From an uncultured Flavobacteriaceae bacterium (GTDB lineage Bacteria; Bacteroidota; Bacteroidia; Flavobacteriales; Flavobacteriaceae), in NCBI GenBank assembly GCA_938010765.1, contig CALLVX010000094.1, positions 1 through 46,176 of the forward strand: a stretch of 46,176 nucleotides of DNA, given 5' to 3'. Below, in pieces: positions 1-46,176 of this stretch. Below the pieces are notes generated by a model. That model was given only the letters and a program-made list of their open reading frames with translations. It searched no databases and was not told the origin of the DNA. The translations under genes and the position numbers were made by a program. Position 1 is the first letter of the stretch. Each line of letters begins with the position of its first letter.

Positions 1-930
1 GGTCTCCGATATCGGTGTTTTTTGTAAAAACTCGATCAGTACCTCCTTCGAGGATTTCCTTTGCCCCTCTGTACCTATGGTAAAGTCGCCCATGTCAAGG
101 GCTTCGATACGGTCCGCTACTGCGGCACCCTCCTCTTCCCCATACATATCATCTAAAACATCCCGATGGTCTGCATACTCTTCAAAGGCGGCCTCCTCTT
201 CAAAGTCGGCCACCTCGTTGCGTATATTTTCGGCAAAGGTCTGCTGTAGCCAGTTATTGGTCGCTTCGGTCAAAGGATTGCCTTCCAACAAAAACTGTGT
301 TAAATTTGGCAAGCCGTCGCCCATCGGCTCGGGGACAACGGTCAATTCATTATTTTTAAAATTCAACACTGTAATTGCTTCCATATCTTCCATACCGCCC
401 GGCAAAGCTGTAAGAAGGTTCCTATGTGCGAACAACGATTTAAGATTAGTAAGCGTTACAATTGTATTTGGCAGCGAAGTTAGCTGGTTATCTCCCACAT
501 GCAGTTCTTCAACTGCCGCTAGTTTACCTATAGATCCGGGCAAGGTACTAAGCTTGTTATCTGTTACATCTAAATGCTTAAGTTTGTATAAATCACCAAT
601 CTCATCTGGAAGCTTCTTAAGCTCATTAACTGCCGCAATTAGATTCTTTAGTGAGGTCAGGTTTTTGATGATATCGCCGGGTAAGGACTCAAGCTCATTA
701 CAAGACAAGTCTAACTTTGTGAGAGTTGTTAGCTCTTTCAAACCATCTGGCAGGGTTTTGAGTTTATTCTCTGCCAGCGACAACGTCTCAAGGCCATTAA
801 TTTCCTTTATTTTTGGCAACAGATCGACCAAGTCGTCGGGGGTCAATTCTAGTTCCTCTAAATCCAACTCCGTAGTACCCTCCCTGATCGCCGTTTCGAT
901 CCTTAATTGCGCTTCTGCTGTATTTCCCAT
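1..930 (-). CDS. Leucine-rich-repeat protein, N-terminal part (runs off left edge)
   Basis: Reading leftward from ATG at 930 the frame stays open to base 1, giving 310 codons without a stop, so the C-terminus lies outside the window. Residues about 45-215 hold roughly eight 23-residue leucine-rich repeats of the LxxLxLxxNxLxxLP type (for example LSLAENKLKTLP and LDVTDNKLSTLP). No signal peptide is visible, so the protein is probably cytoplasmic. After the repeats comes an acidic stretch (about residues 235-265, many Glu/Asp) of unknown role. LRR domains bind proteins; no catalytic domain is visible in the part present. The opposite strand also has a long open frame here, but it is serine-rich and low in complexity and is a shadow of the repeats. 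Family confident, function unknown. Confidence 0.85.
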   Translation of the reverse strand, partial: MGNTAEAQLRIETAIREGTTELDLEELELTPDDLVDLLPKIKEINGLETLSLAENKLKTLPDGLKELTTLTKLDLSCNELESLPGDIIKNLTSLKNLIAAVNELKKLPDEIGDLYKLKHLDVTDNKLSTLPGSIGKLAAVEELHVGDNQLTSLPNTIVTLTNLKSLFAHRNLLTALPGGMEDMEAITVLNFKNNELTVVPEPMGDGLPNLTQFLLEGNPLTEATNNWLQQTFAENIRNEVADFEEEAAFEEYADHRDVLDDMYGEEEGAAVADRIEALDMGDFTIGTEGQRKSSKEVLIEFLQKTPISET

Positions 931-1071
931 CTATTGTGTTTTAACGGCCAAGGTGTCAAATTGACCTTATTTTCATATATCAAGCCCCTATATTACGTTA
1001 TCTACAAGCAATTTTTATTTTGCAATACCTATGCTTAGTGCTCGCTAAAGCCATTCCCATGAACCATTGTT

Positions 1072-1947
1072 TTACTCCTCTAACAAAATTTCAATTACCA
1101 CCTCTATATCCTCCCAAACCTTTTGCTGGTGCAGTTCTCCGCATACGGCATTAAGCCGATCGTAACCATTTTGCCAGTTAAAAAAATTCATATCGGGTAT
1201 GGCGCCGGTCAGCACGATTTTGCCTTCCTCTAGTGCAAGGACGAACTCATGTTGTTGTTCAATACCGTTCATTGTAAAGGTGATCTGCGCGCTTGTGGCT
1301 GTATATTCATCTACCTTACCCTTAATTTCAGAAGTGAAAAATGAAAAGAAAGCCCCTACGTTTTGGTTTCTTTGATCACTACCCAAGTTCACAGATTTTG
1401 TATTGATGGTAACAATAGCATCTTTTAATAAATCCTCAGGGTTTTCGAAATTTTCGTTTAAATTATAGGTGATTTCGTCAAAAGCACCACTTACAGGGGC
1501 CCTTGCTGAAAAATCAGGATATTTATAAGCGGTCCAATTCACGGTAATTCTGCTGGCAACGGAATCGGGTATTTCTTGTGCTCTCTTTGAATCTAAAATA
1601 TCCCGAAATTGTTGAAAAAGTTGTTTTTCCTCTTCTGTTAATTGGGGAGACCCAGCCGGTGGCATTGCCGTGTTTTCATTTGTATTGATACGCGCTAACA
1701 TTTGAGAGAGGGATGACTTCGTCTTTTCATAACTGTCATACTTATTGGTTCCTTCAAGATGGTACACATGACAAGAAATGCATTTGCTGTCAATAACCGT
1801 TTTAAGGCTTGTATCATACAATAATTTAGCCGCTGAATCATTTGTGGGATACAAACTCTCTGAACTATCGGAGGTACACCCAACAATGGTAAAAAATAAA
1901 AGGCCAACAACCGCGAGCTTGCTTTTTCCTAGTTTATTAAATAGCAT
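1072..1947 (-). CDS. Lipoprotein: cytochrome c-like domain fused to a YceI-like domain (cassette 1)
   Basis: 291 residues. The N-terminal signal ends in a lipobox (TIVGC, Cys about residue 24), predicting a lipid-anchored envelope protein. Residues about 45-120 form a cytochrome c-like module: one haem-attachment motif CISCH (about 56-60) and a later AMPPAG segment that could supply the axial Met. Residues about 130-290 resemble a YceI-like beta-barrel (alternating beta pattern, segments such as VNLGSDQRNQNVGAFFSFF), so one protein appears to join an electron carrier to a lipid/quinone-binding fold. It is last in the cassette: its start overlaps the end of the OB-fold gene by 19 bases. The YceI assignment rests on pattern and neighbours and is less certain than the haem motif. 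Confidence 0.75.
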   Translation of the reverse strand: MLFNKLGKSKLAVVGLLFFTIVGCTSDSSESLYPTNDSAAKLLYDTSLKTVIDSKCISCHVYHLEGTNKYDSYEKTKSSLSQMLARINTNENTAMPPAGSPQLTEEEKQLFQQFRDILDSKRAQEIPDSVASRITVNWTAYKYPDFSARAPVSGAFDEITYNLNENFENPEDLLKDAIVTINTKSVNLGSDQRNQNVGAFFSFFTSEIKGKVDEYTATSAQITFTMNGIEQQHEFVLALEEGKIVLTGAIPDMNFFNWQNGYDRLNAVCGELHQQKVWEDIEVVIEILLEE

Positions 1948-2330
1948 CTTTTAAAGCTTATTTCATTAAATAATTCATCGACCCCGCTATAAATACCTTT
2001 TATTTTAACTTTTTCCCCTTCGGTTATTTGGCCATACTGCTGTTTTTCAAGTTCACACTTAATTCCATTATCCAGAATTACGATAATATTTTCGTCTCCT
2101 TTTTCGACCATAGTGATTTCGCCGGAAACTTCTATGACCTCGTCTAAAAGCGCAAGTAACATTTCGGGAGTTTTCCCATTTTTTTCGATAAGGCCATGAG
2201 CGGTAGTGTATAGTTCAGGTTCGATTTTAAGCACTTCTTGGTGTGGTTTATTATACAAATACATACAATAGGTCGCTATGGAAAAAAACAAAGCGCCGAT
2301 GAGTAAGAATATCTTATTTTTCATCTTCAT
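1929..2330 (-). CDS. OB-fold (tRNA_anti-like) envelope protein (cassette 1)
   Basis: 133 residues with one N-terminal hydrophobic segment (about 5-25: signal or membrane anchor). The rest matches the Bacteroidota tRNA_anti-like OB-fold family: EVSGEITMVEK, a VILDNGIKCEL strand, and the late GEKVKIKGIYSGVDELF signature. Members are small periplasmic or anchored proteins of unknown ligand; despite the family name nothing here suggests tRNA binding. It lies 2 bases after the YceI gene and overlaps the cytochrome gene, so translation is probably coupled. Paralogues occur at 21318-21728 and 24710-25117. Confidence 0.8.
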   Translation of the reverse strand: MKMKNKIFLLIGALFFSIATYCMYLYNKPHQEVLKIEPELYTTAHGLIEKNGKTPEMLLALLDEVIEVSGEITMVEKGDENIIVILDNGIKCELEKQQYGQITEGEKVKIKGIYSGVDELFNEISFKRCYLIN

Positions 2331-2332
2331 AA

Positions 2333-2890
2333 TTATTTTGTTGGGTTGTTACTGTAGCTTGTGGCTACGCTGACCAATACTTCTTTAGATATTTTATCTC
2401 TTACCAAAGAGGGTACGTCAATTTTATAGTCTTCTAAATTCAATTTAAATTTCGAAACAAATGTGATAGAGCCGTCTTCGATTACGGTAATGTCGGCCTT
2501 AACGACCAGTGGCAGTGTTACCCCATGAAAATCCATTTCCCCCTTTATCGTAACATCTTTATATGTTTCGGGTTTTTTGAGATCTATGTCTTCTTCGAAA
2601 GTGCCTAAAAATTTGGCCGCAGGGTATTTATCGGAATGCACATATTTTTCATTAAAATGTTCTTCCATTAAGGCTTTTTCAAATTTAAAGGACTTTAGCA
2701 ACGCATTAAATGCAATTGTTTTTTTCTCTACTAAAAATAGACTTGCGGTTTGGTCGTTCTCCGCATAGATTTTTTCCAAACCCGTTTCTGAAAGGAAGGT
2801 TACATTACCCGTTCTTGTTTTCAATTTTTCCTGCGAATACCCTGTATAGAAAAGAGCCAATGTGATGCTTAGTGCACATAAATTTTTCAT
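2333..2890 (-). CDS. YceI-family periplasmic protein (cassette 1)
   Basis: 185 residues with a cleavable signal (about 1-19, ending GYSQ). The mature part carries YceI hallmarks: NVTFLSET near the N-terminus, the central FKFEKALMEEHFNEKYVHS block with nearby YPAAKFLGTF, then DVTIKGEMDFHGVT and a C-terminal strand set. YceI proteins form a lipocalin-like barrel that binds isoprenoid or amphipathic ligands in the periplasm. The EHFNE(K/S/N)Y block is shared with the two paralogues in this window (20768-21316, 25114-25677). It is the second gene of a DUF5777-YceI-OB-cytochrome operon. The ligand cannot be inferred. Confidence 0.88.
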   Translation of the reverse strand: MKNLCALSITLALFYTGYSQEKLKTRTGNVTFLSETGLEKIYAENDQTASLFLVEKKTIAFNALLKSFKFEKALMEEHFNEKYVHSDKYPAAKFLGTFEEDIDLKKPETYKDVTIKGEMDFHGVTLPLVVKADITVIEDGSITFVSKFKLNLEDYKIDVPSLVRDKISKEVLVSVATSYSNNPTK

Positions 2891-2936
2891 GAAATGATTG
2901 TTTTATAGTTCTTACTAAAATTGTTTATTAAATATG

Positions 2937-3830
2937 TTACAGACTAAATTCTCTTAATATGCTAAAGCCGATGCTAATTTCCCTGCCAAAAAAATCGCCG
3001 TTTTGGTTTACAGCAAATTTTCCGGGATGAAGGGCAAACGCATTTGTAAAATAAAGCTGAAATACATGGCCACCGGTTTCTATATCAAAACCGACAGAGA
3101 GTGCGTTTCCTTTAAATTTACTTGCGTCAAAGGTTGGGATGGTATGGTAGTATTCTAAATTCACCGAAGATGAACGAGAAAACATATACCGCCCACCAAG
3201 ACCTAGCGAAAATATATCGTTTGGCTGGGCTTCGGCATCCGTTAAGTTCCTATGTACCCAAGTAGGAGAAATTTGTAATGACAGTTTATCGGAAAATTTT
3301 CTACTTATTAAAACTTGATTTATATAATCTAATCTTCCAACAAAATTTTTATCCCGTGCTTCCGGTATGTAATCCCTAGATTTATAATCTATACCCCCAT
3401 AATAAGAAAGCGAAAGAGGAAAAGGGTTTTCTCCCGTCTTTTGTCTCAGTAGGCTCCCTTTTACAGTGCCCGAGTATGTTTGATCTGGTTTGTTAGACCT
3501 TGCCAGCCCTACTTGTAAGTTGTTATTTATACCATACTCAAAACTGATATGCATATTATTGAGATTATCAAGGCCAAAAAAATTATCAATTCCATTGATC
3601 TTGCTGAACACATGCGAAATCCTAAAATGCAGTTGATTTTCCTTGGCCCGCTCTGTAGACTGCCCTAAGATTATTCGAGTTGATTTGAAAGTAGCGATTA
3701 CCTCCGAACTTCCTTTGGTCGTTAGCTCATCTAACTCATCAAAAAGATTTTCATCGGTATCGCTGGGCGGCTTTTCTTGCCCAAATATCAATAAGGGTAT
3801 TATAAATAAGGAGAGTACTATCTGTTTCAT
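2937..3830 (-). CDS. DUF5777-family beta-barrel protein (cassette 1)
   Basis: About 297 residues from the Met at 3830, chosen because the signal peptide (MKQIVLSLFIIPLLIFGQ) begins there; an in-frame Met at 3863 would add 11 polar residues and is possible. The mature protein has the DUF5777 pattern: a FKSTRIILGQSTE opening, HFRISHVF, YGINNNLQVGLARS, QVLISRKFSDKLSLQISPTW, and a late ETGGHVFQLYFTNA strand. Alternating beta strands predict an outer-membrane barrel. First gene of cassette 1, preceded by a distinctive promoter (3882-3972). It resembles the barrel at 23855-24709 more than that at 19861-20778: only the first two share FFGLD and ETGGHVFQL. Confidence 0.82.
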   Translation of the reverse strand: MKQIVLSLFIIPLLIFGQEKPPSDTDENLFDELDELTTKGSSEVIATFKSTRIILGQSTERAKENQLHFRISHVFSKINGIDNFFGLDNLNNMHISFEYGINNNLQVGLARSNKPDQTYSGTVKGSLLRQKTGENPFPLSLSYYGGIDYKSRDYIPEARDKNFVGRLDYINQVLISRKFSDKLSLQISPTWVHRNLTDAEAQPNDIFSLGLGGRYMFSRSSSVNLEYYHTIPTFDASKFKGNALSVGFDIETGGHVFQLYFTNAFALHPGKFAVNQNGDFFGREISIGFSILREFSL

Positions 3831-3881
3831 TTGCTTTGCTTGGTTTGTTTTAAGGTTGCGCATTCACTTTTCAGCATTACC

Positions 3882-3972
3882 CAAATGTACAAGGGATAAA
3901 GACGAAAAAGGGTTGCTTTGTAATAAGTGGTATTGAAGGATATCAACGGGGATAAAACAATCAACAAGTGAT
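3882..3972 (-). promoter_or_regulatory. Promoter with TAATAAGTGG activator box (cassette 1)
   Basis: On the coding strand a -7-like box TACATTTG (3882-3889) has no good TTTG partner at the usual distance, but TAATAAGTGG (3921-3930) lies 39 bp from CAAATGT, and a second ACAAGTGAT (3964-3972) lies 41 bp further upstream. The same arrangement, including the identical 20-base stretch TGCTTTGTAATAAGTGGTAT, precedes the outer-membrane barrel gene at 5475, and a related one precedes the isonitrile operon. The spacing fits a direct-repeat-binding activator working at a promoter with a weak -33; the protein is unidentified. Confidence 0.6.
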
Positions 3973-4023
3973 TTTACGGCTTTCGTAAAAACTATACCTT
4001 TTTGGGTCTACCTATCTATTACT

Positions 4024-4033
4024 GGGGGGGGGG
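4024..4033. repeat. Ten-base G homopolymer
   Basis: A run of ten G (C on the transcribed strand) sits about 50 bp upstream of the distal activator half-site of cassette 1, in otherwise AT-rich sequence. Such tracts are prone to slipped-strand length change and can alter promoter geometry; here it may equally be neutral. The length is as written and could include a sequencing error. Confidence 0.6.
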
Positions 4034-4179
4034 CAAATACAGCGATCAATCGCCTTCAAGAATAGGGTATCGGACAGCAATTAATTTACTGTCTTAAATA
4101 CCTTAGACCTAAACAGCTTGGCTTATTGATCGAAGAGTAAACCTTTAATTATTATGTATATATTCTCTTATAAGAAATA

Positions 4180-5475
4180 TTACTTTGTTAATTTACCAAG
4201 GTCTGCCTTAAAAAGCTTTGGCTTAACGATTAATTGTACCCACCCCAAGTTATTCGTATTGTCATTGGGCCTTCCACCCTTTACCAAACTCATACTTTTT
4301 GAAGCAAACATATGGGAATACCCAACCAACAGTTTTACAGAAGGCATTAATTTATGTGAATACATTAAGTCTATTTCGGTACCTAAATATTTACTAGTAT
4401 TCTCTGTCAAGTTTGCATTAGCAGCAAAGTAATGCCCTTTAAAGAGTAAGTTTGATTTCTTACCTGTTGTAATAATAGTTTTTGCAAAAACTGTATTAAG
4501 ACCCACATCATTAGCGTGATTTCTTACGTAGAAATAATCCATAAATCCGTTAAATCTATGGTTTGACCCATACAATGGGAAGAAGGATCTGTTTTTTGAA
4601 TCCCCATCTTGATCCGTACCGCTCAACAATTCAAAACCTAATCCACATTTTATAGTCTCATCAATACTCGTGGTGCCTTCTAACGATATTTGGTATGCAC
4701 CTATATTTGTGGTAGGATCGGCTTTACCCGATTGGTAGTAAACACTGCCTACCATTTGCACATCCTGTATCGGGAATTTAAAATAAGAACCAGTTGTTTG
4801 TCTGTATGAAACCCCATTTGGTGTCGTATTATCCTCTCCTGTAAAATTTTGGAAACCGGTATTTAGAAAAAGGAAGCTTGCAGAACTCTTTTTCCAGGTT
4901 TTTTTAAGGTATGCATATTGCATCGACTTGTATGTAAAAGCACCCCGAATATTAAAAACCGTTCCTTCGTTTCTTGCCTGATCCTGACTAAACGCACCTC
5001 CAAAGTCAAGCACAAAATCATTCTTTTTATACTTTATAATGGCTGCATCGTGAAAACGCCCTTGCATGGCCCCATCGAAGCTTCCAAAAATACGTTGGTT
5101 ATCATAGGCTATTGCCTGCCTTCCCAATCTTGTAGACCAATTTTCATTGAAATGCAACTGTGTCCAGCCCTCATATAATGAGAAAGAATCGTTGCCGTCA
5201 TTCGGGAGTAATTGCCGGGTATCTCCCCAAATACCCACATCTTGAATGGCCATAAAAAATTGCAGTTTCTTTGCGCTGTAACCGATATTTAATCGTGTGC
5301 GTTGCACCACTAAGGCAGCAGGTTTTGCGTTGTCGGGAAAGAGATTATTGAAGCCGTGACGGTATTCGAAACGCGCTCTCGCATCTGCTTCTACTTCAAA
5401 TGTTTGCGCCCTACTTGTATTGATTGTAAAAAATAGCAGAAAAAATAATATGCCTAAAATGTTTTGGGTTGCCAT
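4180..5475 (-). CDS. Alginate-export-family outer-membrane beta-barrel
   Basis: 431 residues with a signal peptide ending near SRAQT (about 23). The mature protein starts FEVEADARARFEYRHGFNN and continues with alternating beta strands, including RTRLNIGYSAKKLQFFMAIQDVGIWGD and the strand-turn segment TRLGRQAIAYDNQRIFG, the core of the alginate_exp (AlgE/porin-like) family. Predicted location is the outer membrane, as a diffusion channel of unknown substrate; in Bacteroidota the family name does not imply alginate. It is a single-gene unit, but its promoter is nearly the same as that of the DUF5777 cassette next door, so the two are probably expressed together. The last residues (VQLIVKPKLFKADLGKLTK) do not end in a typical terminal aromatic. 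Confidence 0.82.
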   Translation of the reverse strand: MATQNILGILFFLLFFTINTSRAQTFEVEADARARFEYRHGFNNLFPDNAKPAALVVQRTRLNIGYSAKKLQFFMAIQDVGIWGDTRQLLPNDGNDSFSLYEGWTQLHFNENWSTRLGRQAIAYDNQRIFGSFDGAMQGRFHDAAIIKYKKNDFVLDFGGAFSQDQARNEGTVFNIRGAFTYKSMQYAYLKKTWKKSSASFLFLNTGFQNFTGEDNTTPNGVSYRQTTGSYFKFPIQDVQMVGSVYYQSGKADPTTNIGAYQISLEGTTSIDETIKCGLGFELLSGTDQDGDSKNRSFFPLYGSNHRFNGFMDYFYVRNHANDVGLNTVFAKTIITTGKKSNLLFKGHYFAANANLTENTSKYLGTEIDLMYSHKLMPSVKLLVGYSHMFASKSMSLVKGGRPNDNTNNLGWVQLIVKPKLFKADLGKLTK

Positions 5476-5628
5476 GATACTTGTTTTATCTATGAATGGA
5501 ATGGTTTTCTAAGGGTAATTGACATAACGACCATTTGTTGCGAAACGGTCATTCAACCAAGGTGAAACTACCGACTTCAAAAGGTATACATCACGTAATT
5601 AGGTTGCTATTTCTCCCTTATCATTGGT

Positions 5629-5719
5629 TAAATTTACAAGGGATAAAAACCAAAAAAGACTGCTTTGTAATAAGTGGTATCGAATGGACTTAAATATGGA
5701 AAACCGCCGAACAAGTGAT
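5629..5719 (-). promoter_or_regulatory. Promoter with TAATAAGTGG activator box (outer-membrane barrel)
   Basis: TAAATTT (5629-5635) stands where cassette 1 has its CAAATGT -7 element. TAATAAGTGG (5668-5677) is again 39 bp away and ACAAGTGAT (5711-5719) again 41 bp beyond. The flanks also match (ACAAGGGATAAA, TGCTTTGTAATAAGTGGTAT). The rest of the 519-base gap (5720-5994) shows no gene I can support. Confidence 0.6.
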
Positions 5720-5994
5720 TTTGAGGCTATAGAAACAATAGTATATTTCTGGGTTAACACCTATATTTTTAGGGACTTATACCCGAAATAAGTGTATTTT
5801 AAAATGGCAAATGGCATACATCCAAGTTAAAGCGACCTGGTATCAATTTACCCTAAGACCCACCGTAAAACGCTGCAGAATAGAAATATCCCAGCACTTC
5901 TCAAAAACAAAAAATTTCTCGGTACTTAAAAAAACTAAACGGTCTAAAAAGGAGGCAAGATTCCACTAACCGAGGTAACTCCTAGTTTAGGGTT

Positions 5995-6771
5995 TCAATA
6001 ATTGAACATGGTATTATCATTGGCAAGATTCTCTGTCGGAATTCCTTGATAAATATTCCAATGTGCCGCGATTTTTCCATCTTCCAATTGAAACAGATCA
6101 TAGCAGGCCGTATTTTTCCCAGAGAGCATTCCTTCACTTATTGAAAGCACAAAATTTCCTTCACCAAAGACAGCATGTTGTTTTATATAACGAGGAACAA
6201 TTGATTCATCCTCAATAGCTTCAACAAGGCTTTGAACACCATCGGCAAGTTGCAGGTTATGTTGTTGAAAATCAGTTTTAAAAAACATAGGAATAACATC
6301 TATTATCTTCTCTACATTTTCACTTGTAAGTATCTTAAATAAATCCTTGATTTTAGATTTATTTATTTCCGTGATCTCTATGTCTTTTATTTCTGTGGCG
6401 CCATCTAGTAAAGATCTACCCGATGCGTTTGGCGAAGTCAATTCTGTCATAACGTTCCAATGCTCGGCAACTAAACCATTGCTATCGAAACGAATGATAT
6501 GAAAAGCCGCAGTTTCGTCAAAACCAAAAGGAGCCGCATTGATCCATTTGTGATGCATAATGATGTGCTGACCATCTTCAAGCATACGAATATTTTCAAT
6601 TTTACTACCATAGGTTTTCAATTTAGGTAGTAGCGAAAGAAACGCAGCTCTTCCCGATGGAACCTTTGGGTTGTGCTGAATATAGTTTTCATCAACCATT
6701 TTCTCGATCGTTGATTCATTATACTCACTCACAGCAGTGTGGTATGCTTTGGCCTTTTTTTTATTACTCAT
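5995..6771 (-). CDS. Tandem SnoaL-like (NTF2 fold) protein
   Basis: 258 residues with no signal peptide. Two NTF2/SnoaL-like domains in tandem: residues about 5-125 (MVDENYIQHNPKVPSGRAAF ... HIIRFDSNGLVAEHWNVM) and about 135-250 (a second QHN, then CYDLFQLEDGKIAAHWNIYQ). The EHWN and AHWN ends match, showing internal duplication. SnoaL-like proteins act as small-molecule cyclases, hydrolases or isomerases or just bind ligand. It follows the isonitrile operon on the same strand after a 356-base gap, so it probably has its own promoter, yet it may act on the same product. No activator box like that of the operon is seen upstream, and no other gene in the gap. Confidence 0.75.
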   Translation of the reverse strand: MSNKKKAKAYHTAVSEYNESTIEKMVDENYIQHNPKVPSGRAAFLSLLPKLKTYGSKIENIRMLEDGQHIIMHHKWINAAPFGFDETAAFHIIRFDSNGLVAEHWNVMTELTSPNASGRSLLDGATEIKDIEITEINKSKIKDLFKILTSENVEKIIDVIPMFFKTDFQQHNLQLADGVQSLVEAIEDESIVPRYIKQHAVFGEGNFVLSISEGMLSGKNTACYDLFQLEDGKIAAHWNIYQGIPTENLANDNTMFNY

Positions 6772-7127
6772 TTTATACTTTTTATAAACGAAACGACACT
6801 TTTATTGTAACTGAATTAGTATTTGTAGGGATTTGGTAAAGTTAGTTTTAGGGGCTCACTCCCAATTCGTAGCTTTCGACTGAAGCATAAAGCATATCTA
6901 TTAGTATTTTTAAGGATCAAAACCTTCTAAGGTGTTACTATAAGGTTCAAATGAGATTGGTTTTCTATGAGCCACATTTGTAACCAAACGATACGATGAT
7001 TTTATTAATTCGATAAAAACAACTGTCTTGGAGATCAGCGGTAAGCATTTTCAAGAACATTAACTATTTGCGGTTCTGTAAATCTTAACTCTAAACTGAA
7101 ACCCAAGACAGCGTTTATATTACATTG

Positions 7128-8585
7128 CTAGCAAGCCTTTGCATATTTACCAATAAGATTATTGATTACTAGATTTGCTTCATCAAGGGTTCCTACGGCT
7201 TCGATATAAGAATCTGGTCTTACTAAAATAACCTGACCCTTATAGTGTTCGCTTGCTGTCCAAAATCCGTTTTGCGGGTCATTTGAGTGAATCTGTAGGA
7301 GGTTTATATAACTTGGTAGCTCCAAATCTATTTTTTTATCACTGAAATAAAGTAGCGTGAACTTGGTATAATCAAGAAGCGTGTAAAGTCGGTTCTTCTC
7401 TTTGCCTTTATTCACTATAAGATCATAAACTCTTGTTCCGGCTAAACCATCGTTACTATAGCGGATTCCCATACCTGTAATATTTCCGGCTTTCTTCTCC
7501 ACAATCTTAACGTAGTCTTTCGCATGCGTGCCTTCGTCTGAATACTTGGTAGAGCGTACAAGTTCACCCGAACTCTGAATTACACTTAGCGCAACTGGCT
7601 TTCTTTCACTTTCATAGGTATTGAGTAAACTTTTATCCGCACCATGATTTTTGATCATGCTTAATTTCCAAATTAGGTTGAACGAATCTGCCAGCCCCGT
7701 ATTTAATCCTTGTCCACCATTTACCGAGTGAATATGACATGCATCCCCAGCAAGAATTACTCGATCTTGGATTAGGTATTTTTCTGCAACGGATTCTTTT
7801 ACCGTAAATTGAGAAAACCAAACAAGTTCTTTTATTTTAACCGTATGTGGGGCCGTTGCGATGTTTACTTTTTCCATAGCCTCTTCCATAGAAAAATCTT
7901 TGCGATCCATTCTGACATAGAATCTATCTATATTTCCTTCTCTAGGAATCCAGGCAACATCCGATGTTTCTGCTTGGAAAACAATAATTTCCGGAACCCT
8001 TACAAAATCGGTCTCTAGTACCGCATCGATTACTGCCCATACAATTTGAGGGCGTGTAATTTCAAACGGTATTTCGAAGCGATTTCGAACAAAAGAACGG
8101 GAACCATCTGAACCAATCAGATAATCAGACTTTACAACATCTCCATTAGAAAGCGTACTGATACACCCCTCATTGGTCACTCGAATATCTTCCAAGGTTG
8201 TTTGTCTTAGTACGGAAGCATTTATTTTATGAAGCTTTTCGTCTAAGAGTTTTTCTACAAATGATTGTCCCAGCATCAAAAAATGTTTATGAAAACAACC
8301 TTCAAGTTCATCCCACCAATGCGATTGACGAGAGACAAACTTTCCATTTTCCCATATAGAACTTGTATTGCAGGGTAAGCCCTGAGGGTACAGTTCTTTG
8401 AATAGATTGGCAACCTCGAGCAATTGTAATGTTCTGCCATTAAGAGCATCGGCCCTTCCTACTTCCAAGGGTCCCTCAGATTTATCTATAATTACGGTTT
8501 TCAGTCCTGAAAGTGCTGCTAAGTATGCACAAGCTAGGCCAACAGGTCCTGCTCCTACAATAAAAATATCGGTTTCTTTTGTCAT
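7128..8585 (-). CDS. FAD-dependent aromatic monooxygenase (PHBH fold)
   Basis: 485 residues. FAD-binding Rossmann motif VGAGPVG (about 10-16), central GSDGSRSFVRN (DG motif), and the second FAD motif ILAGDACHIHSVNGGQGLNT (about 273-292). This is the UbiH/PheA/TfdB hydroxylase group, which adds one oxygen to an aromatic ring using NAD(P)H. Its ATG overlaps the stop of the oxygenase gene (TAATG), so the genes are translationally coupled and it should act on the isonitrile pathway product, for example hydroxylating a tyrosine- or tryptophan-derived vinyl isonitrile. In the Pseudomonas pvc cluster the hydroxylase PvcC belongs to a different flavin family, so this would be a non-homologous stand-in. 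Confidence 0.85.
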   Translation of the reverse strand: MTKETDIFIVGAGPVGLACAYLAALSGLKTVIIDKSEGPLEVGRADALNGRTLQLLEVANLFKELYPQGLPCNTSSIWENGKFVSRQSHWWDELEGCFHKHFLMLGQSFVEKLLDEKLHKINASVLRQTTLEDIRVTNEGCISTLSNGDVVKSDYLIGSDGSRSFVRNRFEIPFEITRPQIVWAVIDAVLETDFVRVPEIIVFQAETSDVAWIPREGNIDRFYVRMDRKDFSMEEAMEKVNIATAPHTVKIKELVWFSQFTVKESVAEKYLIQDRVILAGDACHIHSVNGGQGLNTGLADSFNLIWKLSMIKNHGADKSLLNTYESERKPVALSVIQSSGELVRSTKYSDEGTHAKDYVKIVEKKAGNITGMGIRYSNDGLAGTRVYDLIVNKGKEKNRLYTLLDYTKFTLLYFSDKKIDLELPSYINLLQIHSNDPQNGFWTASEHYKGQVILVRPDSYIEAVGTLDEANLVINNLIGKYAKAC

Positions 8586-9421
8586 TATTTAGTATATATA
8601 AGGTGTGGATTTTCAAGTGGGGTTTGCCCTAGTACCTGTACGCGTCTAAGATGTCTTGGAGCGCCTTTGGTAAATGGCTCGCGGCCATGTAACAAGGTGT
8701 GATTATCAGACAGCACAATATCTCCTGTTTCCCAACGGTGCGTGTATAGAAATTCAGGAGCGTACAGCGTTTGATTCAGCGTTTGAATAAAATCTTCGGT
8801 TTCTTGATTTTCAAGACCTTCAACTTCAAAACCGGGGTGATTAATAAAAGATTCGTCGCTATGGGTAGGGGGCTCACAATAGCGAATCACCGAGTAATCT
8901 CTTTCCGGGTGCTTCGTTAACAGGGGCGCTTTGGTTTGGCTATCGTAAAATTCCATTTTACGAGAATAAACACAGTTTACTTTACTCCATGTTTCACGAA
9001 CCTCTTCTGACATCTGTTCTAGAATCATTTTGGTATTGGTAAAAGTGGTCCCTCCACCATTATCCGTGCCAGGAGAACTTACACAATGAAATACTTGCGT
9101 CTCGGGAACTTGCTCTCTGTACATCCCATCCCAGTGAAGAGGGATATAGGTATTGTCAAAAATGTGGTCTTCGGGATTGTCTTGCACCACAAGCTCTAGT
9201 ACTTTTCCAAAAGGCCACATGCAAATTTCTCCGAAGGCTTCGCAATAGTTAGCGAAATCTTCGGCGCAATCAAAGCTTCGAAAGCCTCTTAAGGTGATTA
9301 AATGTTCTTGGGACAGTACCGTTTTTAGTTCATTTATATCCAAATCCTGAACATCTTCCTTTCCGAAAATTGGTTCGATCAATAGACCAAAAGGGTTTAA
9401 CTTAGTTGTTTTAAAATTCAT
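8585..9421 (-). CDS. Fe(II)/2-oxoglutarate oxygenase, TauD/TfdA family (PvcB/IsnB-like)
   Basis: 278 residues. Iron ligands are visible: HWD (His96, Asp98) and a distal His in LLHGREPF (about His245); Arg259/260 in RHLRRVQ would bind 2-oxoglutarate. N-terminal LITLRGFRSF is typical of the family. Next to an isonitrile synthase this is almost certainly the PvcB/IsnB partner that decarboxylates or desaturates the isonitrile amino acid to the vinyl isonitrile; PvcB and IsnB outcomes cannot be told apart by eye. It lies 103 bases after the synthase, with a strong stem-loop between, and overlaps the monooxygenase start. Confidence 0.87.
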   Translation of the reverse strand: MNFKTTKLNPFGLLIEPIFGKEDVQDLDINELKTVLSQEHLITLRGFRSFDCAEDFANYCEAFGEICMWPFGKVLELVVQDNPEDHIFDNTYIPLHWDGMYREQVPETQVFHCVSSPGTDNGGGTTFTNTKMILEQMSEEVRETWSKVNCVYSRKMEFYDSQTKAPLLTKHPERDYSVIRYCEPPTHSDESFINHPGFEVEGLENQETEDFIQTLNQTLYAPEFLYTHRWETGDIVLSDNHTLLHGREPFTKGAPRHLRRVQVLGQTPLENPHLIYTK

Positions 9422-9457
9422 TTCGATTTCTTGTTTTGTAAATTGATCGTCTAATTT

Positions 9458-9485
9458 AGACTGGTGCGATTATCGGCACCAGTCT
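9458..9485. other. Stem-loop between isonitrile synthase and oxygenase genes
   Basis: Perfect 10-bp inverted repeat AGACTGGTGC / GCACCAGTCT with an 8-base loop. On the coding (minus) strand it is preceded by A-rich sequence and followed by AAATTAGA with no T-run, so it does not look like a terminator of the operon. On the plus strand it is followed by ACTTTTTT and could terminate antisense transcription. Likely an mRNA-processing or stability element. Confidence 0.6.
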
Positions 9486-9524
9486 ACTTTTTTCTATAAA
9501 TCTGTTGTCTTTAGTTCCTAGAAA

Positions 9525-10562
9525 TTATGCGGCCGGCCTGTTTGAACTTTCCTCGATTAACTCGTAGTGACATGGGCGTCCTTTTTCGTCTAAGATGAGT
9601 TTTGAATTCAACTTTTGAACTTCTGCATGCTTCATAAGAATATATCCGTTGCCAGTATTCACTGTTACCGCATGCCAAGGAGTCAGCCATGCTTCAACCC
9701 CTAGAAGTTGTATCCCAATTTTTTTAGCTCCACAGGCCTGTGGATGAATGGATAGACGAATTGCTTCAGGAAATTTTTCAGCGATCAAATCGGTCCAAGC
9801 ATTACTTCTTATAATTGCCTTATACGCTTTTTCTTTGCATTCTTTTTGAATAGAACTCCTAGATCTAGTTTGCCCGGGAAATGAAAGGTCTTCTACAAGA
9901 AACCGAGTAAGGCCACAATACATAGTGGTCATCTCTTTTTCTTCTGGGGTAGCTGAATCCTGCCCTCCTTTTTTAACTCGCTCTTTTAGCGTATCAATAT
10001 CCTGCCCATATTTTTCGATAAGTACTTCCCTAGCCTGATCAAAATCATTGTTGACAACGTAATCATCGAGGTTAAAAGTGGAAAGTGCTGTGAGGTCTGC
10101 ATCTTCAATAAACTGATCAATTTCAACTTGATACGCCGTTACGTTGTTTTCCGAAATTCCCACAACATCGCTAAAGACTCTCCCATCTGAACATATGATC
10201 AACTCTGCACCGGGTTCATAAATCTTTTGAATTCGTTCGCAAAGGTCATTTAAGAATACAAGGGACTTCTTTTCGCCCATATCGGGAAGATGCCCTAAAA
10301 CTTTTGCCGGATTCGGAGACTTCCCTGGAAAAGCCGGTAAGACAAATCTAATTTTTTTGTTTTGCATAATTGCTTCAGTGATCTTAGCTATGTGTGGTTT
10401 ATGACAGCTTGTACATGCAGCTGAATCACAAATATGTTCAGATTTCATCATACGCCGAAATTGCATGACTTCAGTCAAAATAAGCCTGGCTAGACTCGTA
10501 ATTTTATCAAAATAATGAGGTGACAGATAAACTTTACTTAATTCTTCATTTTTTTTAATCAT
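9525..10562 (-). CDS. Isonitrile (isocyanide) synthase, Dit1/PvcA family
   Basis: 345 residues with the Dit1/PvcA pattern: KKIRFVLPAFPGKSPNPAKVLGHLPDMGEK (written here as family blocks FVLPAFPGKSPNP and LGHLPDMGE), ELIICSDGRVFSDVVG, ARLxIHPQ-like RLSIHPQACGAKK, and TPWHAVTVN near the C-terminus. PvcA/IsnA enzymes turn the amino group of Tyr or Trp into an isonitrile with ribulose-5-phosphate as the carbon source. N-terminal Cys residues (CDSAACTSCH, about 45-54) are notable. First gene of a three-gene operon with an oxygenase and an FAD monooxygenase. The substrate amino acid cannot be read from the sequence. Confidence in family is high. Confidence 0.9.
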   Translation of the reverse strand: MIKKNEELSKVYLSPHYFDKITSLARLILTEVMQFRRMMKSEHICDSAACTSCHKPHIAKITEAIMQNKKIRFVLPAFPGKSPNPAKVLGHLPDMGEKKSLVFLNDLCERIQKIYEPGAELIICSDGRVFSDVVGISENNVTAYQVEIDQFIEDADLTALSTFNLDDYVVNNDFDQAREVLIEKYGQDIDTLKERVKKGGQDSATPEEKEMTTMYCGLTRFLVEDLSFPGQTRSRSSIQKECKEKAYKAIIRSNAWTDLIAEKFPEAIRLSIHPQACGAKKIGIQLLGVEAWLTPWHAVTVNTGNGYILMKHAEVQKLNSKLILDEKGRPCHYELIEESSNRPAA

Positions 10563-10635
10563 AACTTTTATTTTGTTTTATGTTTTGCACATAATCATTT
10601 GTAGGTTCTTAAAGCGAATCTATCGACAACATCAA

Positions 10636-10685
10636 CAAATGTTAATATGCTAAGTAATAAATGGGAATATTAAATTAATAAGTGG
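10636..10685 (-). promoter_or_regulatory. Isonitrile operon promoter with tandem 21-bp direct repeats
   Basis: TAATAAATGG (10655-10664) and TAATAAGTGG (10676-10685) are direct repeats with exactly 21-bp period, two helical turns. A CAAATGT (-7-like) lies at 10636-10642; the distal TAATAAGTGG is 40 bp from it, against 39 bp in the two promoters at 3.9 and 5.7 kb. This fits an AraC- or LytTR-type dimer bound to one DNA face; the AraC gene at 12790 is the nearest candidate. Confidence 0.6.
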
Positions 10686-11318
10686 GACCACTGTACTCAA
10701 TAAGCCGAAACTTGCATCTCTCATTGGGTTACCGAACGCTTGAGTTAATACATGAGGCAAAAAAAAAATTCTTTTGAAGATACTTTTGCAGTTGAGATCC
10801 TACTTTATAATCATGGTTTATTACGCTCGGTACAGCGTTGGATCATCTAGTCTTAAGTATGTGATTACAGGAAGAAATTTAAAAATTCAATTCCATTAAA
10901 AACAGATATTAAAAGCCCGTTTCAGCCGTAGGCTGTATATTCTCAAAAAACCGTAAAATACTTACTTTAAGCGCTTTAATTCATTTTTGTCCAACACTTC
11001 ACAAAATAAACCTACCTTTACCCCGTCTAATGTACTTAGATAGCTTCTCTACAATCGTTTTTGTTTTGGTTGTACTTTAGTTTTTGCTTTCGTAGTAATA
11101 AAACAGCAATAGTGCACCAATCATTTTTAAGCTAAGCAACAGGAATAACGACCAAGTTATAAGAAGTTGTCTTTGATGCAGACAATAGTCATCATTGGAG
11201 ATACCCAACTAATTTCTTCTCAGTTCCCTAATTTTTACACAGCTAGCATCCTTAGGATGAAAGCTGTTTAGTAAGTATGTACTCTTATTTAATGGAGTAC
11301 AGGCAAGAGCTTTAAAAG
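10686..11318. other. Intergenic region with a stem-loop ahead of the desaturase
   Basis: No supported gene in about 630 bases. The one clear structure is a broken palindrome at 11239-11267: ACAGCT-AG-CATCC-TTA-GGATG-AA-AGCTGT, 11 paired bases per arm with an internal AG/AA mismatch. It could be a 5' leader structure of the desaturase or a relic. Confidence 0.4.
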
Positions 11319-11447
11319 TTAAGTAAGAATAGTATCAAAAATCCAACATTTTCTAAAAGAGTAGGTACCGATTTTTCAAAAACACTAAAAATCCGGGTCA
11401 ACCAATATTTTAAGACCAATGGGATTAGTAAACATGCCAATAATAGC

Positions 11448-12428
11448 ATGATCGCCAAATCGGTTTTAATGCTGACCCTTTTTATTGGGCCATTCATACT
11501 ACTCAATTCGGGTGTTGTTGCAAGTACATGGTTGCTTTTTCTTCTATACATTATCTCTGGTCTGGGAATGGCCGGTATTGGCATGGGCATCATGCATGAT
11601 GCCATTCATGGATCATATTCTTCGAACAAGACCGTAAACCAGTATATGGGCTATACCATGAACCTTGTGGGCGCCAGTGCGACCGTATGGAAAATACAAC
11701 ACAATGTATTGCATCATACTTATACGAATATATCGGGGGCCGACGATGATATAAATGCGCCCTTTTTTCTGCGCTTTTCCCCGAATGCCAAAAGAAATTC
11801 GCTGCATCGGTTCCAGTTCTTGTACGCCTGGTTTTTTTATTGCCTCTCAACAATTTCATGGATTACGACAAAAGACTTTGTTCGCATCACCCGCTATCGA
11901 AAAATGGGTTTTTTAAACAAGAAAAATGAGTTCCGTAAGGAAGTCGCTATCTTAATTATATGGAAACTCTTCTACTATAGCTTTGCCCTGGTACTACCCC
12001 TATTTATTGTACCTATAACCTCATGGATAATAGTTATCGCCTTTATTACGATGCATTTGGTGACCGGGTTTTTGATCAGCACTGTGTTTCAGATTGCACA
12101 TATTATGCCCGATGTAGCATTTCCCCGGCCAGATGAAAATGGTCTCATTGCTGGTGACTGGTCTCTGCACCAAATGGCTACGACCACCAACTTTGCGCCC
12201 GGAAATCGTCTTTTCTCCTGGTTGATCGGAGGGTTAAATTACCAAGTGGAGCATCATTTGCTACCCAACGTCTGCCATGTACATTATAAGGATCTATCGG
12301 TGATCGTAGCCGACACTGCCAAGGAGTTTGGAATGCCATATTATTCTCAGAAAACCTTGGGAAGTGCTATTTGGAACCATATTAAAATGCTGCACCAATT
12401 GGGAAGAACAACTTCTACCAACCAATAA
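11448..12428 (+). CDS. Acyl-lipid fatty-acid desaturase (first ATG lies inside the domain)
   Basis: 326 residues from the ATG at 11448. The three His boxes of membrane desaturases are complete: HDAIH (about 49-53), HNVLHH (about 85-90) and QVEHH (about 266-270). Four or more hydrophobic segments place it in the inner membrane; Delta6/acyl-lipid type fits best. The start is suspicious: the same frame is open upstream to a stop at 11313 and encodes FSKRVGTDFSKTLKIRVNQYF..ISKHA, which looks like the usual desaturase N-terminus, yet there is no ATG, GTG or TTG between 11313 and 11448. Either a rare start (for example ATC at 11334) is used or the start codon has been lost. It sits alone between the isonitrile operon and an AraC gene. 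Confidence 0.85.
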   Translation: MIAKSVLMLTLFIGPFILLNSGVVASTWLLFLLYIISGLGMAGIGMGIMHDAIHGSYSSNKTVNQYMGYTMNLVGASATVWKIQHNVLHHTYTNISGADDDINAPFFLRFSPNAKRNSLHRFQFLYAWFFYCLSTISWITTKDFVRITRYRKMGFLNKKNEFRKEVAILIIWKLFYYSFALVLPLFIVPITSWIIVIAFITMHLVTGFLISTVFQIAHIMPDVAFPRPDENGLIAGDWSLHQMATTTNFAPGNRLFSWLIGGLNYQVEHHLLPNVCHVHYKDLSVIVADTAKEFGMPYYSQKTLGSAIWNHIKMLHQLGRTTSTNQ

Positions 12429-12789
12429 AAAAGTGCATAGAGCACGGTAAAAATGGCCGACCCTCAATAGCCGGTTTTGATGCTGGTTTTTGTTAAAAAA
12501 GTTCTTGCGCTAGCGGCGATAGCGTGCCATTTTAAGATGCTGCCAACACCAGAACTTACTCATAATTTCTGAGATTACCACAAAGCCACCTAATTTGAAA
12601 TATGGAGGAGCGCGCTCTTTAATACTAATGTATTTGTACATACATCCTTGCCCATCAAAGGGTATAAAAAATTATTTGATACCCCACCACGTTATAGGTT
12701 GTTGTGAAAAATGTTGCAATTACATATCTTGGACACTATACCATACCCCTTAGGGATTTGCAAAGCGCAATTGAAGATGGGGATAACGT

Positions 12790-13854
12790 TTGCTATCAAT
12801 GGAGGTTTTACGATACATATTGGCCATCTATATATTAGTCGGCTTTACCGTCGCTGGTGGTCTTTTCTTCATCAAGCGCCCCAAACTGAATGTTTTTTTA
12901 GCCGTTTTCATCCTCCTTTTTTCCCTTGATGATCTTTATTTTTTGTACGAATCGGGAGAGCTGCTACATATATTTCCGCAATTTCATCTGATCAATTACC
13001 CGATTACCCTTGTATTCGGCCCCGTTATTTACTTTCACTTAAGATCACTGGCAACACCCATGGAAAGTACTATTCGAAGACTTCTATTGCATTTGCTTCC
13101 CTTTTTAGCATTGCTACTTTTCACCATCTTTTTATTTAACATGGAGCCGTTCGATCGGGTACGATTTATGGGCGGGACCTATTATTACACTATCGCTAGG
13201 CCCATAAATTATTTTAAGGTCGCGCATCTTTTGGCCTACGGTGTTTTAATGATTCTATTTATACGAAAAAAGGAAACTATATCGCATTTGCATGAAAGGA
13301 CGTATGCTAAAATAATCGTATTCATATACCTGATCACAGCCGTATTGCAAGCTTGTCTTACTGCGGCGATATTACTATCCCATTACTTTATCATCTATTA
13401 TGTCTTTGCATTCTCCTTGGTTTTGATAATCGGGTTCATGCTTTATTTTAAACCGGCCATTTTTCAAAAATTAAAGGTAAAATATGCCAACTCTACTTTG
13501 ACCAAATCAGATAGGAATCGAATTTTGCATAAGATCGAAGCCTACTTGGCCGCCAAGGACAAGCTCGTAGACCAGAGATTAAATCTTGCCCTATTAGCGC
13601 AGCACATCGATGAAAAAAAACATCATATTTCGCAAACCTTATCACAAGAATTAGGTACCTCGTTTAACAGCTATGTGAATAAGCACCGAATCGAATACAG
13701 CAAGACCTTATTGCGAAACCCTTCCTATGACAAGTTCAAAATTTTGGCTGTTGCGATAGATGTTGGTTTTTCAAATAAGAACACCTTTCACCGTGCATTC
13801 ATCAAGTACAACGCCTGTACTCCTGGCGAGTATCGGAAAAAAGCGACTCTGTAG
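12790..13854 (+). CDS. AraC-family regulator with membrane N-terminus
   Basis: 354 residues (a second Met at 12799 is an alternative start). Residues about 5-220 contain about seven hydrophobic helices (ILAIYILVGFTVAGGLFFI ... IYYVFAFSLVLIIGFMLYF); residues about 250-352 form the AraC/XylS double helix-turn-helix (LALLAQHIDEKKHHISQTL, then ILAVAIDVGFSNKNTFHRAF and TPGEYRK). This is the Bacteroidota layout in which a membrane sensor is fused directly to the DNA-binding domain. It stands alone, with desaturase upstream and the broken DUF6958 gene downstream. It is the only AraC-type protein here, so it is a candidate reader of the 21-bp direct repeats upstream of the isonitrile operon. Confidence 0.88.
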   Translation: MLSMEVLRYILAIYILVGFTVAGGLFFIKRPKLNVFLAVFILLFSLDDLYFLYESGELLHIFPQFHLINYPITLVFGPVIYFHLRSLATPMESTIRRLLLHLLPFLALLLFTIFLFNMEPFDRVRFMGGTYYYTIARPINYFKVAHLLAYGVLMILFIRKKETISHLHERTYAKIIVFIYLITAVLQACLTAAILLSHYFIIYYVFAFSLVLIIGFMLYFKPAIFQKLKVKYANSTLTKSDRNRILHKIEAYLAAKDKLVDQRLNLALLAQHIDEKKHHISQTLSQELGTSFNSYVNKHRIEYSKTLLRNPSYDKFKILAVAIDVGFSNKNTFHRAFIKYNACTPGEYRKKATL

Positions 13855-13959
13855 CCCTTGCAAGTGGTAACAAATAATTAGTAAACCCCTCGTTTTTTGA
13901 TGTGGTATTTATAAAATGCCTACAATTACATACACTAACAATTTCCAAAATTTTTAACT

Positions 13960-14242
13960 ATGCATATTGAAGAACGAATCATGACCTTGCACCCGAAAAA
14001 AAAGAGTTCATATCTTGAAACGACGCTTCGACCTCATCAAAGAATTTATAATAAACACCATTGAAACAAATGATGAAATCTCGTATGAAAAGCTAAACAA
14101 TTTGGCAGTAGACCAACTTAAAAACACTTTTGACGGGAAGGTGACATGGTATATTGTATTGGTAAAACTTGATTTGGAAGCTGGTAATATCCTAGAGCGA
14201 ATCCCCAAAACAAACCCTCACTGGCTTCGAATGAAAAAATAA
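13960..14242 (+). pseudogene. DUF6958-family protein, frameshifted in a run of eight A
   Basis: Frame 1 from ATG 13960 reads MHIEERIMTLHPKKK and then leaves the family; frame 2 reads RVHILKRRFDLIKEF and continues through FDGKVTWYIVLVKLDLEAG..ERIPKTNPHWLR to the stop at 14242. Both parts match a small Bacteroidota family I recall as DUF6958 (TLHP..K.GV.I start, VKLDLEA..IERI end). The break is in A8 at 13996-14003: removing one A joins the two parts. A TTG at 14015 could start a shortened product. It may be a true pseudogene, a slippery phase-variable site, or a sequencing error. Function unknown. Confidence 0.65.
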
Positions 14243-14246
14243 AAAA

Positions 14247-14930
14247 ATGTTAGGTAGCGGTACTATGATGATGAAAAAAAACAAAAAGGCAATCGAATGG
14301 AAGTCAAAATGGATTGATTTTCTTATTGTAATCATGGGTATCACCATTGCGTACCAACTAAACAATTGGAACGAGGCCAATAAGGAAATTAAAAAAGGAA
14401 ACGAGTACCTCCTTAATTTTCAAAGAGAAAACGAAACCAACGAAAAGCGTATCGCAAAAGCATTGCTGTACCTAGAGGATAGCAAAGCAACTATGGATTC
14501 GCTAAAGAACATGTTGGACATTCAAGGGTTCCAAGATGTGCGTGTAGCATCGTTTTCGAACTATATGATGGCAACCCTGCGTTTTAAACCCACCACGGTT
14601 ACCATGGAAAACATAAAAGCTTCGGGTGATTTTGAACTGATTCAAGATATTACCTTAAGAAGAGCTTTGATCGAACTCTATAGTGCTTACTCGGTACTCG
14701 CGATTGTCGATCAAAAGATGGCCGACTTCGTAGACCGGTATACCACCCCATTTTTCTTTGAAAAAATACGCTTTCTAGATTTTAGCCCTATCGATGGTGA
14801 TGGCTTTTTAAACGATCCTCATTTTGAAAATATGGTTTTGGGCCATGATAAGTTACTCGACCAACAGATTTCGTCTTACCGCACTACCTTGAACAAATTA
14901 AATGCTATTGACATCGCTGCCAATAATTGA
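14247..14930 (+). CDS. DUF6090-like membrane-anchored protein
   Basis: 227 residues; the start could instead be the Met at 14265. One transmembrane segment near the N-terminus (IDFLIVIMGITIAYQLNNWNE, about 23-43), followed by a charged, mostly helical region. The IxIAxQxNNWNE signature is that of DUF6090 proteins, which are common in Flavobacteriia and often multi-copy; their function is unknown. It starts 4 bases after the broken DUF6958 gene, so the two probably share a transcript. Confidence 0.72.
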   Translation: MLGSGTMMMKKNKKAIEWKSKWIDFLIVIMGITIAYQLNNWNEANKEIKKGNEYLLNFQRENETNEKRIAKALLYLEDSKATMDSLKNMLDIQGFQDVRVASFSNYMMATLRFKPTTVTMENIKASGDFELIQDITLRRALIELYSAYSVLAIVDQKMADFVDRYTTPFFFEKIRFLDFSPIDGDGFLNDPHFENMVLGHDKLLDQQISSYRTTLNKLNAIDIAANN

Positions 14931-15385
14931 CGGGAACTTATTTATGCCCCTCTACAATGTTCAATTACAGACCATCCTTGGTAAGATGTATCAAAAACAT
15001 CAGGGCGTTTTAAATGTGCCAAGTCCTGTCAATCTTTGTAGGCAAATCCGGTTTGTAAGGCGTCGTCTTGAAAAAAGGTGTTCTGTGGCCATTAATCGAC
15101 CCAACACTGCTATAGTTCCTATGTTTATTGCTCACTTTCATATGATTTGCATCGACCCTACAAACGGAATCAATCGAAAAACAATCCAAAAAATTAGATG
15201 TTACCTCTCTCCGATTGAAAGTAACCCTAAGTTCCCTTACAAGGAATAAATTGGGTACCCGCGACAAATTCATACCTGATCGTGAAGGTTAAACTTTTAA
15301 AAACAATACCATGAAAAACTCAAATGTACTCAACGGCAATCTGACCGCTACCTCCCAAGGTCTTCTCCCATTTCACAAGTACTCC
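14931..15385. other. Gap with no supported gene
   Basis: About 450 bases. Short open frames exist on both strands (14902-15249 plus, 15010-15273 minus), but neither translation shows a family pattern, signal peptide or coding-like composition. I see no repeat or RNA gene here. Confidence 0.4.
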
Positions 15386-15919
15386 ATGAAACAACTGTTC
15401 CTACGACTACCACTGGTGTTATTTTTGTTGGCAGGGTTAAGTTGCTCTGATAATGATTCTGAAAACAATGAAGACACACCAGCCCAAAATTCGGTAGCCA
15501 GCTTTTCTTTGTCGGGCGATGGTTACAACGAAACCATCTCCTACAACGGTGAAGACAATCTTATTTTTTGCAGGCTGACCGGCTCAGAGATGTGGATTCG
15601 GATGGCGCGTGACAAAGCGGCAAACGGAAACGGTTCTCGTTATATCGACATAGACATTTGCAATTATGCCGGCTCAGGCACGTACGCACCGGTAGACCCG
15701 CGCAACAGACCCTGCCCCGAAGGCTTGTTATGGGATATTTTTTGGCATGATGGCGACAAGGTATATTCCAATACCGATACCTCGTCGCCTTGTCAATTGG
15801 TATTGAAATTAAATGGCGACGTGCTAAGCGGTACATTTAATTGTAGTGAAGTAATCCGCTTCGAGGGCACTGAAAGCATTCAAGTCACCGAAGGTAGTTT
15901 TAGTTGTGTTATCGAATAA
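15386..15919 (+). CDS. Small secreted lipoprotein of unknown function
   Basis: 177 residues from the Met at 15386, preferred because the signal peptide (KQLFLRLPLVLFLLAGLSC) begins directly there; an in-frame Met at 15311 would add 25 residues that look non-coding. The lipobox is AGLSC (Cys about 20), followed by an acidic Ser/Asn/Asp linker. The mature domain is beta-rich with Cys residues at FCRLTG, DICNYAG, RPCPEG, SPCQLV, FNCSEV and FSCVIE, which could form disulfides. The NGDVLSGTFNCSEV end resembles Bacteroidota lipoproteins of the DUF6252-like kind, but I cannot assign it firmly. A terminator follows. Confidence 0.7.
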   Translation: MKQLFLRLPLVLFLLAGLSCSDNDSENNEDTPAQNSVASFSLSGDGYNETISYNGEDNLIFCRLTGSEMWIRMARDKAANGNGSRYIDIDICNYAGSGTYAPVDPRNRPCPEGLLWDIFWHDGDKVYSNTDTSSPCQLVLKLNGDVLSGTFNCSEVIRFEGTESIQVTEGSFSCVIE

Positions 15920-15959
15920 CGGCTTTTATGAATGGGTGGACCATAAAATTAAAGATAGA

Positions 15960-15991
15960 CTTGGCAGGTTCATTGACCTACCAAGCTTTTT
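15960..15991 (+). terminator. Rho-independent terminator after the lipoprotein gene
   Basis: CTTGGcAGGT ... ACCTaCCAAG pairs as a stem with one mismatch, then CTTTTTAA. It lies 41 bases after the stop codon. Confidence 0.65.
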
Positions 15992-16097
15992 AATACGAAA
16001 TGACAAAGGCGTGGGTAGTACTCCTTTCATCATTTAGGTGTATTTATAAGGGGCGTATTTTTGGTGCAATTTTAGGCCATGAATTCTGATAATGGGC

Positions 16098-16874
16098 TTA
16101 TTTTGAAAGCGCAAATGAAATGCCATACGTAAGCAACCAATCGTCTTGTTTTACTTCTACCGCCGTGATATCTTCATGGGAATATATAAGTCTTGCCTGT
16201 AAACTGATCGCAGTATTTAAACGATACCCAAGCCCCATGTAAGCAAGAAAACGTTGATTGCCCTGGGCCGATATCGAAAGCTGATCAATGAATTCATAAT
16301 TTAGTTTTAAGGAAGTCCCCATCGTATGTTCGCCATATATGCGAATGGTGGGACGTACAATTCTGAAGGTCGTTTTGGGCATATCGTTGTAGATCACCAC
16401 ACTGGTGTATTTTGAAAAATCGCAGATGACAGCTGTCGAGATCTTTAACAGATGCTTAGATTCTATAACAGGCACCCAGGTGACTCCTACCCCATTTTGC
16501 AGCCGTCTTTTTATGCTTAGCCGAAAATTGGTTTCGTATAGGGTTAGATAAAACGGATACAGTTTTTGAAACGGTTTGTACTAAATGTAAGCATTCGCGG
16601 TGTAGTTATGATCAATTTTTCGTTTATTGACTTCCCCATACCTAAATTGATGTGCCGTTTTAAATACCCATTTTTTGTTTGGAAAACTGTACAGGGCTTC
16701 CAGGTTGTTTGTCGAAAGGATTCTTTCTACGTTTCCAAAGGCGAAATTCCCCGAAGTGCGTAGCTGTATGCTCCAGGATAAGGTATCGGTTTCGGTTATT
16801 TGTGCTTCTCCTGCAAAAAAAGGCAACCATATCAACATTGAACACAGCACCAAAACCGATTTTTTCCTTACCAT
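16098..16874 (-). pseudogene. DUF481-type outer-membrane barrel, interrupted by an in-frame TAG
   Basis: One reading frame gives about 258 residues, interrupted after 97 codons by TAG at 16583-16581. Before it: a signal peptide (VLVLCSMLIWLPFFAGEAQ) and WSIQLRTSGNFAFGNVERI..ALYSFPNKKW; after it, in the same frame: YKPFQKLYPFYLTLYETNFR, then VGVTWVPV and strands to FALSK. Together this is the DUF481 salt-tolerance-barrel pattern. A single base change would restore the frame. Its start overlaps the stop of the MBL/cyclase gene by 7 bases, so it was the last gene of that operon. An internal Met at 16475 cannot give an exported product because the signal is lost. Confidence 0.75.
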
Positions 16875-18472
16875 ACTGCAATGACTCTTGTAATGCCTCC
16901 TGTTCCGCCTTCAACTTTTGGCGCGCCAACAAATAAATAAGCTCCTTTCAGGGGAACTTTTTCAAGGTTTGCGACCGCTTCCAATGCCCATTTACCGGCA
17001 CCTAAAACCATTTTATGGGTCTTGTATTCACTATCATAACCGGGGTCAAAGGAAATGACATCGACCCCAACACCCGAAATACTGCGCTCGCTGATGAGAA
17101 AGTTAGCGGCCTCTAGCGAAATACCAGGAAAGTGCTTTACATGGTTCTCATCCAACCCCAAATACTTGGCATCATGTAATAGCGCTTCCCATCCCGAATA
17201 CATCATCACACAAGCGTTTTCAGGAATCGTACCGTGGGTTGCCTCCCAAGCTCGTATGTCTTCGAGGGTCAATTCTAAATCAACATCTTTTTCAGCTTTC
17301 GAACTTATATCGATGACCACCATGGGAACGATCATATTCTTTACATCTAAATCTTCCAAGGCCATTCCGTCTGCTATGAAATGATTGGGAGCATCGATCT
17401 GGGTGCCAATATGTTCATGAATATTCCATTTGTTGGCCCCTACCCCAATATCTTTTATTTCGGCTATGGGCTCAGCGCTGAACGGAAAGGTAATACCCGG
17501 AACTGGGATGTAAGGAAATGAGCTGTTCAAAGTGTGCGTCAAATCTTGTATGTGCGTAATGGATATCAAGTTATATTCCCTTGTTTTGGGAAACCACTCA
17601 TCTACGCTTCTCTTTAAGAGGAAGTCACCCGTATACGTTGGATAAAGTTCCTTAAAAAGTATGATGGCATCCTCTTTGCTTCTCGTTCGTTTCATTAGGG
17701 GAACAAAACGGTTCAAATAGGCCAAATTCTCTTTGATGAGTTCTTTCCCGTCGGGTTTTCCATGCCCAGGGTAAATCATTACATTTTTAGTGCCGAACAA
17801 AGCATCTAGCAGATGCAATTGTGATTGCCAGTTTTGAATATTCGTTTCTTCCATCCCTGGCCCCAACCAAGGAAAAACCTTGTTTACAATAAGATCTCCT
17901 GCATAGAGCGAATGCTTCTTTTCATCAAAGAGAATAGCCGCCTGTCCCGATTCGCCTGGCTCTTTGAATACCATTACATTTAAAAAGTTCTTTTTATCAA
18001 GAAACAACTTATTGTGCCTGAGTACTTGCAGCTTGGTTTCATAATTGAAGCCTTGTGGGCTGCTCGCCGTTTTCGGTTTCATTTGAGGAACATCTTCCAT
18101 GAGTCCGTTTGCACTGGCATAGGAAGCGTACTGTACAATGTGGTCTTTTATCGCTTGAGTGGCCACATATACTTCCGGGTCACCATTTTGCCGTAAAATA
18201 TCGTGCAGGCCTTGAAAGTGGTCAGGGTGTCCATGGGTAATGAAAATGGTTTTAAGTTTCTTCCCCGTTTTCGCAACTGCGGTAGTGATGGCAGCAACCC
18301 CTTTCCCCGACCTCATAGCATCGATCAGGGTAAGGCCATTTTTACCTTCAATCAAGTACACGTTCTCGTCTGTAGCTCCTGTAATGGCAATGGGCTTTAA
18401 ATGATGCTGCGACCAACCGACACCTGGTAATACAAGTAGTGCGATTAAAAATAGCATGTTCTTTTTCATCAT
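16868..18472 (-). CDS. Exported metallo-beta-lactamase / cyclase (KynB-like) fusion
   Basis: 534 residues with a signal peptide (about 1-21). Residues about 25-270: metallo-beta-lactamase fold with the zinc motif HGHPDH (His80, His82, Asp84, His85), then GDLIVN and PGHGKPDG. Residues about 305-534: cyclase/kynurenine-formamidase family (PF04199), starting ITHIQDLTHTL, with the metal-motif region HIGTQIDAPNH (about 349-359). The usual motif is HxGTHxDxPxH, so one His ligand is Gln here. The substrate is unknown; both halves are hydrolases and the fusion predicts two linked hydrolyses in the periplasm. It lies 11 bases after a truncated haemoglobin gene and overlaps the broken DUF481 gene. Confidence 0.83.
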   Translation of the reverse strand: MMKKNMLFLIALLVLPGVGWSQHHLKPIAITGATDENVYLIEGKNGLTLIDAMRSGKGVAAITTAVAKTGKKLKTIFITHGHPDHFQGLHDILRQNGDPEVYVATQAIKDHIVQYASYASANGLMEDVPQMKPKTASSPQGFNYETKLQVLRHNKLFLDKKNFLNVMVFKEPGESGQAAILFDEKKHSLYAGDLIVNKVFPWLGPGMEETNIQNWQSQLHLLDALFGTKNVMIYPGHGKPDGKELIKENLAYLNRFVPLMKRTRSKEDAIILFKELYPTYTGDFLLKRSVDEWFPKTREYNLISITHIQDLTHTLNSSFPYIPVPGITFPFSAEPIAEIKDIGVGANKWNIHEHIGTQIDAPNHFIADGMALEDLDVKNMIVPMVVIDISSKAEKDVDLELTLEDIRAWEATHGTIPENACVMMYSGWEALLHDAKYLGLDENHVKHFPGISLEAANFLISERSISGVGVDVISFDPGYDSEYKTHKMVLGAGKWALEAVANLEKVPLKGAYLFVGAPKVEGGTGGITRVIAVW

Positions 18473-18483
18473 CTGTATCTTCG

Positions 18484-18954
18484 TTAATCTTCTATGTAGG
18501 GACCGCCAACTTCACCCCAGCCCCATTTGGGCATCGGTTCATCGGGAGTCATTTCAATTTCTTCGAGCTTTGAATTCAAGACCGCCAACCTTGTTCCCCA
18601 CTCAATGTAGGCAACAAAGGCCGATCGAAACTCCGGATCATCGGGAAGGTCAAGTTCATCGGCCGTTTCAATAAGTAGATAAACCCATTGTTTTCTGTGG
18701 GTTTCATTTAGGTGTTTTGACAAGTGTTTTTGAATCATTTTAAAATGGGTACCACCTTCTTCGGTGTACATTTTAGGACCACCAAAAACCTCTGCTATAA
18801 AGTGCGCCACATGCAATTGATGATCGGCAGACATGTGTTTAAATATGGGTTCTAATAGCGTATCCTTTAAAACCTTGTCATAAAATTTTGAGATGAGCGC
18901 TTCAAAAACGGGCATACCGCCTGCCCATTCGTATAAAGTGGGTGCTTTCTTCAT
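18484..18954 (-). CDS. Group II-type truncated haemoglobin
   Basis: 156 residues. LYEWAGGMPVFEALISKFYDKVLKD opens the 2-over-2 globin fold (quoted as family blocks YEWAGG and FEALISKFY); HFIAEVFGGPKMYTE is followed by HFKMIQKHL (proximal-His region) and HRKQWVYLLIETADELDLP. The family binds O2, NO or H2O2 in the cytoplasm. It is first in the operon with the MBL/cyclase fusion, divergent from an HxlR regulator 144 bases away. Regulation by that HxlR protein in response to a redox or electrophile signal is plausible but inferred. The C-terminal tail (MPKWGWGEVGGPYIED) is longer than in short globins. Confidence 0.86.
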   Translation of the reverse strand: MKKAPTLYEWAGGMPVFEALISKFYDKVLKDTLLEPIFKHMSADHQLHVAHFIAEVFGGPKMYTEEGGTHFKMIQKHLSKHLNETHRKQWVYLLIETADELDLPDDPEFRSAFVAYIEWGTRLAVLNSKLEEIEMTPDEPMPKWGWGEVGGPYIED

Positions 18955-19040
18955 TTGCGTTTTTTTTCGATTTGTATTTTTTTATATGGGTTCAAACTTA
19001 TATTTTTACCATCATTTTTGCAAGTACTAACATTTTGATA

Positions 19041-19082
19041 CAGTATAATTTATTATTTTAAAATTCTGATTTTCAGTATAAT
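19041..19082. promoter_or_regulatory. Repeated CAGTATAAT motif between haemoglobin and HxlR genes
   Basis: The divergent intergenic region holds CAGTATAAT twice in direct orientation (19041-19049 and 19074-19082), 33 bp apart, within 60 bases of the HxlR start. Likely operator of the HxlR regulator, by position only. Confidence 0.4.
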
Positions 19083-19098
19083 ACAAAAAATTAAAATT

Positions 19099-19464
19099 AT
19101 GTTAAAGAACAATGAGAACGTCGTAATTCAATTAAATGGCAAAACATACTTTTGTCCTGTAGAGGTTACCATGGATATCATTGGAGGCAAATGGACCGCC
19201 CCCATATTGTGGTACCTCATTGAAAATACCCGGCGATACAGTGAGTTAAAAAGGCTCCTGGTCACTATTTCCGAAAGAATGCTCATCAAAGAATTGAAAG
19301 CACTTGAAAAACACGGTCTCATCGAACGGAAAGCATATCCGGTGGTACCGCCCAAGGTGGAATATTCTTTATCGGAGGCCGGTAAATCGCTGATTCCCTT
19401 GGTACAACTCATTTCCCGTTGGGGAGAAGAATTCTCCAAGGAACATGGTAAATATGTGAAGTAA
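19099..19464 (+). CDS. HxlR-family transcriptional regulator
   Basis: 121 residues. Typical HxlR winged helix: the CPVEVTMDIIGGKWTAPILW block (Cys near residue 19), RRYSELKRLLVTISERMLIKEL recognition region, LEKHGLIERKAYPVVPPKVEYSLSE wing (quoted in parts: LIERKAYP and VEYSLSEAG). The conserved Cys is the redox/electrophile sensor in relatives such as HypR and QorR. Divergent from the haemoglobin operon, the usual layout for a local repressor or activator. Confidence 0.9.
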   Translation: MLKNNENVVIQLNGKTYFCPVEVTMDIIGGKWTAPILWYLIENTRRYSELKRLLVTISERMLIKELKALEKHGLIERKAYPVVPPKVEYSLSEAGKSLIPLVQLISRWGEEFSKEHGKYVK

Positions 19465-19516
19465 TCCTTCATTTTGCCTTGCAGGTATTTTTCGATTCGC
19501 CATACGGCATGAACCA

Positions 19517-19595
19517 AATTGCCGTAACCAATTGGTATGAAGTGAATGAAAATCGGTTTCTTTTGGTGCTACAAGTTCGAATCTTAGTGGCAACT
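19517..19595 (+). pseudogene. Decayed tRNA-like sequence (tRNA-Phe GAA-like)
   Basis: AATTGCC (19517-19523) pairs with GGCAACT (19589-19595) in six of seven positions like an acceptor stem. A loop ATGAAAA with U33 and a GAA anticodon and a T-loop AAGTTCGAATCTT are in the right order, followed by ACA. The D-stem and T-stem have lost pairs and there is one extra base, so it should not be functional. It may be the scar of an integrated element. The rest of 19465-19860 shows no gene. Confidence 0.45.
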
Positions 19596-19860
19596 ACAAT
19601 CGTCAATATCCCATCGCTACATCCCTCCAATCTGTTTGATTTCATACTAATAACAACGCTCCCAAAAAGTCTATCTGTTTAGGAAGTACCTAGTTAGTCA
19701 AATATTCGGGAAAAGTTGTTTACTATTATAAGGGTAGACACAAATTTGTAAAATGAATTGCTTGGATACAAAGAATGGGCGAGCTATCGGCCCGCTCTTA
19801 ACTTTTAGATTATGTCACGTATCACCTCCTTGAAGATTGGGAAAGCAAGGCGTCTTCTTA

Positions 19861-20778
19861 TCACTTGCTGCCGCGCGACTTTCGTTTTTTAAGTTTGTTT
19901 TTCAAATGAAAAACATAGGTGGCATTAAAGCCAAAATTGAGATTGGGGTTTCGAAAATTAAAGTTGTTCCTAGTTTGTGCAATAAAGGCATCTTCCACCA
20001 TATTTACGGCATTGGTCAGCATAAATTGCAGCATAATATCCCCCAGTTCCCAATTGGCACCAATGGCAAAGGTATCAAAGGTCTCGAACGATTCGATCGG
20101 GTTAAAGGTATGATAGTACTCCGATACCAAGCTTAAATGCCCCCCAAGCTTGTAGCGCGCTCCCAACCCTACCGCAAAGAAGTTTTTAGGGTCATCCTCG
20201 GCCAATGCCAAGGTTTTATGTATATAGGTGGGTGAAACTTGTAAGGAGAAGTCTTTTGACACCTTCTTTGACAATAATAGTTGCGAAGTAAAGGCGGCCC
20301 TCTCTGAAAAGTCGTCTGCAATAGCTTCACTTGCTATGGGGCTGCTGTTATAACTCATATTCTGAAAAAGCGTCATGCTAAACGGGCGTCCCTTTTCTCC
20401 GGCATGTTGTAGCATTCGATACTTCAGATGTGCATCAAAAAGACCATCAAAGGTGGTTGCCCCGGCACCCAAGGTGAGCTTATCTGTAATACCGTATTCA
20501 AGGGCTATGCGGCTGCTCATCCTATCTACCACAAAGCTTTGGCTTCTTTCGGCCGGCGTATTCCAAAATCGATTCGCAACAAACAGTTCTAAAATTCCCT
20601 TGCCCCGAACTTCAGTGGAGTGCCCTACAGTGATTCGCGTCATCTTAAATGTCGCCGGTATAAACGGCACTTCATTTTGCTCTTCAGATTCTAAAATTCC
20701 CAATAGGTCTTGTGAAAATGAGGAATGCACCGTGGTCAGCAATACGAATGCCAACGTAAAAATCGTCTTAGTCTTCAT
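19861..20778 (-). CDS. DUF5777-family beta-barrel protein (cassette 2)
   Basis: About 305 residues from the Met at 20778 (signal peptide MKTKTIFTLAFVLLTTVHSSFSQ, about 1-22; an in-frame Met at 20793 is less likely). The mature part follows the DUF5777 pattern: FKMTRITVGHSTEVRGKG, ALEYGITDKLTLGAG, SQLLLSKKVSKDFSLQVSPT, VGLGARYKLGGHLSLVSEYYH. Predicted outer-membrane barrel. It is the most diverged of the three paralogues (no FFGLD, no ETGGHVFQL) and ends in a Lys/Arg-rich tail (LKKRKSRGSK). Last gene of the OB-YceI-DUF5777 operon; its start overlaps the YceI end by 11 bases. This cassette has no cytochrome. Confidence 0.8.
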   Translation of the reverse strand: MKTKTIFTLAFVLLTTVHSSFSQDLLGILESEEQNEVPFIPATFKMTRITVGHSTEVRGKGILELFVANRFWNTPAERSQSFVVDRMSSRIALEYGITDKLTLGAGATTFDGLFDAHLKYRMLQHAGEKGRPFSMTLFQNMSYNSSPIASEAIADDFSERAAFTSQLLLSKKVSKDFSLQVSPTYIHKTLALAEDDPKNFFAVGLGARYKLGGHLSLVSEYYHTFNPIESFETFDTFAIGANWELGDIMLQFMLTNAVNMVEDAFIAQTRNNFNFRNPNLNFGFNATYVFHLKNKLKKRKSRGSK

Positions 20779-21316
20779 AGGGCTCGTATTCAAATCTAAA
20801 ATCTATTGAAATGCTCTTGGCTATGTTTCCGGCGAGTAAGGGCGGAATGTTGATATCGTAGTCTTTTACCAGTGTTTCAAAATTACCAGAAACTACGTAT
20901 CCATTCGAATCATTGGTTATTTTCACCTTAATTTCCAACTGCTTTGATACGCCGTGCATGGTAAAAAGTCCTTTTGCCATACGGGTCTGTTCTCCCTGGG
21001 CCGCAGGATCAAAATCAACAAGCACCCCTTCAAAAACCGCTTTCGGATAAATGTCAGACTCTATATAACTCTCGTTGAAATGCTCTCTCATCAATGCCTT
21101 TTCAAAAATAAAGGCATTCATAAGCATGCTTACGGCAATTTCGCCTTTAGATAGGTCGATCACACTGAGTACTTGGTTGTTTTCGGCCTTGATATCTTCT
21201 ACCGATGTATGCGAAAAAAAAGACACCTTCCCCTGACGGGCAATCACCTTCTCGTTCGAATCAGCATCCGAAATACTTAAAAAAGCTATTAAAAAAACAG
21301 CTAATATTCTTACCAT
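20768..21316 (-). CDS. YceI-family periplasmic protein (cassette 2)
   Basis: 182 residues with a short signal (VRILAVFLIAFLSISDADS). Contains VSFFSHTSVEDIKAENNQ, the FIFEKALMREHFNESYIES block, YPKAVFEGVLVDFDP and FTMHGVSKQLEIKVKI, all shared with YceI proteins in cassettes 1 and 3. Lipocalin-like periplasmic ligand carrier. It starts 1 base after the OB-fold gene and overlaps the barrel gene, so the three are coupled. Confidence 0.87.
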   Translation of the reverse strand: MVRILAVFLIAFLSISDADSNEKVIARQGKVSFFSHTSVEDIKAENNQVLSVIDLSKGEIAVSMLMNAFIFEKALMREHFNESYIESDIYPKAVFEGVLVDFDPAAQGEQTRMAKGLFTMHGVSKQLEIKVKITNDSNGYVVSGNFETLVKDYDINIPPLLAGNIAKSISIDFRFEYEPYED

Positions 21317-21317
21317 T

Positions 21318-21728
21318 CTAATCGGTCTTGATCACTACACAATTCAACATAATAACGTCTTTTAAAATCCCCTTTAAAAGCCCTTTTACTAAAATCGAAT
21401 CTCCGCTTTTTACGGCTTTTGTTGTGTTTATTTGGTTGGTATTCATATCACATATCACATAGGTCTCGCCTACTGCATTTCCCTTTAGCAAAATGGTATA
21501 TCGGTCGTTCACATTGTTAATTTCATGAACAGTCCCCTTTACCGCAATGACAGGTTCGCCATCAATTGTCTTGCTTGCACTGGATTCCGAAATCAATTGC
21601 TCCACTGTATATACCTTCGTTGCCGGCACCGCTGTAAGATCACCATTTAATGGATCATTACAAGCTAAAAAGCACAGCATCGCAATCGTAAAAACCAGTG
21701 CATAGGAAAATCTGGCGCTCCTTCTCAT
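21318..21728 (-). CDS. OB-fold (tRNA_anti-like) lipoprotein (cassette 2)
   Basis: 136 residues. Signal with lipobox CFLAC (Cys about 23), so it is lipid-anchored, unlike the membrane-anchored paralogues. The mature domain keeps the OB pattern: VEQLISES, VIAVKGTVHEINNVND, TILLKGN, YVICDMN, KSGDSILVKGLLKGILKDVIMLNCVVI. Here it is the first gene of the operon, whereas OB is third in cassettes 1 and 3. No AGGGAA or TAATAAGTGG box is seen in the 117 bases upstream, so this cassette is probably regulated differently. Confidence 0.78.
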   Translation of the reverse strand: MRRSARFSYALVFTIAMLCFLACNDPLNGDLTAVPATKVYTVEQLISESSASKTIDGEPVIAVKGTVHEINNVNDRYTILLKGNAVGETYVICDMNTNQINTTKAVKSGDSILVKGLLKGILKDVIMLNCVVIKTD

Positions 21729-21803
21729 ATTCCTATCTTTAAAAAGTAGTCAAAACTAATGTTTATGTCGGACTTTTTATAGCCCAAAAATTTAAATAAT
21801 AAC

Positions 21804-21821
21804 CCCCAAGAGCACTTGGGG
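21804..21821 (-). terminator. Terminator hairpin after the cupredoxin gene
   Basis: CCCCAAG-AGCA-CTTGGGG perfect 7-bp stem, followed on the minus strand by GTTATTATTT. It separates the cupredoxin gene from cassette 2. Confidence 0.7.
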
Positions 21822-21845
21822 ATTATTTTATTGAGAAACAGCAAA

Positions 21846-23384
21846 TTAATCACTGATCGAAAAAGTTCCCGTCATACTCCCATGAAATTCGCAATTGTAA
21901 AAAAGCGTATCGGGTGCATCGGCAGGAACTGTAAAGCTAATTGTGCCGGTCGAAGCGCCATTATTTGCTACACCCTCGTCAAAGGCATTTCCGGTACCTG
22001 TTCCCTGTACCGATTTAATGATAAAAGGATGTCCCGGGGTATTCACAACAAATTCATAGGTGTTACCTCTTCGCAGATTAAAGTTTGGGTTTTCATCACC
22101 TGCAAAGCCTTTCCCACCGAAAACATAGGAAACGGCACCGTTGTTACCAACATCAAAAGAAGTGGTCTCCGCTGCAGCTACAATTCGAATTCTACCGGTC
22201 ATAGAACCGTGAAACTCACAGTTGTAAAACAAGACATCGGGCGCATCTTCGGGTACGGTAAAAACCAATGTCCCACTCGATGCCCCATTATTGGTGACCC
22301 CATCATCAAAGGCATCTCCTGTTCCTGTACCCTGTACCGATTTTATAATAAAAGGGTGCCCTGGTGTGTCAATTACAAATTCATAGGTGCTGCCCCTTGT
22401 CAATTCAAGTGCCGGATTTTCCAAGCTGTTAAAATCAAACAGATAGGCCGAAGCGCCAACATTTGAAACGGCGAATGTTTTTTCAACAATTGGCGCGGTA
22501 TCTTCTGGTTCGGGCGCATTTTCAGTATCGGGATTCAGAATGGGCCATACACCGGCTACCGGGAATCCTACCCCAAAATTGTCTCCCCTGTTCTCATCGC
22601 CACCAAATGTATATAGCGGCCACCCTTTGTAGGTTAATTGTGATTCCCCAAAAATAGCGATCGCCCCAAAATCATCCTTATTTAAAATACTGGGTATATT
22701 TTGTAATTCCGTATGGAAAATAGGCCACACCCCATTATTTGAAAAATCTTCGTTCGTAAAATTATTGGTCGCGCTTTTATCATTAATGAAATGATACAGG
22801 GTGTTCCCATTCGTATCGGTCATATACACCGTCTCTTCGTCGCCCGCTTCGAACGCACTATTAAGATTCGTTTCGTTCCCGTCAGAATCCCTACCTACAA
22901 GCTGCGCTTTTGCAACCATTACCGAATAGTCTGGTTTGGCTACAAACCAAACACCGCCCGCCGCATCGCCATTGATCTGGCCCGCCTCGGCATCGCTAGA
23001 AAAGAGGTACAAGGGCCATCCCTTATAAGCCAGCTGTTCGCCCCCATCGGTTCTGGTTATGGTACTGAAGTCGTTTGCATCCAGGCCATCATCAAAACTC
23101 AATTCACTTGGATTAAAAGCGGGCCAAGTTGTAATACAACCATCTACGCAATTAGAATCTCCCTTACTGTCGGGAGCAAAAAAATACAGGCTAAACCCTT
23201 CTGCATTGGTAAGCACTGATCCAAAGGTGGCATCAGTGGCCAACCTCACCGAATTCTGAACATCTACAGGATCATCGGTTCCCTCCTCCTCGGGTACCGG
23301 TTGTGGGTCATTACCATAACTATCATCTGAACTACAACTGATCGCAAAGAAGGCGACCATGACTACTAAAAATACTTTTTTCAT
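21846..23384 (-). CDS. Lipoprotein with two PF03640 repeats and two cupredoxin domains
   Basis: 512 residues. Lipobox ISC (about Cys17) and an acidic linker. Residues about 45-280 hold two copies of the 'secreted repeat of unknown function' (PF03640/COG4315): GFSLYFFAPD..CVDGCITTWPAF..YKGWPLYLF, then a second with NTLYHFIND..GVWPIFHTE..YKGWPLYTF. Residues about 298-400 and 406-512 are two near-identical cupredoxin-like domains, each with PGHPF and YNCEFHGSM, giving the His, Cys, His and Met of a type-1 copper site. This predicts an extracytoplasmic copper electron carrier. It is a single gene between cassettes 2 and 3, with an upstream AGGGAA repeat matching that of the cytochrome operon, so redox partnership with those proteins is likely. 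Confidence 0.85.
   Translation of the reverse strand: MKKVFLVVMVAFFAISCSSDDSYGNDPQPVPEEEGTDDPVDVQNSVRLATDATFGSVLTNAEGFSLYFFAPDSKGDSNCVDGCITTWPAFNPSELSFDDGLDANDFSTITRTDGGEQLAYKGWPLYLFSSDAEAGQINGDAAGGVWFVAKPDYSVMVAKAQLVGRDSDGNETNLNSAFEAGDEETVYMTDTNGNTLYHFINDKSATNNFTNEDFSNNGVWPIFHTELQNIPSILNKDDFGAIAIFGESQLTYKGWPLYTFGGDENRGDNFGVGFPVAGVWPILNPDTENAPEPEDTAPIVEKTFAVSNVGASAYLFDFNSLENPALELTRGSTYEFVIDTPGHPFIIKSVQGTGTGDAFDDGVTNNGASSGTLVFTVPEDAPDVLFYNCEFHGSMTGRIRIVAAAETTSFDVGNNGAVSYVFGGKGFAGDENPNFNLRRGNTYEFVVNTPGHPFIIKSVQGTGTGNAFDEGVANNGASTGTISFTVPADAPDTLFYNCEFHGSMTGTFSISD
21850..22475 (-). repeat. Tandem duplication of the cupredoxin-coding segment
   Basis: Two consecutive segments of about 310 bases (about 21850-22160 and 22165-22475) encode nearly the same domain. 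The GHPFIIKSVQGTGTG and FYNCEFHGSMTG stretches are identical and synonymous differences are present, so the duplication is recent but not brand new. Confidence 0.75.
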
Positions 23385-23470
23385 TTTATTATTATTTTAG
23401 ATTTATTAATTTATTTATGATGCCAAAGAAACCCATGAACCAAGGTGTTTAAAGACAAAACCTACGTGAA

Positions 23471-23496
23471 AGGGAATATTCGGCTTTAAAAGGGAA
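23471..23496 (-). promoter_or_regulatory. AGGGAA direct repeats, 20-bp period (upstream of cupredoxin gene)
   Basis: AGGGAA at 23471-23476 and 23491-23496 (TTCCCT on the coding strand), inside GTGAAAGGGAA...GGCTTTAAAAGGGAAT. It starts 87 bp upstream of the cupredoxin ATG. The same double box, with the same period and almost the same distance, precedes the cytochrome c operon. A pair of direct repeats about two helical turns apart is what LytTR regulators bind. Confidence 0.6.
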
Positions 23497-23544
23497 TCGA
23501 CTTTCGGAAAACCGCCCCAATCGCAACACCGGGGGTTGAAAGAA

Positions 23545-23569
23545 AAAGGCCTTCAAACCGAAGGCCTTT
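23545..23569 (-). terminator. Terminator of cassette 3
   Basis: Perfect 10-bp stem AAAGGCCTTC / GAAGGCCTTT with a 5-base loop and a T-run on the minus strand (TTTTTCTTTC), 15 bases after the HMA gene stop. Confidence 0.85.
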
Positions 23570-23583
23570 AAAAACCACCTAAC

Positions 23584-23844
23584 TTAACACAAACACACTT
23601 TCGTTTTTAGGAGCATATCCCGATTAATTCGTTCCCCCGTTTCAGGATATCCCATCTCGGTCAAGGCGTTGAGTACATCAGACAGTTCATTGGCCCTTAA
23701 AAAATTAAAAACGACTAACGACTCTTGCGGATATAGCTGCACATTAGAGACATCCCTTATTTTTGTCAACTTCTTTTGTATGACACTTTTGCAGCTTTCG
23801 CAAAAGTTGTTTTGAACCTGAATTCTTGCAATTTGATGTTTCAT
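23584..23844 (-). CDS. Small HMA-like metal-binding protein
   Basis: 86 residues from the Met at 23844 (the longer frame overlaps the barrel gene and looks non-coding). An HMA-like beta-alpha-beta fold: IARIQVQNNFCESCKSVIQK with CxxC at 15-18, and a second half NALTEMGYPETG. The protein ends in a CxC (Cys84, Cys86), which could add a metal ligand. No signal peptide, so it is probably cytoplasmic. It lies 10 bases after the DUF5777 gene as the last cistron of cassette 3. A metallochaperone or metal sensor role is inferred, for example copper handling tied to the cupredoxin and cytochrome proteins. Confidence 0.75.
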   Translation of the reverse strand: MKHQIARIQVQNNFCESCKSVIQKKLTKIRDVSNVQLYPQESLVVFNFLRANELSDVLNALTEMGYPETGERINRDMLLKTKVCLC

Positions 23845-23854
23845 TTGTATCGTT

Positions 23855-24709
23855 TTAGTTGAAAACTCTAGAAAGATTAAAGCCAAAGAAGAAATCACCA
23901 CTGCCCCAGTCACCGGTTCCCTGTCCTAAAAAGCCATTCGTATTCATTGGCTGGGCATTGGTAAAATGCAACTGAAAAACATGGCCACCGGTTTCAATAT
24001 CGATCCCCACCGAAAGGGGATTCTTAAATGGTGAACTTGATGCCCTATTCATATGAAGACCATAATCAAAGTTGATCGAAAACCTTTTGGTCAACTTATG
24101 TCTTCCTCCAAATCCCAGTACGTATTGAGAATTTTCCTGTTCGGCTACCGACACTAGGTTGTCATGAAAAAAGGTGGGCATCAATTGTAGTGAAAAATTC
24201 TTATTGAATCTTTTTGAAATTAACAACTGTACCGTATACCCCAGCCGGTTTTCAAAGCTTAGGCCCGGTAAGACATCATCATCCAAAGCGGTATTCAACA
24301 GTATGTTGTTCGAACTCACGATTGTAAAAGGAAAGCCATTCGCCTTTTCTCTTACCAATCGTACCTTCAAGGATGATTCATAGATCTTTTGAAACGAGCT
24401 TCTAGAAAGACCGATATTGATTCCGTCTGAAATCGCATACAGAAAGTTCAACCGCGTAACGGCCTGATCCAATCCGAAAAAGTCTTCGATACCTGTTTTT
24501 ACTGAACCAAACCGATGCGAAACCACGAAGTATAGTTCGCCTTTGGAGACCATTTTCGTAGATTCAAAGTTTACGATCTTCAATCCTTTGAACGCCGCAC
24601 TTTTGAAAGTGTTCGTTGGGACCGAATCAAAACCTGACAGCAAATCTTCTTGGGCATGCCCCACACTTATTACCAATAGGCACGCGATGAGTGATAGTTT
24701 TAGTTGCAT
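23855..24709 (-). CDS. DUF5777-family beta-barrel protein (cassette 3)
   Basis: 284 residues with signal peptide MQLKLSLIACLLVISVGHAQ. Mature part: FKGLKIVNFESTKMVSKGELYF, DFFGLDQAVTRLNFLYAISDG, VQLLISKRFNKNFSLQLMPT, LGFGGRHKLTKRFSINFDYG, and ETGGHVFQLHFTNAQPMNTNGFLGQG (quoted as ETGGHVFQLHFTNA). Predicted outer-membrane barrel of the DUF5777 family, ending in a Phe-Asn. It shares DFFGLD and ETGGHVFQL with cassette 1. It starts right after the OB gene stop, with no gap. Confidence 0.82.
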   Translation of the reverse strand: MQLKLSLIACLLVISVGHAQEDLLSGFDSVPTNTFKSAAFKGLKIVNFESTKMVSKGELYFVVSHRFGSVKTGIEDFFGLDQAVTRLNFLYAISDGINIGLSRSSFQKIYESSLKVRLVREKANGFPFTIVSSNNILLNTALDDDVLPGLSFENRLGYTVQLLISKRFNKNFSLQLMPTFFHDNLVSVAEQENSQYVLGFGGRHKLTKRFSINFDYGLHMNRASSSPFKNPLSVGIDIETGGHVFQLHFTNAQPMNTNGFLGQGTGDWGSGDFFFGFNLSRVFN

Positions 24710-25117
24710 TTAGTTTGTTTTAATGGTTGTTGCTTGATCTATTTTTACCGCTAGCAGCAGTTCATCGAAACCCACACATCTGCCTTTGATGTTTACATTT
24801 TCACCGATCGTGAGGCCTCGTTTCAAATCGTTCAAAAAATACACTTGAACCCGGTTTTCCAGGACGATCGTGTTGGTTCCGACCTCTGTAATTGCACCGT
24901 GGGTTTCTATCACCTTGTCTATGTATTTGTGCGCGGCGGTTTCTTGGTCATCGGCAAAATGAAATTGTAGTTCGTCGGCCGAAATCGCAAATGCCGTAGG
25001 CTCCTTGGCTATCTCCCGATGCACAGGATTAAATACCTTTTCATAGATGACAAAACCGGATAGAATTATTAAAACAGTGAGGCTGATCAGGGCGTATTTC
25101 ATATTCGTTTTACTCAT
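24710..25117 (-). CDS. OB-fold (tRNA_anti-like) membrane-anchored protein (cassette 3)
   Basis: 135 residues; the Met at 25102 is an alternative start. One hydrophobic N-terminal segment (YALISLTVLIILSGFVIY), then the OB domain: AHKYIDKVIETHGAITEVGT, TIVLENRVQVYF, and GENVNIKGRCVGFDELLLAVKI. Close in pattern to the cassette 1 copy. Its start overlaps the YceI end (ATGA), and it abuts the barrel gene. Confidence 0.8.
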   Translation of the reverse strand: MSKTNMKYALISLTVLIILSGFVIYEKVFNPVHREIAKEPTAFAISADELQFHFADDQETAAHKYIDKVIETHGAITEVGTNTIVLENRVQVYFLNDLKRGLTIGENVNIKGRCVGFDELLLAVKIDQATTIKTN

Positions 25118-25677
25118 GGTTTAAGATTAAAGTTTAGTGATACAAGTACTTCGCGGGCAATTTTGTTTTTCACGATGGATGGAATTTCAATGGCAAAGTC
25201 TGAAGGGGTGACGGTAAAGCCACCCTTCATAACAACGGCGCCATTCAATTTTTGTAAACTGACCATCGTTTTGACCTCCTTTTCTTTTCCATGCAATGCT
25301 AATTTCCCATCGACCGCAATTTCTACGGGTTCATCAGACAAATTGGAAAGGTCAAAATCGATCAGCATACCTCTGAATATCGCTTTGGGGTATGTTTCAG
25401 ATTCTATATAGTTTTCATTAAAATGTTCTTCCATCAGTGAATTTTCAAAACGGAAGCCGACCACTAATGCCAAGGAGGCAAATTCGCCGGTATCGGTATT
25501 GAGTACGGCAGTAACCGATTTGTTGACCGCTTCAACAGGTTCAAAAAGCTTTTCAGAAGCTTCGAATTTCAGGTAACCGGCCTTATCAACATAGTTATTT
25601 TGACCATAGAGGTGGGTGGCAAACACGCCGGTCATAAAAAGGATTGCCACCAATTGTACAGTTTTCATATTTTTCAT
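25114..25677 (-). CDS. YceI-family periplasmic protein (cassette 3)
   Basis: 187 residues with a signal peptide (about 1-25, ending LYGQ). YceI features: YLKFEASEKLFEPVEAVNKS, FRFENSLMEEHFNENYIES, YPKAIFRGMLIDFDL, LALHGKEKEVKTMV, then IEIPSIVKNKIAREVLVSLNF. The EHFNENYIES block is nearly identical to those of the other two copies. Second gene of the operon, 30 bases after the cytochrome c gene. Confidence 0.88.
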   Translation of the reverse strand: MKNMKTVQLVAILFMTGVFATHLYGQNNYVDKAGYLKFEASEKLFEPVEAVNKSVTAVLNTDTGEFASLALVVGFRFENSLMEEHFNENYIESETYPKAIFRGMLIDFDLSNLSDEPVEIAVDGKLALHGKEKEVKTMVSLQKLNGAVVMKGGFTVTPSDFAIEIPSIVKNKIAREVLVSLNFNLKP

Positions 25678-25707
25678 TTGTTCTAGTTTAATCGTTATGA
25701 ATGCAGT

Positions 25708-26088
25708 TTAATTTTCGGGTAGTCCGTTGTCGATCCATTCTTGAATTTGATCAATGGTGTTTTGCGGTAGTCTTCCAACAGGAGGCATAGCACCTGCCGC
25801 TCCATTCTGACGCGACATCGCACTCAGCATGTTATTGGCTCTGGCGCTCACCTGTTGGAAGCTAACCAGTGCGAACGGTGCTCCATTTCGCGGCGGGTCG
25901 TTATGGCAACCAACACAGTTGTTTTGAACAATTGCCCGTACGGTATTCTCATAGGTAATGCCATCGGTATCCCCTTCATCGGGACCCTGTTCCTGTTCGA
26001 TTTCGACCAGATCTGCTTCACTGTCATTTGTACAACTCCAAACACAAAAAGCGGATAGGAGAATCATAAGTAGTTTTGCTTTTTTCAT
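25708..26088 (-). CDS. Lipid-anchored c-type cytochrome (cassette 3)
   Basis: 126 residues. Lipobox VWSC (Cys about 19), an acidic linker, then one haem motif CVGCH (about 58-62) with ALVSFQQVSARANN and AMPPVGRLP (Met axial ligand candidate), ending QIQEWIDNGLPEN. A short class I-type cytochrome as seen in Bacteroidota envelope proteins. First gene of the five-gene operon cytochrome-YceI-OB-DUF5777-HMA, facing the divergent LytTR regulator across 215 bases. It is the stand-alone counterpart of the cytochrome half of the fusion at 1072-1947. Confidence 0.87.
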   Translation of the reverse strand: MKKAKLLMILLSAFCVWSCTNDSEADLVEIEQEQGPDEGDTDGITYENTVRAIVQNNCVGCHNDPPRNGAPFALVSFQQVSARANNMLSAMSRQNGAAGAMPPVGRLPQNTIDQIQEWIDNGLPEN

Positions 26089-26171
26089 TTTTTACATTTT
26101 CAGATATTAGTTTTATTTTGAGCTCAAATGAAGCATTATCAGGGCTAGCCGGCCCTATTAATCTTTGTGAA

Positions 26172-26197
26172 AGGGAAATTTTGGGCTTAATAGGGAA
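26172..26197 (-). promoter_or_regulatory. AGGGAA direct repeats, 20-bp period (upstream of cytochrome c operon)
   Basis: AGGGAA at 26172-26177 and 26192-26197 in GTGAAAGGGAA...GGGCTTAATAGGGAAT, starting 84 bp upstream of the cytochrome ATG and 107 bp before the divergent LytTR ATG. Matches the site upstream of the cupredoxin gene in sequence, period and distance. Confidence 0.62.
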
Positions 26198-26303
26198 TAT
26201 GAATGGTTGAAATTTTCATCAATCATTCGATTTGGCGTTCAAATGAATACTTCATTGAACCTGTATCTTTAAAGATTACTACTTTAGCAACTTAATAACT
26301 GCC

Positions 26304-27413
26304 ATGCGAAAAGACCGTTTGTATCTTTTGACTTTTTTGGGGATTACGCTGATCTTTTTGGCCATCTCGAGCGTTGCGGTACGCTACTTTGTGAAGTTTA
26401 GCGTTGACAAGGTGCTAGAGACCCAATTAGAATTTAGCAAGCGAGAGGCGCGCGAAGTAGCTTCCTTGCTCGGCGCACATTTAAATAGTGGCGTTTTAAA
26501 GGATACCGCGATCGTTTCGCTACAGAATAGCATTAAGAGTACAAGTAGAACTACGGGTTTTGTTAGTATGTTCAACTGGTCTGGGAAGATTGTTTGCCAT
26601 CCCGATATTAAAGTTGTGGGGCAAAGTATAAGTCCCAAGGAATCTTTTGTATCATCGATCGGTGATGATTTAAATTCAAAAGATTTTTACAGCTTGTTAC
26701 AGAATAAGGAAGCGGTCGGCGGCATACGGGATTTTGAAGATACCGCACAAGAGTCGGAAGTAGTTTATCTACACCCCGTACCAAATTCTGACTGGATCGT
26801 TGCAGCACATGTGAATACCCAATTGGTGATGAGCCAGATAAGCGATTTGAGAAGTAAGTTCTATAATATTTTGATTATTATGGGGCTGGTGATGATCGTA
26901 ACTTCTGTGGTGACCGTACGATTCATAGGAAGTACCTACGAGAACAAATTGGAAGAGAAGAATGTAAAACTTTCCAATGAGGTCGTTAATCTGGCAAAAC
27001 TAAATAGCGCCGTAGATGCCTACCAACAAAAAGTCGTTGGGCGATCAACGGAGCATAGTGAAGATGATAGTGCGTCCAAAAAGCGTATACTTACCTATCA
27101 CCGAAACGAACTTAGACCGGTCGCTACCGCAGAAATAGCCTACATCTATACCGAAAGTACCATTACCTATGTGGTGTGCATCGACTCTAAACGATCTACG
27201 TCAAACGCTAGTCTTGACGAGCTTATTTCAAATCTTGACGGCACCCATTTTTTTAGGGCCAACAGACAATTTATCATCGCAATCTCTGCAATTGAAAAAA
27301 TAGTCAAATACGGGAACAACCAACTCAAGATCTTGATCAACCCCAATTCCGAACTCGATATCATCATCAGTAAAAACCGTGCCGCAGAATTTAAGCAGTG
27401 GCTGAATCTTTAG
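26304..27413 (+). CDS. Membrane sensor-LytTR transcriptional regulator
   Basis: 369 residues. Transmembrane helix 1 (about 7-30), an extracytoplasmic sensor of about 150 residues resembling a Cache domain (FVSMFNWSGKIVCHPD, VVYLHPVPNSDWIVAAHV), transmembrane helix 2 (about 187-207), a short coiled coil (about 212-240), and a C-terminal LytTR DNA-binding domain (about 265-369: IAYIYTESTITYVV, HFFRANRQFIIAISAIEKI, LKILINP). It is a one-component system with no kinase or receiver. Divergent from the cytochrome c operon and the natural candidate to bind the AGGGAA repeats there and upstream of the cupredoxin gene. Confidence 0.87.
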   Translation: MRKDRLYLLTFLGITLIFLAISSVAVRYFVKFSVDKVLETQLEFSKREAREVASLLGAHLNSGVLKDTAIVSLQNSIKSTSRTTGFVSMFNWSGKIVCHPDIKVVGQSISPKESFVSSIGDDLNSKDFYSLLQNKEAVGGIRDFEDTAQESEVVYLHPVPNSDWIVAAHVNTQLVMSQISDLRSKFYNILIIMGLVMIVTSVVTVRFIGSTYENKLEEKNVKLSNEVVNLAKLNSAVDAYQQKVVGRSTEHSEDDSASKKRILTYHRNELRPVATAEIAYIYTESTITYVVCIDSKRSTSNASLDELISNLDGTHFFRANRQFIIAISAIEKIVKYGNNQLKILINPNSELDIIISKNRAAEFKQWLNL

Positions 27414-27471
27414 ATTAACGGGGTTTCTTTTTGAAAAACAGTTCCTTTACATACTAGTAAAGAGTGAAAGC

Positions 27472-28068
27472 TTAGAAAATATCCTTTTTTACTTTCAGGA
27501 TCGCATTCATATGATACGCTATTATTTTGTCTCTCCCTCCCCTGGTCATTAGAATGGTCTTACATTCCTCCTCATTGTCCATAAAAAAACTTTCAGTGAG
27601 AATAGCCGGCATCTGCGTTTTAGCGAGTACAAAAAACCGCCTTTCCTTATCCAAATCGCCATCTGAAAAATCGGTTCGCAACCTTCGATTGGGAAAAATT
27701 TTCTGATATTCTTCGCCAAAAACAGTGGCAATTTTATCGCTTTTCGTATCACCGGGCGACGTAAATATTTCGGAACCATTACCACCCCCTGCGTTGGAAT
27801 GTATACTTAGGTAAAAACTCTTTTTACCCGCATATACATTGGCCCGTTTTACCCGGGTCTCAAGGTGTACGTCTCTATATTCAGGTGCCAGGTTGACATA
27901 GGCTATTTGCAATCGGCTCAATTCTTGCACCATTCCGTTTACAATGGCACGGTTGAACTCTCCCTCAAAAAGCTGTGAGCCGTCCGCCCATCTCGGGCTT
28001 CTTTTCCCTGGGGTTTGGTATTCCTTGTTGATGATTCCGCCATGGCCATTGTCTAATAATACAATCAT
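27472..28068 (-). CDS. N-acetylmuramoyl-L-alanine amidase (Amidase_3), no signal peptide
   Basis: 198 residues. Zinc-site features of Amidase_3: DNGHGG near the N-terminus, LFEGEFNRAIV (Glu ligand), LSIHSNAGGGNGSE (His) and the catalytic ILTESFFMDN. The protein starts almost directly with the first strand (MIVLLDNGHGG), so there is no room for a signal peptide or cell-wall-binding domain. It would cut peptide from N-acetylmuramic acid, but must reach the periplasm by holin, lysis or a contractile/secretion apparatus. Convergent with the LytTR gene. No phage genes are seen nearby. Confidence 0.85.
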   Translation of the reverse strand: MIVLLDNGHGGIINKEYQTPGKRSPRWADGSQLFEGEFNRAIVNGMVQELSRLQIAYVNLAPEYRDVHLETRVKRANVYAGKKSFYLSIHSNAGGGNGSEIFTSPGDTKSDKIATVFGEEYQKIFPNRRLRTDFSDGDLDKERRFFVLAKTQMPAILTESFFMDNEEECKTILMTRGGRDKIIAYHMNAILKVKKDIF

Positions 28069-28396
28069 TTCGTAGCTTTTAAATATGGAGATGAATACAT
28101 ATTTTTATAGTCCTCCTCCCCTGTCCTATTTGTTCGATGCAATATGAACCTCGCCCATTGCGGCTGAAACGCTCGAACCAAACCGGGAGCATGAAAAGCG
28201 CCTATCAGAATTTTCAGCTGCCCTTAGTACTAAAAATAAACTAAATTTGATTGTTTTAATAATTTTTTAGGGACCTCCCCAATTTAGCGTCCCAAAACCC
28301 TATAGAACGGGGCTTAAAGTTGGGCTATTCGTAGTATTCCCAGTTAGAGAAGGCACATCATGAGGGTTTTTCCCTCAATCTTATTGGAAAATTAAT
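28069..28396. other. Gene-free stretch upstream of the CHAT gene
   Basis: No supported gene. It contains a small hairpin TGAGGG-TTTTT-CCCTCA at about 28359-28375 just ahead of the promoter below; role unknown. Confidence 0.35.
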
Positions 28397-28427
28397 TTTG
28401 ACAAAAGCGTGGTGTAGTTTAACTTTG
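28397..28427 (+). promoter_or_regulatory. Bacteroidota-type promoter of the CHAT gene
   Basis: TTTG (28397-28400), 19-base spacer, TAACTTTG (28420-28427): a full match to the TTTG-N19-TAnnTTTG consensus. It predicts a 5' leader of about 150 bases before the ATG at 28585. Confidence 0.7.
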
Positions 28428-28584
28428 AAAAACAGGCAAGGTTCTAGCTTGTTTCTCCCACGACCTAAGTAATGCTGTATTCGTATAGGAAGCGTTTCGC
28501 ACTAGTTTGCTATTGCCCAAGGCCAAAGAACTTAAGTGAAGTACTCCCCCAGACCATTGTTGAATTAATTTAAAGACCAACCCA

Positions 28585-31500
28585 ATGACAAAGAAAGCAC
28601 GCCTGTTCGGGAGTAGAATAGACCTTAGCACTAGCAACACCGTACTACCGGCCGAGGTCTCCACGAAATTTAAGCTAAAAAATTGTGTGCAGGTATCGGC
28701 CACTCGCTCGAACAACAGCCCCGTAGAGGTAGAGTTTGATGATAACGATCTGTTGGCCTTGCAATTTACCGACGATACGGAATGGATAGGGCATCCTGAA
28801 GATATTCAGGAAATCTACAACGAACAAACCCTATCTAAACGCGCCACGAGCAAGGAGGACTATCTTTTTGAGGTTCAGATTTCAACGACCACTACCGACA
28901 GAGGGGCTTTAAAGAGTGCCCTGGTAAAGGTCTTTAGTGTATTCGGCGCAAAAAGCCCTGCTAAAACCGGCATGAAAGCCCTGGGAATCGCCTATGACAA
29001 AAAAGTACAGCCCGCTCCCGGACTCTATGAGATAGATGCCTCTTTTAAGAGAACACCCTTTAAAAACATCAATACTTCCAAGCCATGCCTTTTATTGCTG
29101 CATGGCACGCTATCTACCACCATCGATGCGTTTGGCGGTTTGCAAACCACGGAGGCCTGGAGTAGTATCGTAGAGCAATACCAAAATAACATTATAGCCC
29201 TTGAGCATTATACGCTGTCGAAAAGTCCACTTCACAATGTACTTGACTTTCTAAAATCGTGCCCCGATGATTGCACCTTTGATATTCTGAGCCATTCACG
29301 CGGGGGACTGATTGCAGATATTTTGGCCAAGTGCGATTCCCAAAACAAGGAAAACCATGTGGTCGGTTTTAGCAAGAACGAACTTTTAATACTCGAAAGG
29401 CATGACAAGGTATCGCACAAACTCATGTCCGACATCAATAAACAACTGTCAAAAAAACGCATTACCATCGGCACGGTAGTGAGAGTGGCGGCGCCTTCGA
29501 GCGGTACTACCATTTTATCGGAGCGGGCCGATCACTTCTTCAATTTGCTATTAAATGCCATTTCCCTTGCCTTCGGCATTCGAAATCCGATGTACAGTAT
29601 TGTAAAGTCTTTTCTTTTGGAACTGATCAGTCAAAAAGAAGACCCCGAAGTACTGCCCGGTCTCAATAGTATGATGCCGGAATCGTTGTTTCAAAAAATG
29701 ATGAATGCGGCCGATACCGAAGTGGTAAGCGACCTATACACTATTTCTGGTGATGCTGAAGTTGGCGGGTTGAATTTTAATTCGCTCAAGGTGATCCTGG
29801 CGAATTTATTCTACCGCAATCCCAATGACCTAGTGGTAGATACCGACCGAATGCTTCATGGTGTAAAACGGGTGGGCGGCACCCATACCTTTCTTTCGCA
29901 AGACAGTGAAACCAATCATTTCAACTACTTCAAGAATCGCAATTCTTGCGCAGCCATTCTACAGGGATTGGGGGCCACTAATGAAAAGGTCGTAACCCTA
30001 TTTAAGCAAGAAGTGTACAACCAAGGCCAACGCGGAATCTTGCTTGATAAATTATCGCTCGATGGCATTAACTTCCAACCGGAAAAAATTACCCGCGATG
30101 TGGTGATCTTACTTCCCGGTATCATGGGATCTACCCTAGAGGCAAACGGGCAGGATCAATGGGTGCAAATGCGAAACATTAATCAGGGTGCCATCTCAGA
30201 TTATTTAAAAATCGACGCTACCAATGTCACCGCCTCCGGTATCATCGAAAAGTACTATAGTAAGCTTGGTACGTATCTCGAGGCAGACTACGATGTGATC
30301 AGTTTGGCCTTTGACTGGCGCGCATCTGTTTCGGTGGCGGCGACCGACTTAAAAGATTGCATCGAAGACCTGCTTTTGAACCATACCGTTAATATACACA
30401 TCATAGCCCATTCGATGGGTGGCCTGGTCGCACGGCAATGTATGATCGACCATCCGAAAACATGGGGGAATTTCAACTCGAACGGCAACAATAAATACAT
30501 TATGCTGGGCACCCCTTGGTTGGGTTCCTATCTTATTATGGAGGTACTTACAGGGCATAGTAGAAGGGTAAAACAATTGGCCGCAATCGATTTTAAGAAT
30601 AACAAAAAAGACCTCCTGGCCGTATTCTGGGAGTATACCGGTGTGTTCGAATTACTTCCGATCGAAAAAAATGGAACGAACGATTTTTGGGACTTTAATT
30701 TTTGGACCGGGATTCATGCCAAATCCAATTTAAAGCATATGCCCAAGCCAAATCAGCACAACCAAGCGCTCAAGGACTTTGCGGAGTATAGAGATAAGAT
30801 ACAGACATTTTTAAGTACCACTGCCGCAGACAAGGAGTTCTTTAAAAACATTTATTATATCTGTGGCAAGGCAGATAAGACGGTCTTCGACTATACTTTT
30901 AAAGACCGGTGGCTATCGTCTAAAAAGAAGCTGGTGTATAAGGCGACATCTGAAGGCGACGGGAGCGTTACTTGGGAAACGGGAATTCCAACCCCCTTAG
31001 TTGGCAGCTCGAACCTCTATTACAGTCATACCACGCATGGCGAATTAGCGAATGAGCAGTACATTTTCGAGGCAATTTCAGACATTCTTTACAAAGGAAA
31101 AACATCGAAGCTACCTACCGAAAAACCGACCAACAGAGGGGGGGCGCTTATTTCGGAAATTCATGAATATCCCGAACCACTTACCGATGCCGATGCTGTC
31201 GTAAATGCCTTGTTCGGCAGCCAAAAAACAAGCAAGCCCGCAGCCGAAAAAATACACGTTAAAGTAATCAACGGGGATCTCAAAATTGCGTCCTACCCAG
31301 TGATGGTCGGTCATTTTTACATGGATCTTATTTTAAGTGCCGAAAAGGCCTTGGATCGGTATTTGAACGACCGTTTGTCCCAACGTTTGGATATCGGGTA
31401 CTATCCCGGAAAAATTGGCGAGAGCGAAGTATTCTTCAATCTGAATACCCAGCCCAAAGGGGCCATTGTTTGTGGTCTTGGCACCACCGATACCCTTACC

Positions 31501-33903
31501 ACCTTTCTATTATCGAAGACCGTAAAATTGGCCACCCTTAAGTATGCCATGTTTATGCGCGATAACTATACCTTGCCAAGGGCCAAAAAGCACGCCCATG
31601 GTATTTCCGTTATTTTGATAGGCATCGGCTACGGAAAGCTTGCCATTGAAGATTCGCTACGAGGTATTTTACTGGGAATCTCCGAGGCGAACAACTACAT
31701 AAAAGAAACGGGCCAGGGCTTGCAGACGATAAAAGAACTAGAGGTCCTCAATTTCTACGAATCGGTGGCGAGCCAGGCTTATTTTAGTTTAAGTAGAATG
31801 CTCAATACCGACAATCGCATCTCGATCAAACTCGATAAGGGCGTTTTGCGACGTGCAGGGGCCAAAAAGAAACAACTCTTTGCCGCCAATATCTACAATT
31901 GGTGGTACAATCTGCAAATAACCAGTGTTACCCGAAAGCTTCCCGACAACCCCTTTGCTGAAGAGGTAATCGGCTTTAAATATTACTCTTCCAAAGGCCT
32001 CGCGCGTATCGAAGAGGAAATGATAGGCGTCGGGTTATCGAAGGTAGATCACCTATTACAGGTACAATCCCAAAATTCGAACTGGGATAAGCGCTTGTCA
32101 AAGACCCTCTTTGAAATGTTGATCCCGAATGCCTTTAAAAATGTATTCAGGAACCAGGGGAACCTCATCTTAAAATTGGATAAAAATGCGGCGCAGATTC
32201 CCTGGGAATTGTTGCATGACCCCTTAGCCGACGAAACCCCGGTGGCGGTTACCTCTACCTTTCTTCGGCAATTGGTGACCGGCTATGGCGATGATCTTAC
32301 GCAGGTTTCCTTGGGGAACACCAATGTATTGATTGTCGGAGATCCCATGTACGGAGCAGAAGACCTGCAGCAATTACCGGCCGCCAAGGCCGAGGGGGTA
32401 TGGGTCGCCAAACAGCTCAGCGGCCATAGCTATAAGACCACTTCTTTGATCAATGCAGCTTCCGATTTGATCATGATGGAACTCTATAGCAGAAAGTATA
32501 AAATAATGCACTTTGCCGGTCATGGCCTGTACGACCCTGAAAATGAAGAGGTCGGTATCGCCATCGGAAACGGGTTTTGTATAGACCCCGCCATGATCAA
32601 CCAAATGGGGTATACGCCAGAATTCGTCTTTATAAATTGCTGTTATTCCGGTACAATGGATGCCGAGGACGACAACTATAGCAGAGACCGCAGCAGGCTG
32701 GCCGCCAATGTTGGTACCCAGTTGATAGAAATGGGCGTCAAAGCGATCATTATTTCTGGCTGGGCGGTCGACGATGCCGCCGCCAAAACCTTCTCGGAGG
32801 CATTTTACAAACACATGCTCGAGGGGTACGATTTCGGAAGCTCGGTACAGAAAGCGCGGCTGCTTTGTTATCAAAACCACCCGGGCACCAACACTTGGGG
32901 CGCATATCAATGTTACGGCAACCAATTCTATAAATTCAACAATCGGAAAAAGCGGAAACAAGACGATCTAGAGTATGTAATTCCCTCACAGGTGCATGTT
33001 GATCTAGACAATCTGCTGGTAGCGATCCGAGATGGAAAACACAGTGCCAGTAAAACACTCTCCAAGTTAGACCGCTATTTGGACAAGGCTGAGCAGGCCA
33101 ATCTTTTAGATGCACTGGTATTGGAGAAAGAGGCCTTGATTTATGATGAGTTGGGCAAATCGGATATTGCGCTGCAAAAATTTATGGAACTCTTTAAATA
33201 CGCGAACGGCAATTTCTCTATTGAAGCCCTGGAGCAGTATTGCATTATAAAGACCCATAATTTACACGAAAAAACCCTCAAGGAAGATTTAAGGGAAATC
33301 GAATTTTTGACCTTGGTAGGCAAAAACCCCAGCAGGTTGAATATTGTGGGCAATGCCTACAAATATGCCTCTATAAAGGCAAAAACCAAAAAGGAGAAGG
33401 TCGCCTACCTCCTACATTCCTTTCAATACTATGAGAAGGCATTTTCTGCCTCTACAGATCGCTATGATGGCGGGTATTTGGATGCCCTTACCAATATGGT
33501 TTTCCTAGGGTATATATTGGAACTACAAGGAGAACAAAAGTTATTAGATCGGCTCAACGAAAGCAGTGCATTTGCACCTATTAAAGATGTGGAAGCCTAT
33601 TTACGTGATTTTAATAAGCAATTGGATGATTATGACAAAGATGATCTGGATGTTTCGGTGCTCATCGGCATGGCGGAGACCAGCTATGGTTTACTACTCT
33701 TAAAAAGCAATTTTAAGCCCACTATCGAATTGGATATCATAGACAAGTTCAAACACATATTTAAACTGCTGTATAGTCCCCGATATATTAGAATCGAGTT
33801 ATTGCATATCGATTTTCTATTGCACTATTTTAAGGACAAAACCATTCGAAAGCAGCTTGTTCAGATACGGGAAGAAGTGGAAAAATTGCTAGATAAACCT
33901 TGA
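28585..33903 (+). CDS. Giant double alpha/beta-hydrolase + CHAT protease + TPR protein
   Basis: 1772 residues, no signal peptide. Order: residues about 165-440, a lipase-like alpha/beta hydrolase (LLLLHGT oxyanion loop about 169-175; nucleophile Ser238 in SHSRGG); about 505-800, a second one of LCAT type (LLPGIMGST about 509-517; nucleophile Ser610 in AHSMGG); about 870-1080, a conserved domain I cannot name (VINGDLKIASYPVMVGHFY, YPGKIGES); about 1180-1450, a CHAT caspase-like protease with the His-Cys dyad His1313 (HFAGHG) and Cys1353 (INCCYSG); about 1465-1770, TPR-like helices. CHAT proteases in bacteria are often effectors of anti-phage or programmed-death systems. One protein therefore carries two possible esterases/phospholipases and a protease. 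It stands alone under its own promoter. Confidence 0.85.
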   Translation: MTKKARLFGSRIDLSTSNTVLPAEVSTKFKLKNCVQVSATRSNNSPVEVEFDDNDLLALQFTDDTEWIGHPEDIQEIYNEQTLSKRATSKEDYLFEVQISTTTTDRGALKSALVKVFSVFGAKSPAKTGMKALGIAYDKKVQPAPGLYEIDASFKRTPFKNINTSKPCLLLLHGTLSTTIDAFGGLQTTEAWSSIVEQYQNNIIALEHYTLSKSPLHNVLDFLKSCPDDCTFDILSHSRGGLIADILAKCDSQNKENHVVGFSKNELLILERHDKVSHKLMSDINKQLSKKRITIGTVVRVAAPSSGTTILSERADHFFNLLLNAISLAFGIRNPMYSIVKSFLLELISQKEDPEVLPGLNSMMPESLFQKMMNAADTEVVSDLYTISGDAEVGGLNFNSLKVILANLFYRNPNDLVVDTDRMLHGVKRVGGTHTFLSQDSETNHFNYFKNRNSCAAILQGLGATNEKVVTLFKQEVYNQGQRGILLDKLSLDGINFQPEKITRDVVILLPGIMGSTLEANGQDQWVQMRNINQGAISDYLKIDATNVTASGIIEKYYSKLGTYLEADYDVISLAFDWRASVSVAATDLKDCIEDLLLNHTVNIHIIAHSMGGLVARQCMIDHPKTWGNFNSNGNNKYIMLGTPWLGSYLIMEVLTGHSRRVKQLAAIDFKNNKKDLLAVFWEYTGVFELLPIEKNGTNDFWDFNFWTGIHAKSNLKHMPKPNQHNQALKDFAEYRDKIQTFLSTTAADKEFFKNIYYICGKADKTVFDYTFKDRWLSSKKKLVYKATSEGDGSVTWETGIPTPLVGSSNLYYSHTTHGELANEQYIFEAISDILYKGKTSKLPTEKPTNRGGALISEIHEYPEPLTDADAVVNALFGSQKTSKPAAEKIHVKVINGDLKIASYPVMVGHFYMDLILSAEKALDRYLNDRLSQRLDIGYYPGKIGESEVFFNLNTQPKGAIVCGLGTTDTLTTFLLSKTVKLATLKYAMFMRDNYTLPRAKKHAHGISVILIGIGYGKLAIEDSLRGILLGISEANNYIKETGQGLQTIKELEVLNFYESVASQAYFSLSRMLNTDNRISIKLDKGVLRRAGAKKKQLFAANIYNWWYNLQITSVTRKLPDNPFAEEVIGFKYYSSKGLARIEEEMIGVGLSKVDHLLQVQSQNSNWDKRLSKTLFEMLIPNAFKNVFRNQGNLILKLDKNAAQIPWELLHDPLADETPVAVTSTFLRQLVTGYGDDLTQVSLGNTNVLIVGDPMYGAEDLQQLPAAKAEGVWVAKQLSGHSYKTTSLINAASDLIMMELYSRKYKIMHFAGHGLYDPENEEVGIAIGNGFCIDPAMINQMGYTPEFVFINCCYSGTMDAEDDNYSRDRSRLAANVGTQLIEMGVKAIIISGWAVDDAAAKTFSEAFYKHMLEGYDFGSSVQKARLLCYQNHPGTNTWGAYQCYGNQFYKFNNRKKRKQDDLEYVIPSQVHVDLDNLLVAIRDGKHSASKTLSKLDRYLDKAEQANLLDALVLEKEALIYDELGKSDIALQKFMELFKYANGNFSIEALEQYCIIKTHNLHEKTLKEDLREIEFLTLVGKNPSRLNIVGNAYKYASIKAKTKKEKVAYLLHSFQYYEKAFSASTDRYDGGYLDALTNMVFLGYILELQGEQKLLDRLNESSAFAPIKDVEAYLRDFNKQLDDYDKDDLDVSVLIGMAETSYGLLLLKSNFKPTIELDIIDKFKHIFKLLYSPRYIRIELLHIDFLLHYFKDKTIRKQLVQIREEVEKLLDKP

Positions 33904-34152
33904 ATTTTTTGGTGGGTGTTAAAATTTGGTAACCTTCCCTATATCATGAGATCAGTTCAATAACCCAACGATAGCTAAAGAACAATAACAAAGCGCGAAA
34001 AATAGTAGGAAGAACAGTGTCACAAAACAAAAACCGTTGAAGTCTTTACAGAAAAATCCTAGACCATTGCATGTGGTTTTCCGTAAAATTAATTGAAAGA
34101 ACTATTGTAAGGTACTGCGCGTTTGATTGCTACAACGCTTTTAATAAAACGA

Positions 34153-34653
34153 TTACTCCTTTACAGTATCGTATTGTATTGACTCCAAGGCACCCGCTTT
34201 AAATTGAATCGTAATCGAAGCGTTTCTATCCGGCGGGTCTACAGAAATCTCGGTGCCGTCGGGTAAATTTATATGAAAGTTTAAAATCTCTTTTGATTCT
34301 TGTTTGGTTCTTAGTTTTGAAATAAGCCACTTTACCGACTCCGCAATTGCTTCATCAACTAGCTTTTCAGCAAGTTTTTCACCCACGAATTTTAAACCGG
34401 GAACAATTGCATAGTTAAAAATGGTGGTACTAACTACTCCCAACATTATTTCAACAAACTCATGAGGGCTTTCATCTTTTGTTTCGCCCCAATCCGACAC
34501 CTTTAAAACCGTCGTATCTTTTAAAACATCTTGCAGTGCAAATTTTCTTGTGTTATGAAGATCTAATGCCATTTTCGCATCATCAGCAGCACTCAATTGT
34601 AAAAAACGTTCATCTAATCTACGGTATACTCCCAAACTTAATTTTTCTCCCAT
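34153..34653 (-). CDS. Small protein reminiscent of conflict-system accessory (EACC-like) proteins
   Basis: 166 residues, no signal peptide, unrecognised as a whole. A hydrophobic/amphipathic central stretch (EIMLGVVSTTIFNYAIVPGL) leads to AIAESVKWLISKLRTKQ and then a small beta domain INLPDGTEISVDPPDRNASI. That last layout (a helix ending WL followed by a xGTxxxVDPxD beta unit) recalls the accessory components that accompany caspase/CHAT effectors in NTP-dependent conflict systems; the likeness is weak and by eye. It is convergent with the CHAT gene (249 bases between stops). The gaps on both sides hold nothing I can support. Confidence 0.5.
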   Translation of the reverse strand: MGEKLSLGVYRRLDERFLQLSAADDAKMALDLHNTRKFALQDVLKDTTVLKVSDWGETKDESPHEFVEIMLGVVSTTIFNYAIVPGLKFVGEKLAEKLVDEAIAESVKWLISKLRTKQESKEILNFHINLPDGTEISVDPPDRNASITIQFKAGALESIQYDTVKE

Positions 34654-34868
34654 GATTACTTTTTATTTTGATGAAAGGGAACGTTTTATGAATGTGCTGT
34701 ACATTTTGGACCGTTATATCTTAGGTTTCAGCTTTTCTAAAGTTAAGCATAAAAAGCAAGGAAACCGTTGTACCTGTCCATTGTTGTTTTTGCAAAACAA
34801 TTGAACCGCATGTTTCAAGAAATTAGTGTCTCAAACCCAAAAAAGGCGCCTTTCCGACCTTGAAAATA

Positions 34869-35708
34869 CTATTTTTTGGATTCTACATATTTTTTAAAAG
34901 TGTCTTCATAGAGCATTTTCCAACCCGCAGTTAATTGGTCTTTGCTGTTCTCGGATACCTTCCCAAAGGTCGTATCGGTCAAGGTCAACATGGTACCTCC
35001 TTCACTTTCTTCCAAGGCCAATTTCTTAAAGGTCATTGCCGGCCCTCCAAAACTGGGAGAAAGGTGGCCTTTCAGCTCAAGATTGTTGGGGGCATCCAAC
35101 ACCATTACATTTGCCCAGAGCAGTCCGTTATCGTCTCCGTAATCCTCATACATTCTCCCTCCCACAAAGGGTTCTATTATAAAATTTTGAGTCTTCGCAC
35201 TGGTATAGAAATCCTTGCGCCACCAGATCCCTACGTCTTCGATTAGGCATTTCCAGACTAGGTTGATATTCGCTTCTATGGGAATTTCCAGTTTGATGGT
35301 AATCGTGTTGGCTTGATCGTTCATCATTGAATTTATATAGTGATTACTTTTTGATTCATACTCGGCAAGTTCTTTTAATTGCAACAGATTTGATGCCCAT
35401 TGCGCTTCGTATTTTTTCACCCACCTTTCGTAAATAGCTTGTAAGGGTACCGCATTGATGTAGTTCTTTTTGAACTTCCCCTTTTTGTTCGTCAGTACCA
35501 GGGAGGAACCTTCCAATACCTTTAGGTGCTTCATAACGGCGCACCTTCCGATTTCGTTGAATTCCTCCGCAATCTCGCCAGTGGTCTTAGGAGATTCACG
35601 AATGATGTCTAGAATTTTTCTGCGATTGGCATCGGCCAGCGCCTTCCAAATGCGATTCACGTCAATCGGATCGTTTGTTCGTACCAGGACTTCGCCTTCC
35701 TTGATCAT
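34869..35708 (-). CDS. ArsR-type regulator fused to an SRPBCC (AHSA1-like) domain
   Basis: 279 residues from the Met at 35708 (MIKEGEVLVR). A longer frame from 35777 is open, but it would place a perfect palindromic operator (35726-35745) inside the gene, so the shorter start is preferred. Residues about 20-100: ArsR winged helix (RIWKALADANRRKILDIIRE, TTGEIAEEF, AVMKHLKVLE). Residues about 135-279: START/SRPBCC domain (IPIEANINLVWKCLIEDVGI, GGRMYEDYGDDNG, MLTLTDTTFG). Such fusions are seen in Bacteroidota and are probably ligand-responsive autoregulators. The ligand is unknown and no target gene is adjacent. Confidence 0.87.
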   Translation of the reverse strand: MIKEGEVLVRTNDPIDVNRIWKALADANRRKILDIIRESPKTTGEIAEEFNEIGRCAVMKHLKVLEGSSLVLTNKKGKFKKNYINAVPLQAIYERWVKKYEAQWASNLLQLKELAEYESKSNHYINSMMNDQANTITIKLEIPIEANINLVWKCLIEDVGIWWRKDFYTSAKTQNFIIEPFVGGRMYEDYGDDNGLLWANVMVLDAPNNLELKGHLSPSFGGPAMTFKKLALEESEGGTMLTLTDTTFGKVSENSKDQLTAGWKMLYEDTFKKYVESKK

Positions 35709-35725
35709 GGGGTGTTTGTTTTTAT

Positions 35726-35745
35726 ATGTTACCATATAGTAACAT
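35726..35745. promoter_or_regulatory. Palindromic operator upstream of the ArsR-SRPBCC gene
   Basis: ATGTTAC-CATATA-GTAACAT: perfect 7-bp arms, 18 bp upstream of the preferred start. Typical shape of an ArsR-family self-regulatory site. Confidence 0.6.
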
Positions 35746-35966
35746 GTAAACATACTACATTTTTCAAAACTTGACAAACGGCGTATGAATCAAACGATAT
35801 TAACTAAGACATAACTATTGAAAATAGCAAACTTTTTTTTAAAGAGCGTTACATTTTCTAACCCTCTTTGCGTTCGAAATTTAATTTTGATTAAGAATGG
35901 CATTGGGATATATCACCGAAGAACTATGAATGGCGTACTCAAAGAATACGCCTTGGGATTTCAAAA

Positions 35967-36976
35967 ACCTGAGTTCGATTAAAAAATAGCCAGTTGGTTT
36001 GTTTGAACAGTGTTGTATCTGATTAAGGGTTTCTTTGGTAGAAAGCCATATCCTATGCTCCCGCATATAATGTTTGCCATGAAGTTACAGAAGCTCCTGT
36101 CCCTTGAATGCGCTATTTGACAAATGTTCTGTAGTACGTCGTTGACGGTCTCTATTTTGAAGTGCTTCCTGAGCATTATCCTGTCCGAGATGCTCATCAG
36201 GGAATTCTTCATGTTGTTCCTTATCTGGGTAATCAGATGTACCTCGTCTACAAAAAGTACCTGTAGGAGCTCTTTTCCGATATAGCACTTGCCGGCGAAG
36301 AGCTTTCCATAAATCCGTTTTATGAAGCTTTGGTTCCTTAGCGGCTCCCGGTCGCCTACGTTGGCATGTGCGATACAGAAGCTGATGATTTCCCCTTTGT
36401 CATTGATTACTATATGGAGTTGGAAACCATGAAACCACCCCATGCTAGACTTTACTGCAGTGGCGGCCCCCATCGAAGACCTTGTTCCGTTTTATGCGCT
36501 TATCCCCGCAAACCCTTACCAGGGTGTAATCCACAAAGTATATCCCGGTGCTTTCTCCTAGGCAGCAAGTCTTTAGAAAAAGGGCCAAGGACATCAGGCT
36601 ACGTTGCATAAGTTCGGCGAACCTATTGTAAGAGACCGTTCGGGGAAAGTCATCCTTCATGTGGACTTTTATATAGGAAAGGTAAAAATGCTTGAAGGTC
36701 CTAAAACCGATGAGTGGAAATATAATGGCGATTGTCATTAATTCGCTCTTGGACATGGTCGCTTGGCGTTTGGAGGGGTTGCCCAATAGACGGTTCTGGA
36801 CGATTTGATGATATTCCTTGCAGAATTGGGCCGCGTGTTAGAAAATTTCGGTAGTTTTAGAATAGATTATCATAGGTAGATTTATTTTTTAAAATATTGT
36901 AATTCAGCGCTTTAACACACCAATAATCTACCTTATTTACTACGTTTTTAGCCTAGAATATTAATCGAACTCAGGT
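35967..36976 (-). mobile_element. IS982-family insertion sequence, degenerate
   Basis: Perfect 16-bp terminal inverted repeats ACCTGAGTTCGATTAA (35967-35982) and its complement (36961-36976) bound a 1010-base element, the usual size for IS982, whose ends begin ACC. The transposase on the minus strand is broken. The bases outside the repeats (TCAAAA and ACATAG) show no target-site duplication, so the insertion is old or rearranged. Confidence 0.85.
35979..36873 (-). pseudogene. IS982 transposase with nonsense and frameshift
   Basis: From ATG 36873 the frame reads MIIYSKTTEIF, hits TAA at 36840-36838, then continues in the same frame HAAQFCKEYHQIVQNRLLGNPSKRQATMSKSELM (quoted as FCKEYHQIV and MSKSELM) and FVDYTLVRVCGDKRIKRNKVF. 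A one-base shift near 36460 moves the rest to another frame: KSSMGWFHGFQLHIVINDKG, DREPLRNQSFIKRIYGKLF, FVDEVHLITQIRNNMKNSL, ETVNDVLQNICQIAHSRDRS. These are classic IS982 transposase blocks. At least two lesions make it inactive. The stop lies in the left inverted repeat. Confidence 0.87.
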
Positions 36977-37329
36977 ACATAGGCCGTTCTTAAAATACTC
37001 TTTCTGATTGGTTGAACTCACTAACTCGTCCAATAAAAAAATTAACACTTGTAACGCCTTTTCAATAATGAATTATAATCGTTTTTATGCCCACCTTAAA
37101 CTCGTAAACTTTTGATTAACTGAGCTATATAATTAAGCATACTAATAAAGCTACTTATTAATACAGATTTTTACTGTTAAAATACTTTTCTCTTCTGAAT
37201 GAACCTTAGATATTTGCTTTCGAAATTGGTTATCGACCACAGCTGAATAATCTCCATAAACAAATGAAATTAGTATCATATGTTGTCCCTGAGATGTTTT
37301 CGTTTCCAATTTTCATCAAAAAAATTATA
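36977..37329. other. AT-rich gap after the IS element
   Basis: About 350 bases between the right end of the IS and the unknown lipoprotein gene. I see no gene, RNA or repeat in it. Confidence 0.4.
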
Positions 37330-37350
37330 TACAGCTTGTAATAAGCTGTA
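37330..37350. other. Palindrome just upstream of the unknown lipoprotein
   Basis: TACAGCTT-GTAAT-AAGCTGTA perfect 8-bp arms, followed by AGTTTTTCATT, ending 36 bases before the ATG at 37387. It could be a terminator/attenuator or an operator. Confidence 0.45.
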
Positions 37351-37386
37351 AGTTTTTCATTAAGCAATTTAAAATTCATTAGGAAC

Positions 37387-38955
37387 ATGCATTTTTTAAA
37401 AGATGTTAAAAAGATTACTATAATTTATAAACTATTACTACTGGTAGCAGTCCTTCTTCAATTGGGGTGTTATTCATATAAATGGTCTAACGCTACAAGC
37501 GGTATTACAAGTGAAGCTCCCGAGGAGATTAAATATCATTTTGAACATTTACCCAATGAAGTGATGGTGTTAACGGGAATAAGTCCCAGTTCGCATTACA
37601 AATACGACGCTTGGGAAAAAGATGAAGTTTTTGCAAAAGACGGTTCTACTATTCATTTTGATATTATAGAAATTAAGTTAAAAGACACTATGCCGGCGGG
37701 AAAGGTGATTGTAGATTTCACTTTTAAAGACGGAAGAGGTAACAAAGTGTTGATTCCCGATTTTGATTTAATGAGAATAATTCCTTCTTTTCAGACTAAG
37801 GGAAACCATCTATTTCCAGAATTGTTAATGGAGGAGTTCAACCGATATGGTGTTAGTTTAAGAAAAGAGTTTAATGAATTTGAGGCTGTTCCTCACGAAT
37901 CATCGGATGCCACCTATAAAAGTGCTTTCAATCGAGTACACCGTGCAAGTATCACAAATGGCTGTTTATCCTCGGGAAAATGGGAATTCAATTTAAATTC
38001 AGAAAATTTCTCCGATTTCAATGAACGTTTAAAAAATGAGGTTAATTACAATCAAACAAAGATTTTTGCGCACACTTGGTTTCTATTCGATATACCATTG
38101 TACAAAAGTCTTTTAAAATTAAAGAACCCCAACCTAAATGTAGAAGGGTTTGATTTAACAAACTTTGACTATAACGAGCTTTCAAAAAAATCAGAAGAAA
38201 TAGTGATTGATTTTGACGTATTGAGAAATCCAATAAAGAAAATATGGAAAACTAAAATGTTGGAAGTTGGACATATCTCCGAAAGACCCATCGAACTTTT
38301 GGACATGGAAGAACACTACAAAATTGAATATGGTCTTTTCTTAAATTACAATCCTAAAAATATTATTAAGGAAACGTATAAAAGTATTTTAGATCCAAAG
38401 AAGCAACCCCTTAAGATGGCGCAATTTAGAGACGAAGGTTTTTATTCGCCAACGACCGCACTTAGTTTTGATATGAACTGGTTACAATATCTCGATGAGA
38501 TATCTGTAAGTTCAGTGGATGTAGGCAGTACCGACTGTCTAAGCGAAATAAAGATTTCTGGTAAATGGTCTCCTTTTGTGATTACCCTCACCAATATTGA
38601 TTTAGCTCAGGTACAGGAACAAAAATTATATGGATTGCATTTTGGTTTCAACGTATACCCGAAAGGAAGGAGGTACAACCCTGCGCAACCAACGATATCT
38701 TTTGATACTGATTTAATGCCAGAGGAATTCCAGCAGTCACTGGTAATGACCGAAACAAGTAGTGGAAAGTGGGTGGATAATTTTAAAAAGGGACTTGGAA
38801 AAATATACCTTACCTACTCCACATTGGAAAAAGATGTCCTAGAGGTGTACCTTATTTCATACGAACGGATAACACCTCTTTGGATGGGAAGCGTAAAGTT
38901 ACCTAGAGAACTACGAGAAAAGGTTCGAATTAGAAATCAGCTTTACAATTACTAA
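37387..38955 (+). CDS. Large lipoprotein of unknown function
   Basis: 522 residues. The N-terminus MHFLKDVKKITIIYKLLLLVAVLLQLGC is a signal with lipobox LQLGC (Cys about 28), so the protein is anchored in the envelope. The mature part is mixed alpha/beta with many aromatic residues, contains no haem, zinc or nucleophile motif I recognise, and ends in VRIRNQLYNY. AT-rich codon use (many AAA, TTA, ATT) and the dead IS element just upstream suggest acquired DNA. It is followed after 421 bases by an unknown barrel gene on the same strand; that gap contains no supported gene. Function unknown. Confidence 0.75.
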   Translation: MHFLKDVKKITIIYKLLLLVAVLLQLGCYSYKWSNATSGITSEAPEEIKYHFEHLPNEVMVLTGISPSSHYKYDAWEKDEVFAKDGSTIHFDIIEIKLKDTMPAGKVIVDFTFKDGRGNKVLIPDFDLMRIIPSFQTKGNHLFPELLMEEFNRYGVSLRKEFNEFEAVPHESSDATYKSAFNRVHRASITNGCLSSGKWEFNLNSENFSDFNERLKNEVNYNQTKIFAHTWFLFDIPLYKSLLKLKNPNLNVEGFDLTNFDYNELSKKSEEIVIDFDVLRNPIKKIWKTKMLEVGHISERPIELLDMEEHYKIEYGLFLNYNPKNIIKETYKSILDPKKQPLKMAQFRDEGFYSPTTALSFDMNWLQYLDEISVSSVDVGSTDCLSEIKISGKWSPFVITLTNIDLAQVQEQKLYGLHFGFNVYPKGRRYNPAQPTISFDTDLMPEEFQQSLVMTETSSGKWVDNFKKGLGKIYLTYSTLEKDVLEVYLISYERITPLWMGSVKLPRELREKVRIRNQLYNY

Positions 38956-39376
38956 GTATCTTGGTCATTGAATTTCTATGGATATTCCGCTAAATAATCG
39001 GCGTTAATTTTGGAAGAACATATAAGTCAGACATCGGAAAACATTAATCTATACTTAGGGAGGATACCAAATTATAATAGGGAAGCATATTACCAAGCAA
39101 AATTAAGCTATTAAAATAAGAGACTTAAGGAATTAAATGTTTTAAGCCAACTCAATTATGAGTTACGACAGGCTACACCGGCTTAGCCGATGATATATTC
39201 AATCTTATTTTAATAAGATCTATAGAAAGATGAATACTAATGTAAAAAAGTATTCCCTGTGAAAGTATAGGAAGAACAGTAAACAAAAATGCAATACAGT
39301 AACTACGGGTGTAATACAAATTAGCACTGCACATCTGTTAATTAACATCAGCAAAGCGTCTTTAGTTAGAAATAAA

Positions 39377-40501
39377 ATGAAAAACTATATTTTTATCATT
39401 ACCGGTATCTTATGCCTTTTTTTAAACAAAATAGAAGCTCAAAGTTCTTTAAAGAGGCTAAAGCAAACCACTCGTTTCCATTATTTACAAGCAAACGTAC
39501 ATGTGGGTTATTTAGATGACCTAGAGCGAGTCGATTTATCCACATCTGGTCCTAAAAATAGATTGGTGTATCAATACTCGTCAAAAAATCAGCGACTATT
39601 ACAAAAAGGATTTGTTCGAAAAATTGCTTTGAATTCTTTTAAGTCGAAGGTGTCTTTGGATTTTGTCGGAAGCTTACAAGACGAATCATCTTTTAGATAT
39701 GAATTGAAATTACAAAACTTAGGTGCTTCATTTGCTACAAAGTGGGACCGTACTAGTTTTTTCGTTGGATACTCTAATATAAGGTTAGGTCATAACCCCA
39801 AAATTGATCCAGTAACCAACTTTGTGGCTAATAGTTTGAGCCTAGACCTTGGATTTACCCAAGACTTGGGAATCTCATTCAAAACAGCTATTTCTGAAAA
39901 ATACGATTTTGAAGGCTCTATATATTCTGGCGGAGTTTTTAAAGACCCATTACTTAGCTACACTCCCGGCCTAACTGTTGCCCAAAAAATGGACGAGAAT
40001 ATTATGGAGCCGATCGATATTAGTTATAATGGTTCTTGGTTAGGAATAGCAAGAATTGGCACCCCCTTATTTAAACCCTTAGAATATGGAGTTTTTGCAA
40101 TGACGGGAAAAGTAGGCGCAGGAACAGAAGAACGTTTTCTAACAAGAATTGGAGCTGACATTGTAAAGAAAGTAAAGGAGCGATTGAAATTTGAAAGCCA
40201 AGTTAGTGGAGGGTTAAATTCCTATAGAGTAAAAGACAATAGTATTGATATTGCTTTACAAAATAGTATAGAATATTATATCAAAAGTATGTTCTTGATT
40301 AGTACTTCAAATGCCGTTCTTTTTTCAATGCCCGATGGTGATGGAACTAGGGGTACAAAAGGTAGTTTGATAAACAGTTTTTCCTATGTAGTGTCACCAC
40401 ATACCAGAATTAGATTAAATCATTTTTATAATTATGGAAATTTGAAAAATGAGAATTGGGGACTAACATTGCAACTCGTAACCGGAATTGGAAAACGGTA
40501 A
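39377..40501 (+). CDS. Probable outer-membrane beta-barrel of unknown family
   Basis: 374 residues with a signal peptide (about 1-21, ending KIEAQS). Alternating hydrophobic/polar strands run through the mature part (FHYLQANVHVGYLDD, ASFATKWDRTSFFVGYSNIRL (quoted as TSFFVGYSNIRL), HTRIRLNHFYNYGNL, NWGLTLQLVTGIGKR), consistent with an outer-membrane barrel. No family recognised. Same AT-rich style as the lipoprotein at 37387; the two may form a surface pair, but they are 421 bases apart. Confidence 0.72.
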   Translation: MKNYIFIITGILCLFLNKIEAQSSLKRLKQTTRFHYLQANVHVGYLDDLERVDLSTSGPKNRLVYQYSSKNQRLLQKGFVRKIALNSFKSKVSLDFVGSLQDESSFRYELKLQNLGASFATKWDRTSFFVGYSNIRLGHNPKIDPVTNFVANSLSLDLGFTQDLGISFKTAISEKYDFEGSIYSGGVFKDPLLSYTPGLTVAQKMDENIMEPIDISYNGSWLGIARIGTPLFKPLEYGVFAMTGKVGAGTEERFLTRIGADIVKKVKERLKFESQVSGGLNSYRVKDNSIDIALQNSIEYYIKSMFLISTSNAVLFSMPDGDGTRGTKGSLINSFSYVVSPHTRIRLNHFYNYGNLKNENWGLTLQLVTGIGKR

Positions 40502-40610
40502 GACTGAGCATCTACCAATCTTTAGGACAGATTTTGCTTTAAATGAGACTGCGCCTTTCGCAGATGATTTTAGGATTGCAGTTGCACTTCCTGAAATGGG
40601 CTTTAAAAAA

Positions 40611-40705
40611 GTAAATTACCTCGGGACAAGCCCACGAGGCATTCGTTTGAAAAACAATTTTAATTCGAGACAATCCTCAGAGCATTTAAATCTCGATTAT
40701 TGAGT
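40611..40705. repeat. Structured non-coding element (two nested hairpins)
   Basis: ACCTCGGGACAAGCCCACGAGG folds on itself (CCTCG/CGAGG with GG/CC inside), and ATTCGAGA (about 40660) can pair with TCTCGATT (about 40691). This kind of sequence recurs between genes in flavobacterial genomes from memory; a copy count would confirm. A short open frame here (40488-40703) starts with TTG inside the upstream gene and is not supported. Confidence 0.35.
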
Positions 40706-40951
40706 AAACCTCTTTACAAAATTCGCTTTTGGCAAAGAGTCTTTGAGGCAGTTAAAAACAGAAGGAATTAATTTATATGCGAAATAAACTTGAGGGTGTA
40801 AACTGAACTCTGTCTGAAATAAATTTTAGTAAGACAGAATCATGAGAAAAGAAAAACAAACAGAATTTGTTAAAAGGCACATATTTCATGAAAAATAAGT
40901 TCCTTAAAAATACCCCTTCTTTAAATCCAAAGTAGACTCTCTTATTAACAG

Positions 40952-40987
40952 TTATCTTTTTTGTATTAATTGATACAAAAAAGATAA
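40952..40987. repeat. Perfect 15-bp inverted repeat
   Basis: TTATCTTTTTTGTAT-TAATTG-ATACAAAAAAGATAA: 15 paired bases, 6-base loop. It could act as a two-way terminator or be an element end. The surrounding 40706-41020 has no supported gene; AGGGTGTAAACTGAACTCTGTCTG at about 40794-40817 followed by a tiny 18-codon frame looks like an insertion-sequence end but is unproven. Confidence 0.5.
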
Positions 40988-41025
40988 TGAGGTGTTTGTT
41001 TTAACATTGTTTTACAAACCAAAAA

Positions 41026-41047
41026 ACCCTGACGCTTCGGTCAGGGT
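41026..41047 (-). terminator. Terminator of tRNA-Leu
   Basis: ACCCTGAC-GCTTCG-GTCAGGGT perfect 8-bp stem with a stable loop; on the minus strand it is followed by TTTTTGGTTTG. It lies 9 bases after the tRNA 3' end. Confidence 0.8.
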
Positions 41048-41056
41048 TTCCCTTTG

Positions 41057-41138
41057 TACAGGCGGAGAGACTCGAACTCTCACACCTTGCGGCACTAGAT
41101 CCTAAGTCTAGCGTGTCTACCAATTCCACCACGCCTGC
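41057..41138 (-). tRNA. tRNA-Leu, anticodon UAG
   Basis: 82 nt. Acceptor GCAGGCG / CGCCTGT, anticodon stem CTAGA/TCTAG with loop CTTAGGA (anticodon TAG), long variable arm TGCCGCAAGGTGT as in Leu tRNAs, T-stem GAGAG/CTCTC with TTCGAGT. Discriminator A, then CA in the genome. The first acceptor pair is G-U. A promoter TATATTTG is seen at about 41285-41292 on the minus strand. Confidence 0.93.
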
Positions 41139-41150
41139 ATCAATATTTAT

Positions 41151-41216
41151 CTTAGGACCCTCTTCCTAAGTCTAGCGTGTCTACCTCCCGATACTTCGGG
41201 GCCACCACGCCTGCAT
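41151..41216 (-). pseudogene. Duplicate 5' half of tRNA-Leu with a hairpin in its D-loop
   Basis: 41165-41216 repeats the 5' half of the neighbouring tRNA (GCAGGCGTGGTGG ... GGTAGACACGCTAGACTTAGG), but the AATT of the D-loop is replaced by CCCCGAAGTATCGGGA, itself a hairpin. Where the 3' half should follow, CTTAGGA-AGAGGG-TCCTAAG forms a perfect 7-bp stem. It lies between the tRNA promoter and the tRNA, so it is transcribed as leader RNA. Confidence 0.75.
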
Positions 41217-41378
41217 TAATTTTCAAACTTGTTCTTCAAAGCTTTAGCGAAGAAGTGCTGTGTCTAAAAAATACCCGTAATTTCGGGATGCAAATATAAA
41301 GCAAAAAATCAATTTAAAAATGCTTCAACTTTAAAAAGTTCTTTTAGTATTTTTAATGTCTATACCAAACACATATTT

Positions 41379-42767
41379 ATGAAGGATATTACGACCTATA
41401 TGGCGAAACACAAACAGCGTTTTTTAGATGAACTGATCGAATTACTCAAGATACCATCGGTAAGTGCCGACACCGCTTTTTCGCAGGATGTCTACAAAAC
41501 TACTGAAGCTGTTAAGACCGCCTTGGACAAAGCCGGTTGTGATGCTGTTGAAATGTGTGAGACCGCCGGATATCCCATCATCTATGCCGAAAAAATGGTA
41601 GATCCTGCCTTGCCTACCGTATTGGTTTACGGTCATTACGATGTGCAACCGGCCGACCCAATCGATCTTTGGACCTCCCCTCCTTTCGAACCGGTCATCA
41701 AAACAACCGAACTGCATCCCGATGGCGCAATCTTCGCTCGGGGCGCTTGTGACGACAAAGGGCAAATGTACATGCATATAAAAGCAGTAGAGTTTATGAT
41801 TGCAACAGGCCAACTGCCCTGCAATGTAAAATTCATGATCGAAGGGGAAGAGGAAGTAGGCAGTAAAAGTTTGGCGGACTTCGTAGCGCAAAACCAGGCA
41901 AAACTGGCCAACGATATCATCTTGATTTCGGATACAGGAATGATCGCCAACGACGTTCCGTCGATTACCACCGGACTGCGTGGCCTTAGCTATGTGGAGG
42001 TAGAAGTAACCGGCCCTAATAGGGACCTACATTCGGGGCTTTATGGCGGGGCAGTCGCAAACCCGATCAATGTACTGACCAAAATGATCGCTTCCTTGCA
42101 TGACGAAAACAACCACATTACCATACCTGGTTTTTATGACAAGGTAGAGGAACTCTCGGCAGAAGAAAGAGCAGAAATGGCCAAGGCCCCTTTTAGCCTG
42201 GAGGACTATCAAAATGCCCTTGAGATCGACTCCGTATATGGCGAAAAAGGATACCTGACCAACGAACGCAACGCCATACGCCCCACCTTAGATGTGAATG
42301 GTATTTGGGGAGGCTATACCGGTGAAGGTGCCAAAACGGTCATCGCCAGTAAGGCCTACGCCAAAATTTCAATGCGGTTGGTGCCCCACCAAGATTGGGA
42401 AGAAATTACCCAGTTGTTCAAAACGCATTTTGAAAGTATTGCCCCCAAGGGTGTCAGCGTAAAAGTAACCCCACATCATGGCGGGCAAGGCTATGTAACC
42501 CCCATTAATACCATCGGGTACCAAGCAGCTTCCAAAGCCTATGAGACCACCTTTGGCAAAAAACCGATTCCACAACGAAGTGGTGGTAGCATTCCCATTG
42601 TAGCACTTTTTGAAAAAGAATTGAAAAGCAAGACGATTTTAATGGGCTTTGGCCTGGATAGCGATGCAATCCACTCCCCTAACGAACATTTTGGGGTGTG
42701 GAATTACTTAAAGGGCATAGAAACAATACCGTATTTTTATCAGTATTTCAAGGAAATGAGTACGTAG
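41379..42767 (+). CDS. M20-family dipeptidase
   Basis: 462 residues, full length, no signal peptide. Metal and catalytic motifs of M20: YGHYDVQP (His86, Asp88), RGACDDKGQ (Asp125/126), EGEEEVGS (about 155-162, catalytic and metal Glu), DLHSGLYGG, and GGSIPIV with the C-terminal HSPNEHF. Hydrolyses dipeptides or acylated amino acids in the cytoplasm, as in the CNDP-like branch. A single gene after the tRNA, on the opposite strand; not related to its neighbours. Confidence 0.92.
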   Translation: MKDITTYMAKHKQRFLDELIELLKIPSVSADTAFSQDVYKTTEAVKTALDKAGCDAVEMCETAGYPIIYAEKMVDPALPTVLVYGHYDVQPADPIDLWTSPPFEPVIKTTELHPDGAIFARGACDDKGQMYMHIKAVEFMIATGQLPCNVKFMIEGEEEVGSKSLADFVAQNQAKLANDIILISDTGMIANDVPSITTGLRGLSYVEVEVTGPNRDLHSGLYGGAVANPINVLTKMIASLHDENNHITIPGFYDKVEELSAEERAEMAKAPFSLEDYQNALEIDSVYGEKGYLTNERNAIRPTLDVNGIWGGYTGEGAKTVIASKAYAKISMRLVPHQDWEEITQLFKTHFESIAPKGVSVKVTPHHGGQGYVTPINTIGYQAASKAYETTFGKKPIPQRSGGSIPIVALFEKELKSKTILMGFGLDSDAIHSPNEHFGVWNYLKGIETIPYFYQYFKEMST

Positions 42768-42813
42768 TTATGAGTTAAATTACCATTTGAAATCATAGGC
42801 CAGCTCGTTGAAC

Positions 42814-43392
42814 TCATAACTTTTTCACGTATTTGGTAATAATCACAATTTGTGTCGGGCCTACTTTCCCTTCTATAAATTCGGCATTTTCCCGGTCCAC
42901 GGAAATACGTCGTACGGCGGTCCCTTGTTTGGCCACCAGACTCGATCCCTTTACTTTTAAATCTTTGATCAATACCACACTGTCCCCATTTTGGAGCACG
43001 ACCCCGTTCACATCTCTATGAATGATTTTCTCACTTTCCTCTTCTCCTTCCCCCGTGGCTTTTGCCCATTTTAAGGCATCGTCTTCCAAGTACATCATAT
43101 CTAACAAATCTTGAGACCAACCTTCCCCTTTTAAGCGAGAGAGCATGCGCCAAGCAACTACCTTTACCGCATCGTGTTCACTCCACATACTGTCATTTAA
43201 ACAACGCCAATGGTTGGCGTCGGTAGTCTCCGAGTTTTCAACTTGTCCTATGCAGGTGGTACATCCCAACAGACTTCCATCTAAACCTCCAGTAGATTTT
43301 GGCGGCAGCTCGTATACCTGTAAACCCTCTTTATTTCCGCAGAGTTCACATTGTGAACCGCTTCTGTCTTCCAATTCTTTTTGTATGCTCAT
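42814..43392 (-). CDS. PhnA-type zinc-ribbon protein
   Basis: 192 residues from the Met at 43392 (MSIQKELEDRSG); a Met at 43410 adds six residues. A CELCGN and CTTC pair make an N-terminal zinc ribbon (about 17-60), followed by HDAVKVVAWRMLSRLKGEGWSQDLL and the PhnA C-terminal domain: DVNGVVLQNGDSVVLIKDLKVKGSS (quoted as NGDSVVLIKDLKVKG), GTAVRRIS, VGPTQIVIITKYVKK. The name dates from the phosphonate locus, but these proteins have no proven role in phosphonate use. Confidence 0.88.
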   Translation of the reverse strand: MSIQKELEDRSGSQCELCGNKEGLQVYELPPKSTGGLDGSLLGCTTCIGQVENSETTDANHWRCLNDSMWSEHDAVKVVAWRMLSRLKGEGWSQDLLDMMYLEDDALKWAKATGEGEEESEKIIHRDVNGVVLQNGDSVVLIKDLKVKGSSLVAKQGTAVRRISVDRENAEFIEGKVGPTQIVIITKYVKKL

Positions 43393-43605
43393 TGTTGTAT
43401 TTTGACGCAAGCAAACTTATGCTTTTCTGAAGGAAAAAGTGGTAACATGCTACTTTCTGTTCGTTTATTGGTAGCCACTTTAGCGATCCTTTTCCCCTTA
43501 CAAGAAGGATAGGTCCCTTTCTCGTTGATTTAAAATTATCATTGACCGCACTAAAACAGCTTTCTTTTCGTTATGGATTGACCAAATGTAACCTACTTAG
43601 TCATC

Positions 43606-44151
43606 ATGTTTATTTCCAAAGAAAAAACCGACCTGTTTTTCAGGTTAAGTATTTCGGTGACCGTTTTCGGTGCACTCTTTCAAATTATTCCCTCGTCCCT
43701 AACGATGCTGGGAGTGCTGGGCATGGTTGTTTTTCTCGGGATTCAACTGTATCAAAAAGAAGCAAGGGAGCCCTTAGATTATGCGAGATTGGTACTGATA
43801 ACATCCTTCGCATGCAATTATATATGCAGCCTTTTTGATGCACCATACACATACCTACCAGACTTGACCACCAAATTGGCCCTCATAGCCTTTCTAATCC
43901 TATACATCAAAAGAATTATACCATCCCTTAAAGAAATTACACAGAACCAAACGCTTTTAGCAAGCAGTTTTAGTAGGGAAGACCTATCGTATATTCTTGC
44001 CGATCTTGCTACCGTCTATATCGTGATCGCCTCTTTGTTTAAAATGCTTCATTGGGAAATGGGCATCCTAAACAGCAATTTTTTATTGGTTGTGGGTCTC
44101 TTCTCGGCCTTACTATCAATTTTGGCAAGCTCAAGAGAACTTAGGTCCTAA
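43606..44151 (+). CDS. Small polytopic membrane protein
   Basis: 181 residues, about six hydrophobic segments (SISVTVFGALFQIIP, MLGVLGMVVFLGIQLY, LVLITSFACNYICSLF, LTTKLALIAFLILYI, LATVYIVIASLFKMLHW, FLLVVGLFSALLSILA). The FKMLHWEMG loop resembles the FKxxHWPxA segment of GldL-like proteins, but the rest does not support calling it GldL. Function unknown. It precedes the BlaI-type repressor without a clear link. Confidence 0.65.
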   Translation: MFISKEKTDLFFRLSISVTVFGALFQIIPSSLTMLGVLGMVVFLGIQLYQKEAREPLDYARLVLITSFACNYICSLFDAPYTYLPDLTTKLALIAFLILYIKRIIPSLKEITQNQTLLASSFSREDLSYILADLATVYIVIASLFKMLHWEMGILNSNFLLVVGLFSALLSILASSRELRS

Positions 44152-44265
44152 GAAAACCTAAGCACCCTAAAACTATACTACTCGGCCGTACCTTAGGACG
44201 TTTACACTTGACCATTTATGTACAACACACCGATCAAATTAGTGGATTTTGACGGGTTTTCTTAC

Positions 44266-44310
44266 TCTACATTTGTAGAATTGAAATATTTGCTCTATGT
44301 TTGTAGAGCA
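44266..44310 (+). promoter_or_regulatory. BlaI-type double operator overlapping the promoter
   Basis: Two palindromes: TCTACATTTGTAGA (44266-44279) and TGCTCTATGTTTGTAGAGCA (44291-44310), both of the TACAnnTGTA type bound by BlaI/MecI. The promoter runs through them: TTTG (44272-44275) in the first, 20-base spacer, TATGTTTG (44296-44303) in the second. Repressor binding would cover both promoter boxes. Confidence 0.75.
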
Positions 44311-44328
44311 ATAACAAACATCCCGTAT

Positions 44329-44694
44329 ATGCAATTGTCAAAATCGGAGGAAGAACTCATGAATATTTTGTGGAAACAGAAAAAGGCCTTTATGAAAGAT
44401 CTGCTCGAGGCGTACGAAGATCCCAAACCGGCCACTACGACCATCGCTACCTTGTTAAAACGTATGACCGACAAAGGTTTTGTAGCCTATACCCTTTTTG
44501 GCAGAGCCCGGGAGTACTATCCGTTGGTGCGAAAGAAAGATTATTTTTCAAAGCATGTGAACGGACTCATCAAAAACTTTTTCAACGATAGTGCCGGGCA
44601 GTTTGCCTCCTTCTTTACGAAGGAGACCAATTTGAGCAAGACAGAACTCGAAGCGCTTAAGAAGCTTATTGATCAAGAACTGAAAAAGAAATAG
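44329..44694 (+). CDS. BlaI/MecI/CopY-family repressor
   Basis: 121 residues from the Met at 44329 (MQLSKSEEELMNILWKQK); an in-frame ATG at 44218 is upstream of the promoter and cannot be used from it. Winged helix with ATTTIATLLKRMTDKGFVAY as the recognition region and a helical C-terminus for dimerisation. Stop and the ATG of the M56 gene are one base apart, so the pair is one operon. In relatives, the partner membrane protease cleaves the repressor on sensing a signal; the signal here is unknown. Confidence 0.92.
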   Translation: MQLSKSEEELMNILWKQKKAFMKDLLEAYEDPKPATTTIATLLKRMTDKGFVAYTLFGRAREYYPLVRKKDYFSKHVNGLIKNFFNDSAGQFASFFTKETNLSKTELEALKKLIDQELKKK

Positions 44695-44695
44695 T

Positions 44696-46176
44696 ATGGA
44701 AGTGTACATCTTAAAGTCCGGGGCTTGCATGGCTATTTTTCTGCTCTTCTATAAGTTTTTATTGGAAAAAGAGAACATGCACCTTTTCAAGCGGTTCTAT
44801 TTGTTGGGAACCATGATCGCTTCGTTGCTCATTCCCATGGTTGTATTTACCGAATACGTCCCCATGGTTGTGGAACAAGTCACCTATCCTGTAGAGAACG
44901 TTGCCGTTTTGCAACAGGAAACACCCCCGGCCCGCGATATTGATACTATTAATTTCTCTTTGGTATTTTGGTCTATCTATCTTATTGGCGTGATCGGTTT
45001 TGGATTCCGATTTATCAGAAACCTGTTTCAAATTATCCAAAGAGTGCGCAACAACCCCAAATACAAGTCGGGCTTTGTCACCCATGTACTCCTTAGGGAA
45101 CTTATGGCGCCTCATACTTTTTTCAAGCATATTTTTCTCAACAAAAAGAATTTTGAGTCAAAGGCCATTCCCAAGGAAGTGTTATTGCACGAAGAGACCC
45201 ATGCCAGACAATACCACAGCATCGATGTGTTGTTTATAGAGCTTTTACAGGTGGTACTATGGTTCAACCCGTTCATTTATCTATTCACTAAATCAATTAA
45301 ACTGAATCATGAGTTCCTGGCCGATCGCGCCGTATTAAAAAAAGATGTCAATACCGTTACCTATCAAAACACATTACTATCGTACTTATCACCCGATAGC
45401 GAAAAAAAGTATCAGCCGGCATTGGCAAATGCCATTAATTATTCATCAATCAAAAAACGTTTTACCATCATGAAAACACACACATCAAAAAAATCGATTG
45501 CCTTAAGAAGCATACTAATTGTTCCTTTAATAGCACTTATGCTGTTCGGCTTCAGCACAACAAAAACAGTCACAAAATCAACTGAACAATTGCATTCGAT
45601 AGAAGGGGTTTGGCTAGATAAAGACACCGAAAACTATAAATTGTCAGTGTTAGAGGAAAATGGTTCCATGGTTTTATACATAAGTGGAAATATTTTTCCC
45701 ATTGAAGAAGTTGACGGCAGTTATTCGGTAAACGTCCGCGAAACTTCCTACCCAATCAAATTCGATCCATCAACTGGTATGCTTCAATTTAATAAAACAC
45801 ACTACATCTCTGAATCAAATAGCCATAGGGGAATGTTTGCAGGAAGTTGGGTAAATACGACGGGGGACACTGAATTAATTATAGAAAATTATACCGCTTC
45901 CACTATTTGGACCATTACTAAAGATGGAAGAACCCACAAATACTACCCCAAGAGAACCAAAGAAGGCTACTACTTAACTTTTAATAACACTGGCTTGACT
46001 TTTCATTTGGAAAATGATTTATTAAATGATTCCGAAGGAAATGTATACCATAGGAAAGAAGGTGAAACTTCTTCAGTTGAAAGTAAGTTAGATTCGAAAA
46101 ACACCTACGAAATTGAAATTAAGCTTACCAAAGAAGGACAACTTTTTATCCATGACGAGCTGATTGCCTTAGAGGA
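44696..46176 (+). CDS. M56-family (BlaR1-like) membrane metallopeptidase, 5' part
   Basis: The frame is open from ATG 44696 to the right edge (493 codons), so the gene is truncated by the window. Several hydrophobic segments (about 5-24, 36-52, 88-108), then the zinc motif HEETH (His165, Glu166, His169) with LNHEFLADRAVL after it, as in M56. A further transmembrane helix (about 262-285) leads to a C-terminal extension: a beta-rich region with WLDKDTENYKLSVLEENG and WTITKDGRTHKYYPK, not the penicillin-binding domain of BlaR1. Bacteroidota pairs of this type sense unknown envelope signals and cut the BlaI partner. Confidence 0.88.
   Translation, partial: MEVYILKSGACMAIFLLFYKFLLEKENMHLFKRFYLLGTMIASLLIPMVVFTEYVPMVVEQVTYPVENVAVLQQETPPARDIDTINFSLVFWSIYLIGVIGFGFRFIRNLFQIIQRVRNNPKYKSGFVTHVLLRELMAPHTFFKHIFLNKKNFESKAIPKEVLLHEETHARQYHSIDVLFIELLQVVLWFNPFIYLFTKSIKLNHEFLADRAVLKKDVNTVTYQNTLLSYLSPDSEKKYQPALANAINYSSIKKRFTIMKTHTSKKSIALRSILIVPLIALMLFGFSTTKTVTKSTEQLHSIEGVWLDKDTENYKLSVLEENGSMVLYISGNIFPIEEVDGSYSVNVRETSYPIKFDPSTGMLQFNKTHYISESNSHRGMFAGSWVNTTGDTELIIENYTASTIWTITKDGRTHKYYPKRTKEGYYLTFNNTGLTFHLENDLLNDSEGNVYHRKEGETSSVESKLDSKNTYEIEIKLTKEGQLFIHDELIALE

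Follow-up and report, generated by a model that had tools for sequence, protein, structure and literature searches.

Three related cassettes in a single window

The 46,176-nucleotide stretch of DNA analysed here, hereafter the window, carries three gene sets that each encode a DUF5777 outer-membrane barrel, a YceI lipocalin and an OB-fold protein, all on the minus strand and in permuted order, and all nine genes were found where a preliminary description had placed them. In cassette 1, the barrel (2937..3863; PF19089, E 1.8e-82) is followed by the YceI protein (2333..2890; PF04264, E 2.7e-12), a membrane-anchored OB protein (1929..2330; tRNA_anti-like, E 0.0013, below the cut-off) and a single protein that joins a monohaem cytochrome c with a CISCH motif to a C-terminal YceI domain (1072..1947). 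Cassette 2 begins with an OB-fold protein (21318..21728; tRNA_anti-like, E 3.5e-12), judged by eye to be a lipoprotein, and continues with YceI (20768..21316; PF04264, E 1.1e-11) and the barrel (19861..20793; PF19089, E 2.4e-72). Cassette 3 runs from a monohaem cytochrome c lipoprotein with a CVGCH motif (25708..26088; Cytochrome_CBB3, E 1.8e-5, below the cut-off) through YceI (25114..25677; PF04264, E 8.6e-11) and an anchored OB protein (24710..25117; tRNA_anti-like, E 6.6e-8) to the barrel (23855..24709; PF19089, E 1.5e-87), with an accessory HMA metal-binding protein (CESC motif; minus strand, listed as 23584..23913; PF00403, E 1.3e-5). The HMA gene aside, neighbouring genes within each set overlap or lie 0-46 bases apart, in keeping with the overlapping or abutting genes described earlier; the HMA reading frame contains an in-frame ATG near 23844, directly after the barrel gene, and on this reading of the sequence its true start is probably there and not at 23913. 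No DUF5777 match of the genome, which is 86.9% complete, falls outside the three cassettes, each of which holds one.

Between cassettes 2 and 3 lies the gene for a 512-aa protein (21846..23384, minus strand; PF03640, E 1.5e-37), and beside cassette 3 stands a divergent gene for a LytTR protein (26304..27413, plus strand; LytTR, E 6.2e-16) with a Cache-like sensor region, whose Cache-type Pfam matches fall below the cut-off and which is a probable regulator. Cassettes 2 and 3, the 512-aa protein and the divergent regulator occur together again in Pricia sp. L223, the counterpart of the 512-aa protein being 58% identical and in the same place, and the relative of the regulator, likewise in place, being spread over two open reading frames; the gap corresponding to that of the HMA gene holds none there.

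One-haem cytochromes had been described in two copies, and both do carry a haem motif, one per protein as read from the sequence, but the protein at 1072..1947 turned out also to contain a fourth YceI domain. Its haem motif comes first and the YceI domain after, the latter narrowly passing the PF04264 cut-off, which the three separate YceI genes also pass, both in the whole protein (E 5.8e-5) and in the C-terminal part alone (E 2.7e-5). The N-terminal part matches a profile of cassette cytochromes at E 5.5e-20 (in a small database), and the Cytochrome_CBB3 match (E 2.6e-4) lies below the cut-off. For cassette 2, the carrier profile search found no carrier on the cassette's own strand; the closest candidate is the 512-aa protein, which that profile missed. 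This protein comprises three Lipoprotein_15 stretches and two that read as cupredoxin-like from their Cys-His-Met motifs, with no copper-binding match reported by Pfam, scores 142.9 bits against the SCO0930 model (cut-off 275) and likely belongs to the module.

Conservation of the cassette across Bacteroidota

In a sample of 296 genomes from the phylum, 115 had a DUF5777 match; the 14 control genomes had none. The comparison set comprised 179 non-redundant DUF5777 loci, with partners counted within 3 kb and the interval at 5-8 kb (161 loci) taken as background. A YceI gene lies within 3 kb at 152 of the 179 loci, as against 5 of 161 in the background, and the association is therefore beyond chance; a one-electron carrier is found at 156 of the 179, three of them as fusions, again against 5 of 161. 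Of the trio put forward earlier, DUF5777 and YceI stand as core members across the sampled loci, but the OB protein, present within 3 kb at just 40 of the 179 loci, is optional, and the place of third core member passes to the one-electron carrier. That the families form one machine, as had been suggested, is supported by YceI-DUF5777 linkage, which holds in many gene orders among the sampled loci, and by joint divergence: the divergence of the partner genes tracks that of DUF5777 (r 0.76 for YceI, 0.59 for the cytochrome and 0.79 for the OB protein, with maxima of 0.05, 0.07 and 0.25, respectively, in 200 label shuffles), genome ancestry being ignored in these correlations.

At most loci (133 of the 179) a lipoprotein cytochrome c with a single haem serves as the carrier. 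Cytochrome and Rieske genes are almost mutually exclusive, 129 loci having only the former, 17 only the latter and 4 both in a tally that ignores ancestry, and the Rieske gene may stand ahead of the barrel, behind it or ahead of YceI. Among 25 chosen cassette cytochromes, the lipid Cys, the haem Cys-Cys-His and a Met-Pro are all invariant. Searched with a profile built from 30 YceI proteins of the cassettes, the solved structures 1y0g, 5ixg, 5ixh and 1wub came up as matches. Menaquinone is the isoprenoid quinone of Bacteroidota. An isoprenoid is bound in most solved YceI proteins, according to the available text of one report (PMC9113575). YceI is missing within 3 kb at 27 of the 179 loci, and at 23 no carrier was found within that distance; no YceI was called at the eight loci of an NrfD-type group. 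At one locus (L115), the barrel sits beside EB_dh, multihaem, 4Fe-4S and NrfD proteins.

Fusions of cytochrome c to the DUF5777 barrel

A natural fusion of cytochrome c to DUF5777 occurs at five loci (L164, L167, L168, L170 and L171), two of them from Rhodothermales; the L171 fusion was found by tblastn and ends at the contig end, and the other four are readable and have no called YceI nearby. Because no YceI was called at these four or at the eight NrfD-type loci, YceI cannot be needed everywhere. The haem motifs of the fusions (CTAAGCH, CAQAGCH, CTAVGCH and CTQAGCH) are of the form CX4CH, with LFARS, IFARS or LFERS upstream.

The L170 fusion is preceded by genes for MbnP, a dihaem MbnH/MauG-type protein, which falls below the MbnH cut-off and passes that of CCP_MauG, and a molybdopterin oxidoreductase. 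Its structural model (mean pLDDT 84.7, pTM 0.69) has a helical haem domain followed by a barrel of 14 strand elements, or 12 if three consecutive short ones (348-367) are counted as one, and suggests roughly 12 strands for this relative of the window barrels. The best Foldseek matches are the small outer-membrane channels 4rl8, OmpG, FapF and NanC; the second of these, OmpG, has 14 strands. At the sequence level, a profile built from this fusion and related proteins matched no solved chain. Two histidines of DUF5777 are near-invariant (98% of 191 sequences) and, going by strand alternation, seem to face the membrane.

Comparison with known systems

Our literature search found no described function for the DUF5777/YceI/OB cassette, and no paper in the literature searched names DUF5777; the pairing of YceI with a haem protein is already known from Burkholderia, Shewanella and Cellvibrio, and none was found described with a barrel of its own. 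At the outer membrane, MtrCAB-type conduits enclose a cytochrome with several haems in a barrel of far greater size. They share with the cassettes a barrel and a cytochrome at that membrane, but the window cytochromes have one haem motif each and the barrel of the L170 model is small, and the window cassettes were rejected as Mtr-type conduits on these grounds. The small outer-membrane channels 4rl8, FapF, NanC and KdgM share the barrel fold of the L170 model and, to our knowledge, have no redox partners.

In the BcnA-LcoA system of Burkholderia cenocepacia, as in the cassettes, a YceI gene is linked, and sometimes fused, to one for a haem protein of the envelope, but this is a membrane cytochrome b561 and not a lipoprotein monohaem c cytochrome or a Rieske protein, and the available part of the report mentions neither a barrel nor an OB protein, both of which are present in the window cassettes (PMC9113575). 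Cbp2D/Cbp2E of Cellvibrio japonicus combine a YceI-like X158 domain with single-haem c domains in one protein, for which electron transfer is proposed, the isolated X183 domain of the system having a potential of +193 mV; unlike the cassettes, the system is secreted, carries a carbohydrate-binding module and has an LPMO as its proposed partner, with no barrel mentioned in the portion of the article available (PMC8981238). In the YceJ-YceI chain of Shewanella decolorationis, YceI is proposed to relay electrons through the periplasm towards the outer membrane; its donor, judged from co-expression, is a cytochrome b561, and the text at hand mentions neither DUF5777 nor an OB protein (PMC8981235). 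Cyc2, as far as the available account goes, resembles the L164, L167, L168 and L170 fusions in having a single-haem cytochrome N-terminal to a barrel, but has 16 strands, a CXXCH motif and a conserved upstream motif, against about 12 predicted strands and CX4CH in the fusions (PMC8406198). The fusions were rejected as Cyc2 proteins on the missing CXXCH with AXPXFAR[Q/K][T/Y] (PMC8406198, same part), and so were the window cassettes, in which cytochrome and barrel are separate genes, fused only at the five other loci. The FAR stretch of the fusions resembles part of the Cyc2 motif, without its proline and spacing.

A possible outer-membrane redox module and its alternatives

Of the redox, lipid-carrier and metal pathways guessed at in the preliminary description, we favour the first, and a redox function at the outer membrane is well supported and appears likely. 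In its favour count the linkage of one-electron carriers to the barrel, the near-exclusion of cytochrome and Rieske, both kinds of natural fusion, the redox genes beside the L115 and L170 barrels and the earlier examples of YceI with haem electron carriers. Our tentative proposal is that each cassette forms one redox module, in which the DUF5777 barrel, of about 12 strands, would sit in the outer membrane. At its periplasmic mouth, where we infer that it docks, would act a one-electron carrier, in most cases a monohaem cytochrome c with a lipid anchor. Periplasmic YceI, presumed to hold an isoprenoid quinone, would swap electrons with this carrier and so connect it with the quinone pool of the inner membrane. 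Since no YceI was called at the readable fusion loci, we put both this step and the reading as a whole somewhat below an even chance. The likeliest direction would be outward, from quinol in YceI to cytochrome c, Rieske protein or cupredoxin and on to an oxidant either admitted by the barrel or formed in the membrane, such as lipid peroxyl radicals or oxidised metal ions; we regard such a flow as doubtful. The carrier potentials used are general background. The anchored OB protein would be an optional partner. Should the module indeed transfer electrons there, many Bacteroidota would possess a redox system of the envelope that is yet to be characterised, and the study of what YceI lipocalins do would gain a system with nameable electron and membrane partners, each found in a natural fusion. 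It is conceivable, if rather improbable, that this amounts to a one-haem conduit of Bacteroidota, in which the periplasmic mouth of the small barrel accepts any one-electron plug, be it cytochrome c, Rieske or perhaps cupredoxin, usually fed by a quinone-YceI shuttle; with the shuttle replacing the haem chain, it would join the multihaem Mtr conduits and Cyc2 as a third design.

The same proteins could instead serve as an envelope antioxidant, a Bacteroidota counterpart of BcnA-LcoA in which YceI-bound quinol quenches outer-membrane lipid peroxyl radicals, the partner redox protein helps to recycle YceI and the barrel provides access for lipids or small molecules. The window, too, has YceI paired with and fused to haem proteins, but Pfam found no cytochrome b561 among the window cassette proteins, and a high-potential carrier is a poor electron donor to quinone. 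Burkholderia mutants affected in the YceI-family protein BcnA and in the cytochrome b561 LcoA show increased peroxidation of membrane lipids, and most alphaproteobacteria carry a fusion of the two, as stated in the available text (PMC9113575). Antioxidant action alone leaves the barrel-cytochrome fusion and the YceI-free fusion loci unexplained, and we think it unlikely. Those fusions, with the cytochrome ahead of the barrel in one chain as in the accessible description of Cyc2 (PMC8406198) and YceI absent there, would suit a Cyc2-like oxidation, with ferrous iron, cuprous copper or sulfite taken in by the barrel and electrons passing through the cytochrome inward to oxidases. The MbnP, dihaem and molybdopterin-enzyme genes ahead of the L170 fusion point the same way, as does FoxE, the best match among solved proteins for the profile of cassette cytochromes (full-sequence E 4.9e-8, no single stretch passing), but the strand count, the CX4CH motif and the missing Cyc2 motif do not, and YceI, frequent at other loci, is left unexplained. 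The named hosts of the loci found by tblastn, which we take to be mostly ordinary heterotrophs, also count against this route, to which we give little credence.

Metal or haem uptake, in which copper, iron or haem would be the cargo of barrel, HMA, OB protein and cytochromes and redox chemistry would do no more than shift the valence of the metal, draws on the HMA gene of cassette 3, on the FecR and TonB-receptor genes that precede the L062 cassette, with genes of matching length at the Flavobacterium loci L218, L220 and L249, and on PcoB, the 27th Foldseek match of the L170 fusion model. It appears quite improbable. The HMA protein matched just its own seed when the window genes and those of the first 134 loci were searched, and a Riemerella YceI gene, taken irrespective of its neighbours, is listed at 1.16 in an iron-limitation RNA-Seq table in the available part of that study (PMC5429918). 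Equally hard to credit is lipid or quinone trafficking, with YceI and the barrel carrying isoprenoids or other hydrophobics to or through the outer membrane and the cytochrome sensing or modifying them. Here, the COG4313 channel 4rl8 is the top Foldseek match of the L170 fusion model and one window barrel has a weak Phenol_MetA_deg match, below the cut-off, both of which we take to be channels for hydrophobic compounds, but trafficking predicts neither the swap of cytochrome for Rieske protein nor the cytochrome-barrel fusion.

The OB protein

Across 40 DUF5777-positive genomes, 27 of 30 matches to the tRNA_anti-like family (PF12869) have a DUF5777 match less than 3 kb away, and the family is present in 2 of 20 DUF5777-negative genomes; the OB protein is therefore tied to DUF5777, on which it depends and not vice versa, and is largely confined to the DUF5777 module. 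The PF12869 cut-off is passed by two of the three window OB proteins and failed by the cassette 1 copy, whose closest relatives in the retrieved set of loci, at 26-31% identity and 44-50 bits, are OB proteins encoded at other DUF5777 loci. The model of the cassette 3 copy (mean pLDDT 91.3) has an N-terminal helix followed by short helices and six strands, and its top structural matches are 3f1z and then OB proteins such as RPA14.

Genomic partners of the DUF5777 barrel

The barrel protein of family DUF5777 (PF19089), which joins a YceI gene and a gene for a tRNA_anti-like (PF12869) OB-fold protein (OB) in each of the three gene sets of the window (cassettes 1, 2 and 3), usually has two kinds of neighbour in the loci sampled, namely YceI and a one-electron carrier such as a cytochrome c, a Rieske protein or a cupredoxin. 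YceI was found within 3 kb of DUF5777, on either strand, at 152 of 179 loci versus 5 of 161 at 5-8 kb, and any carrier within 3 kb at 156 of 179 versus 5 of 161, a control that rules out chance neighbours as a reading of this linkage. Cassette-type cytochromes with a haem motif lie within that distance at 133 of the 179 loci and Rieske proteins at 21, with motif-bearing cupredoxins (9), dihaem cytochromes (6) and EB_dh proteins (5) making up smaller classes, and at three loci the barrel itself is fused to a cytochrome.

Of the 296 genomes sampled from the phylum, 115 have DUF5777, and all 14 control genomes lack it. Up to 19 kb was fetched around 134 matches, leaving aside one match at a contig end (G119:C180) and those of the phylum draw that scored below 150 bits, and 80 further loci were added from one scan; these are the best 80 of at least 566 confirmed relatives, and the loci are not independent. 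Genes were called with a simple script, which left some loci (e.g. L056, L086, L120, L179 and L230) without a called DUF5777 gene, and the 214 called DUF5777 genes were reduced to 197 at 90% identity and to 179 once 3 kb of flank was required at both ends, the control being the 5-8 kb zone in the 161 loci with longer flanks. Cassette members supplied the seeds of the search profiles, which tilts the counts towards them; the control used the same profiles. Cupredoxin counts required the motif, as only 10 of 70 profile hits kept it, the rest being other proteins, which we tentatively take to be T9SS tails. The 11 genomes that lack a COX1 match also lack DUF5777, but COX1 was found in 170 of the 181 DUF5777-negative genomes too, and a link to aerobic respiration was therefore dropped.

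Read on the barrel's own strand, content and order give 31 different strings in the 179 loci, the commonest being cytochrome-YceI-barrel (56 loci) and the barrel standing alone in ten, and the permuted gene order remarked on in the preliminary description therefore holds across the sample. The place it gave to OB as a core member of the trio does not, since OB lies within 3 kb of the barrel at only 40 of 179 loci. A PF12869 match occurs in 22 of 40 genomes with DUF5777 versus 2 of 20 without, and by coordinate comparison 27 of 30 such matches in DUF5777-positive genomes fall no more than 3 kb from a match to DUF5777; OB is thus optional yet loyal to DUF5777. Its model is confident (mean pLDDT 91.3) and has one helix followed by short helices and six strands. 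The top structural hit, 3f1z, bears the title of a putative nucleic acid-binding lipoprotein; a role as a CcmE-like haem chaperone is conceivable but was set aside, CcmE ranking only 29th. Ahead of various cassettes (e.g. L037:5849-7186) stand genes that by eye are sigma-factor-like, together with an anti-sigma-like barrel protein, with profile counts of 15/179 loci (controls 5/161) and 31/179, respectively, suggesting that cassette expression may be regulated.

The three cassettes of the window

All three cassettes lie on the minus strand: cassette 1 (1.1-3.9 kb) reads barrel, YceI, OB and cytochrome, cassette 2 (19.9-21.7 kb) OB, YceI and barrel, and cassette 3 (23.6-26.1 kb) cytochrome, YceI, OB, barrel and a metal-binding (HMA) protein. 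The HMA gene aside, genes within each set overlap or are 0-46 bases apart. Pfam assigns the barrels to DUF5777, the YceI genes to YceI and the OB genes to tRNA_anti-like, with the cassette 1 OB below the cut-off, and all three DUF5777 matches of the host genome (86.9% complete) are inside the window. Two features had escaped the preliminary description: the cassette 1 cytochrome continues past its haem domain into a YceI domain, and a gene between cassettes 2 and 3 encodes a 512-aa protein in which three stretches match Lipoprotein_15. Two stretches of this protein look like cupredoxins by their Cys-His-Met motifs. No carrier was called on cassette 2's own strand within 3 kb, and the likeliest candidates for its partner are the 512-aa protein and the cassette 3 cytochrome.

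A probable redox function for the cassettes

A redox function is indicated by three lines of evidence. One-electron carriers of differing chemistry occupy the third slot. Rieske and cytochrome seldom share a locus, with both at 4 loci, Rieske only at 17 and cytochrome only at 129 (Fisher p 2e-8, kinship ignored), and the position of the Rieske gene varies between loci, preceding the barrel, following it or preceding YceI. There are also two kinds of natural fusion, cytochrome c-YceI in cassette 1 and cytochrome c-DUF5777 in L164, L167, L168 and L170, as well as in L171 by tblastn. Among the 296 genomes, only the window's own copy matched the cytochrome-YceI fusion over its full length; its C-terminal domain was missed by the custom YceI profile. 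Stand-alone relatives of this domain exist, and of five that were scanned, four pass the YceI cut-off.

Finally, the barrel keeps redox neighbours even without a called YceI. At L115 these are a multihaem cytochrome, an EB_dh protein, a small cytochrome, a 4Fe-4S protein and NrfD, and all or part of this set appears to recur (by cluster, length or eye) in L117, L121, L122, L124, L129, L131 and L138; YceI was called at none of these eight loci, nor at the four readable fusion loci (L164, L167, L168 and L170), in each case within the locus only. Genes for MbnP, a dihaem protein of MbnH/MauG type and a molybdopterin oxidoreductase (L170:4864-7784) directly precede the L170 fusion. Because of the fusion and L115-type loci, the inner core seems from gene content to be barrel plus carrier, with YceI a frequent, not universal partner. 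NorC- and NorB-like genes (nitric oxide reductase, by eye) lie downstream of such DUF5777 genes without a called YceI at L122:16161-17907 and L129:11216-13007.

Predicted build and direction of electron flow

A chosen set of 25 cassette cytochromes shows no variation at the cysteine of the lipid anchor, the Cys and His residues of the haem motif or a Met-Pro, and a lipobox pattern is found in 131 of 172 in a wider set. The L170 fusion is modelled (mean pLDDT 84.7, pTM 0.69) as a helical haem domain followed by a barrel, whose top Foldseek hits are small channels (4rl8, OmpG, FapF, NanC and KdgM). DSSP gives 14 strand elements, or 12 when three consecutive short ones (348-367) are read as one, and because an even strand number should put both barrel ends in the periplasm, the haem domain would be expected to be periplasmic, as is argued likewise for Cyc2 (PMC8406198). 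Invariant DUF5777 histidines were considered as a pore metal site; their face assignment speaks against this. No PHROGs match was obtained for the one barrel scanned. As a profile, the cassette YceI proteins match solved YceI lipocalins (one sequence alone gave no match), and according to PMC9113575 most of these lipocalins have a bound isoprenoid, for example ubiquinone-8.

The reading we favour is that a quinone held in YceI would exchange electrons with the carrier at the mouth of the barrel. Flow would most likely be outward, with the carrier above menaquinone in potential, since c-type, Rieske and cupredoxin carriers usually are; the X183 c domain was measured at +193 mV (PMC8981238). As candidate final oxidants, the analogy with BcnA-LcoA would suggest lipid peroxyl radicals, and the neighbours at some loci metals. 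Flow in the other direction, by a Cyc2-like oxidation, is also conceivable. The fusion layout is Cyc2-like, although the cassettes lack the features of Cyc2 that were tested. They lack those of Mtr-type conduits as well, and for this reason are filed under neither.

Pairing of YceI with cytochrome b561 is known in Burkholderia (PMC9113575) and Shewanella (PMC8981235), and with c domains in Cellvibrio (PMC8981238), and for none of these was a barrel version found described in the parts of the papers at hand, whereas the DUF5777 cassettes have their own outer-membrane barrel. In the literature searched, which mostly excluded subscription papers, we found no described function for DUF5777, no YceI-haem system with its own outer-membrane barrel and no YceI-Rieske pairing. 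The YceI-haem theme is thus already known, and the barrel-equipped version is new as far as that literature shows. A Riemerella YceI listed in an iron-limitation table (PMC5429918) was dropped as a lead, its gene neighbours lying outside the comparison.

Ancestry and surroundings of the cassettes

The Pricia genome bin at locus L223 shares with the window a block of cassettes 2 and 3, the 512-aa protein gene and a divergent LytTR regulator, the last split over two ORFs in L223; this block looks to have been inherited as a unit, with the HMA gene outside it. Cassettes 2 and 3 are unlikely to stem from a recent tandem duplication, as each is closer to its own counterpart in Pricia (73% and 48% identity for YceI, 56% and 65% for the barrel, respectively) than to the other's (28-36%). 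Since the best relatives of each gene in cassettes 2 and 3 are drawn largely from the same other loci, these cassettes look, on sequence comparison, like old units, separately inherited; for cassette 1, the loci holding its genes' relatives gave no common source. Barrel distances correlate with those of YceI (r 0.76, 162 pairs), cytochrome (r 0.59, 147) and OB (r 0.79, 45), against maxima of 0.05, 0.07 and 0.25 in 200 label shuffles, though the correlations ignore kinship and shared whole-genome ancestry contributes to them.

Cassette 1 is adjoined by an isonitrile-type biosynthesis set (7128-10562, minus) of DIT1_PvcA (9525-10562), a TauD-type oxygenase (8585-9421) and an FAD monooxygenase (7128-8585); isonitrile-type products can bind metals. 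Two short ORFs (16098-16874, minus) downstream of a lactamase-cyclase gene have no Pfam match and look by eye like remnants of one protein. Beside cassette 2 lie a bacterial globin gene (18484-18954, minus) and a divergent HxlR regulator (19099-19464, plus). Further along, a 1772-aa protein (28585-33903, plus) has LCAT-like alpha/beta hydrolase regions, a CHAT domain and a TPR-S match below cut-off, and two ORFs at 35979-36786 (minus), of which 35979-36473 matches a DDE transposase, are possibly a broken insertion element.
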